Source of the DNA: Ptychodera flava
Lineage: Eukaryota; Hemichordata; Enteropneusta; Ptychoderidae
Length of the DNA: 64,000 nucleotides
Assembly: GCF_041260155.1 (NCBI RefSeq)
Contig: NC_091933.1
Location: 34,691,293 to 34,755,292, forward strand
Reading direction: 5' to 3'
In this document: one piece after another, positions 1 through 64,000 of the stretch
Numbering within the stretch: position 1 is the first letter of the stretch
How the letters are laid out: the number at the start of each line of letters is the position of its first letter
Made by a program: the position numbers and the translations under genes
Notes under the pieces: generated by a model
Told to the model about the DNA's origin: nothing
What the model saw: only the letters and a program-made list of their open reading frames with translations
Databases searched by the model: none

Positions 1-3000
1 ATACGTTATTTATTCTTATTCAAATGTGAAAAAAACTTAAGACAGCCTCAATATGCCAGTGAAAAGCAAACATTTGCCATTGTTATGTACAAGACATGTA
101 ACTGTGAAATCCAAAGTAGAAGGACTCCAGTTTAAGACGGTTTTGTAGGACATCAAAGATTTTACAAATTGCAATCATGTCAAAGTTTACAGGATTTACA
201 GTCTCTTATGGTGAAGGGACTACATGTACATGTGAATGATTGCAATCGCCAGAACTCATCTATTTCAATTAGAATTCCCTTTTTTCTTATTTACTCATGT
301 AATTAAGCAAACAATTCTTTTAATGGAATATTAATTGAAATGGAATGCACATTGCAAATGCAGAGGACGACTTCTCAATTTCAATTAGTCGGTTTGCGTA
401 CTGGGACACGCTTGATTAAACATACAAATGTAATAGTTAGCCTGTTGCCATGACAACATACATACGGTTACCGACTGCCTGGGTTTATGCTTTCAGCATT
501 TTGTTTTGGGTTTTTCTGATTTCTATTGTGCTGTACGGTGTGTGCGTTCACGGTAATTGTAAGCCAATACCACTTTATTGTAACCATTTACTTTCTGAGA
601 GGCCTGAGTAAATGCAATGCAACAATATGCTGCATTTGGCACGACAAAAATTGTGAACCATTCACTTGTATCCGTGTAGCTATCGGATTTAGGGCAAAGC
701 CATGCATAAACACAAATCCTTTATCTATATTATTCCTGCTGCTGTTTGAAATTAGCGCATTAGGTAATTTAAAGCATGGGCGACACAGACACCCCTTTGA
801 GAAAACTTTCAGGGTCACTGCATCTGTTATAAAGGCTTGATTTGATTACATTGAAACAGACTCAGTCCAATGCACAACAACTGCTGTGATAAGTATTTGT
901 ACCATGATCCTACTGACATTCAAATTGAATAGTAATAAAAGATCCACATTTTTCAGCACTGCCTTTACATAAGACATGGAAAGCATACAGTGTACGTTCC
1001 ATCTTCTTTGAAAACTCAGTCTTTCCACAAAGATATGTGATATATCAATAGTATGTACATACATATAGTTTTAACTTTCTGCTATAGGCATTTGTAACAT
1101 GGATATCTCATGCGAAATTGTATGTGGTTAAAATCCTGTAATAATCCTTCACATAGATAATTAACACAGCAAACAGAGATACATGTAACATAACAATCTT
1201 TTGACTCAATTTGCTCTTTGTCAGTTCATTTGAAATTGGTAAATTTTGAAATTTTGAATTTTTAACTGCTTGAAACAATGTCAATACTATGTATGTAAAT
1301 ATCAAAACCACTGATTTGGATTTGGAGCAATCTCCTGGTCAGATACATGCAATTTAGATCTGTGTCACAGTTTGTTTGTGAATATTGTCATTTATGAAAT
1401 GTACATGTAGATGGGGGAGATACAATGTGAGAATGGATATAATTATGAAATATCATGACTGATTGAAATTGAAATACCTTGATGAAGTGAAAAAATGATG
1501 CATAAAGAAAAATGTAACATAACTGCAGGGCTTACATGTAGCAGCCATAGAAATAAAAATGATATACATGTATACTCTATAGTATGTACATACATTATAC
1601 CCTATATGAAGTAATGTCATTGATTGTCATGTTTCCATAGCAACAGGAAAACAAACATGTTGTCATAGAAATGGGTCACCTGTTATTCATTGAAAATTTC
1701 TATTTCAAACAGTATCTGTCCAGTATAATTGCTTCGGCAAATTTTGTGTAATATTAAGCTTAAAAATGAAAATATCATACTTTGACATTTTTAATGTTAT
1801 TTCAATTATTTATCTCAGCAGCTCATAAATGTACATGGTTGAAGTGTTATACTGTTTACAAGATATTTTAGTGCAGAAACAAAAGTCAATTTCAACAATT
1901 TGAAAAGAAATCATGTTTTTTTCATCTTATCGTATTAGAATATTTGTAAATTGTGTAATTTGTGAACAACAAAATAGAAGCTAGCAGTAATTGCATTAGG
2001 CAAGACAGTTGACAAACACAGAAACTTTTCATAAAAACCTCTTTAAGCATCGATTTACATGTATAAGCTTTATTGCTCTTGATTAGTACTGGATCAATAA
2101 CATTAAACCTTTCAAAGCAGTCAAAGCGTCTGTCTGACTGAGTTTGAAACGTCTGAGAAAATCAATAGACTACAGTGAACAGGCTGTAATTGTATTGTAC
2201 CTAAAAATTCTAGTATAAACATATTGCACTGAATAGCACGTTTGTGTCAGGGTGTGGTCCCTGGCAGGATTCAGCAGAAGACTTGTTCGCCACCCTTGAA
2301 ATATTCTTGGTAATATTCAAAAAAAGAGAATTTGACTGCAATTTGGTAAAATTATCTTGAGCAGTAGCTACATGTATTGAGCTGAATATTACAAGCAGAC
2401 ACCAGGAGTATATCATATAAATAATGTACAGTACTCACAAAATTTTAAATAGATGATGTGCATGTATTCTTAACTTATGAAAATGAAGTTCTATTCAGAT
2501 CTGTTGACTTGGAATCCTTTTCAGTGGGCAGTTCTAGAGAAACAAAACCTCCAGTAAGTGAATGTAAAAGACATCTGCAGGGTTCTATTGAATCTTAAAT
2601 GAAAATAAGAAGAGGTTTCTTTGAAAACATTCTCACAATGGAAGTGTTTTCAAAGCAATTTCATTTTATAGTATGTTGCTTAAAGTGATGACTTCCCTGA
2701 TTTTGCCAAAATTGAAAAGATACAATCTGACTATTGTGTTCACAATTTTTTGGTCAATATAATTTTGAAACGCTTTCGTTGAGAATTGAGATAAATACGG
2801 TGAAATCCAATTTGTGTAAGGATTTATTCAGTATGAACAGCAATGTACAACACACCACATATTTAATGAACTTTTACACAGTTTAGGAAAGTTGTCCTGG
2901 ATAAAATAAAAATAGTTGATCATGAGATCTACTGCAATGCCCACAATGAGAAATATACAGGGGATAGATGGAGTCTAGAATAGACTCTAGTAGTAGAATC

Positions 3001-3239
3001 CTTACATACATTGAACACACTGATCATCAGTTTTATTGTCAACTACACGACAAATTATTGCTTTATTCTAAAACATTATCTGCAACTGTACACTTTGTAT
3101 GTGGCTCTCACACCCCAACCCTCGGCCACCCCTGTCTTCCATGAAAACATGGTTCAGTCCTTTTTTAATCAATATTTCATGCCATCTCCAACAAAAACTT
3201 GCATCATGTTATTAAATTTAGATTTATTGTTGGTAAGGT
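1..3239. other. AT-rich non-coding DNA, no gene supported
   Basis: I see no exon with both a plausible splice site and recognisable protein. Short open frames on both strands lack coding character. The stretch is rich in TACATGTA-like words and short A/T runs. It is probably intron or upstream DNA of the gene whose last exon lies at 6821-7621, but that is inference. Confidence 0.5.
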
Positions 3240-4623
3240 GCATAAACCAAAGATTTGCATCTTATTAGCACTTTGCTTCTCTTCCATGTTTATTCATGGT
3301 ATTGTTCCGAAACATCTCATGACTACTGTTTTGGTTCCGATTCCTAAAGACAGGGGAGGTGACATTTGTGATAAGTCAAATTATCGACCCATTGCTGTTG
3401 CGACAACTTTGTCTAAAATTCTTGAAAGAGTTTGGTTGCACCGCTGTACGGATTCTCTCGTAACCACCGATAATCAGTTCGGCTTCAAGCCTAATCATAG
3501 TACAGACATGTCAATTTTTATCTTGAAAGAGACTCTCAACTATTATAAAAAACATAATACCCCTGTGTTTGTTACTTTCATGGACGCCTCTAAGGCCTTT
3601 GATTACGTTAGACATGACATTTTATTTGAAAAACTTTTAACTAGAGGCGTACACCCATATCTTATTAGAGTACTGTCATACCTTTACAGATATCAGGACT
3701 TTGTTATCAGATGGAATGGGTGCCTTTCTGAACCATTCCATTCATTAAACGGGTTAAACAGGGAGGCATTACATCGCCGATACTCTTCACTGTTTATTTA
3801 GATAATCTTAGCAAATCACTTGCTTCTCTACCGTATGGTTGTCTCATTGGTGACTTTAAGATCAATCATCTGATATACGCAGATGACCTTGTTATTTTTT
3901 CCACCGGTTCTTACGGGCAGCAAATGTTAGTAAACGCTTGTGGTCATTATGGCAACGAATGCTCAATACTCTTTAATGAGAAAAAAACTGTATGTATGTT
4001 AATACAACCGAATGTAAGGAAGCTGCGACAAGCTCCGATATATTTGAATAATAGAATGCTTAACTATGTTTATGTGTATAAGTACCTTGGACACGTTATA
4101 ACTTCTGATCTAAAAGATGACGATGACATTCAAGCTCAGACTCGCCTGTTTTATGTGAGAGGCAATACTCTTATTCGAGATTTTAAATTTGCATCGCTTT
4201 CAGTTAAAAATCACCTGTTTACTGTTTTCTGTGATGTGCCTTATTGTACGTATCTTGGTCTAATTTTTCTGTAAATGTTTTTAAGACAATGAGAAAAGCT
4301 TTTTATCAGGTTTATCGTAAATTGACAGGTTTCACATACAATCATGTGCAAAGTAACAGCCTTTTGTTTGTTAACTTATCGATTTTAACATTTGACGAAC
4401 TGTTTAGAAAAAAGTCAGTGGGTTTTCTCAGTAGATTGCATATCTCTGATAACCCCCTTATTTCAGCAGTTTTGAATTTTTCCATTTTCACATATAGTAA
4501 ATTATGGAAAAACTGGTGTAACTGGATTTTTTAACTCCTTTTCTGTAATTTACTTTTTATTTTTCTGTTTTTGTATATGGATTATTATATCTGAAATAAA
4601 CAATAATAATAATAATAATAATA
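3240..4623 (+). mobile_element. 5'-truncated, frameshifted LINE (non-LTR retrotransposon) reverse-transcriptase fragment
   Basis: The translation shows reverse-transcriptase landmarks in order: NYRPIAV (about 3380-3400), QFGFKPNHST (about 3475-3505), FMDASKAFD (about 3577-3604), and the catalytic YADD at 3876-3887. A one-base deletion near 3750 moves the frame between the DASKAFD block and the YADD block. A second shift lies near 4250-4260. The endonuclease and the start of the RT are absent, so the copy is 5'-truncated and dead. It ends in an (AAT)n tail at 4601-4623, typical of LINE insertions. Family knowledge places such proteins in the Jockey/CR1-like group; I cannot choose between clades. 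The exact 5' edge, somewhere in 3100-3260, is uncertain. Confidence 0.9.
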
Positions 4624-6820
4624 AACAGATCAAACCAAACAACAGACAGCAGATTGTGCTGTATGTACCTATATATGCCACATTCAGTCAAAGTGAACTA
4701 ACTTGATCAAACAAATTTCCTGTCAGTCTGAAATTTCAATCAATCCTTTATTACTTGGTAATCAGCCATAATGGACTGATGGTTTACTTTCCAGGATATT
4801 GCACATGCCCCTGTATGACAGCAAAATCATTACTCATCGTGTGCTCAGTGGAGGGAGTCGGAAATTCCTGAAATGCCTAGGAGACAACACACAGTTAGCA
4901 AAAGTTTGGTTACCATGGGAACTTGATAAATGTCACAGAGAATGAGGCATTGTCATTGATGATCACTGAGTGAATTAACAATACCTTTGCACTTTCCTGG
5001 GTTCCTCACTCTAAAATCTCCGCTTAAAATTCATTGAACTTTGTGAAGAGAAGCAGAAATTTCAAGGATCTTTAAGTTGTGACATTACATGCTTTTACAG
5101 GTTGACGTTATTTGCTTCTTGCTGAACATTTTGCAAGATTAAAAGGCCAGTGACTGTAATGTTTGATGATTTTTCCACAATTTTTGTTTCAATGCCAACT
5201 ACATTTGTACAGTTTCTTTGATCTACCCCCAAAGCATCTGATGTACACATTATTCAGCCTGTCAACTCAGCCTGTACATGTACATGAGTAGACTGCATTT
5301 CTGTTCTTGACAAGTGAATTCTAGTCCAGGCTAGAATTCATATTTAAACAAAAACAGTGCAGTTTACACATATAGATACTGTGTTGACGAGCTAAATAGA
5401 AGGTATTTCACCATGCTTTGACATACTACGACAAAAAAAAATGAAAAAATAATCAAAAGCTAATGTACATGTACATGTACTACACTGTAGCCCTTTTAAG
5501 TCACTCTCCTTCTACTAGGATCTGTTTAGCAAGCCATTATTTTAGTGAACTATAACATACCCATGGAATCCATGTGTATCAAGCCTATTTATAAGACAGG
5601 TTTGATAATGGTTCTTTGAAAATTTCAGTGACTTCTGCAGCTCTTATACATGTATGTCAGCTATTGATTATTATGTACCGTTCAGCAAAACATCATCACA
5701 AAGACAAATGACATTTCAATGTAAAACAAACTTTTTGATGACATGAAAACTTTAGGGATGAAACCAAGGGAACTATTGATGTAGGATTATACATATTTTC
5801 ATGACAGAAGTCAAATTTGTAATACAACTAGAGTATACAGTGTATGCAATATTCCACTGACCTTTGAATATTCAATTAACAGGCTTAGTGAACTTCCATA
5901 AGTCAACAACATTTGGTCAAATTAATTTCTGACTAAATGAAAATACATTGTACCATGGATCATTTTTTTTTCAGAGACAAAGTTTATTCAAGAGTGATAT
6001 GCAAATACTGACAATTCTGTCTCTGACTGGTAACCTGAATCCCATTGTACACAGGATACCACTGTTCTCATTTGGCGGCCTGTTTGCCATAGTTTTGTTT
6101 GTTGATATTTGGGCTGAGCTCTTTAAACTGTTAAGGTACACCCCATAGCAGTTGTTTACAATCATTACCGTGGTAATACAGTAGTATAATACATGTACTA
6201 TCCCCTATATGGAGGCAGTCTCCAAATTGTAGATTAATTGGTCGTGTCAGTTGTTTTACTAATTATTCAATAACAATAGTTACAGTAGTTGCACACACTA
6301 ATTAACTTTAACTTGTCCATCAAGCAGTAATTGTCCCTGTACTGCAATCTAATAACAACTAAGGAAAAACAAACAAAATCAGCTTGAAAAGATCAAAAAC
6401 TATACATTCCATGCCAGATACTATACGTCTTTGAAGAGGTACTGTGCATGTACATGTACATACCATGTGGTTGTGTAGAGCTCATCCGAATTTTCCTGTC
6501 TCAGCAAGTGGATGCATTTAAACCTGCCTGTGGTTAGAAACAAGAATTCACTGTAAAAATCAAGTGTTTCAGTCACCGCTATCATGAGGCGCATACCATA
6601 CAGAATTCAAATTATGTGCTATTTTTCAAACCAACAAACCCAGGAAAAAATTGCTTCACTTCATAGTTCATAACTTCATACAGTGTTCATAGAGTATTTA
6701 TTTCCTTGTGGTTGTATTTTAAATCACAAGTACAGTAGCTTCAAGGGCAAGCTGACAAAAACATTCATCTCTGCTAATGTTATCACAATGTACTGAAATG
6801 ATATTCATTCACTTTTTCAG
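4624..6820. other. Probable intron upstream of the partial gene; no exon recognised
   Basis: AT-rich sequence ending in a pyrimidine tract and AG at 6819-6820, which is the acceptor of the exon at 6821. An open frame around 5948-6148 has no recognisable protein and is not called. TACATGTACATG runs occur near 5275-5285, 5463-5480 and 6448-6460. Confidence 0.45.
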
Positions 6821-7621
6821 GGTCTTGGAAAACGGAAGCTCCAGGGTAAACATACCAACATCTTCCGTCCCGACTTCATAGCATGGGTACCACACACCAG
6901 AGAAATACGAGAGATGGGGCCGTCAGTTTCCTCGTATAGGAACGACTTCAAAGAAACCTTGTCAGCTCCGGTTCACCAAATTTTGATTGATTCCGTGAAG
7001 AGACCAAACACGGCAAATCCAATCGTCCCACAGCCACCCATCGATGAACGTCCCATTACTACCTATCGATTTGTTCATAGACATTTACAACCCAATCCCA
7101 AAGTGAATACCAACATGAACACTGGTGAAGTAGAGGACGCTCCAGTGCCTTCTGTCAAATCTAATCAATACATCAATGTCAAAGTTCCGTCAGTTTATGA
7201 TAGGAAGAAGCAACACCCATCCCTGACTCGACTTCGGAGGAGTCGTGCGGCGTCAGCGCCCCCTATCAGGGAAAGCGTGGCAATGTGTTTGCAGTGGTAC
7301 AGACCAGAGTCGGAGAAAGTAACGCCGCTACAGTTAGTTGGAAGAGGAGGGGAAATCAACGTCAACCAGACATCGACATCGGCAAGTCAGGAAGTGTCGT
7401 TACCTTCCATGCCATTTCACACACAGACTGCACCGGCAGGTCTGCAACACACTACACTCCAAGCAACTCCACTAGTGCCAGCAGATATCCCAACAGCGCC
7501 CTCTATGTCAACTACTGTTCCAGAGTCAACGTACTCACCACCAACCACACAGTCTGTTCCTCCCCCAACTTTTGATACAGCACCTCAGCAACAAGCAGTC
7601 GATGTTTGCTTGGCAGAATAA
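6821..7621 (+). CDS. Last coding exon of an unrecognised Pro/Thr/Ser-rich protein (3' partial)
   Basis: An open frame continues from a good splice acceptor (polypyrimidine plus CAG, exon from 6821) to a TAA at 7619-7621, giving about 266 residues in frame from 6821. The first third is structured-looking and charged, with FRPDFIAWVPHTREIREMGP followed by SSYRNDF. The middle is basic (LRRSRAASAPP). The last 100 residues are low-complexity Pro, Thr, Ser and Gln, probably disordered. The ATG at 6914 is not taken as the start, because the frame is open back to the acceptor and the upstream residues look coding. The SSYRNDF-like word recalls short repeats in axonemal microtubule proteins of the SAXO/MAP6 type, but one occurrence proves nothing. 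No symbol is assigned. Upstream exons were not found and may lie outside the window. Confidence 0.7.
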   Translation, partial: GLGKRKLQGKHTNIFRPDFIAWVPHTREIREMGPSVSSYRNDFKETLSAPVHQILIDSVKRPNTANPIVPQPPIDERPITTYRFVHRHLQPNPKVNTNMNTGEVEDAPVPSVKSNQYINVKVPSVYDRKKQHPSLTRLRRSRAASAPPIRESVAMCLQWYRPESEKVTPLQLVGRGGEINVNQTSTSASQEVSLPSMPFHTQTAPAGLQHTTLQATPLVPADIPTAPSMSTTVPESTYSPPTTQSVPPPTFDTAPQQQAVDVCLAE

Positions 7622-8651
7622 GTCTTCTCCAAGTCATGTACAGTTTGGAAAAACTTTAAATTAGTCAACAGCTTCTTTGAATTACAGCAAATATTTACTG
7701 ACCAGTTTCATAATATTTAAAAAAAAAATGTACCTTTATCATCCTTCTTGGGCATCCATCAACAGATTCCCCTTGAATTATTACAGATTTGTTGAACATT
7801 AAGTATAGCAGGTAGCCAAGTCATCTGAAAAGCGTTTTCCATCACATCGCATTCCAGTAATAGAACTTATGAAAGCTTTAAAGCATAATTTATGCAACAC
7901 TTCTACAGCTGAGATCAAGAACACCCATGAAGGAGTGTCATTTTCATGTTTATTCTTCAAGTTTTTGTAAGTGTACCAACTGTGAGTGTAAGAAAAGAAA
8001 ATTTGAAAAAGACAACAAGAAATCAAATAAGTCTCACAACGTGGAACGAAAGCTAAATGTTTCACCTGAATGACAAAAAAGAGCATTGATTTTTACCATC
8101 ATAACGCCATTCTACTGCAAGAAATTCCCCTGCTTAAAATAGCAGGATTCCCAAAAGACATTTGCAACTATTCTGTATGTGATTAGTGGAAGTTTCCATT
8201 CACATGAGACTTTTCTATATCCACTTTTTTGCCTGATTCTACTTAAGTTTCAAGTTTTGGACAACTTTCACGATATGTTTGTAAATTCAGAATACTCCTC
8301 ATGTTTCCATATTGGATAGGCTGGGTAAAAATTATCTAATTCAGCTAAATTCAAAGAAAACACCACATCAGATTTTCCAAGATTTGTAGGTTTGTTTTGT
8401 TATTTATAGAAATCATATGTCACATATAGCTCTTTTATATTATGTACAGTAATCATGCAACTCTAGTTGAGATGATTTCATGCAAGATGTTAAATCGTTT
8501 TCAGTTTTGAAATGTAATCTTTTGGAATATTTTGTTGTTGAAAAAAAATTCATGCATGAATGTGTGATGTCAGTGTAAGTATTTGTGAATTTACCCACAT
8601 CAATGTCAACTCAACCTGGCTATCTCTTCCATGACTTCAGTTTCAGTCTGA
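7622..8651. other. 3' UTR and intergenic DNA of the preceding gene
   Basis: Follows the TAA at 7619-7621. I see no convincing AATAAA close to the stop and no gene. The 3' end of the transcript cannot be placed. Confidence 0.4.
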
Positions 8652-9010
8652 TTGAGGTAGGATGCATGCACCTCGAAGTCGAAAGACAACTTTTGCTCAA
8701 ACTTTCCTCAATGAAGCTTTCAACCATTCTCATACCACATCAAGAATGAAAATCAGGGGTCACCATGCAAAATTTGGTACTAGAGAAACAGATTGCCAAA
8801 CATTTTAATATTTGAAATTCAAAATGGCTGCCATTCCTGTGTTAACTCAATAGGAAAAATGTAAAATTTTCGATTTTGGAAAACTAAGAGGGTGAAAATT
8901 GTTCTTTCTCCCAGAGCTTTAAAGTGAGCCTCCGGAAGTGGTAGATCAAAAATTGATTGTTAAAATAAATAAGAGTCCCAATATCTGTCATCAGGTGCAT
9001 TCTAACTTAA
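8652..9010 (+). mobile_element. TTAA-type MITE, copy 1 (divergent)
   Basis: About 355 bp aligned by eye with five other copies in the window. The left end is GGTAGGATGCATGCACCTCG and the right end CAGGTGCATTCTAACTTAA; reverse-complemented, the right end reads TTAAGTTAGAATGCACCTG, so the ends are inverted repeats. The right end is flanked by TTAA (9007-9010); the left flank is TTGA. The interior carries the family's TTGAAATTCAAAATGGCTGC block. No coding capacity. TTAA flanks are typical of piggyBac-like or Kolobok-like elements. Confidence 0.8.
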
Positions 9011-10133
9011 CACTTTCAAAATCATAAAGACTTCAAGCCAACGAAAACTGTTAAACAAGAGGTCTTCACATGGACCCAGACATCCCTATTTTAAAGTGAA
9101 TAGGCTCAAAAAAACCATGGAAACAAAGCACCAATATTTAACGACAGTTTTGAGTCTTCATGTCGTGACATCTGTGAACCCTTTGACCCTAGCAACTTTT
9201 TCAAATGAACATGATGTTGCAGACACAATATGGAAGATTTCTCCACCTAGAAATGTCACACAGGATACAAACTGTAGGCAGCCAAAGTGATAAATTTAAT
9301 TATTGCAATGTGAATCCAGTCATGATGCCAGTTGTTTCCAACCTTTTGTAACTGTGTTGCTGAGTTCTGAGGAAATTATTCAAATGATCAGTAATGTAGA
9401 ATCAATTTTATTTTTTGAAATTTCACTAAGGAACGTCTTTGTAACCTTTGCTTTGTTATTCACACACACACACTATCAAGTACACTTGCTTGCTGAATCG
9501 TACCGTTTTTGATGATTCTATTTGATTTTGATCATCGCACAAAAAATTTACAGTATGTGTTGTTTTTGAACTCAACTGAATCATTTCAACCCGTCCTCAT
9601 AGACAAAAATACTCCTGTGCAATTCTATCAGATTCCCTCCAGCAACATGCTTTGTACAGTGATCTCAGTGTAAATGTTTTCCTGTAAAATAGACAACGAA
9701 GATTATTTAAGATTCCAAGCCAAAGTCACGTACTTACTTACTTACTGGTATTGAAATTTTGTGTGTTTGACTCCAAAAGTGAGAACTTCAAGTAACAGTT
9801 CCAGGTTTTTATAATGTAGAATGCCACTTATGGAGTAGAGGAGTTACTGTACAATCATTTTTGAATTTTTTTTAAAGTTGATAATCATTGAAATAAATGT
9901 ATAAAGTCAGGGTATCAGTCAATGTTACTCTAATCTCTGAAATTTTGACCAGTTTAATTCAAATATGAAACATTTTGTTGCCATATGATCACTTTACAAC
10001 ATTTATTCCTAATTATAGTCTTGTATTATGTCCACTCAGTTGCACGTATTTGCAAAATTGCATATTTGTACATTTTTATATTAAAAAACATTTAAAATTC
10101 ACATACTCTGTGATTTGTCTGTTTCTTCCAGAC
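9011..10133. other. Non-coding DNA, no feature recognised
   Basis: AT-rich, with short homopolymers and a short CA repeat near 9460-9472. Open frames here show no family resemblance. Confidence 0.4.
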
Positions 10134-10837
10134 TTAAGGTAGTATGCACCTCGAAAGTGAAATACTTAAACTTTCGCTCAAACTTTCCTAAATGAAACTT
10201 TCAACCATTCTCTTACCAAATCAACAATAAAAATTGGGGGTCACTGTGCAAAGTTTGGAACTAGCGAAGCAAATTGCTCAACATTTTGCAATATTTGAAA
10301 TTCAAAATGGCTGCCATCCCTGTGTTAACTCTATGGGGAAAATTAAATTTCGGATTTTCATAAAACTAAGATAGTGAAAGTTTTACTTTCTCCAAGAGCT
10401 TTAAAATGAGCCCCCACATGTGGTAGATCAGAAAAGAATTGTAGAAATTTGAGAGTCTGATTACTATCTGTCCCCCAGGCGCTTTCAGTTCACGCCTCGA
10501 AAGTGAAAGACTTAAACTTTTGCTCAAACTTTCCTTGAGGAATCTTTCCACCATTCTCTTTCAAAATCAAGAATAAAAATTGGGGTCACTGTGCAAATTT
10601 TGTTACTAGGGAAACAAATAACTCAAGATTTACCGATATTTAAAATTCAAAATGGCCGCCATTCCTGTGTTAACTCTATGGAGAAAAATAAAATTTTCGA
10701 ATTTCGAAAAACTAAGCCGGTGAAAAGTTTTCTTACATCAAGAGCTGTAAAATGAACCCCACAAGTGGTATATCAGAAAAGAATTGTAAAAGTTTGAGAG
10801 GCGAAATTTGTGTCCCAGAGGCGCGTTTCTACCTTAA
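10134..10837 (+). mobile_element. Head-to-tail dimer of the TTAA-type MITE (copies 2 and 3)
   Basis: Starts TTAAGGTAGTATGCACCTCG (TTAA at 10134-10137) and ends GAGGCGCGTTTCTACCTTAA (TTAA at 10834-10837). The ends are inverted repeats beside TTAA on both sides. Inside there are two full-length bodies in the same orientation, joined near 10488-10495, where a second CGCCTCGAAAGTGAAAGACT begins without its outer tip. Both bodies contain the AAATTCAAAATGGC block and the GTGTTAACTCTATGG block. No open reading frame of note. Confidence 0.85.
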
Positions 10838-11747
10838 GAGGAAAAGGCTCTAATGCACAAAGCCACCATACCATTTTAACTGTAACATTTGCTGTCTGTG
10901 TGTTTCCATGTGTGGTGTGTGAGGTTCTTTTTACAACATAAATATCGTTCATATCGATTGTTGTGAACGCCAGTTGGCCTCCGTGACGTCGACAAAAACA
11001 ATAGGCAGAAGTATTATCTGACAACGAGGGCGCACACTCTTTCAGTGACCATGTCCTGAGCATGTCCTGGGGCGAGTTCGATCTGCACGATCATGATTAT
11101 GATATATGTGACATCATTTTCGAAATCGATGTTGTTTGCTCACGATCATGTTTTCAGTTGACATGGCTGCCCTCAGTGTTGACACAAAGAGCTGCAGCGT
11201 ACGTAGCGACGCCCACAACTAGTTTATCGCCAAACGTTCCCATCAAATCGTCGTGTAGTTAATTGTACCTACTGTATGCACTCCTCGGTAGTACGCCTAT
11301 AGCTAGCCTGCACTGTGTTCTGAAAATCTGAACAAATAAATGTTTTGTTTTTTGGGTTTTTTTCTTGCAAATTTCGTTGGAAATCAAGGTAGTTTATTTT
11401 TTAACAAGAAAGGCATGCCCTATAATTGGGTGCCAATCGTTGGTTGTTAATCTGAACACCTGTTGTAAATCCATATTCAAGCCCTTGTTTCATCATCAAC
11501 AACAGAAACAAAAAAGTCAGGATTGAAAAGCATAACGGGTCAGGCGGCCCGTATATGTCCTGCCCTTTGGAATGTGACGCAAACATTAAACGCTTTGATA
11601 AATAGTTGATAATTAGTGCACATACAGCAGAGACGATCCAGAATTCGGACGCCTGATTGCAGAAGCAAAAGTTATAAACAGTCAGCGAAAGAGTGTGCAG
11701 GAGAACGCAGAGAAAGGCAGCTTCAACGAAAAGAAGGCACATCTTAG
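10838..11747. other. Non-coding DNA, no gene supported
   Basis: Somewhat more GC-rich around 10970-11250 than its surroundings, with a short plus-strand open frame (11062-11262) of no recognisable family. The direct repeat ATCTTAG at 11741-11747 is the left target-site duplication of the next element. Confidence 0.4.
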
Positions 11748-11924
11748 GGGAGCGTTCAGTTTTTACTCCCTGGGGGGGGGCGGCAAAATCTTGTCGCCGG
11801 TGTTCAGAAAAATATAGACCCCCCCTGCATTTTTTGTGAAAAAAAGATGACCCACCCTTTGTCGGACGAAAACATTGATGACCCCCCCCCCCCTGAAAAA
11901 TACCCAAAACCCATATGTCAATTT

Positions 11925-12005
11925 ACCCGCATGGTTTGGATTTGAACTCCGGTACGCGGCGCACTTTATTCGATGCCAGTGCACAAACTTCTCAGCCACA
12001 TCCAT
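11925..12005 (-). mobile_element. tRNA-derived SINE head (RNA polymerase III boxes)
   Basis: Read on the minus strand from about 12005, the sequence begins GGATGTGGCTGAGAAGTTTG, which contains an A-box-like TGGCTGAG. It continues to GGAGTTCAAATCC (plus-strand 11938-11950), a good match to the B box GGTTCRANTCC. The spacing of about 50 bases suits a type 2 tRNA-like promoter. It is not a functional tRNA: the acceptor arms do not pair. Confidence 0.6.
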
Positions 12006-12084
12006 TGAAACGTCTGTTAATTAGGACGACTGTAAGGCAATTTTTAACTTCATTTCCATAGACAACTCATGTCCATGGACATTG

Positions 12085-12606
12085 TATAAAGTAAACTTTA
12101 TTGGAGTGGTTCGCCAAAGGCAGCCCTCCGGTTAAGAGGGTCATGGGCCATTACGTAAAGTCAACTTTATTCTAGTAAGCCACCAAAGGTGGCACGCCGG
12201 TAAAGAGGGTCGATCATGGCTATTGCATAAAGTAGACTTTACTGGACAGGGCCGCTGAAGGCGCGCGGCCATTACCATTATTCAGTGCGTGATCCCAGGG
12301 GTCCCTCAAAAATGTTTCTAATACAAGCCGCGGCTTCAATTGGGAATTTTACGGTAAGATTGCCATGGGGTATTACATAAGGTCAATTTATTGTAGTGGG
12401 CCGCCGCAGGCGGCCCGCCGGTAAAGAGGGTCAATCATGGGCATTGCATGAAGTAAACCTAATTGGAGTGGGCCGCCAAGGCGTCTGCCCGTTAAGAGGG
12501 TCATGGGTAATACATAATGTATATTTATTGTAGTGGGCCGCCGAAGGCGGCCCGCCGGTAAAGAGGGTCGATCATGGCCATGCCATAAAGTGAACTTTAT
12601 TGTTGG
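12085..12606. repeat. Imperfect 66-72-bp tandem array with GC-rich hairpins
   Basis: About six and a half units, each beginning near ATTRCATAAAGT and containing AAAGT-AACTTTA, then a palindrome such as GGGCCGCCGAAGGCGGCCC (12535-12553), then CCGGTAAAGAGGGTC. The third unit carries an insertion of about 80 bp (about 12270-12370). The palindromes differ between units but often keep their pairing, which suggests that the hairpin rather than the sequence may be retained. Confidence 0.8.
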
Positions 12607-12753
12607 TATTATGTTTTTGAAAATATGGTGACCCCCCCTTTCCTACCAGTGAAAAAGCGATGACTCCCCCTTTGCGGATTCCAAAATTATGATGACCCCC
12701 CCCCCTGGATTTTGCCGGGCCCCCCCGGCCGTAAAAACTGAACGGTATCTTAG

Positions 12754-15138
12754 CCACTAAGAAATGAACAGCAAAGAACAGAGAAAAAGCGATAGGACAA
12801 CGAGAAAGGGCAAGAGCAAAAGAAAAAACAACCCAACAAGAAAATGCAAAAGATAAAATAATGACACGAAACAAAGGAAGAATATTAAAAAAGAATAAAG
12901 TTTTCTCTTCATCCTATCTTTTATCAGCTCATAAAACTGTACTTCTTACGTCTCTCTGAATAAAGCTGCGTTCACAAATAACGGGGAGGCGCTGGGGGAA
13001 TCGCGATTGGATTTTTTTTTTCAGATCCCCCTCAATACCCTGAAAAATTTCAAGTCCCCCCATCTATTTGATCAAAATTTTTCAAGCCCTTCCCCTCAAT
13101 TAAATACTTATTATGTATTTATTAGGGATGCACGCAAAGAAAAAATAAACATATTGGGCAGCTCTGCTCGCAGATGTCCAACACTATGAGGTTATCCTAT
13201 GATATCCTACGATGAGGGTGCGTGCCACATCACACGAGTCGAAGTGTACGTTGGCAGGGAGGTCAAATAATGGTAGTGTCCTTGTAGCGTTTCTTATGAC
13301 ATATACATTGCGTTTGAACCAACAACAACGCAACGGTTATGTTCGTCGAATTTTATTGGCCAACAAAAACATGACTAATAAGCATAAACGACAATACAAA
13401 CAACAACAACAGGAGTACATAAAAGGGCCCCTTTTATATACTCCTAGTATATTGGACGCTCCGGCCGGCCGCCCGCCCATGTCATACATAACTCATACAC
13501 ATACAGCAATTTTATCGAGTGCTGCTCCGCAGAAAGGAAACTCAAACTAACTCGGTCATGTGATATCAATATTTCATAATTACTATTTATTATTTTTAAT
13601 AATTATGAAAATAATATCATATTTTAGACTATTCATTTCCGGTTGGCCTGTGCCGTTGTATGTGAGAGAGACTACAACAATATGAGAGACAGAATCGGCA
13701 CCAGGGACTGTCGACAGTCTAGTCCTGTTTATGTATATGGTCACTGAACACCATCATTTCGGAAAATATGTGTATGTAGTTTTTTGTTTCGTTTCGTTTT
13801 GTTTTGTTTTTCGCAAATAACTTCTATCTCGCTTCGCCACTTCAATACATTTTTGTAGCCGCCTTTACCGCACTGGCGATGATTTTGCTGATGCTCAGAA
13901 CACTGCGTGTCACATCGTGAGCACATACGACCAAGTCTCCTTTTGCCAAATTCGATGCGGTGTCTCACAGTTTACTGTCATGTTCGCTCCAACTCCGATA
14001 CGCTTCAATAACGTGACGGTGTTTTTACACGGCAACGGAGTGTTGTTCGTACTTCTTAGAGCGTAGTGTCTCGATCAAGCATTCCTGCTTTACTTCACCG
14101 TGTACATGTCATGTACCTCACTGGAAAAGAGAGTACCAAAGTGGACATAACTCAATAGCAGTACGAAGTATTCATTTGGAATCATTTCTTAAAACTTAGC
14201 GCAGAAATTGTTATGACACGAAGCTGGATGAATGTTTGTTGATCAACAATTAGGATATAAGAGAAATGTTGATACAACTGTGCACTGTGAATCACGATGC
14301 CCGGTCACGATGGCTCTCCGAGCGGGTCATTTCCCTGCCTGGGCTTTTTAGGATTACTTGAACGCTATTGAGGGCAGGGTCCTCGCTATGTATTACCCTA
14401 TCTCAATAGACTTGTTGCAAGAGTAACAATATGACACAGGTTGCAAATGTACTCAGGGACCTTGTAAATATCCTTTTCATTCATTCAAATTATACGTCTG
14501 ACGCACGCTAACACTCCTTGCTTTAATTGTTTAAATTTGGTTCGCTTTGTGCACATTTGAATGTCACTCCGGGTATATCCGACCCTTTACCTCTCAATAG
14601 CCACTTGCGCTGAAAACAACTTTAAAAATGAACTTTTTTTCAAGGACGGTGGGGATGACCGTGGTCTGGTGAGGACGCAAACATACGAGGCTGATGCGCC
14701 TTCCCATGAATTGACTTGCAACATGACACTCGTTGTCAAGTGACGCTTTCAGCTGTCACTGCGACATCTCTGTCCTTCTTTGTGCTTGCCCTGCGTGCAT
14801 CTATACTCAGTGTTGTATCACTCAATGTGCTCACGCCACACAAACACAGCAGGCAGCAGGATGGGCGAATACCTGCTGTCGACAGATTGGCATTTACTTG
14901 TCGATCTGAATGGAACAGGGCGCCAACAGATAACCACAGTCTGAGATTTAACCTTGGATTAATTTCTAGTAATATTATGTATCGGTTGATGAGTGCACGG
15001 CGTCACAAATGTGCTATCACCATTGATCGGAATGACTACGTATACCTGTTGATCGAGCAATCAAACCTACTTCTTCACATTGACTGCTCGAGGCGACGCT
15101 ATAGAGTGCATCCGTAAAGTATCATCAACAAGAACAGG
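12754..15138. other. Intergenic DNA upstream of the transporter gene; no gene supported
   Basis: Contains C-rich fragments near 13020-13100 and an AT palindrome near 13575-13615. Several open frames of 60-130 codons show no family resemblance. The last few hundred bases should hold the promoter and 5' UTR of the gene starting at 15139, but I see no clear TATA box. Confidence 0.4.
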
Positions 15139-18100
15139 ATGGAAAACTTTATATCAATGGCAACTGTCACGGATAGAAAATATGATAAACAAATGCCTTC
15201 TGGAATAGTGTGGAAGTGGATGGTTTTACTGGGAAGCCACACATCCATTATGCTCTGTGCTGGATTGCCCCCGACAATGGGCGCCGTGATGACGGTCCTT
15301 CGAAAAGTATTTGACGAAAATGCTGTGGACACGTCCTGGGTTGTATCTCTGGCCATATCAATGGTCAGTTTTGGCGGTAAGTTGAAATTAGGCTTTTTTA
15401 AAAGTCTGGGCGGGTCTCACACCCATACCGAGCTTTAAAATTACTGTTGTTCGTTATACCAAATATAATAAAAAAGCTTGGAGATATTGCTGCATTCAAG
15501 GTGTTTTAGCGCACCCAAAACGTCATCGTATCGCTTGTATGTACGAGAATTATTTTAAGTTTCACACAGCACTGTTTCGAACTTTAGAAACTCTCCAAAT
15601 TATGGCAAGGCGAACTAAATTTGTCTTACCATTAATTAACGCAACGAAATACACAAGCTTTATATGGTTTGTGAGAAACAATTTTTCAACCAAAATGACA
15701 AAAATGTCCATATTTCAGCGATCACAATCCGAACAAACCTATAAACAGGGTCATCCCTTGGGACATACATGTCAAATATCAAAGCTACCTGGCAGGCGGT
15801 TTAGAAGAAGAATGTTTTTAAAATTGTTTTGACCAAACATTACACCTTAAAAATACAAACGTGCACGAATTCAACCGCAACTACAGACCGAATTAACTCT
15901 TTCTATAGAATTATCAAAATATTTCGCACAGAAAAACAACGGTGCAATTGCGATTAGAAAGCGATCCGGTGTTTTGACTCGGTATGCGCATGGCGACATC
16001 TCGAATACGGTGTTAAGAGAGACAGTGATCAAAACCCGTTGGCTTTTCCCGTCACTGTTGTGTAACCATACCCATTTCTGGCACAGCTATTCTAGTCACT
16101 CCTCAGACCCTATACTGTTCCATGCTATCGTCCCACTTTCTCTGTTCTAGATCTCGTAGTCTATTTTCTCTTCTCCATCGCGGCCAATATCGTTTATCCT
16201 GTCGACTCCCAACCGTTTTTCTTCCATTTAACTTTCAATTTCACTAGTATCCTGCCATTTTATATCGGTTTTCATTTTTCATGCAGTCGAAGCCCCCTAT
16301 ATAAATCCATACAAAATATATTGATATTTTTTCTTAAATTCAGGACCACTATCTAGCGCTTTAAGTAACAAATATGGAGCTAGAAAGGTGGTGGCGTTTG
16401 GAGCTCTCCTGGGCACCATTGGTATGATACTCAGTTCCAATGCAACTAGTGTGTCGTTCCTCTACGTGAGCTATGGACTTGTCACAGGTAAGGAACTTTC
16501 AAGTAATAAAAAATGATGATTTATTTATCAGTATTCCTGTCTTTCACGTCAACTGCAGTTTGGGTTTCTTGTTCTACCCACCAAAAGCAGCTTGTCACCT
16601 CGGTTTGTATATGTTTAAATTGCATTGATATTGTTAGCTAAATATTGTTAAATTGTGAAAAATCATAAAAAATTACAGCTTTTGTTTGTGTTGACTTTGT
16701 TTCAACTTTCATAGCAAGGTATCGCGTTTATATGAAATACGCAAGTGAAATAGGCCTAATACATAGACATGAAACAACTTAGGTGACTCGACATGGATAC
16801 CAAAATTTATGTGTGACTAAATAACATGATATTCCCAGTCAGGACTAGACTGCACAATTAAAAAGGTTTTCACTCCAGGTAACCGTAAGCTTTGTACACC
16901 TTTCTTCAGCTCACTAAGTGCGCTTTCTTGGTCTACTTACTGTTTTTTCCCGTAGCCGTTAGGTCGGCCTGGTTACACAGTCGTATTTCCAATGGAATTT
17001 ATACCTTAACACGTATTCAATCGTCAACAATGTATGATGTTGCTTACAAAATAGAGGTGGGCTCCATTGATTAGCTGAATGGAGCAGACGAAGGGAATAC
17101 GGACACCCACCTCCCCGACACCTGATCAGAACGCAAAGCATTTCGAAAAGTTGAGGTAGTACGCACCTCTAAAAGATTTGAACTTGTTCTAAAACTTTCC
17201 TCTGGGAGATTTGAAATCATTTCCTTTCAATATCAAGAATAAAAATCATGGGTCATTTGTACTGGGAAAACAATGAATTACCTAAAAATCGCCGATATTT
17301 GAAATTCAAAATGGCTGCCATCCTCTTGTTAACACTATGCGGAAAATTCGATTGAAAAAAAATATGACGGTTAACACTTTTGCTTACTCCACGACCTCCA
17401 AAATGAACCTCCGCAGGCGAAAAATCAAATTCTTTTGTAAACATTTGAGAGTCCGAATATCTACCACCCCATCCCACCCCACCCCCTCCAAGACTCATTC
17501 TACCTGATGATGGTATACCATTACTTGTGTTCACAGGTCTTGGCTATGGTTTAGCATTTACACCAAGTATTGGCGTCCTGGATGCGTATTTCAACGAGAG
17601 GTTCGTGCTGGCCAATGCCGTGGCATTCACTGGCACTAGTGCGGGACTGTTCGCATTTCCTCCCCTTCTTCACTTTCTACTGGAACGTTATGGTTGGAAA
17701 GGCACGTTCATGACTTTGTCGGCCTTGTCGGCCAATCTTTTCGTATCCGCTGCCATCTTTAGGCCAGTCAACTCAAAACCATCGAGAAAATCAAAACCGA
17801 GAAACATTTTCACCATTGCCTACGGTCTTTCTATACCGCCCACGCTGTTGAATATATCGCTTCCTACGAACTTGGACGTCACGTCTGAGACGGACATCAC
17901 CCACTGCGTTGTGAGTCCAGCTGTGGTCGATCGCTTCAAATCCATCCTAAGTCGGGAACTGAGTGATCATTCAAGTGATGAAGACAGCGGGCACGTATCC
18001 AATGCGCCTCTGTCCAGAGAGACGTCGAATACAGAAAACACAGGTAGTCTTCAATACAGAAGTGAACCATCGCAAACCATTGAACTAACCGACGAAATCT

Positions 18101-21100
18101 GGACACCTACCGTAAATAAGGGCCTTTATGATGAGCGACCGATACCGTATCTGTACGACGGTAAGTTCTGTGATTTAATGCAGTGTACTGCTTCAGCGTC
18201 TATGAAAACAAATGAAAACGAAACCTGTATTAGGAGCATTACGTCACGCAGCAACTACGTCAGAAGAGTCAGCGAAGTGGCCGTAACGCAACAGGCTTGT
18301 GCCAACCAACTCAATGGACGACAACATTTTCGTAAAGTATCTGAATCTAGAGAAGCTGAGAGCGCAAAACGTGGATTTAAAATTTTGGATTTGTCCCTTT
18401 ATCGGACTAAGCCATTGTTTGTTGGACTAACATTGAGTTTCTTCTTCGTCGGCATTGGGTATAATGCCTCATTAGTATATTTGGTAAGCAGGGCTATGGA
18501 ATACGGAATATCACCTTCTGATGCCGCAGTTTTAGCTTCGGTTGTCGGTATATTCAACATCATCGGACAACTTGGGCATGCGTGGTTTGTACAGATGAAG
18601 TTTGTGACAGGATCGCAGGCCTATTACGGGTCCCTGGGTATCTGCGGTATCACGTCATTTCTAAGTGTATGGATGACGTCACACGTGACGTATGGTGTGT
18701 ACTGTGCCATTCTTGGACTGTGCAGTGGTGTTTTCATGACTGTTATTGTTGTTGTCTGTAAGGAGTACGTTGGTGAGGAGAAATTGTCGGATGCCATAGG
18801 TTTAGCGCTTCCACCTTACGGCGTTGGGAGTCTCATTGGACCGCCACTCTCAGGTAATGCCAACAAAATATCAACAAATGACAAGCACAGCTGAGAAAGT
18901 AAACGCGATGGAGACTATGACTAAAAGAGTTGTTATCACAATCATATATGATTCCGAGCATAAATCTGTATTCAAAATGATTAGAACCCGTTTTTCGAGT
19001 TGTGTCATCTACCAATTAGTTTGGCTCATTTTTTTCACTATATCCGTTCTCTCTAAAAAAGATGAAGATATGTGTGTACTAAGCTTCCCCGTCAGCACAT
19101 GGTATTATCTCAGAAAAAATTAAAGTCTGCCAGATTTTTTATGCTTTTGTATATGCTTTCGTATAATCAAATCTTGAATTTTGCGTTGCATTCATATTGT
19201 ATGGTCTGAAGACATTTTTCCTCTGGGAAAATTTGAGAAGAGCAACAAAACACATCTATTTAACTAGTATGTTCTTAAAGTCGGGTCGGAAGGTAGGGTT
19301 CCCATGCACCCCATGGATGTATTTTTTTAACCTACATTTTTGTAATCCTTAGGGTCTATATTTAATGAATTTTGATGTTCCCAAAATCAAATCGTGTCCC
19401 ATGGGGTTCATTTGGCGCCATCTTTGCCGCCATCTTTGCCGCCATCTTGGATTTCAACGATGGGGTAGGGGTCACGTATCTACCGCTCGACGGAAACAGA
19501 AACAATAAAATACTATAAACGTTACATTTTTAGAAAGCCAAGATCATGGCCTTTTCATTGATATATAACTTAATAGGGATCAATTAATATTCGAACGTCG
19601 ATTAGACTTTATATCGGTCATTGGCCGTAAATCGTAAAATTTGCTAAATTTCACACCCAATAATTAAGTTCCCGTTCCTCCAAACAATTTTTCATAAAGT
19701 ATTTATATATTTTTGGAAGAACTCAGTCCAATAAACAAGGAAAACAACATTAAAAGTATGTGTCTTGAGATTTAGTGGGTGTATGAGCTTGTTTTCTTAT
19801 TACGCGGTATGCCACATATCCGTGTGTAACATAAGGGGTAGGGGTAATGTTTCCCTTTCTGTTTCGAATCATGAATGATGAAACCATATAAATGTTACAT
19901 TTTTTGAAAGTGCTGCATCAGGCCTTTCTAAAAATATATAGATTTATGGGGAAAAGTTGCATAATTAAAAGTTACAAAGCTTAAACCTTTCGGTTTGTGT
20001 CGATTTTAAGTGATTTTTTAAGAACGAAATTACAACATATGGGGTAGGGGTAATGTTTCCCTTTCTGCCTCGAATCATGAATTACGAAACCATATAAATG
20101 TTACACTGTTTGAAAGCTCTGACATTGGCCTTTCCAAACATGTATAGTTTTATTGGGAAAAGTCCATATTTTAAAGTTACAAAGCTTATGCCTTTCAGTT
20201 TGTGTCAATTTTAAGTGATTTTTTAAGGACGAAATTACAACATATGGGGTAGGGGTAATGTTTCCCTTTCTCTCTCGAACCATGAATTACGAAACCATAT
20301 AAATGTTATACTGTTTAAAAGCTCTGACATTGGCCTTTCCAAACATGTATAGTTTTGTTGGGAAAAGTCCATATTTTAAAGTTACAAAGCTTAAACCTTT
20401 CGGTTTGTGTCAATTTTAAGTCATTTTTAAACAAAATTTTAATATAAGGGGTAGGGGTAATGTTTCCCGTTCTGCCTTGAACAATGAATTATGAAACCAT
20501 ATAAATGTTATACCGTTTGAAAGCTCTGAAATTGGCCTTTCCAAACATGTATAGTTGTATTGGGAAAAGTCCATATTTTAAAGTTACAAAGCTTATGCCT
20601 TTCAGTTTGTGTTAATTTTAAGTGATTTTTTAAACAAAATTATAATATAAGGGGTAGGGTAATATTTCCCGTTCTGCCTTGAACCATGAATTATGAAACC
20701 ATATAAATATTATACCGTTTGAAAGCTCTGAAATTGGCCTTTCCAAACATGTATAGTTTCATTGGAGAAAGTTGCATATTTGACAGTTACAAAGCTTAAG
20801 CCGTCCAGTTTGTGTCAATTTTAAGTGATTTTTTGAACAATATGCACAAAACAGTTAGTCTGTTGGCCAGGTATCGAAATCATCCCCTCTAAGGCATTTT
20901 ACCCACTATGATTTTTTGTTAGCTAGTATTCTCAGCTGTCATAATCTGCTTATTTTCCATTATCTGATGGTGTGTGAGAGTGTAACGACTTGTTTGTGAA
21001 GGGCTGTCACGCCCTCCGTAGTAAAATAGGAATGGGTTAGGGGTAACATATTTACCGCTAGTCGGAAACAAAAACAAAAAAGTACCATAAACAATACATT

Positions 21101-24100
21101 CTTAGAAAGCCCAGATATAAGCTTTTTCCTTTTTTGATAATTATTCGACTTTAGATGGCGCCGATATTCCGTATGTGCATGGCGGTCAGCAGCTGAATCA
21201 TTCACTTGACGAACGTTGATATGGCCTGAAACTTCGGTAAATTCATTCAAGCAAACTCTTGTTTGATTAAGTTGATAGTTTTCCTTTCTTTTTTATTTCG
21301 AGTATTTGCCATGGCATGACTGAAACGAACCTTGAAACGAAGGCTGTACGTATCTATATTAGTCCGAGCCTGAGCGTGATCTGAGAGCAAACAGATCCGC
21401 AGATAATGCGAACGATCGCAACCGTTACCAACAGACTCATTATGCAGAGCCATGCCCCAAAAACGCCCAACCATACTTGGCACTAATCATGATCCCAGTC
21501 CATTTCGAGCCGGGCTTTAAGGGAAGTGCAGTGGCCTTTGAAAGACCCTTTGGTTTGGTTTTGTACCGTAGTATAGGAAGAAAACCCGACCTGTCGTCGT
21601 TGCTGTGAATGTTTGTGTTGTTTTTAGCCTCTTTTTTCGCCTATTTGAAGAATCGTCTTTGCAGCCTTCCATCCTGCGTTCTGTGTAGCGAGTGTCTTCG
21701 ATCGCTCTCTTAAGTTTGTGATGTACAACTGTCTTGAGTCTCGGTGCTTTATTGGGTGTAGAGGTAAATAGTTAGAGATCAGGGTGATAAATTGGTTGCC
21801 GCAGTGTCTTTCCAGGTGTTGCCACTTTTGAAGGAATTCAACACTCGGTATTTTGGCCTGGTAAGTATTCTTTAAGGTGTACCTGTAGGCTAAGTGGTAC
21901 TGAATAGGGGGCACTTAGGTTTCAACACATTCGATACTCTTGGCTTTCGCTTATACCCCGTTGTATGAGTAACTGGGATCGGAAATGGGAAAGGCTTAAT
22001 TAATATCCATCTTTGCTAATATTAATTCTCGTTTGGCTTACAAATGGCCACCTCTACTTGTTTCGGTGAAAATTTGACTTTCAATTGGACAAAACATTGA
22101 ATATGACTTTCTTCTGTGTGTTATTTAGGCCTATGAAAAATATGAAAATTGCATTATATATTGTTGTCAAATATCTCAAATCTTAGATTGTAAGAGATAG
22201 GCTTAGGCTTCCCTGTAATCATACAAATGAGTTAAATGGGAATTTATTGGAGTAGATTACAGTAATCGAAGAGAATGGTTGACACTATAGAAAGACTTAT
22301 CTCGGATTGCGGGGGACCTAACTATAAAAGAACAGCACAGATACTTGCCGGATGTATTGACTGTTCATCTATAGTACAGGCTAGTACAACATGGAATGTA
22401 AAACATACAAATCAAAGAAGTGGCAAATTTTCTCAACTTTTCACAAAGTTTATATTCCATCATTACTATCAGGATTAGGATTTTCCAAATCTATAAATAA
22501 GCTATTACTTGATTACACCTTGATTCAGCATGACCAACATTTTGCATTTGCCACGCAACCAGCCATGCCCGTCCCTTGGATCGCGAACAATGCCTTTAAC
22601 GAAGCTTTTGAACGCTTTTTGTGAATTGTGTAAGAATGTCCTCTCTGTGGAGTATAATGTGTGAAGCCGTTGTCTAGCTCGCTTGACTCTGATGATTATG
22701 TTGACTTATTTTTTTCTCAGCTGCTGGTGGCTGATCTAGCTGGAAAGTTAGATCAATCTCGTCTCTCTGATTCGATCATGCTGGTGGGAATGGTATCTTC
22801 AAGCATTGACCCTAAAACGTCCGTTTGTAGGGTCTTTGCTTCAAAGACGTCAGGGTCTAACATTGGTTAAATGTCATCCATGATAAGAAACTAATGATAG
22901 ATTCACTCACAAGGCATTTTAAACATTGAGGTGTCAATGGGAATATAAGCCTTTTTAGTCATTTTCTGAGGTTTGTCTCGCCTTCTTATTGCTTGGTGTA
23001 GAGAGTGTTTGTTCGCCTTCTGTTTACTATTTAGTTGCGTAATTTGAATGCGTTCTGTGACATTTGGCTTTTCGGGTTTTAGTTCCAGAATTATTTTGCT
23101 ATTGAATTTTAGTACCTAGTCGAAAATGTAATCCTCATTGTGAGTATATAGTGTTCTGCGTTGTAAAATAATTTCGAAAAATTGGTTATGATCTCTTGTT
23201 TTCTGGTAAGGAAGGTAAAGTGTTGTCGATCCATCTTATCTTATTATGGAGAAGCTATATTGTGGATTAATGGTGATTGGTTTTCAGCGATAAAAGATTC
23301 TCTCGTATTCCCGTGTGGTATTAAAAATAACACTATTAATAGTGAGCTCTGATTTGCCCAGACGGTCACGTGACTGTGCATGTATTTACGATATACTGTA
23401 AAGTTGGCCATTCCTATCTCCAAAGTGGGTTTCTTTCACATTGTTTGTATTTTCATCACAAGTTTCAATATACTGATATAATATAGCGATAAACATCCCC
23501 TATAAGTTGGGTACACCACTCGAGCTCGGTTTTGACCATTTCACTCCTTATACACACGATTGAAGTTCGTGCGTATATGTTGTTTACCGGTCGAAACCGT
23601 GTGGTATCCTTTCAAAGTGGTGCTTTATTGCTTATATATCTCTCGCGATACAATTAAAGAAAAGGGATTGATTGTTGCTGCTGTCATATCAACTTTGCAT
23701 GGCGACTATGACATCCAATTTAGTGTTTGTGGGTTTGGAATATATAATTTTTGACATATTATAGCTGTTAACTTTCTTTCCCTAATTTGAGTTATTGAAA
23801 TGAGTAAAACGTCTTTTATTAACCACCATTGTAGCTTTTTAGTGCTATTCAATGCCTATAGAGTATTTTTCTATGTTCCTTTTAACAAGTAAATGTCAGT
23901 AAAGTAACACAAACTTTTGAGTTTAGGCATTGTCACTGCATAATTTTTGAGTTTACCCCATCAAGCCATATCTTGTTGGAAAAACAACTGCGTTAGTGTT
24001 TCAGAGATATGATATTTATGTGGCTTCCTTATTCGCTGCGTTTGGTAGGAGAGGAAACATTACCCATACCCCTATCCCTTAAATGTATATTATAGAGGGA

Positions 24101-27100
24101 TGTACGGCATACCATATATTAGGTAAACAATCGACGCACCCCATAAGTCCCAAGAAGATACACTCTTTTAATGTTTTTTACTTCTCTATTGCATTAAGTT
24201 CTTTCAAATGATATATAATACCTCGTAAAAATTGTTTGGAGGAACATGAACTTAATTATTGGGTTTGAAATTAAGCAAATTTTACAATTTACATTTCATG
24301 TCCGATATAAAATCTAATCAATTTTTGAATATCGATTTATCCCCATTTAGTTGTATACCAATGGTAAGGATATTATCTGGGCTTTCTAAGAATGTATTGT
24401 TTATGGTACTTTTTTGTTTTTGTTTCCGACTAGCGGTAAATATGTTACCCCTAACCCATTCCTATTTTACTACTGAGGGCGTGACAGCCCTTCACAAACA
24501 AGTCGTTACACTCTCACACACCATCAGTTAAATGGAAAATAAGCAGATTATGACAGCTGAGAATACTAGCTAACAAAAAAATCATAGTGGGTAAAATGCC
24601 TTAGAGGGGATGATTTCGATACCTGGCCAACAGACTAACTGTTTTGTGCATATTGTTCAAAAAATCACTTAAAATTGACACAAACTGGACGGCTTAAGCT
24701 TTGTAACTTTCAAATATGCAACTTTCTCCAATGAAACTATACATGTTTGGAAAGGCCAATTTCAGAGCTTTCAAACGGTATAATATTTATATGGTTTCAT
24801 AATTCATGGTTCAAGGCAGAACGGGAAACATTACCCCTACCCCTTATATTATAATTTTGTTTAAAAAATCACCTAAAATTGACACAAACTGAAAGGCATA
24901 AGCTTTGTAACTTTAAAATATGGACTTTTCCTGATAAGACTATACATATTTGGAAAGGCCCATTTCAGAGCTTTCAAACAGTATAACATTTATATGGTTT
25001 CATAATTCATAATTCGAGGCAGAAAGGGAAACATTACCCCTACCCTATATGTTGTAATTTCGTTCTTAAAATGACTTAAAATTGACACAAACTGAAAGGT
25101 TTAAGCTTTGTAACTTTAAAATATGGACTTTTCCCAATAAACTATACATGATTGGAAAGTGCCAATGTCAGAGCTTTCAAACAGTATTACATTTATATGG
25201 TTTCATAATTCATGGTTCGAGACAGAAAGGGAAACATTACCCCTACCCAATATGTTGTAATTTCGTTCTTAAAAAATCACTTAAAATTGACACAAACTGA
25301 AAGGCATAAGCTTTGTAACTTTAAAATATGGACTTTTCCTAATAAAAATATACATGATTGGAAAGGCCCATTTCAGAGCTTTCAAACAGTATAACATTTA
25401 TATGGTTTCATAATTCATAATTCGAGGCAGAAAGGGAAACATTACCCCTATCCCATATGTTGTAATTTCGTTCTTACAAATGACTTAAAATTGACACAAA
25501 CTGAAAGGTTTAAGCTTTGTAACTTTAAAATATGGACTTTTCCCACTAAAACTATACATGTTTGGAAAGGCCAATGTCAGAGCTTTCAAACAGTATTTCA
25601 TTTATATGGTTTCATAATTCATGATCCGAGGCAGAAAGGGAAACATTACCCCTACCCAATATGTTGTAATTTCGTTCTTAAAAAATCACTTAAAATTGAC
25701 ACAAGCTGAAAGGCATAAGCTTTGTAAGTTTAAAATATGGACTTTTCCCAATAAAACTATACATGATTTGAAAGGCCAATGTCAGAGCTTTCAAACAGTG
25801 TAACATTTATATGGTTTCGTAATTCATGATTCGAGACAGAAAGGGAAACATTACCCCTACCCCATATGTTGTAATTTCGTTCTTAAAAAATCACTTAAAA
25901 TCGACACAAACCGAAAGGTTTAAGCTTTGTAACTTTTAATTATGCAACTTTTCCCCATAAATCTATATATTTTTAGAAAGGTCTGATGCAGCACTTTCAA
26001 AAAATGTAACATTTATATGGTTTTATCATTCATGATTCGAAACAGAATGGGAAACATTACCCCTACCCCTTATGTTACACACGGATATGTGGCATACCGC
26101 GTAATAAGAAAACAAGCTCATGCACCCACTAAATCTCAAGACACATACTTTTAATGTTGTTTTTCTTGTTTATTGGACTGAGTTCTTCCAAAAAATATAT
26201 AAATACCTTATGAAAAATTGTTTGGAGGAACGGGAACTTAATTATTGGGTGTGAAATTTAGCAAATTTTACGATTTACGGCCAATGGCCGATATAAAGTC
26301 TAATCGACGTTCGAATATAAATTAATCCCTATTAAGTTATATATCAATGAAAAGGCCATGATCTTGGCTTTCTAAAAATGTAACGTTTATAGTATTTTAT
26401 TGTTTCTGTTTCCGTCGAGCGGTAGATACGTGACCCCTACCCCATCGTTGAAATCCAAGATGGCGGCCAAGATGGCGGCAAAGATGGCGCCAAATGAACC
26501 CCATGGGACACGATTTGATTTTGGGAACATCAAAATTCATTAAATATAGACCCTAAGGATTACAAAAATGTAGGTTAAAAAAATACATCCATGGGGTGCA
26601 TGGGAACCCTACCTTCCGACTAGACTAACTAGTATGTTCTTAAATTCATGTTAACTTTACATTTCACTGTAATTGCACCCTCTTTGTTCAGTGCCATTGA
26701 GCATTTGTATCGGCTTTCGGTGCACTGCAATGTGACTGACTTCTGGGATGTGTCGAAAATTACAACCGCTCTTCTTGATCTTGCCTTCCTTGTGTATAAC
26801 ACTTTCCGCGTCTGACTTACAGGTGCTCTAATGTCACAAAACTATCACCAGCGATTATGCTGGGACAACGAATGGAGCTATATATGGAAAGATCATTGGA
26901 TAATCGGCGTTTCTAAAATTGAAACGTTTCGGATTTTTCCGAGCCCGATTAATTAATAATTAATTAATTATTTTTACAGGGTGGTTGTTTGACAGTTTTG
27001 GAAGTCACGACGGGCCAAACTACCTGTGCTCAGCCACCTTTCTGATGGCCTCTATGTGTGTCCTTATGGAACTGTTTACTTGTCGCTCCGCGTGCCATAG

Positions 27101-27260
27101 TCGTGGCAATGATCCGTCAGAGGAACAAAACGCCAACACAGAGATTGAGTCAACGAATTACATCGATAAGGAAGACGGAGATAAGGACAAGGAGGCGGAT
27201 TTCATTTATGTAAACTCTGCATATCTAAACGATCAAAATATGCAAGAAACAGAACTGTAA
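15139..27260 (+). CDS. SLC16 / monocarboxylate-transporter-like MFS protein, complete, 4 exons
   Basis: Predicted 659-residue major-facilitator protein of the MCT (SLC16) family, probably in the plasma membrane, carrying monocarboxylates or related solutes; the substrate cannot be told. Exons: 15139-15376, 16344-16487, 17537-18853, 26980-27260. All three introns are GT-AG and phase 1. The N half (residues about 24-205) has six hydrophobic segments. A long polar loop follows (about 208-418), then a second hydrophobic half and an acidic C-terminal tail. The SLC16 TM5 signature is clear: YFNERFVLANAVAFTGTSAG, matching the family pattern YFxxRxxLAxxxAxxGxxxG. The usual TM1 DGGWGW-type motif is degenerate here (PSGIVWKW), so the protein is not a close MCT1 orthologue. 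The exon 3-4 join gives PPLSG/WLFDS, as in the family. The ATG at 15139 is followed by a second ATG six codons later; the first was chosen. Intron 3 (8.1 kb) is almost filled by a foldback transposon. Confidence 0.9.
17151..17507 (+). mobile_element. TTAA-type MITE, copy 4, next to an exon acceptor
   Basis: Begins TTGAGGTAGTACGCACCTCT and ends near ATTCTACCTGA, matching the inverted termini of the other copies but with decayed TTAA flanks. It contains the TTGAAATTCAAAATGGCTGC block. The body lies in intron 2 of the transporter, and its right end is only about 30 bases before the splice acceptor at 17535-17536. Confidence 0.85.
19261..19279 (+). repeat. Left 19-bp flanking direct repeat (target-site duplication) of foldback element 1
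   Basis: TAACTAGTATGTTCTTAAA, identical to 26626-26644. It lies immediately outside the left terminal inverted repeat. Confidence 0.9.
19280..21118 (+). repeat. Left inverted arm of foldback element 1
   Basis: Pairs with the right arm. Order from the tip: terminal repeat; CCATCTTTGCCGCCATCTTG block (about 19430-19450); a G-rich GGGGTAGGGGT at 19465; a unique-looking 350-bp block; five tandem units (GGGGTAGGGGTA words beginning about 19835, 20041, 20246, 20448, 20651); then a short block with CTGTTGGCCAGGTATCG and an inner GGGTTAGGGGTAACATATTT near 21031. Confidence 0.88.
19835..20860 (+). repeat. ~204-bp tandem units in the left arm (5 units)
   Basis: Spacing between successive GGGGTAGGGGTA words is 202-206 bp. 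Each unit carries AAACCATATAAATGTTA, then TTTGAAAGCTCTGA, TTGGCCTTTCCAAACATGTA and AAAGTTACAAAGCTTA in the same order. Units differ from one another by point changes, so the array is not newly made. Confidence 0.9.
21119..24364. other. Interior of foldback element 1; no recognised gene
   Basis: Contains a minus-strand open frame 21624-21914 (96 aa, with KWQHLERHCGNQFITLI) and plus-strand frames 22275-22478, 22391-22624 (with KVYIPSLLSGLGFSKSINK) and 22661-22870. None resembles a family I know and none has transposase signatures. The 22275 and 22391 frames overlap in different phases, so a broken or intron-containing gene is possible. The last 300 bases (about 24060-24360) are a degenerate copy of the outer right arm (about 26060-26390) in the same orientation. 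Confidence 0.5.
24365..26625 (-). repeat. Right inverted arm of foldback element 1
   Basis: Reverse complement of the left arm with the same order of blocks, but longer (2.26 kb against 1.84 kb) because it has more tandem units. The inner edge, around TATCTGGGCTTTCTAAGAAT (about 24370-24390), pairs with the left arm near 21095-21118. Confidence 0.88.
24833..26070 (-). repeat. ~204-bp tandem units in the right arm (7 units)
   Basis: The ACCCCTACCCC-type words recur at about 24833, 25035, 25239, 25443, 25648, 25853 and 26059, a spacing of 202-206 bp. Alternate units look most alike (for example the stretches around 25035-25239 and 25443-25648), which suggests expansion of a two-unit block of about 410 bp. 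Confidence 0.88.
26626..26644 (+). repeat. Right 19-bp flanking direct repeat of foldback element 1
   Basis: Identical to 19261-19279. The pair defines the element boundaries. Confidence 0.9.
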
Positions 27261-28050
27261 TGGAGTTTACTTGAAACAAAACCGATCCGAAAATTGCATT
27301 CTTTCAAGATTCCTATTTTACTTTTTACTTTGTTAGGCTTACCGCGTTTGTGTTCTAAGACACTGAATTCCTGAACGAGAAAACGCGTGACTTGGCTATG
27401 AAAGAACGCTTCTGGTGTCACCTTCCATCCAGCGCTTTGAATCCAAAAGGAATCACTTCTGATGGATGATGACTCTATGAAATCCAGTTCGATTTTCGAG
27501 ATATGTACCGGGGAAGAAAGCAAAATTTAGATAGTTTCTTACTTGTTACCGTGAGTCATTGAGGAGGACTGTGTATTGCCTCTACAACAACTAACTCGCC
27601 ATGAAGCGAGTGACAAATTTATATATAGTCTCATGTATTGTGAAGGATGTTATCCTTGCCCTTACAACGACTAACTTGCCAAGAAGTGAATGAACTATCG
27701 CAGTGCTTATTTGAATATCTGGCCTATCATGTCGTGTTACTGTCCTCCAGTAAGGCTCTATTCCACGCCCCACCCTCTTACTTTGATATTGATTCGTCTG
27801 ATTTGCACCAATTTAGGATGTCCATATTGAGAGTCGATACCACACAAACTTTCAACGAAAATTGGGTTTATTCACAAAATAAGTCTCATATATCCCACAT
27901 ATTTGTATTCATTTTATTTTGGAAATGCTTCGTTGTTTTATTGGACATATTTCCAGTGTTCTATTGTTATTCAGTCTTTTAGAGAACGCTTATGCAAATT
28001 TCAATATGATGAAATTTGGAGCCTACATTACCCTTCAGAAATAGAATGTA

Positions 28051-28118
28051 CAACAACAACAACAGCAACGGCGACATCAACAACAACAACAAAAACAACA
28101 CAACATCGACATCAACAA
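28051..28118 (+). repeat. Imperfect (CAA)n tract
   Basis: Runs of CAACAACAACAACAG and related triplets in the presumed 3' UTR of the transporter gene. Confidence 0.9.
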
Positions 28119-28305
28119 TTAAATTATTATTCTTTATCTTATTGAGAAAAAAACTCCAGTTTTGTTTATGTTTACTGTTGAATTTGTCCTAACTTGCAAA
28201 CGTGTCACGTAATGTTGAACTTGTAATTTGTGGTAAGAGAAATTTGCGGAAGAAGTAGACTTGTCTGAAATCTCCAGGTTATATCACGGATGAGACTGTA
28301 ATGTT

Positions 28306-28311
28306 AATAAA
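28306..28311 (+). promoter_or_regulatory. Candidate poly(A) signal AATAAA of the SLC16-like gene
   Basis: Canonical hexamer about 1.05 kb after the stop codon, followed by a GTGAGGTG-type stretch. No closer, better-placed signal was noticed, but this was not an exhaustive search. Confidence 0.4.
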
Positions 28312-30289
28312 GTGAGGTGATAAATTTCATGGAAATCTGCGCGCGAGTCGAGCTGATCGAATTAACACAGGCGAGCGACGCACGGCCAAGAAAATTGAGA
28401 CATGTACAGGTGAGCGCTAACGAAGAAGGAAATGGAGAAAAAAGAAACCTGTTTGTAAATATAGCTGGCCAAAAAGATGGATTCAGTTCAGTATTGTTTT
28501 TGATATGTAAACAAGGACTAAACGATAGCCCTGAGGCATTAGCCTCACCTCTGTTCACATTGTCGTCATCAAACAAATCACATCGTGTCTGAACCTATTT
28601 CTAAAAATGTCAGTATATTTGGTGGTATGGATAAATGGCACCTACGAAATATCATGGCACAATTATTTGCGACCAAGTCAGCTAACGCTGTATCTCAGCA
28701 AGACACGGGAGTTTAAAATCTATGTCAAATATGAATTGAAAAACGATACGATGTGATCATCATGATGATTTGGGGCCAAAACGAAGCTGTTACGATGTTG
28801 TGGTTTTGCAATGGGCAATTCTTTGTGCGTTTTGAAAACGCATGAAAAGTCAAAGGCATGACGCTGTAAGCTCTTCCTGTGATATAGAGCCTAGCCGGAT
28901 GACCTCAGACGCAGCTCTGCTGCTGACAGTATCACTGATTTTATAAAGAGATGTTCTCAGTGGAATGGCATAAGTAAGGGCAAGGACGGTTGTAGGAAGA
29001 TGGAGGGCGTTATCACACATGAGGGGCCGCCAGGACTGCACATCCTTCTTCAAAATTCACGAACTTGCAAAGGCATATTGCAAATAAAAACGCAAGACGA
29101 TTTTAGAAACTTCGAACTTGTAAGGTAGCATCAATACTTCTCAATTTTCAAAAGTTCACTATGAATCACGTCCGTTTCAAAACTTTAAGTCATTGCCAGT
29201 TTCTAAAGTGACATAGAATCAAACTTCAGAAATTAAAAAGGTGCGTCTGGAAAATTACGTTGTTCAAAAGCAGGAAATTAACAAGTGCACTTCAGATATT
29301 TCATATTGTATGTTTTATATTTCCTCACAGGCGGCTTAATCAAATTCGGCCATTGGTAGCTAGAGGAGAGAGTATAACGCATACGCAAGGCAAATGATGC
29401 AAGAACTTACACACAGTTAGAACGGTCGTCCCAATCTCTTGATCTCATAGTTATAGTTATTGTGTGCATGGATCTAGTTTATTTGCTTAAAAGCAATCCC
29501 CTTTTTATTTACTCGAAAAGTTTTCGGGCTTCTGAATTGTTTTAATTTAATTTTTTATCAAAGATAAAATAGGCCTATTAAGGTGATGTCAATTTAAACC
29601 GCGGCGCCTTCATTAAAATCGCACGAGTAAAATGTAAAACCAAATCAATAAACAAGGACGAATGACTGACTGACCAGTCCATTTGTGGGATTCAGGTATG
29701 GGTACGTTTTGGGTACGTTTCACGACCTTTGAACAATATGAGAACCTAATAGGTAAAAAAATAAAGACAAATTGTTTAAAAGTTTCAATCGATAGTTATA
29801 TGTAATTGTTACTGTTTTTCTCATATATTGCAAAATACTATTGACAAAAATTATGAATATTATGAAAATAAATTATAATCGATGTTTGGACGTCACTTTA
29901 CCAACCTCCCAATGCCCTCAGCCTTTCTTCTGGTTGAGTTCCCTCTTATATTTAGATTGTGTAAAGATCTCAAAAACATGAAATTTTCTCTATAAAGTTT
30001 TATTTGGTAAGTGAATGATCCCAACACCTCAGTGTTTCTTTGTAAGAGTTATCTCATAAGAGTTTCTAAGGTCAGTGTTTGGAACAAAGACTTCTGCTTC
30101 AACACTGCAAAATGTTGTCTGTCAGTAGTAGCAGACGCATGTAGCGCCCTCTTTGGCGAATAGGCGGCTAATATTTGGGGTCAATCTGGGTCATTACACT
30201 GTCACTCGTGATTTGAACGGAAGCCAGAAGCGAAGGAGGGTCACCTGAAATCAGCTGATTTCTGTAACCTAATTCCCACATGTTTCAAA

Positions 30290-33200
30290 ATGTCGGTGTA
30301 TTGTAGCCGTGTCTCAGGTCTTGCATCGAAAGTTTTACGGTGTGCTACGTCGAGGGACGCCACTATCAAACTTCAGAGGCGATTGATAGCTTCGAAGGTA
30401 AGTTTAGGACCACAAGGGGAATGAAACGAGGTCGCTGTGTGGCGTTTGAAAACGAACGCTATCGTCTGCTAGAGTGCTGTAGCTGCACCAACATAGTGTA
30501 GGGTACATCTTGTGTGGCTAGTATAGTGTGAGACAGACTAAAGCAGGTATGTATTGCGTGCCCAGAAAAAAATTATACAACACAGATGCACTAATGCAAT
30601 GTGTTGTTCCAGAACACGGAATTCTGTACAATGCGTTACAGAAGGGTATAATTAATTGTGTTGATGACAGGAGAAGTGGCTAGTGATGTGTGTGTAAGCA
30701 CTCAACTTCCAGCGCCTCTGCCAGTCGTCTGACGTCTGTGTGCGTGCATTGCGGGGGAGGGGAGGGGAGGACGTAGAGGGTGGTAAAAGCATTATCGAAA
30801 AAATCAGCAATTCTGCTTTTTGAAAACGTTCAAATAAAGGTCTGCCTCCGGCAATACACTATGTGGAATTTTAGAAACAAGTCTACATGTGTACAGTGAT
30901 GCCATACAAATTTGCAGAAATTCAAATTTTTTAGTATAGATCGATAATCAAATCTTCAGTAAAATTAATTTAATCTAGTGTAAATATGAAAAATACATGC
31001 TAAATTTAAATTGTAAAAAAAATGTGAATGCTGCGGTATCAATAAAAGGAAACGATAATTCTTATCATCATATTTTGCGATAATGATATTTTAGTAGAGT
31101 TGCCATATAAATGTATTTCTATCAATCTGATTAAATTTTCTTCTGGGATTTATAATTATCTGCTACACTGAATCTCACAACATACAGAAGAAAGTTTTGT
31201 AACCCTAAAATTGATAGGCTTTTCATTAGTTTAAGAAGATGCGTCTAGTTCTTTTGGAGACAAGTGTAAAACTCCAATTCAGATACCAGTTAGTGACTGT
31301 GTATGCTAACTTACAGCGTTGTCCTTGGAAGTGGCTCATTAATGTAATTAAGTTACACCCTGGCATGCACTGAATATGTTTATCAAATAATTAGATTAGA
31401 AATATATGATACAAGATCTTTTCTATGAATGTGAAATATTGCAGTGCCACAAAAATGAGTCAGTAGACTCTAACTAAGCAACTAAGCAATAATTCCTTTT
31501 TAATCATGGACTGTTCATAAAATTGCAAGGGTAGTTATTATATTTGGAGATTATAATAATAGATCAATTTTCAATGTGTATTCAAATCAATGGAAGGGGT
31601 CATATTACAGGAAAATTCAATCATATAGTGAGTAAATAGTCCAGTTTTTCAATAATTCACAGGGTGTACAAAATTCAATGTGATATGTGGAAGTGCTTTT
31701 GCTTGGAATATAATGTTGTAATTTGGTGTTTCCTTATTTTCAAAAACTCTCATATCGAAGTGAAAAAATCAGCCAGAGAACTTATTTTAAAGTTTTTTCA
31801 TTCCCATGTCGTAATGGACTACTCACTGCCATCTTGATACAAAGTTGACCACACTTGAACGACATTGTTATTTAAAAGGATATACCAAAATATACAGCAG
31901 GAACTGTGGCAAGACTAATGAGTATTTCGCTTTTCAAGTTGATCATACTTTCAAAGATCTTACAAGATCTACATGTATATTATGCTGGCCATCACCATAC
32001 ATGTAACTCCCAGGTCACTAAATCGTCACTGTTTGTTAGCTCTGGCTGTGTTGTTATTCAACCTTTGTTCAGAGTCATTTTAATTTCATACAAATCAGGA
32101 TTATCCATGAGCTGCAATGGCCACTTAATTGTTTGAAGTCATAGAAAAAATGGAAATGATCATTACAATGGAAGTTTCTCAAAGGGCTAGTAGCTTTTGA
32201 TTAATTTTTCACGATTTTCATTTGTTATTAAACTACACGTTTCTTGTTCTACTCCCCAAAGCATGTTTATATGTGAGATATTTAGCTTGTCAACCCAGTC
32301 TGTACATGTTAAAACTACATTATAATATGCTTAGCTTGAATCAGGCAATCTGATTCTGGAGCTAGGGTTTATATTCTGAACAAGAAGACCTTCACGCTTT
32401 TTTTGAGCTCGCACAAATTTCGAACTCAAGCTTGAGAGCTCAATGTGCCATAGTGTCTAACAAGTCTATGGCTTGAGATTGATTTTGATAGTTAAATTAT
32501 GTCTGATGCAGCTCGATTTTGATTGTTATGTCTGGTGCAGCTCAATGAACCCACAAATGAAGAGTTTGTATAAGCAGCGACAGCAGTGTAACAACAACAT
32601 AATTTTTACAGCGCTTGTCTTTTTAGTGTGGAGTTTCAGGGTTTAGCACACACGGGTTTCTTGACTGTAACGTACAAGTTGTTGTACTCCGACACATAAC
32701 ATCAAAGGATGCGTCGATTGCCGCACGTTCTCTTATCATGCAGAATGTTACGGAGCTATAACACTGTAGCAGAACTTTTACCTAAGAGTGACAGTAATCT
32801 TTCCCGATACAGGCGTATGATTGGTTCAAACCTTCGCAGTCTCGGTCAAACACACCGGAAGACTATTCCATTTAACACCAAGGGATGTGATTTGCACTAA
32901 AGGGCGTGATTTTTACCGGGAATATTAAAATAGCCTAAATGCAAAAATTGAAACTATTTGTTATGAAATTGAACACTCACTCAGTGTAGCCAGGTTTGAC
33001 TTCCATAACGGAAACCACCTGTGTATTCAGTGTTCATCAAAACTTGCACTTGAAAACTTGTTTCCGCCAACTTTGCTCTCTGAGAGCAGCGGCGCAGATA
33101 GGCAGGCACAGATTGAACTCATTGCAATAAACAAGCATGAGTCTAGTACCAAGTCCAAGTCCAATACAGGTGAAAACGCAGACAATTTTACACAACCCTT

Positions 33201-33343
33201 TGGACTCGTACCACGATTCCTAATTAACAGACGTTTGCATGGATGTGGCTAAGAAGTTTGTGCACTGGCATCTCTGCTACACGAATAAAGTGCGCCGCGT
33301 ACCGTGCGGGTAAATTTGACATATGTGTTTTGGTTATTTTCAT

Positions 33344-33378
<35 letters not shown>

Positions 33379-36300
33379 CATCAAATTTTTTCGTCTGACA
33401 AAGGGGGGGGTCATCTTTTTTCACGAAAAATGCAGGGGGTCCATATTTTTTTGAACACCGGCGACAAGATTTTGCCGGCCCCCAAGGCCGTAAAAACTGA
33501 ACGGTCGCTAACGGAGGGCTTCTCAGATTTGATGGCTTCTATGAACTCAACTTCAACGTCCAGTAACACACTTTGTCGACCACGGCGATAGTTTCTAGGG
33601 GATTTACTGAACCGGTCTTGCAAAAATGTACCCAAATCTTCTTTAATAATAATCGGTCGTTGCTGCCAATCGCAATTCTTCGCTGTTTGTACATATGATC
33701 CACGAGGTACAAAACCAGTCGCCTGATCACCACCTATCTCCTCTATTTCGTGAACTACTTATTGCCGGAGATCACTGCTGGTTGCCTTTCCACGGATGTA
33801 GGTTCTTCCCGTGTATTTTGCATTATTTCGATAGATTACTCCAAGGCGATAGCTATACGAAGATACGACGATCAAACGTGGGTCCTTTTCTGTTCAGACC
33901 GACAGTTGTGACCGTTAAAACAACTCGCTTAAATTTGCATGCAACAACACTGCACTGTGCGGCATTCTCAGACGAAGACAGAAATGAAAACGTGTCGTCT
34001 GTCTTGGATAAAATGTTGCATTTCCGTCTGGTATTTCTTTGTGTCGAACTGTAAACCTTGGCTGTGCCAAACAAAAAATCCGTGTGTGCCAAACCCTGAA
34101 ACTCCACACTAAAATGACAAGCGCTGTAATTTTTAAAGTTCTTTTTGGGCGTTGTTTCAAGTTAATCAGCATTAAATTAGCATATTTGGGTAAAATAATC
34201 ACTTGCTGCGCTTCACAGTAAGTGAGACTACCCACAATTCTCCATGATCTGTACACACGGAGATCACTCACTGAACTGAAGCAAATTTCTTCTGTACACA
34301 GAACAACTCGGTCTATATTTCAAAATTCTGGCAACATAGTTCTGATAATCATAATTTTCTGATTTCACACTGTGAATAATGAGAAGATCAACCCCTTTTC
34401 CGCGATGGAGATAGCAATTTTGTAATTTTGTCGACATAGATTTTTGACAGCCATACACAATATTTTCAAGGAAACTAAGGGAATAAGTTGCATCTGTGTT
34501 GGCAAAAGAAAGGGTATTGATTTTTTTAAATGTTCGTAACAAAGGAAATTTGCATGTCTAACAGGTGGCATGATGAGACCATCTTAGTTGCTGATAACTT
34601 TATCTTGACAAGTGTGCAATTTTTAGCACCTCCAAACATTGACTTCTCATTCAATTTACTCTTGAATTTTAAACATAATCAATAATTTTGGAACATAGTT
34701 TTCACAAATAATCTTGAACTTAAATTGTAAGTTAAAAATTTGTGAGAAACTGATAAAATTGAAAAGCCTTTAGCAAAAAAATGTCTGAGGTGAACAAATC
34801 AAGGGGAATTGTGGGTAGCCTCACTTACTGTGGCGCTTGGTGATTATTTCCTATTAAATATGCTAATTTTCACCCAAGAGGTCTTATATCCGCAACCGAA
34901 TACCCTCGCTTGCCGTTTATAACCTCTAATTTTTATTTTGTAAATTGGATTCTTGTGTGGATGAGAATTCAAATGCGAGCAGTAAGAGTGTATTTTACAC
35001 ATATGAAAGATGTGTTGGCAAGCTAAATAGTTGGTGTTTCAATGTACTTTTGCGAAAAAATCATCAAATGTTACTGCTATTAGCGCCTTAAGTCTAGTGG
35101 CAACATTTCTTGAATATATCTCCACTTTGTTTTCAGGCCGATGAGAATTTAAAAAAGACATGTTTGTATGATATGCACTTGGAGCATGAAGCTAAGATGG
35201 TTCCATTTGCTGGCTTTTCAATGCCGGTCCAATACAAAGCATCTGGTCTGCTTGCTGAACACCTGCATACCAGGAGCAGTGTCTCACTCTTCGATGTCTC
35301 CCACATGCAACAGAGTAAAATCTATGGCAAAGACAGAATACGCTTTATTGAAAGCCTGATAGTGGGTAAGACGTACTTTGCTTTATATGCAAATTAGTGC
35401 AAAATATTCACAGCTTTTTGAAATGTTTGCTGTCTTCTTGTTTGTATCCAAACCTTCCATAACAATTTTCTTGAGTTCTTTCATAAACTTTGGATAATGA
35501 ACCACAATACATGTCCTTCAGATAAATTGAATGCAGTGACTCAAGATTATGCATCAATAGTGCAAATCTTCAGTGACTTCATTCAGGCCTGAATGAATTG
35601 CCACAGCTTTTCAGCAATTGTTGTCACACACAGACTGTCATAATTACCTAAAAACGCATTTCTAATGATACCAATTTCAGGCGAGTTGATATTTTTAGAA
35701 GCAGTGAAACTAGCAAGGTGTGATCACCGATCTGTGTTTCATCTAGGGAGTGGGATGGGAATTCCCCTTCTGTTGACACGTTGGTACCCCACAGTAATTT
35801 GTCAGGGGGGGGGGGAGCAGCCCCCCCCCATGAAATGGTGCCAGTCACACCTTAGAGATACAAGTGGAACAAATGAACTGGTGAAATACTCCCCTCCCCC
35901 CCCCTCTAACAATTTCTGGTAAATGGGGAAATTGCCCCTGTTGATGTCTAGCAATATTTTTCACACCTTTCATGATTATTCATTTCAGGTGATATTGAGG
36001 GTTTGCCCGACAACACCGGTACACTAACACTGTTCACAAATGAACAAGGCGGAATCAAAGATGACCTGATCGTCAACAAAACCAGCGATGGATATCTGTA
36101 CGTGGTCTCCAATGCGGGTTGCATTGACAAGGATGTGCCACACATGCAGGTGAGAGCCGTAGTAATCTACTCTCTACCAATATTGACGTCAGGTGAATGT
36201 GGACTTTGTACTGTGCAGTACATTAACTATTTTATGAGTTGTACACGAGTGATAAAAAATTGGCGTCTAGTTTTCATTTGAAATGCCAGTGAAAGCCAGA

Positions 36301-39300
36301 GACTGTAAATCTCCCATCAAATGAGATATTCAAACACCAATCAGTGTGTCTTGTCTCTCGGGGATTAATAACGTTGCTGCAGTTCAATGGAAAAGCACTG
36401 TGTATTAAACAGTACGTTTTGTATCAGAACGTTATTTGAAATAAGGCCACAATGAAACGTGTGCTTAGAAGGAAACTTCTGAGATTATCAAAGGATTTCA
36501 AAAATAATGCAAATCTGTGTAATAAAAGATCTCCACAGTGGAAAAACCCTCAGTATCTTTTATCAATTGTGTCGTCTTTTCCAGTCAAAATTCATAAGAT
36601 TATCTTATTGAATGAAACATTTACTCAATTTTCACTCTCTTTATACACAACTAAATATTTAATATTTGCTCTCCGTACAAATCGTGTGAGGCAGGAAGTG
36701 CCTGTTAAATATCTTTAACACGTTCACCAACATTTTATGAGAAACAAATTTTAGTCACCGAATGAAAAGCTGACAGTATAGCTGTGGGAAATAGTCCTAT
36801 GAACTCCCGTGTTGTTGACCTAATTTTTTGTCTTACCATACTTGTTGACTTTTCCTGTTTCAGGCACAAGAAGCTAAATTTAAATCTCAAGGCCTCGATG
36901 TGACCTTTGAACCCTTATCAGATGTTGCATTGCTGGCTCTGCAAGGTTAGTTACTGGGCAAAATAAATGACTGACCTCAAGATTAAATTGAAGCTATCAT
37001 GTAATAGACGATGTTCCGCTGATTGCGAGATCTCGCGAGACTTTAATAACATGCCCATAGAAAACAGGTTTCCAGTTTAGTAATACAAGTGAAAACTTTA
37101 TATGGAACTAGAAAAAGTGCAGAACTGAGCAAAGATTGCAACTTCATATATTTTATGCAGTGTTTAACGTAATTAGCGATTTGTCCTGTTTACTCAGTTT
37201 GTCCTGTGTTGCGAGAACACGTCCACTGCAAACCACATATTCTCGCGATATCTCGGAATGTCTCGCACGGTTCGGAACATGGTCTATTAACTTGCACCTC
37301 TTTCAGTGTTTAGGATACAGTGCTTCCTATGTCACATGAGTGTAAAATGTTTTATCATTATCTCGTGAATAACATTATTAAAATTACTGAAACACTTATG
37401 GCCGTAATATTTTGTTTCTTGCAAATCATATTGCATTTTCATAATTGATGTCATCTAATTAGCAAATTTGTCTTGTGCTGGTATGTCCTATTGTTGGAAT
37501 AATATAAAATATGTGAGAAACATGACAAAACAGTGATTTCTTGTGTTCCCATCAGGCTAGGTGACACCAGGATCAATGATGTAATATAGCAAGGGGATAT
37601 TTTCTGATGAATCTTTCATTACTTTACCAGACACTAGGTTTATATGTCTGTATCCTTTGGAAGGACTATTCTGTATTTCTTGCAGTGTGACAGTTCATTT
37701 TGAGTCTGATGCTCACATCTAGGTTTGTGAGATATGTGCGATAAGAAAGCGATTTTGTCACGGCAACAGTATATTATTGCACTTTTTATTTGACTATCTT
37801 CCTCATTGCAGTGAGTCAAATTCACATGTTCCTTCTAACCAGGTTGAAAACATGTTGAAACAAGTAAGAATCATATAGAGTAATTTACACACAGCAGGGT
37901 AATGTTTGTTATCCTGTCTTCGCTCCAGGTATCCTATACCGTAGACCCTCCAAAGGGTCTACTCCTATACTTCTTACATAGGTAGACTTGGAGGATAGCA
38001 AATAGACAATCACCATGCATTTTTTTGCTCACATGTAGCACACGTGAGCATATGTCGCAGCGATGTCTGTCTGTCTGTCTGTTTGTCTGCGTGTCTGTCT
38101 GTCTGTTGGTCCAATATCTCAAAAACGGCTGATCAGATCAGAATCAAATCTTGTACATAGATTCAGTTAGCAAATGGAAATAAGTCATTAGTTTTTGGTG
38201 GGTATGGCTTGCATACTTTTGGCTCATTTGCATAATTAATGATTTAAGAAAAAACTGCTATACATTAAAAACGACTGCACAATTTGATGAGATTTGCTAC
38301 AAATGTTGATCACACCAAGATATATCAGCAGTGGGAACCATTAAGGGGTGACATGAACGATAATTGCTAATTTACATATTTAATGAACTTTCCTAATTAG
38401 GGATATATATCTGATTTGACTCAATCAACATTGACCAAACTTGGTATGTATATTGAAGATACTATGATTTAACATTATTGAAAGTCATTAAGCATTTTAA
38501 CCTTGGCCAATTGTGAATTTGCATATTTAATGAAATTTCCTAATTGGGGATATATATCTGAATTAATTTGATTGTTGTAGTTGAAACTTGCTATATACAT
38601 CAAATATACATCAAAGATACTGTGATATAACGTTATTAAAAGTCAAAAGACATTTTTACTTCAGCCAATTCCTAATTTGCATATTTAAATGAATTTTCAT
38701 AATTAGGGATATATATCTGAATTGACTCGATCAAAATTGATGAAACTTAATATGTACATTAAAGACACTGTAATACAATATTATTGAAAGTCATTAAGCA
38801 TTTTCTCTTCAGCCAATTCCTAATTTGCATATTAAATGAACTTTCCTAGTTAGGGATATATACCGGTATCTGAATTGACTTGACTAAAGTTGACAAAACT
38901 TGCTACGTATATTGAAGATACTATGATACAACATTATTGAAAATCATAAGCATTTTTACTTCAGCTAATTCCTAATTTACATATTTAATGAACTTTGCTA
39001 ATTAGGGATATATATCTGAATTGACTGGACCAAAGTTGATGAAACTTGTTACATACATTTAAGATACTATGATACAACATTTCCTTCAGGCAATCCTAAT
39101 TTGCATTTTCAATGATCTTTTCTAATTACGGATATATACTGGGATTTACTTGATCAAAGTTGGCAAAACATGCTATGTACATTGATGATTATACCAGGTT
39201 AAAACAATAGCGAAAGTCATTTCACATTTTCTTGTCAGCTAATTTATAATTTGTATATCTTATGAGCTTTCATAGTTCAGCATATATGGCTTGAAGGACT

Positions 39301-42300
39301 TGGCCAAAGGTAATTACACTTGCTATGTAAAATGGTGATACAATGACAGCAGTCAAAGAACTTTAATATTTTTATTTCAGCTAATTACATATTTGTATAC
39401 TTCATGACCTTTTAGAATTAATCAGCAGTGAACATTGTTCATTATGTTGATCATAATACTTTCAATGAAGTTGCAAACATGTGGCAAAGGTTCAAATTTG
39501 CACATGAATGCAATATATAATGAAACACATGAGCATTTTCAGTTCATATCTGGTTAAACAATTGTTTCACCATTTTCAAAGGTATTTTATTGACACCTCT
39601 AGAGACCTTTGTTAATGGTTATGTTTTCAATTATTAATCTTTATTTTGTTGTAAATGAAATGACAAGTGACCCATGCGGGACTAAAAACCCACACCCCAC
39701 AAATACATGTATTCGGGGAATGTGGGTTCGAGTCCCGCATGGGTCACTTTTCATTTCATTTACAACAAAATAAATAAAATTTGTATAGTGAGGTGAGTCA
39801 CAATTTCAATCCCAATATACAAAAATGTTTTGCTTTTGTCTTTCTTTTGTTGAATTCTATAATTCTAAATTTGAAACAGCTTTTTGTATAAAACGCTTTT
39901 GAAAATTGATGTACATGGAACAGGAAGTTTATAGGAAGCTCATTGTTGCATCGGATTGAAGGGCCAACATACAATTAGACACCATTTGTGAATGAAAGTA
40001 TATGCACATGCCAGATACATTGACATTGAATTTAAATTTTCTGTGTATTCTGCAACGGGGTGCTTTATCAAGTTCTCTTGGAGTGCCCAGCAATTGTCAG
40101 AGTCTGTGTGTATGTGTGTACATTTAGGAAAAACATGTTCCATTCAAAATCCTTTTTGATGTTTGTTGTCAAAATTTAATTCATAGCTTAACATTAGGGG
40201 AAGGCTGCATTAACTTGCATGGTACCTGAAACCCGAGTCCTTGCCTGACCAACTCGGGTGACAAACAGAAGACTTTTAATCCCCAAGGTGTGAATGTTCC
40301 ATTGTTATGTTTATCTAACCCAGCTGGTGCCATTGTAGTGCCATTGTAGGAAAGGCAGGTCTGTGAAATTGATCCTCTAGGGAAGTAGGGTATTCCTAAG
40401 TTAATGGAGCTTTCCCGTAATGAGATGGGTCTGTTATTGTTCTGTTATTGTTCCTTTCAAAGTAGTTGGTGTGGTCACAGAATAGCCATAGCCTTATTGA
40501 TGATGTTTATTGCTTGAGCATTGCATTCTGGTTAAAACCCTCTTGCACTGAATTTTGAACCTGTGTTCCATTAAAATAGTGCATAATCGTTCCTAATTAT
40601 CTTTTTTTTAAATTCTTTAGTCATCAAAAGATCTACTGATAGCAGGCAAACAGGCTATCATTACAAGAAGCTCCATTTCATGACATCTGTACATGAATAA
40701 AACAACATGAGAGTTACTCAAATGCCATTAAGTCTTATTTCAATCGCAAATAAAATTTGCACAAAGCACATTTAATTTTCTTTTCTAATAACAGGAAAGA
40801 ACATTATCTTCTGTGCCTGCAATTTGTTCTTTGTACCTGTAAGTTTTTGTTTCATTACTGTCACATTTTGCCTTTTCTTTCTTGATTATTTTGGGATATG
40901 ACATTTTTATTCATACTTAGCAGTACCAGCCAGCAAACATGAGTGCCATTCAATGGCCAAACCACAGAACTTGATTGTCATTCAATGGCCAACACATGCA
41001 CAGTAGCAGCCTCTTCTGTTTGTGGCCAAAATCAGCAATTAAAATCATCTCTAAAGCACTAGTTAAGGATATCTGCAGATAAGTGCCATGAAATCAGCGC
41101 AGAATTGTCATCAACAAGCCATAAAGACAGTTCAGTTACACTGTAATATGAGTCTTTAAGTAGCTCACCAATACCTTGGTACATAAACTTAAAATCCTTC
41201 TATGTCGTTAAAATGTACAAGCTGATAGTAAAGTGCATTCAAATGAAACAGAAAATGTTGATATATCCTCCATGACATCAACCTTTAAATGTCATTCAAA
41301 TTCTAAACACACAAAAACATTGGAAATCTATTCTTATCAATCTCAGCCCTCTTTCAATTTACTTTCTCCTGAAAACTAATTAGAGTCACAAAGAGTCAAC
41401 TTCATAAAACTATTTCAGTATTTTCTGGACAACTTCAACCTTGTTGTCATCATAGTCAAATGTAATCTTTAAAAAGTCGTGAAAAATACAGAAAAAATAC
41501 ATTGTATGCCATTAGTCTTTATATGTAATTTTAAATCAGCTGTCATCTGTAGCATATATTGGACATGTGAACCACAAATTAAATCAATAGAAAGAACCTG
41601 TGCCAAAATCAATTTTTCAACCGTACATTTGTTGTATTAATGTAGTTTTTTTTAAAAAGTAGTTTCTACAAAGCGATATAGCGAAGACTAAATGACATAA
41701 AGGTTCTGGTACATGTTTTGCTTTTTAAATAAATTTTTATCAGGTTGTGGAAGGTTATGATGTTGGCAACAAATAATTACAAATCTGGAAATTGGAAATT
41801 TTGAAAGCCTGAAAAAGTAATTTTCCATATGGCAAAGGATTGTCCGCGCCCCACTTGCAAATTCATTGAAAATTGTAAACAGGCTCTGCTGGGAGCATGT
41901 GTGTATATAATCTGTGTGCGCATTGGAAAGCAGTAATCAGATGAAAGCTGCTTGTATGGAAAGTCTAAGACGAAATAAAGGATTAGCAGTTTCATTTCCA
42001 TGGAAATCACACTGATGTACGGAGATTGAATTTATCTGTTGTGAAGAGGTGCTGTGATAAGCAATGAAAATTCATGAATGGAAGGAACATCTTTTGAATT
42101 CAAAGCGGGTTACTGATGGAGCAGCTAGTGCATTGACTGTCTTGCATTAATACACTTGGCCTAGTGTAAAAACTACTGCAATTGTGAAGGGCACATAACA
42201 GTTGCTACATGTAGGTGAAGGCTTCTAGAATTTACACTCCACTCATTTAGCCTTATGAGATTTCTCTTAAAAAGAGAAAATCAACTCTTACATTTAAGTG

Positions 42301-45300
42301 GCCAATTTTATAATAGGCTCATTTTTCTGACCGATTTATCAAATAAGGAAGAAAAGGAAAGGAGTTTGAGCAGTCAGAAACATCTTTGTATTTCAGATAT
42401 TATTAAGGTTAATGTTTGAGATTTTGAAGCAGATATACTAAATACAGTAACAAGTTTGTTCTTTATAACCCTCAATCTGATTTGTTGTTTTTTTCAAAAA
42501 AATAAATTAAATTTAGAGAAAATTATAAAGACTAACGCTGAACTACACCTATTTTAAGACTAATTTGAAATAAAACAGAAACAAGACTAGTATTTTTTAC
42601 TTTACTTAATCATTATTGAATATTTTGCAGGGTAATTCACACCATAAATGTCAGACTACCTTCAATAGATGAATATATAATAACATGGATTGCTGGTTGC
42701 ATTGCTGTAGAAGTTTGGAAATATCTGACTACTCTCTTAAACCTTAAATTCTTAGTCTGAGTCACAGTTTGTAACCATATGGTCACATTTATCCCAATCA
42801 TTTTGAGCTAATGAGTGACACTCTCTGTACTGAGCACCAGTACTGATCACTTGAATCATGAAGTCCAAACTATGCATGTCTTGACTGTAGAAAAACAAGA
42901 TAAAAACCCACAGTATATCTCTAGCTGATTCCAACAATTATGAAAAAATTCTCAATTTTATGCGACAATGTGATGATACGTAAGCGTTTTGGGAAAAAAA
43001 AATATGTATTTGACTGTCTATGGTAAATTTGTACTGTATCCCCATAGCCTCTGAACATGTACTTGTTTCCTCAAACCGTTACCTAAATCAAGGAGTACCG
43101 GTATATCATATTGTGTAACTTCCTCTGAAGAAGGAGACACATAGGCGTCACAAGACGCAATGATACTAGAGTTTGTTTGATTGCTTCCAATCACAAGGGA
43201 GTTTTACCGCCATGAAAGTTGTGGTGCAATATACCACTGTTAAAACTATTAATGCAAACAAATCATATCAAATGTTGTGCATGTACAATGTGAGGGTTTT
43301 TTCACCATTGAAAGTTAAACCTGTATCAAATATATGAAATGAAGTTTTCTGTTATAAAATAATCTCCTTTCAATTAATCCATTCTCATACAGTGATTTTT
43401 AAAAAGTGCATATCAGTAATCTGCTGACAAGCAATGCCTTTTTACTTTTGTCTTTTCTAAGAATTTAACTTTCTCATCCTACAGCTGGTTGATTCAGGTC
43501 CATGTCAAATTTAAAAACAAGTTTGCTCAGAGGAGTTACTGTTAAACATTTAGCTCCTTCAATAGGTAGACAAAGAGTTCAAAAAATGAAGGGTAGAATG
43601 TATGCATGGTTTTAAAAAGTACTGTGCAGTTTAACCTTTCACCACCTCCCCGCATTTCCCTGTCTAGAGGTCCAACTTTACCATAGAAAACGATGGGATT
43701 GGTTCAAACCACAGTGGTGAAAGGGTTAAAGCTAAGGGGAATACAATGTAGCTGAAATGCAAAAGGTTGATTATTACCTGAAAGCTGCTCATTTTAAACA
43801 AGGCTGTTTTTTGCAGGGTGAATGAAAGGATTACTATAGCCCATCATTCTCATCATTCATCATTTCATTTTCGATTATTTCCAGGACCTATGATGAGTAA
43901 AGTGTTGCAAAAGGGGGTGGATTTTGATCTGAAAAATTTAACATTCATGAAGACAACCCAAGTCACATTATTTGGTATTCCCAACTGTCGGGTGACCAGG
44001 TGTGGATATACTGGTGAAGATGGAGTTGAGGTATGTATGCCATAGAGGGCAGTGTTCTGTTATCCAAACAATTGCATTTGAGGTATGTATGCCATAGAGG
44101 GCAGTGTTCTGTTTTGCACACAATATCTTTTGACTGTTAAATTGTTCTACTTTATCGAATATTAGTAAAACAGTTCATTCAATTGGTATTGCCTTCAGAG
44201 CATTGATGTTTCAACTAGTGTTCTGTTCCATATTCTACCGGAACCTGTTTGCAAATCAAGCTCTCAGCCAGGACCCCATGAGCTAGGAATTGTATTTTCT
44301 ATTCCTCAGTTAGGATGGATCAGTGAATCTGTGTTTCATCTGGGCCATGGGATTGTGGGATTCCTACTTTTTGGAAAGGCATGCTAAGGGTAACAGTTCC
44401 CTTTACTGTAGCATCCTGGTTGAAACACTTGTAAATGTGGGTTTAATTGTCTAAAATGTAAACAAGACTACCAAAACTAGATTCAATGAGTTTAGATTTG
44501 CTGGTGCTATGACACTGGTGTGCTCAAAGACTTCCAAACCAAACACAGTTATTGAAGTTATCCAGAATGTATGAATAATGAGGACACTGTCAAAATGTAT
44601 CAGCTTTATTCAGATAATTACTCTTGTGGATTTGTTGTAAATCTCTGATTATTGAGTACAATTAACGGAAGATTACAACCCACGTAAATAGTTCAATGTT
44701 ACATGTATCTTGATAAAGGTTAATTCTTACAAAGCAAATGGTAAAAACTCCTGTGTTTGAAGTCTATCTTTCAGTAACATCTGTCAAAACGAGCCTAAAG
44801 ATTCAACACTGACATTGAAAAGCACATCACACAACTGACTGAGTAATGTTAAGTCAGTTATTTTGATAATCAGAAAGAACTGAACACTTTTATCAAAATT
44901 TACATCTATTTGTCAGTGATGGATATTTTGTAAACTTAATTTTGTAATTTTTTTTGTCTTTTCATAATGTAAAGATTTCGGTACCAATCGATCATGTTCG
45001 TCAGCTAGTGGATGCACTACTCAGTTCAGAAGAAGCATCTGTAAAACTTGCCGGACTTGGTGCCCGCGATAGTCTGCGTCTTGAAGCTGGTCTCTGCCTC
45101 TATGGTAATGACATTGAAGAAGATACAACCCCAATAGAAGCCACCTTGGCATGGACAATAGGTAAGAAAGCTCTTTTGTGGTTTTATTTGAGTTCAAAGG
45201 TTGAGAATTCAGTGATTGTACATGCATAGTATGTTCAGAACGAGAAACCTAGAGCAAGTATCAGTGTAGAATTCTTCTAGATTTTAGGCTTTGAAATAAT

Positions 45301-47218
45301 CAGCATGGAAATTCAGATTCAGTGCGGAATATTCTGTTCATAGAGTAATGGTATGATTGTCTTGAGAGAGAGTACAGTAAAATATGTAAAATTCCAAGTA
45401 CCCTACAACTTCCATATCTGAGTAAATATACATAAATAATTTATTAATACAAACGAACTAAGAGTATCTTCAGCAAATCATGCATATTTTATGCGACATT
45501 GTACACTTTCAATAAACCAAGGAGACTGAAGTGCAGTGTTTTTCAATATTCTTGTTGAACATAAAACAGGAACTATGCATGTACATCAACACAGGGGGAC
45601 CCATGAGCCACAGGTGACCATAGCTTAGTTCCCATGATAAGCCTGTCAATGACGTTTCATGTCATCATCAACAAAAGTAAAACAAAATTTGGTAAAAAAT
45701 CAGAAATCATGGTAGATTATATTCACCCAGCACCAAAGTTTGCAATGAGGAGCAAAGAGGAGTCAAGTGCCTTTACTCCAAGGCACAATACTGTTCTTTG
45801 AGTCTCATACCCATAGTCCTCCATTAGCGAGTCATGCTACTCTGACTTGAACTTATCTTCCGTCACTCATGAATCAGGTACCCAACCCATTGAGCAATCA
45901 TATAAATTCATCTGGATAGACTTTTGTGACATTTGCATGTGTATGCAATTGCATATTGTTCCATATACTGGTACAGCTCAGCTATCGTGTGGAAATCACA
46001 CAAACTACAAACCAGAAAGGCAAGCCACAGAAATAGACTCCATGGTTTAAAAATTGACCTGATGCATTTTTGCATCATTCTTGCAATTGACAGCAAAAAG
46101 GAGAAGACAAGAAGCTAATTTTCCAGGAGCTGATATCATTCTCCAGCAGTTGAAAGACAAACCAAAGAGGAAGAGAATTGGAATATTATCAAGTGGACCA
46201 CCTGCTAGAGGTGAGTACTGTAACGTCACTTTGGCTATCTGTATCTACTTCTACACGACTTCAAAAATATACTGATAGTGTCATTGTCTTTTTGTAACAT
46301 CTTCTACACATGTGATTACCAGCCATCAAATTTGATGGTGCAATTATGTGCAGATCGTTATAAATCCACTAAAAAGTGATAATTTTTTTTGAGAACTTTG
46401 CACTTGAAAGCCCATTTAATTGCAAGTTTTGGAGACTTACAAGTAGCATGTGACACTTGTAATCTTGTAATCTGAGTTAGGGAGTTTGAATGCATTTGAC
46501 AATAAGTTAGGGAGTCTGCATTTGAAAGTGTTGAGTTTATGCAGTGTATGGTGCATGTCTTTTTTTTTTTTTTGGACTCCTAGAATAGTATCATTCAAAG
46601 AACAACAAACCTATGGAGCACTTCTGCACAAAACCGGTAATGGTCATGAAAAATCAGATGCTGAGGAATGTGGCCAGAAACCTCTCTTTTTTGTTTTTAG
46701 TGTGACTGTATTCATATTTCTGCTTCTTGTAATATAACTGTCACATCAAAGCTGTCAAGGTGTACCACATGATCAAAAAGTGTCCTACTAGATTGTATCT
46801 ATATGTACTCAAATAGCACAGCTGTTTCCAAGCAAGGCTTGCGCTGTGAACATTATTCATGTGTGCAAAATCCTTCAGTCTTATAACCTGTTTATCCCCA
46901 TTTTCCTGTAATCAGATCAACAATCACCATTGAGAACAATGGATTTGGGCTAAACCATAGCAGTGAAAGGGTTAAATGGTTTGATTTTGTTCACACGCAG
47001 CTGGTACAGCTATTCTCAATGAAGACGGTGAAAAGATCGGACAGCTGACCAGCGGTTGTCCGTCGCCAACGTTGAAGAAGAACGTTGCCATGGGATACAT
47101 CGAAACTGCCTATTCAAAGAGAGGTACAGATGTCAAACTGGAAGTCAGGAAGAAACATGTACCGGGTCAAGTCAGCAAAATGCCATTTGTGCCCACAAAC
47201 TATTACACTGGAAAATAA
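30290..47218 (+). CDS. AMT: Aminomethyltransferase, mitochondrial (glycine cleavage system T-protein), complete, 8 exons
   Basis: 415 residues; human AMT has about 403. It transfers the one-carbon unit from aminomethyl-lipoyl H-protein to tetrahydrofolate, releasing ammonia, in the mitochondrial matrix. Exons: 30290-30397, 35137-35365, 35989-36149, 36864-36945, 43885-44030, 44975-45161, 46094-46210, 47001-47218. All introns are GT-AG and phases match at every join. Residues 1-36 are rich in Arg, Lys and Ser with few acids, as expected of a mitochondrial presequence. Family motifs in order: MPVQY (65-69), LFDVSHM (87-93), [10 protein letters not shown] (133-142, holding the acidic residue used in catalysis), [15 protein letters not shown] (228-242), then [18 protein letters not shown] and a C-terminal [12 protein letters not shown] block. 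Nothing is missing. The orthologue call is firm. Expression should be constitutive or metabolic, but the sequence shows no regulator. Confidence 0.98.
32609..34126. mobile_element. hAT-like non-autonomous DNA transposon, 1.5 kb, in AMT intron 1
   Basis: Begins CAGCGCTTGTC and ends GACAAGCGCTG. The inverted repeat extends about 60 bp inward through TTTAGTGTGGAGTTTCAGGG and the CACACACGG region. It is flanked by the identical direct repeat TAATTTTTA (32600-32608 and 34127-34135), of which 8 bp would be the usual hAT duplication. Internal frames show no hAT transposase or BED finger. A SINE-like insertion with a long G tract lies inside (33238-33520). Confidence 0.85.
33238..33520 (+). mobile_element. 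SINE-like element with 33-base G homopolymer (partner of 11748-12746)
   Basis: Starts GGATGTGGCTAAGAAGTTTG, the same tRNA-like head seen on the minus strand at 11925-12005. Here the B-box segment is deleted: the sequence jumps from CGCGTACCG to TGCGGGTAAATTTGAC. A run of 33 G residues follows (33345-33377), then GGGGGGTCATC blocks and ACCGGCGACAAGATTTTGCC, ending in GTAAAAACTGAACGG. It is nested in the hAT-like element. Confidence 0.75.
34174..34870. repeat. ~70-bp inverted repeat flanking a 550-bp spacer
   Basis: Left copy 34174-34241 (TTAGCATATTT, AAATAATCAC, CACAGTAAGTGAGACTACCC) and right copy about 34800-34870 (reverse complement, GGGTAGCCTCACTTACTGTG). Probably another small non-autonomous inverted-repeat transposon in AMT intron 1. 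Its exact ends and target duplication are not clear. Confidence 0.65.
35800..35912. repeat. G-run/C-run low-complexity block in AMT intron 2
   Basis: Contains a G run followed by AGCAGC and a C run (about 35805-35830), able to fold into a short G:C hairpin, and a second C run near 35891-35910. Both are likely to be length-variable. Confidence 0.6.
37941..37962. repeat. Perfect 9-bp stem hairpin
   Basis: GTAGACCCT and AGGGTCTAC separated by CCAA, in AMT intron 4 just before the tandem-repeat region. Function unknown. Confidence 0.6.
38020..39450 (+). repeat. Tandem array of ~145-bp units with (CTGT)n leader in AMT intron 4
   Basis: Opens with TGCTCACATGTAGCACACGTGAGCA-type inverted words (about 38030-38050) and a CTGT-rich microsatellite (about 38062-38106). 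About eight degenerate units follow, each with ATTTGCATATTTAATGAACT then AATTAGGGATATATATCTGA. They start near 38372, 38515, 38677, 38821, 38976, 39100, 39248 and 39390. Later units are more degraded. Similar CTGTCTGT-led repeats are known in several marine invertebrate genomes. Confidence 0.85.
39640..39774. repeat. Long near-perfect palindrome containing a tRNA 3'-half (B box)
   Basis: The left limb includes TTTATTTTGTTGTAAATGAA and GTGACCCATGCGGGACT; the right limb carries their reverse complements AGTCCCGCATGGGTCAC and TTCATTTACAACAAAATAAA. The loop region carries GGGTTCGAGTCCC (about 39723-39735), a strong B box whose T-arm pairs (GTGGG with CCCGC). GACCCAT and ATGGGTC pair like an acceptor stem. 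There is no D-arm or A box, so it is not a working tRNA gene. It is more likely a hairpin made from a tRNA-like 3' half. Confidence 0.75.
44026..44113 (+). repeat. 36-bp duplication of the AMT exon 5 splice-donor region
   Basis: TTGAGGTATGTATGCCATAG and the following 16 bases occur at 44026-44061 and again at 44078-44113. The true donor is the GT at 44031-44032; the copy supplies an identical second donor 52 bases downstream. Use of the second donor would read into an in-frame TAG within a few codons. Confidence 0.95.
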
Positions 47219-48784
47219 CATCCCCAATGAAATGGAACTTGTTTCTTCAAATGATGCTCTTCATACAGTGGTTTCTTGTTCATATACACAATATCATGAT
47301 CAGCAAGTGTAAAGCTAGCTATAAGAGATGACTATTTTCAGAACCAATTTACTATTCTTGTCAAGTAAAGAAATTTGGATTTGGTGTTCTAGATAATGTT
47401 ACAAATATGGCACAAAAAAGGTAAAAAACTGTGACTTTTCAAGGATAAAATACTTTGCCCTCAGTGCAGATTATGGTGTATTCATTCATTCCAAAGGCTA
47501 AGGTTGTCAAATTTTTAGATTTTGAATAGTTGACTAAAGGTCACCAACTTTTCAAAACTTGAAGGTGACAATCAGAAAACATGTTTTGGTTTCAACAAAA
47601 AAATGTAAATATGGCTAAAGATCTTGGTGATTAAAATTATTTGTGGCATTCTGAAGATAGTGACTGTACCATAGACTTATATCTTGGTGAGAGAAAGTCT
47701 GAAGCATGGATGATAGCAATAACACATCATTTGCAATAGGAATCGTTTGTATGTCTTAGCATTTATATATCCAACAAATCCATTAAAGTATACAAAAATT
47801 GAAATTTGTGTTCATGTAAAAAAAAAGGCAAAATGAGAAACGTCTAAGGAATGTCAATGTCGTATGTTCAACAAAATCAAAGCAATATGGAGTAGTTGCT
47901 AAGCAACAGCTACCATGTGATGAATGACATAAATGCAGGATATGTCCTCTTTGCTGATTGGGTAATGTGTTCTGAATAGTGTTCCAAAGAATGACAAGTC
48001 AGATGGGAATGAGCTTGCATTTTGCATCAACAGAATTGTATTTCTACAGTAGACCTTTTCCAGTTATCCCACAATGCATTGCTGATTTTGTTAGGCACAA
48101 TAGATTGTTATACAACTGACACAAATCTGCAATGCTGAAAAATGCCTCTTGTAATTTGTATTCATCAACGATGAAAATGTAGGTCAGGATTTAACTTGCC
48201 ACAGTGTTCTATGAGTAACTTACCCTACGGCTAAAAAGTCCTATGAATAACGTATACTTTGTGTACACTAGTATGCACTGTGTCATGGAACTGGTAAAAG
48301 AACTACTGTTGACAGTAACGACAGTTCAGCAGAATGCCATGACAAACATAAATTGACCTTTCTGAACAAAGGGTGCTTGATGAAACTTTCAAAATTTAAA
48401 TCACCTATGAACAAGTTAAGTTCACATTTTTCACTCTAAAGAGCAGTATCAGGGCACATTATCTTGCTATTTTTGTCACATTTAGTCAGATAAAATCTGA
48501 CCAACTGCAGTCATCCAATGTACTCTGTAATCATAAACAGTTTGTTACTAAATAAAACTTATGTTTTCAACAAACCTCAATGCAGGACATGTGAAAGTAC
48601 ATCTTGTTAGGTAAATACACTACAGATTGTTATATATTTTGATATGTAAATATTGCAGACTTGGTAAAATATCTTCACTCAAATGCAGCTTTCATTCGCT
48701 TACAAGACTTGATTCACTTGTTTCCCTAGTGAGTAGAAACCTCTAGTGAGTAGAAACATGCCAAATCCAGAGAAAGGTGATCGG
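47219..48784. other. Tail-to-tail intergenic interval between AMT and the SSUH2-like gene
   Basis: Holds the 3' UTRs of both genes, which converge here. Candidate AMT poly(A) signals are ATTAAA at 47782-47787 and AATAAA at 48551-48556. I see no further gene. For the minus-strand gene I did not find a clear signal immediately after its stop. Confidence 0.5.
48551..48556 (+). promoter_or_regulatory. Candidate poly(A) signal AATAAA of AMT
   Basis: Canonical hexamer about 1.3 kb after the AMT stop and about 230 bases before the stop of the opposing gene. The earlier ATTAAA at 47782 is an alternative. Confidence 0.35.
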
Positions 48785-50075
48785 CTATAAAACAGAACAC
48801 CCCAAGCAATTCTGTTGTGGATAGTCTGGTGCATAGACGCATCTCTCATTGCCATACACCCAAAAGTAATAATGTTTCTCCTTCCATTGATATATGCACT
48901 GTGTCACTGGCACTGCATGCAGTCCATGGCGCTATTTAAAAAATAAACAAAAAAAGTTGAATCAGTCCTACAGAAATCAGAATCTCATCTGCAACACACT
49001 GTTCTATACCGTGAACCATGATTTTGTTTTCTGAAAATACTATCAACTGTGGTATGTCTATCACTATGCAGCTGAACATTCCTAATCTACAAAATTTCCA
49101 GTCATTAACTTGTTTTGACTGATGTTGTTCAGTTAGATACCATATAGAGCATATCCATAGTCCATTTAGGTATGTCCAGTGACACATCCAGTGTACACAA
49201 CTGGTATGGATATTAAGGTAATATGTGCCTCGAAAGTGACAGACTTAAACTTTTGCTCAAACTTTCCTCAATGAAACTTTTCACAATTCTCTTACCAAAG
49301 CAAGAATATAAATCTGGGATCACCGTGCAAAATTTGGTACACTGGAGAGACAAATTACCTAAGATTTCCCGATATTTGAAATTTACAATGGCCGCTATCC
49401 CTGTGTTAACCCTATGGGGAAAAATTAAATTTTCGATTTTTGAAAAACTAAGCCGCTAAATTTTTTCTTTCGCCAAGAGCTTTAAAATGAACCGCACAAG
49501 TGGTGGATCAGGAGAGAATTGACAAAATTTGAAAGCCTGAATTTTTTTTCCAAGAGGAAATCTTAATTACACTGCATATGTGTGTATAGAAGAGGTTTTA
49601 GACCTCTAGCAAAGACATGGGCTCGTACCTGTTGAAGTTTTTTTATGCCAGAGTAAGCTTGACGATGTTCGTCGACCAGTCTAGCTGATTGATATACAAT
49701 CTCTTGGACTGGGTAGTTGGACACAGGTTCTATACTGACTGCAGTCTGCTCAAACACCTTAGCACCACTAACATCTCGCAGCAATTCTTTTGGGACACCA
49801 GTCTTTTCGATGATGTGATCACTTTTGTGATTTATGCTGCAAAACACAGAGTCTGTTAGTGATCCTTGGTTGAGAGAGAAAAATGTCCGCGGGATAACTA
49901 GCTTCTTAAACATGGAAGCATGACCCTTGACTTATCAAAAGATACAATAGAAGTTGAATTTTAGGTTGCAAATTATGAATCTGAGGGTATAATTCAAAGT
50001 CTTAAACTAGGACAAGAATTTTGTTTTAAGACTATGACTATTTCTACATTAATAATTTGTAGATACAGTGAATAT

Positions 50076-50144
<69 letters not shown>

Positions 50145-53100
50145 TTTATTGTTTGTTTATGTGTAGACAATGAAACTGCCTAAGTGTAACTCCTAGAATA
50201 ACCAGGGAAATGTTTGCCTATTTATCTATGATATGAATAACAATAATCTTCCACTCTCTGGTCAATAGTTCAAGAAGTTAATCCAAGTGTTTCCTGATGA
50301 TGTTCCGACTTCTGTTAAATATGATGTCTGACATTGTGACACGAGTACTTACAAGTTCACTGTCAGCATTAAGAAGTGTTTCAAATTACGTTGACCTCTG
50401 CATGTCCTGCAAGTGATACGCCCGTCACCACCACATGTATCACACCTACAGATAAAACATTCGTATGCTGATTTGAATCTTTCAGAGAGAAGGAGATTGC
50501 AATCTCGTGTATGGTTATGTTTCTAAACTTTGATAGCCATTCAATACATCACATGGCAAATCCGTGCATTGAAATAACCACCGATTGTCATGGCATGGCT
50601 GATGTGAAGATGGTGTAAAAAGTTAGTCTCTTACACTGTACGTGTGCTACAGCTGATAACCTGCCATAGCTACAGTAACTTTGGTTCGGATTGTTTTTCC
50701 TAAAACCATGATATCTTCATAAAATACACTGTGAAAGTCGTCAAACAGGTATGTTCTTGAAATTGTTGGTCTTACCACGAACTCCGTTTCAAACTATTAA
50801 ATATGAGTGGAATGATGTGTGTTTTTATTGAGTAATTGATTAGATAAAGCCGTGGAAACAGCTGATTATTCCAAGACAAACCGGAAATACTCTTCAAAAT
50901 TCTAAAACTAATTGTCGTGACGTCTGACCCTAATTCTCTGAAATTGCTCAAACCATTTTAAGATTAGTTAACGGAACTGTTTATTCTCTTACTTTCCTTT
51001 TGTTTCTTCAGTAATAAATGTATTCATATGAGAAAGCGACCAACCTTCGTTTACCTACTCCCATGCACTGAGAACAACTTTCCTGCACTCGCTGTCCTTC
51101 AGGGTTGGTTCGTGACACACGACCACTGCCGCTACACGATGAGCATGGCACACGGCCGTCGCCATGACAACGATGGCATTTATTGAAGCCCATGCCGTTG
51201 CAATCATGACAAGGCTGGAACAAAATATAATACATTCCATTTGTCCGTTATCGTTCTGTTTCATCAGCAGATACGACTTCTGCAGCTGACGACTTTTCCG
51301 GCTGAATTTATACGTGTTAGAAACAGTTTTTTTTTGTATATTCACAAGTTTGTACGGTGAGCTAAAAACGTCAGCCATACTGTATGTATCCATGTCTTTC
51401 TATAACTGGTTACCAAACATTATGTGTCATTGCAAGATACAGTATGTCCGTCCTATTCAAGACTTTTTGTGAAAGAAGTACATGGATCACGTAGTAGTAA
51501 TAACCTTTAAGTGACAAGTTTAACTGGAGAAATACTGACAAAAGTATCACTCCTTCTAAATACCTCCAGAATAATTGGATATAACTGAACAGTTTTAGAG
51601 TGATTCAGTATTTCAGATCTAAACTCTTCAGCAGTTTGAGATTTGATGAAATCGCGCGCAAGGCCTTTTCAAACAGCGACATGGGATATATACCGTAGAA
51701 TTGATATTGTTTTCTTTTGTGTAAAAGGCCTCTTATAGTCCGTGGGCTGGAGGGGCCCACCGTGCACCCCCCCCCCCCACATCCCTACTACTTGGGTATT
51801 TTTTTGTTCTTTAGGACCTGCTGAACAAGAAAAAAGATGTTAACATTGGATATTTTGGGATGCACTACCTATCTCGGCTGGTTTTTGATTTGCATGTACC
51901 GCAAAAAATGGCGAAAAATGGGTAGGGGTAGGGGTACTATATCCTCCCCTACATTGAGTAAACTAGCATGAAATAACACAAACCATACATTTTGGAAAGC
52001 TGAGATTCTGCTCTTTATGAGAAACACCAACTTTAGCAAAATTAATTTGTGTACATAGAATAGGACGACTTTAAAATGAATGTTTTTGACAATTTTGAAT
52101 TTTTTTACCCAAAATACCATGTAACAATTGTGATTTACTTGTTATTAAGCAAAATTTTGACAGCTTTTTGTGTTTGAATTATTTATTCCCACATATTAAA
52201 CAAGAAAAAAAGTGTTAACATTAGATATTTAACTATACACTACTTCTCTGAGTCAATTTTGAATTGCGTGTATCTGTATGGGGTGTGCAAAAGCTAGGGG
52301 TAGGGGTACAACATTCTTTCCTTGATGAAGTAAAATGGCTTGAAATGCCATATACCTTATAGTTTTAGAAAGCTTAGATACTGGTCTTTCTAAAATGCAT
52401 AAAGTTTTAGTAAAAAAATATGACGTCATAGAATTGGATAACTTTAAATCGATTTTTCTGGTAATTCAGTATTTTTAACCGGAAGAAAATACGATAACTA
52501 TTGTTTCTCCTTATGAAGAACAAATCAAACACATTTATGGATGTTATTTACTAATTGCAATGTGCTGAGAAGAAAATAAATATCAAAATTGGGTATTTAC
52601 CATGCATTATTGTCTCTAGTCACTAAAATAGCAAGTTTTGCTACATTGTTATATCGTGAATGGGCATTTTATTGTTATGCAATGAACTAATGTACAGCCT
52701 TAAAAAGAAGACTCGAAAACGTGCACACATAGTCATATTGCCATTTTCTCCTTCAAGTAAAAAGATTATTGACGACTGTCTATTGTTATAATTTAATTTT
52801 TAAATATTTTTCTATAAAATAATTTTGTTAAGGCGTATTTGGAAAATTGTCTATGCCTCCTAGCCTTACTTTATATACAGCAAGCATTACTAACAATCTA
52901 TTAGGCCGAGGCTAGAGGGGGCGTCTACGTGCACCTCCCCCCTCACCCCACAGGATAACAAACCTGTAACTTTCAGAAGCCTTGGGATCCCTAGAATACG
53001 AAATGGGATTTTAACAGACAAAATATAGGGACTCAATAGCTGTTACGGTCATGTTTTGAAGGGTACCACAAAATCACGATTTTGTGACCCACGTGGATTT

Positions 53101-56100
53101 TTGTCAAACCTGTCTTCTTGTACGTAATCTGCTGAGCTTACTGTTTAACATGACCTAGGTTATGGGGTATCATTAGAAAGATGATTTATTCTTCTTGAAA
53201 ATGGTATATAGCAATATGCAATATCTTCTATAGTTTAAATGAAATAGGGCCATAATTTACCCCATACCCCAAAGTTTTATGTCACAAATTGCTGTCAAAA
53301 CTAATCTAAATTCCACCAATTACTTACCTGTACATAATACAGAAGGCAATACTGTGTATTAACTTTGTGTTATTTGCTACAGGTACAAGTAGAAACTTGG
53401 AATAAACTTTTAACAGAAAAAATATTGGGATCCTGTAGCTGTAACAGTCATATTTTGAAGGGTACCGAAAAATAACAGTATTACTGACTCGCATTAGTTT
53501 TTGTTAAACCTGTCTTCTTGTAAGTCTTATGCTGAGCTTATTTTGAAAATAACGAGACCAATGGGGTACCATTAGTAAGTTAATTTACTCTTCTTTAAAA
53601 TGATATGTTGCAATATGCAATATCTTCTATAGTTTTCATGAAATAAGATCAAAACTTACCCCATACTCCAACGTTTTATGTCGAAATTACCATCAAAACT
53701 AATCTCAAATTCTACCAATTATTTTCATAGACACATTACAAAAGGCAATTCTTTGTATAAAATATATTTTATTTGGTACAGGGACATGTCAAAAATATGA
53801 GTTAGACTTTTAAGAGACAAAATATTGGTATTGAATGACTGTTACTGGCATGTTTTAAAGGGTACTGTGAAGTCAGAGTATTACCGACTCGCATATGTTT
53901 TTGTTAAATGTGTCGTCTTGTAAGTTTTCTGCTGAGCTTACTTTTTACCATAGCCTAGATTATGGGCTGCCATTGGAAAGACAATTTATTTGGCTTTAAA
54001 ATGACATATTGTAATATACAATATCTTCTATAGTTTTTATGAAATAGGACCAAACCTTACCCCATACCCCAAAGTTTTATGTTGTATATTACTGTCAAAA
54101 CTAGCATTTAATTTCGATAAATTCTATAAAAAAGACAAACTTTGTATGAAACCTTTTTTATTTGTTACAGAGACATTTCCAACTATGAAAGATACCATTA
54201 ACAGGATAATTATTGTGATTTAATAGCTGTTAGCATCATAGTTTGAAGGATAGCAGGATACATGTATATGTTGCTGAAACCCGTGAAATTTTATTAAACA
54301 AGTTTCCAAGACATTTATCTGCCAACCTTTATTTTATCCGTAACGCAGATTGTAGGGTATCATTATAAAGCTTTTATCACTTTTTACCCCATACCCCAGA
54401 GTTTTATGTTGTATATTACTGTCAAAACTAGCATTTAATTTCGATAAATCTATAAAAAAAAAGACAAACTTTGTATGAAACCTTTTTATTTGTTACAGAG
54501 ACATTTCCAACTATGAAAGATACCATTAACAGGATAATTATTGTGATTTAATAGCTGTTAGCATCATAGTTTGAAGGATAGCAGGATACATGTATATGTT
54601 GCTGAAACCCGTGAAATTTTATTAAACAAGTTTCCAAGACATTTATCAGCCAACCTTTATTTTATCCGTAACGCAGATTGTAGGGTATCATTATAAAGCT
54701 TTTATCACTTTTTATTTTAGCATATGATAAAGTGCATTATCATCTGAAGTTGTAATGAAATGGCAAAAAACTTTCCCCATCCCTTACTTTTATTTGCAAA
54801 CTACATCTGTTCGAAAACTTTGCAGTTTGCGAATTTGGGATATGGGGTAAGTCTGGTCCTATTTCATGAAAACTATTAAAGATATTTCATATTACAATAT
54901 GTCACTTTAAGGCAAAATAAATTTTCTTTCCAATGATGGCCTATAAGATAGGTAAGAGTAAAAAGTAAGCTCAGCAGATGACTTACAAGATGACACATTT
55001 AACAAAAACACATACGAGTGGGCAAGACTGAGACTTTACAGTACCCTTCAAAACATGACAGCAACAACAATCATTCCCAATATTTTGTCTGTTAAAAGTC
55101 TATCTAATATTTGTAACATGTCTCTGTAGCAAATAAAACAGATTTCATACAAATCATTGCCTTTTGTAGTATGTCTAGGTAAACGTTTGGTAGAATTTGA
55201 GATTAGTAGTGATAGTAATTTGCAATATAAACTTAGGGGTGTGGGGTAAGTTTTGGTCTTATTTCCTTAAAACTTAAGAAGATATTGTATATTACAATAT
55301 GTCATATGAAAGAAGAAAACAATACCTTTCGAACGATACCTCAATAGCCGGGTTATGTTAAAAAATAGGCTCAGCAGATGACTTATAATACGACAGGTTT
55401 AACCAAACGTATGCGAGTTGGCAATACTGTGAGTTTGTGGTACCCTTCAAAATATGACTGTTACAGCTACAGCATCACAATATTTTTTCTGTTAAAAGTT
55501 CGTTTCAAGTTTCTAACATGAACCTAAAGCAAATATACTAAATTTAATACAAATCATTGCCCTTTATATTATGACCCGGTCAATAGTTGTCAGAATTTGA
55601 GATTTGTTTTGACGGTAATTTGGAATATAAAACTTTGGGGTATGGGGTAAGTTGTGGTCCTATTTCATGAAAACTATAAAAGATATTGCATATTGCAATA
55701 TATTATTTCAAAGAAGAGTAAATTACCTATCGAATGATGCCCAACTTGCTACATTATGTTAAAAAGTAAGCTCAGTAGAAGACTTACAAGAAGACAGGTT
55801 GAACAAAAATGTATGCGAGTTGGCAGTACTGTGATTTTGCAGTACCATTCAAAATATGACTGTTACAGCTACAGCATCTGGATATTTTTCTGTTAAAAGT
55901 TTATTTCAAGTTTCTAACCTTTACCTGTATCAAATAAAACAAATTTGATATAAAGCATTGCCCTTTGTATAATGTCTAGGAAGATAATTGGTAGAATTTA
56001 GGATTAGTTTTGACAGTAATTTGTGACAAAAAACTGTGGGTTATGGGGTAAGGTTTGGTCCTATTTCATAAAACTATAGAAGATATTGTATAGATATTGT

Positions 56101-59100
56101 ATATTACAATATGTCATTTAAAGCCAAATAAATTGTCTTTCCAATGGCAGCCCATAATCTAGGCTATGGTAAAAAGTAAGCTCAGCAGAAAACTTACAAG
56201 ACGACACATTTAACAAAAACACATGCGAGTCGGTAATACTCTGACTTCACAGTACCCTTCAAAACATGCCAGTAACAGTCATTCAATACCAATATTTTGT
56301 CTCTTAAAAGTCTAACTCATATTTTTGACATGTCCCTGTACCAAATAAAATATATTTTATACAAAGAATTGCCTTTTGTAATGTGTCTAGGAAAATAATT
56401 GGTAGAATTTGAGATTAGTTTTGATGGTAATTTGCGACATAAAACGTTGGAGTATGGGGTAAGTTTTGATCTTATTTCATGAAAACTATAGAAGATATTG
56501 CATATTGCAACATATCATTTTAAAGAAGAGTAAATTAACTTTCTAATGGTACCCATTGGCCTCGTTATTTTCAAAATAAGCTCAGCATAAGACTTACAAG
56601 AAGACAGGTTTAACAAAAACTAATGCGAGTCAGTAATACTGTTATTTTTCGGTACCCTTCAAAATATGACTGTTACAGCTACAGGATCCCAATATTTTTT
56701 CTGTTAAAAGTTTATTCCAAGTTTCTACTTGTACCTGTAGCAAATAACACAAAGTTAATACACAGTATTGCCTTCTGTATTATGTACAGGTAAATAATTG
56801 GTGGAATTTAGATTAGTTTTGACAGCAATTTGTGACATAAAACTTTGGGGTATGGGGTAAATTATGGCCCTATTTCATTTAAACTATAGAAGATATTGCA
56901 TATTGCTATATACCATTTTCAAGAAGAATAAATCACCTTTCTAATGATACCCCATAACCTAGGTCATGTTAAACAGTAAGCTCAGCAGATTACGTACAAG
57001 AAGACAGGTTTGACAAAAATCCACGTGGGTCACAAAATCGTGATTTTGTGGTACCCTTCAAAACATGACCGTAACAGCTATTGGGTCCCTATATTTTGTC
57101 TGTTAAAATCCCATTTCTTATTCTAGGGATCCCAAGGCTTCTGAAAATTACAGGTTTGTTATCCTGTGGGGTGAGGGGGGTGAGGTGCACGTAGACGCCC
57201 CCTCTAGCCTCGGCCTAATAGATTATTAGTAATGCTTGCTGTATATAAAGTAAGACAGGGAGGCATAGACAATTTTTCCAAATACGCCTTAACAAAATTA
57301 TTTATAGAAAAATATTTAAAAATTAAATTATAACAATAGACAGTCGTCAATAATCTATTTACTTGAAGGAGAAAATGGCAATATGACTATGTGTGCACGT
57401 TTTCGAGTCTTCTTTTTAAGGCTGTGCATTAGTTCATTGCATAACAATAAAATGCCAATTCACGATATACCAATGTAGCAAAACTTGCTATTTTAGTGAC
57501 TAGGGACAATAATGCATGGTAAATACCAAATTTTGATATTTATTTTCTTCTTCAGCACATTGCAATTAGTAAATAACATCCATAAATGTGTTTGATTTGC
57601 TTCATAAGGAGGAAACAATAGTTATCGTATTTTCTTCCGGTTAAAAATACTGAATTACCAGAAAAAAATCGATTTAAAGTTATCCAATTCTATGACGTCA
57701 TATTTTTTCACTAAAACTTTATGCATTTTAAAAAGACCAGTATCTAAGCTTTCTAAAACTATAAGGTATATGGCATTTCAAGCCAGTTTACTTCATCAAG
57801 GAAAGAATGTTGTACCCCTACCCCTAGCTTTTGCACACCCCATACAGATACACGCAATTCAAAATTGACTCAAGAGAAGTAGTGTATAGTTAAATATCTA
57901 ATGTTAACACTTTTTTTCTTGTTTAATATGTGGGAATAAATAATTCAAACACAAAAAGCTGTCAAAATTTTGCTTAATAACAAGTAAATCACAATTGTTA
58001 CATGGTATTTTGGGTAAAAAAATTCAAAATTGTCAAAAAAATTCATTTTAAAGTCGTCCTATTCTATGTACACAAATTAATTTTGCTAAAGTTGGTGTTT
58101 CTCATAAAGAGCAGAATCTCAGCTTTCCAAAATGTATGGTTTGTGTTATTTCATGCTAGTTTACTCAATGTAGGGGAGGATATAGTACCCCCTACCCCTA
58201 CCCATTTTTCGCCATTTTTTGCGGTACATGCAAATCAAAAACCAGCCCAGATAGGTAGTGCATCCCAAAATATCCAATGTTAACATCTTTTTTCTTGTTC
58301 AGCAGGTCCTAAAGAACAAAAAAATACCCAAGAAGTAGGGATGTGGGGGGGGGGTGCACGGTGGGCCCCTCCAGCCCACGGACTATTAGCAGAATGAAAT
58401 AAGTACTGTTTGTTTTTAACTACACATTTTGATGTATTTTTCAGGAAATATTTACCGATACGGATGCTGTATGCGGCACCTCAATGTTCCTGGCTTCGCT
58501 ATAAAAGAGAGCTCTTGGAGAACATGGTATCTCCCACTTTGATGGCGGTGTACCGTTCGTTGGTCCGTCTACAGGGTCATAGCCGTTGTATGGTTCCCAG
58601 GTCATGCCTGTGGACCTAGATTCTGTGTAAGTCTCCAGTATGTACTGATAATGGAAGGAACATAGGGCGTTTCATTGCAATATACAACTAAATTTAAAAA
58701 CGGATGTCTTCACGTCATCCAGTTTATATACCATACCATCTTGTCAGTATCAGAAATATTCATGATCTGATCGTCAACTTCTAAAAACGATATTCGTAGA
58801 TTTTTAATTAATATATATAAAGAATATAGAATTTACCGATATAATTAAATTCATTTTATAATAAATCCAATAGAGTTACTAAAAGAAGATTGTGACGGGG
58901 ATATGGTTCAAACAAGCGATTCAGTTCAGCGCAAACGAAAGAATAATCCAGAGTGAGGCTAAGTGATGTTGAGCCATAAACTTTGAATTTTCTGTCAACG
59001 TTAAGAGTTTCTTTCGTTTCTACAATTGTCAAAAATAGCTTTTCCTATGAAAATCGGTGTCTTCTTTCAGTTCTACTATATCCCTCACATAAACTTAGTT

Positions 59101-61459
59101 AAAAAGACGAGCCGTTTTTTGCTAGGACAGTTATAAATTGTAACCAATATACTAATTCGATGTAAACATTTCCCAACGAGGTTCGACCTGAAATTATTAA
59201 ATCTATATTCTTATTGGTTGTGCTAATTTGAATAGTAATATTCAAATGCTGTACTCACGTGTAAGGCACTAGAGGGCGAGATACTCTCGATAGTCATTTT
59301 CTTGGCAGCCTGGGAACCATAGCAACAAAACTGATCGACATATTGGATCAGAGCATCACGTGCTTCATCCTCTGTGATATTGGCGGCCCTGTATGACGTA
59401 AGCAGTGACGAAATGATGTCAATGATTCAATAGATTTAAATTACTCCATGAACAAACCTTTTGATAATATACTTCAGAGCCGTGATGCCACAGAGACAGA
59501 AATTGATCCCCTCTATCCCCGGGGGAGTGGTTACTCCCAATATTTTCATACTAGGTGTGCCGCCTAAGTTGAAAATATCTACTCTTGGATATTCCAGAAC
59601 TTTGACCCATTTTTAGGTATTTTTTGACAAATTCAGAGAGGGAAATTTTTAACGTAATTCTACTGCAAGTGTTACATCTTGTTTTCATGAAGTATCAGGA
59701 CATTCCCTTGTTACTGACCCATACTTAGAGGTTTTATTCCTTGATGGAAAATGGCCATTGTTTTGGGATTTCTTCATGAAAAAGAGACCCATTCAAGCGG
59801 TACGAACCCGTTCAATGGGAGTACCCCGGGCCCAGACTTATACAACTTTCGTTAAATATGTGACTTGTGCAAAAATGTGTTTTCATTCAAAACATGCATG
59901 ACAACAAATTTTCGAATGGCGGTAGAGTATTCTTTTACGAAAAGTGCATCAATGAGTATTATTTCAGAATGCATATCAAGAGATGCTCTGTCATTATTAA
60001 GTGAAAATATTAATGCACCCCGGATTTGCACTACACCGACGAAGAACAGTGATTTGCTGTTGCTGTACTTACGAGGTATGCACTTCAACACCAGCTCGTG
60101 CTGCCGCCTGGGGGCGCTGATGTGCAGGTGCAAGAGATGTCGGCCCTATAACAAAATTGCAATTACATGTATCATCATTTAATACGTACTCAGAGAAACT
60201 TGTCTTTTCGACTTTTGATGACAATCCGTTTCATTTTATGTATTCAAAAATATGTCCGATACAAAGTGAAAAAACTAGTCGTCGGAACTGCGCCTGTGCG
60301 AGTTTCTTGTTTACAAACAATGTATTTCGTGCACGATATCTAGATGCACCTCATCATCATACCTGCAGCATTTAAATTATACGCCCGTTCCAATTATTAT
60401 GATAGACATATTTTGACTTTCATCAATAACCATCGTACATTAGATACAGTGTTTACATTGGTCGTATGGTCCCATACGACCTTTGAGCACAGTTCCGACG
60501 ACTATACATTGAATTTCTTAAATCTCTTTCCACCCGTCACAATTACAATTGAACATAAAAGGGTATCGAACTGCAGAAACTTTCTGACAAGCATGCGCAC
60601 TTTTTTTGAAACAAAAAGAGATATGATAGCCCAGTCATAGCAGCTTCGCCTCGAAACGAAACGGTACGCTGATTAGGTTTAGTTTGTAAAAAATGTCCAC
60701 TAGTCAGTGTTCCACTTTCCTATATATTTTTAACTGATTGAGGAGTCGTCTTCTGTAAAAAAAGTTTGTCTTTGAACAGGAACCCTTAAGCCAAAGAAGA
60801 AACCACACACCTGTTCCATACGCAACGTAGCCTGGAATCTGTTCATGTGCGTGCATATCAGTGACCCCAGCATAATCAGGGGTAACCTGGCTTCCATAGT
60901 TGAACTGCCCAGACGCCCCTCCATAGGATGGTTGCCATTGTGCCCCCGCGTGAGAAGGCTGTCCTAGATGTGTAAAGTCGAACAATGGTTGATTTGAAAT
61001 ACAAGTAACACAAGCTAATATGCGTGTAGGTCATCCACGTCCAGTGACGTCATGGTTTATTGAACGACGTAAATTTATCAATACAATCACTCATGCCTGT
61101 CATGATATTCATGTAATTTATGTACAGATTGAATACTTCACAAATAAACGCCTGCACACATCTTAATCAACGTGGACAAGGTGTACAATACTTGTGTTGA
61201 CAGAACGTTACAATGTTGTGACATTTCATATGCATTGACCCACTTTCATACATATACGCACAATAAGTCGGATATTCAGAAACACTGAGAATAGCACAAC
61301 ACATTGATATATACGAATGAAGATATTTTTTTTCAAAATAAGGATGAAGGGTACCTCCAAGTGTAAGTGTTTCACAGATGACAGAGACAAATTGTAAGCT
61401 ACGACATGATCAAATACATTCATGTTCTTACGGTTAATACACTTACCTGTGTACGCCAT
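48785..61459 (-). CDS. SSUH2: SSUH2-like protein (ssu-2 homologue) with DnaJ-type cysteine-rich domain, complete, 9 exons
   Basis: 391 residues from nine exons on the minus strand: 61459-61447, 60963-60811, 60145-60073, 59388-59259, 58644-58456, 51214-51045, 50445-50353, 49836-49629, 48931-48785. Phases match at every join; introns are GT-AG, and the exon 6 donor is the weak GTTGGT. Residues 1-85 are Gly/Gln/Ala/Pro-rich and probably disordered. The conserved N domain has ITEDEARDAL and CCYGS. Next come ILETYTESRS and WEPYNGYDP. A zinc-finger region follows (188-261) with repeated CxxCxGxG-type units: CHDCNGMG, CHRCHGDG, CSSCSGSG, CSQCMGVG, CDTCGGDG and CRTCRGQR. The C domain ends YAPDYPQQNC. 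Family knowledge: SSUH2 proteins have been linked to gene regulation and tooth development in vertebrates, but biochemical function is unclear. The 13-base coding part of exon 1 is very short but gives MAYT in perfect phase. Confidence 0.93.
49213..49566 (+). mobile_element. TTAA-type MITE, copy 5, in the last intron of the SSUH2-like gene
   Basis: TTAA at 49213-49216 followed by GGTAATATGTGCCTCGAAAG; the right end has TTAA at 49563-49566. The body has AATGGCCGCTATCCCTGTG and the GTTAACCCTATGGGGA block of the family. It occupies about half of the 697-base last intron (48932-49628). Confidence 0.85.
50080..50145. repeat. (TA)n microsatellite
   Basis: About 65 bases of TA repeats with two interruptions, in intron 7 of the SSUH2-like gene. 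Confidence 0.97.
51736..54130 (+). repeat. Left inverted arm of foldback element 2
   Basis: From the tip: terminal repeat and a C run; two G-rich modules beginning near 51921 (GGGTAGGGGTAGGGGTACTA) and 52293 (GGGGTAGGGGTACAACATTC); an inner terminus-like block at about 52897-52945 (ATTAGGCCGAGGCTAGAGGG); then units of about 400 bp, marked by GGGTACC-type words at about 53060, 53460 and 53860. Confidence 0.9.
54058..54710 (+). repeat. ~327-bp direct duplication at the centre of foldback element 2
   Basis: The block from TACCCCATACCCCA, through GACATTTCCAACTATGAAAG and GCAGGATACATGTATATG, to AAGCTTTTATCACTTTTT occurs at about 54058-54385 and again at about 54383-54714. The copies differ only by a few single-base changes and homopolymer-length changes, so this looks like the most recent duplication in the element. 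Confidence 0.9.
54830..57070 (-). repeat. ~400-bp tandem units in the right half of foldback element 2 (6 units)
   Basis: TATGGGGTAAG-type words recur at about 54843, 55243, 55637, 56040, 56450 and 56850, and the AGTACCCTTCAAAACATGA-type words at about 55040, 55440, 55850, 56250, 56645 and 57050. This half has six units where the mirrored left half has three clear ones. Confidence 0.85.
55990..58385 (-). repeat. Right inverted arm of foldback element 2
   Basis: Reverse complement of 51736-54130 with the same block order, including the inner terminus-like block (about 57180-57230, CCCCCTCTAGCCTCGGCCTA) and the outer terminus. By eye the arms differ by a few percent, including a short duplication (TAGATATTGTA) near 56090. 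Confidence 0.9.
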
Positions 61460-62216
61460 TTTGTCAGGGAGACTGGCTACACCGGTTGGACGACATTTTT
61501 AGCAGCAATTCATGCTGTATAAATTGGCGTTGTGAAAAACTGAACACTAATTACGCTAGATAATTTGAATCCATACAGAACTGGGGACTAGTAGTTCATG
61601 CTTCAAGCGGATTCACACGTCTGGTTACTAAGCAACGAACAAACAATCTGTAGATTGTGAAAGACATGCAGACTGGGTCCCTTGACCTTAATTCAATGAT
61701 CATACAAAGAACACTTTTGAATATGAAACGCCGCTCTGAAGTCGTATGTAGTCTGTAGACGCAACGTCACAGGTCAATATGAATTGACAGTCATAAATAT
61801 TATGTTTATGTTTGATTTTAATAATAAGTCACAGACGTTGAAGACGTGACTGGATATATCAAAAGTTGAGATAATAGTCTTAAATGGGTAGAACTAATTT
61901 TTCATGCTCCTTGCTTCTTTGATTGTGGTAAAACGCTTACAAGGGTGACTCTCACGTCAACGAAGTGTTTGTGTTGTATATGTAGCATTCTTGACGTTCT
62001 GTAACGTAGTCACACTGTATCGACAGTACCTTTCAAAAGGCAGGTGTTATATTTCCATCAAATTTATGGCTACGCTTTTCATGTAGATGATTTGTGATCA
62101 CATTTTTGAAATCTGAGATATCGACCCATTGAATGGGATATATTTTACACAAATCAGACAAATCGCAGCGATCATTATTTTTTAGACCACCATCCTCTGT
62201 CCTCGATGACCAACGT
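61460..62216. other. Upstream region of the SSUH2-like gene and 3' flank of its paralogue
   Basis: Should hold the 5' UTR and promoter of the minus-strand gene starting at 61459. CCACCGGTTGGACG-like GC-rich words lie near 61485-61495. No TATA box is evident and no gene is supported. Confidence 0.4.
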
Positions 62217-62480
62217 TTAAGGTAGTACGTTCTTTGACAGTCGAAGACTTAAAAGTTTGCCCAAACCTTGAAATATTTCAAATTCAAAATGCCCACAAAT
62301 TTGGAGTTAGGTCTAGGGTGGTAGATAAAAAGAAACATTTCGATTTCGAAAACCAAAGAAGGTAAAACTTTTCTTATTGCCAGAGTTTTAGAATGAACCC
62401 CAAAAGTGGTAGATCAGAAAAGAATTATAAAATTTGAGAGTCTATCCCCGAGCCGCGCATTTTAGCTAATATTCTACCTA
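62217..62480 (+). mobile_element. TTAA-type MITE, copy 6 (internally shortened)
   Basis: TTAA (62217-62220) then GGTAGTACGTTCTTTGACAG; the interior has TTCAAATTCAAAATGCC and the AGTGGTAGATCAGAAAAGAA block; it ends near ATATTCTACCTA. About 100 bp shorter than the other copies because part of the centre is missing. Confidence 0.75.
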
Positions 62481-62711
62481 TATAGTAATTGGCTTCCGAA
62501 GCATAATTTTAAATTCGCGTCTGAATAAGAAATGTTGACTCCGTTGAGATGCTAACACCGAGCGAACACACAACTGTCACGGGTACCTGATATGATTGTC
62601 ACTTTATTCAGAAATATAACGTCTCTAGACTTTGCATGAGGATATCTCTGTACATAATATAAAACACTGATATAACTTTTAAAATACAAGCAAGCAAGAA
62701 AAACATATACT

Positions 62712-62714
<3 letters not shown>

Positions 62715-62786
<72 letters not shown>

Positions 62787-62945
62787 TATATATACGTATA
62801 CTTGAGATGTACAGATAGCTCCCAGTGTTGTTCGTAGCGTGGTTGGTAATAGTAGATGAATAAAATTGCACACGTCTACTGATCTGCTTGTATATTTTCT
62901 GTTTACTCTGTTGGTAATTTTGATATATATATATATATATATAAT

Positions 62946-63010
<65 letters not shown>

Positions 63011-63014
63011 ATAT
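62715..63014. repeat. Two (TA)n microsatellites
   Basis: Long TA runs at about 62715-62794 and 62922-63014, separated by about 125 bases of unique sequence. They lie between the two SSUH2-like genes. Confidence 0.97.
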
Positions 63015-63457
63015 AATGTTGTGTATCCGCATATAAAAAACCGAAGACAAAAACACCGGACGATATTTTATTATCGTTTGACTTTATAAACAGTGAAACT
63101 TAAAACCTCAAATGTCTTGATTGCAAAATTTCAAAAGGTTCAAAGGTAATTCCAATGACGTTTCGTTCAGGTTCTTTAAAGACACAGCCGGTGACCGATA
63201 TGGTCGCAACAGGATTACGCTTGGATAAAACTTTTAATAAACTGATGTGCTCTTTTCAGCAGGATTACAAGTTTTCGATGTCTAAAACATAAAAATTATA
63301 TCCGAAAACTTACAAAAATAACAATTTTCCGCAGAGTTTAATATATCATGTGAACTGATTTTAAAACACAGATTAGAATGGCTGCAAACTTCAGTTTGAT
63401 ACCTCTGTTGTTAAGGTTTCTCTGCAGATCGGAAGTCGCAGTATATTACACATCTCT

Positions 63458-63463
63458 TTTATT
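63458..63463 (-). promoter_or_regulatory. Candidate poly(A) signal of the right-edge SSUH2-like paralogue
   Basis: TTTATT on the plus strand, AATAAA on the minus strand, about 105 bases after the stop codon of the minus-strand exon ending at 63567. Confidence 0.5.
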
Positions 63464-63566
63464 CCATATTCTTCGTGTATTAAATTTTCCATCAACATGT
63501 TAGATGCAATATCAAAATATATCAATCCTTTCGCCTTTGTAAATTTGCCAAACAGAGTAGCATGAC

Positions 63567-64000
63567 TTATAATATGGAACATCCACAACAACATTGTTGC
63601 GGGTAGTCAGGCGCGTGGACGTCGCGTTCATTGCCGTAGACCCAAAAACGAGTTCTGGTGTCCTTCCATTGGTACATACATTCGGTCACTGGTACTGCTC
63701 GTAGTTGTTGTCGCTGTGGAGAGGAGAGATTGGGGATTATGTCATTTCTGTCTGTTGCTGCTGTGGACGATGTGAAATTCCAATTGTGTAAAATCGGTTA
63801 AAATGCTGAGGTTATGTTGATTTGTTAATAAAAACATGATGTGACGTGTACTTTCAGAAATGTAGATGATAGAGGAAGACAGTTAAACAAACAAATAAAC
63901 AACATTACTGACTGACACAGAAGATAAGACGAGAACAGGGAGGCAAGTTGAGGTAGAGAGATGGGCAAATAACTAGTCTTAGATTTGGCCTACCTGTTGG
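63567..64000 (-). CDS. Second SSUH2-like gene, 3' end only (last exon and edge of the exon before it)
   Basis: The last exon, 63713-63567, is preceded by a CCACAG acceptor and ends in TAA. It encodes 48 residues beginning RQQLRAVPVTECMYQWKD, with FWVYGNERDV and the ending YPQQCCCGCSIL. It has the same length (147 bases), the same phase and about 60 percent identity by eye to the last exon of the complete gene at 48785-48931. A 280-base intron separates it from CCAACAG at 64000-63994, the end of the preceding exon, whose donor is GTAGG; this matches the CAACAG end of exon 8 in the paralogue. The rest of the gene lies beyond the window. It is a tandem paralogue on the same strand. Confidence 0.88.

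Follow-up and report, generated by a model that had tools for sequence, protein, structure and literature searches.

Flies and plants have already furnished examples of the general design of the two elements described here, E1 and E2. A nearly identical anatomy is that of Tetris, a foldback transposon of Drosophila virilis, which, in the available portions of its description (PMC4079207), similarly has long terminal inverted repeats (TIRs) and a non-coding middle, with no autonomous copy found. Between its ~220-bp arm tandem repeats and the outer flanking domain, 37 bp are common to both (~80%). Tetris differs in its insect host and its target duplications of 8–10 bp; the likeness is one of described anatomy, and the same portions contain neither a colinear second family at the distance of E1 from E2 nor nested tips. 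Galileo, a member of the P superfamily in Drosophila, also carries tandem repeats in TIRs of 0.5–1.2 kb, and the binding sites of the THAP domain of its transposase lie, according to the accessible part of the report (PMC3688188), at ~70 bp from the end, with recurrences in two of the four repeats. The Galileo transposase is known, whereas for E1 and E2 both transposase and binding are putative.

Two further systems share parts of this plan. As in E1 and E2, plant multi-TIR MULEs have, at each end, one TIR copy nested within another; according to the available section of that study (PMC3310237), they differ by target duplications of 9–11 bp and by nested TIRs that are close tandem copies, whereas the inner and outer tips of E1 and E2 have diverged. 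Tm1, a Mutator/Foldback family of root-knot nematodes, resembles E1 and E2 in its composite TIRs with distinct domains, its tandem motifs and its non-autonomous members, and it is set apart, in the accessible text (PMC3169594), by repeats of ~14 bp, mostly 9-bp duplications and known transposase-coding members. No hemichordate foldback element is named in the titles among the matches listed for the Ptychodera flava and hemichordate transposon literature, and the terms "foldback" and "inverted repeat" are absent from the available part of the P. flava genome paper (PMC11175523), neither of which is proof of novelty.

Two foldback elements with near-identical arms

The window analyzed here, a 64-kb stretch of DNA from the acorn worm P. 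flava, contains the two foldback elements that the first-pass annotation had proposed (Table 1). Both are borne out by their inverted outer arms, which are identical at 547 of 556 positions (98.4%) in E1 and at 1139 of 1154 (98.7%) in E2. All within-species tests were confined to this window and to these two loci. E1 fills most of an intron of a monocarboxylate transporter 12-like (MCT12-like) gene, since it sits between coding matches that end at 18855 and resume at 26973. The frame at 17533–18855 encodes a protein 100% identical to P. flava monocarboxylate transporter 12-like, and coding matches to this protein span 15139–27257.

With long inverted arms carrying tandem repeats and a middle without genes of their own, both elements belong, by structure, to the foldback class. 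Inside them, just one stop-to-stop frame reaches at least 110 aa (110 aa, in E1). The middle of E1 has 17 frames of at least 55 aa around it, and E2 has five of at least 65 aa. A Pfam comparison covered ten of the E1 frames; none of the ten matched at the curated cut-off, and two gave faint sub-threshold similarities (E 0.049 or worse). The twelve 204-bp units previously counted in E1 are all present, five on the left and seven on the right. In both E1 arms, module 1 (see below) adjoins a short tandem repeat with a 12-bp unit (TTTGCCGCCATC at 19411–19448, its complement at 26455–26493). The middle of E2 (54057–54714) holds two 328-bp copies that are 97% alike, a recent duplication.

Table 1. 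Features of the two foldback elements and their flanks (window coordinates)
Feature	Position	Strand	Remarks
19-bp direct repeat, left copy	19261..19279	+	possible E1 target duplication
E1, foldback, in MCT12-like intron	19280..26625	.	inverted arms; exon bounds 18855, 26973
E1 tip AGTC-N22-TGCACCCC, left	19279..19312	+	first A is also last base of 19-bp repeat
E1 module 1, left	19462..19567	+	
E1 left array, five 204-bp units	19828..20840	+	boxes 19835, 20041, 20246, 20448, 20651
E1b, inner element with AGTC tips	20857..24636	.	tips; tip-to-module distances; 296/368 positions common with E1
E1b module 1, left	21034..21139	+	
E1b module 2, right only	23967..24072	-	
E1b module 1, right	24352..24457	-	
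E1 right array, seven 204-bp units	24659..26076	-	boxes 26069, 25863, 25658, 25454, 25249, 25046, 24843
E1 module 1, right	26338..26443	-	
E1 tip, right	26593..26626	-	first A on - strand is also first base of 19-bp repeat
19-bp direct repeat, right copy	26626..26644	+	
E2, foldback	51736..58385	.	inverted arms
E2 tip AGTC-N22-TGCACCCC, left	51737..51770	+	
Two tandem ~372-bp units of outer E2 arm	51820..52563	+	one module each
E2 module 1, left	51925..52030	+	
E2 module 2, left	52297..52402	+	module named in first-pass annotation
E2b, inner element with related tip	52903..57216	.	tip AGGCCGAGG...TGCACCTC
Left array of ~400-bp units	53009..54103	-	box GGGGTATGGGGTA outward-facing
Right array of ~400-bp units	54834..57108	+	box outward-facing
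E2 module 2, right	57719..57824	-	
E2 module 1, right	58093..58198	-	
E2 tip, right	58351..58384	-	

A module common to both elements

E1 and E2 share a module of ~105–115 bp, which consists of a GGGGTAGGGGTA box, ~50 bp of intervening sequence and an imperfect TTTGAAAG...CTTTCCAAA palindrome. The words by which it had first been described are found from 19835 onward in E1 and at 52297 in E2, and every unit of the left E1 array opens with the module. A profile was built from the twelve 204-bp units, as the first-pass annotation had proposed, and searched against the window after masking of E1; its top four matches, beyond chance, were the four modules of the outer E2 arms (52297+, E 2.8e-6; 57824-, E 1.6e-5; 51925+, E 5e-5; 58198-, E 9.6e-4), followed by a fifth match at E 0.61. 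The shared part is limited to ~105–115 bp, since the closing ~80 bp of the 204-bp unit, used as a profile, gave nothing below E 0.89. A box-free profile still detected E2 module 2 in both arms (52347+, E 3.1e-4; 57773-, E 3.4e-3) and missed E2 module 1 (51925/58198), where only an opposite-strand match appeared (E 1.1). In box-free pairwise comparisons with E2 module 1, the score of E1 module 1 was reached by 0 of 300 shuffles, and those of two 204-bp units by 12 and 21 of 300. A module common to both elements thus stands as proposed, with more copies than were then listed: E2 holds two modules per arm (left, 51925 and 52297), of which one had been named, and E1 has modules beyond its arrays at 19462/26443 and, further inward, at 21034, 24457 and 24072.

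The two elements are colinear. Module 1 follows the tip at 183 bp in E1 and 188 bp in E2, and module 2 follows module 1 at 373 bp and 372 bp, respectively. The tips, earlier said to differ, rather look related, as both read AGTC-N22-TGCACCCC. With this anchor, which was picked post hoc and is favourable, the ungapped tips are identical at 19 of 34 positions (2 of 5000 mononucleotide shuffles do as well), and no shuffle among 2000 attains the gapped score; under dinucleotide shuffling, a gapped comparison over 41 bp is borderline, its score being reached by 26 of 500. E1 and E2 are more alike than had been held. The occurrence of the module at matching arm positions in both suggests that they are distant relatives mobilised by one type of enzyme. 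The first-pass annotation had set a functional unit and distant kinship against each other; kinship is retained and the either/or dropped, the two readings being compatible.

Box-and-palindrome matches also turned up in viral contigs (one locus) and in bacterial and archaeal contigs (nine loci), and we attribute them to chance, none of the ten bettering E 0.66 against the module profiles. Three further patterns gave 0 matches each in viral contigs.

The ~400-bp units of E2 (53009–57108) carry an outward-pointing box, the reverse of the orientation seen for modules in the outer E2 arms. A related word had been said to mark these units, and the box indeed does so above chance: one unit scores 14.2 bits with the 21-module profile, with a maximum of 7.8 in 200 shuffles. 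The rest of the unit does not match above chance. Without the box, the score falls to 3.8 bits (shuffles reach 6.8), and a reciprocal profile for the 400-bp units gives 4.5 bits (100 shuffles reach 6.3), or 3.1 bits box-free (shuffles reach 8.0). When three of the nine units were compared with four modules, the best of the 12 pairs was equalled by 1 of 300 shuffles when the box was kept and by 2 of 300 when it was left out, most pairs being reached by far more. The three best box-free matches lie in register with the box, which we do not count as proof, the units being mutual copies. We rejected these units as diverged modules beyond the shared box. Likewise, the idea that 400 bp represents about twice 204 bp finds no support; the unit of the outer E2 arm measures ~372 bp.

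Inner elements and proposed copying between arms

Both elements enclose an inner one. In E1b, with tips at 20857 and 24636, module 1 sits 177–180 bp inward on both sides, a range that reflects the choice of tip start, and module 2 lies 385 bp further on the right side only. The left arm of E1b retains only module 1, module 2 persisting at 24072. The tips of E1 and E1b match at 19 of 34 positions (reached by 0 of 5000 shuffles). From module 1 through module 2 the two elements are identical at 296 of 368 positions, with no agreement between tip and module 1 (Z -0.8). The tip of E2b (52903, 57216) matches the outer E2 tip at 15 of 34 positions ungapped, which 205 of 5000 shuffles reach, and with a gapped score that 0 of 2000 reach. 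Its similarity to the tips of E1 (1092 of 5000 shuffles) and E1b (1456 of 5000) is at chance level.

In E1 and E2 alike, the inverted arms continue across the inner tips on both sides, from which we infer that, once nesting had occurred, one side served as the template for the other. The identities of same-rank units in E1 agree with such copying (L1–R1, 98.5%; L2–R2, 97.0%; L5–R7, 99.0%); units L3 and L4 lack such a partner.

A putative transposase-binding array

Probably, E1 and E2 are distant relatives, both of them non-autonomous DNA transposons of the foldback (long-TIR) type, in which the module is a putative transposase-binding site amplified in the arms. The outer arm plan runs from the tip over ~185 bp to module 1 and over ~373 bp to module 2, and each module, with its GGGGTA box pair, A/T-rich spacer and imperfect palindrome, may be bound by the transposase. 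This enzyme, presumably encoded elsewhere, would act in trans and bind several modules in both arms; once bound, it would pair the two ends and cut at the tips. Tandem duplication may then have amplified the module, with a period of 204 bp in E1 and of 372 bp in E2, and copying between arms would keep these near-identical and could have captured an inner element. Judging from its position, its repetition and the analogy with Galileo, the module would most likely serve as a transposase-binding array. The box contains TAGGGGTA, which fits a degenerate THAP consensus but is too short to count.

The palindrome was evaluated in 19 of the 21 modules, with those at 26443 and 24843 excluded. A helix with one bulge, drawn from the same sequences on which it was tested, forms standard pairs in 85.3% of cells, against 80.1 (sd 1.4) for shuffles, none of the 500 attaining its value. 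Its covariation score of 0.211, a value inflated by relatedness among the modules, is reached by 0 of 500 shuffles and exceeds that of slid versions (at most 0.122); one helix pair switches mainly between G-C (8) and T-A (7). Pairs changed on both sides of the bulged helix show no excess (386 of 500 shuffles reach the count) and the unbulged helix gives no signal, both of which count against the preferred explanation.

Conservation along the arms also bears on the proposed function. Measured in 40-bp windows, agreement between E1 and E1b is 75–82% in module 1, 66–90% in the linker and 60–67% in module 2; between E2 units A and B it is 65–76% in the module and 54–72% elsewhere. The module is thus no better conserved than the linker between E1 and E1b, and only slightly better than its surroundings between the E2 units, which argues against a binding site; preferential conservation appears, in these sequence comparisons, between E1 and E2 and not clearly within either element. 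It is possible, if on the whole unlikely, that the shared module reflects common descent only, happening to stay recognisable in old relatives and having no function of its own.

We regard it as improbable that the module is a site for a host protein, or a promoter or replication element exploited by the transposons, rather than a transposase site. A box with a palindrome suits many DNA-binding proteins, and the data here do not separate the two kinds of site; the paired placement in both arms beside the tips, however, is what end recognition needs, and Rfam yielded no match at gathering cut-offs anywhere in the window. It is scarcely credible that A/T-rich repeats of low complexity converged around a G-rich word: the box does supply much of several scores and is all that the 400-bp units match by, but box-free matches in register, the shuffle tests and the equal spacing speak against it.

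If the module is a transposase-binding site, the multi-site end recognition of Galileo would extend from flies to a deuterostome. E1 and E2 offer a concrete, testable case for the purpose of long repetitive transposon arms: although diverged, they have one module at equal spacing, and each has multiplied it again with a period of its own. Their inner tips add an example of the formation of nested arms. More speculatively, and with considerable doubt, they might represent a hemichordate foldback family whose ends are recognised through spaced modules of ~110 bp (tip, +185, +373, array), so that module and spacing, not the tip alone, would be under selection. Such a family would grow in nested shells by arm copying around an inner element, perhaps with target duplications of up to 19 bp.

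Flanking sequences and class assignment

E1 is flanked by an exact 19-bp direct repeat, TAACTAGTATGTTCTTAAA, which is unusually long for the target duplication of a DNA transposon and shrinks to as little as 12 bp (range 12–19) if TTAGTC is taken as the E1 tip. The flanks of E2 have, by eye, at most TTA on both sides (51733–51735 and 58386–58388), a possible short target duplication. A duplication of 19 bp on the one hand and TTA or none on the other do not fit one integration chemistry, which counts against our preferred explanation of E1 and E2 as related transposons. Neither the 19 bp (12–19) of E1 nor the maximum of 3 bp of E2 corresponds to the Mutator-like duplication of 9–11 bp, and TTAA, the target duplication of Kolobok (PMC9587614), is absent from both sides of each element.

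Elsewhere in the window, reverse transcriptase fragments in two overlapping frames (3169–4271) mark a broken retroelement, and about three copies of a 66–72 bp repeat with a GGGCCGCCGAAGGCGGCCC palindrome occupy 12368–12603.
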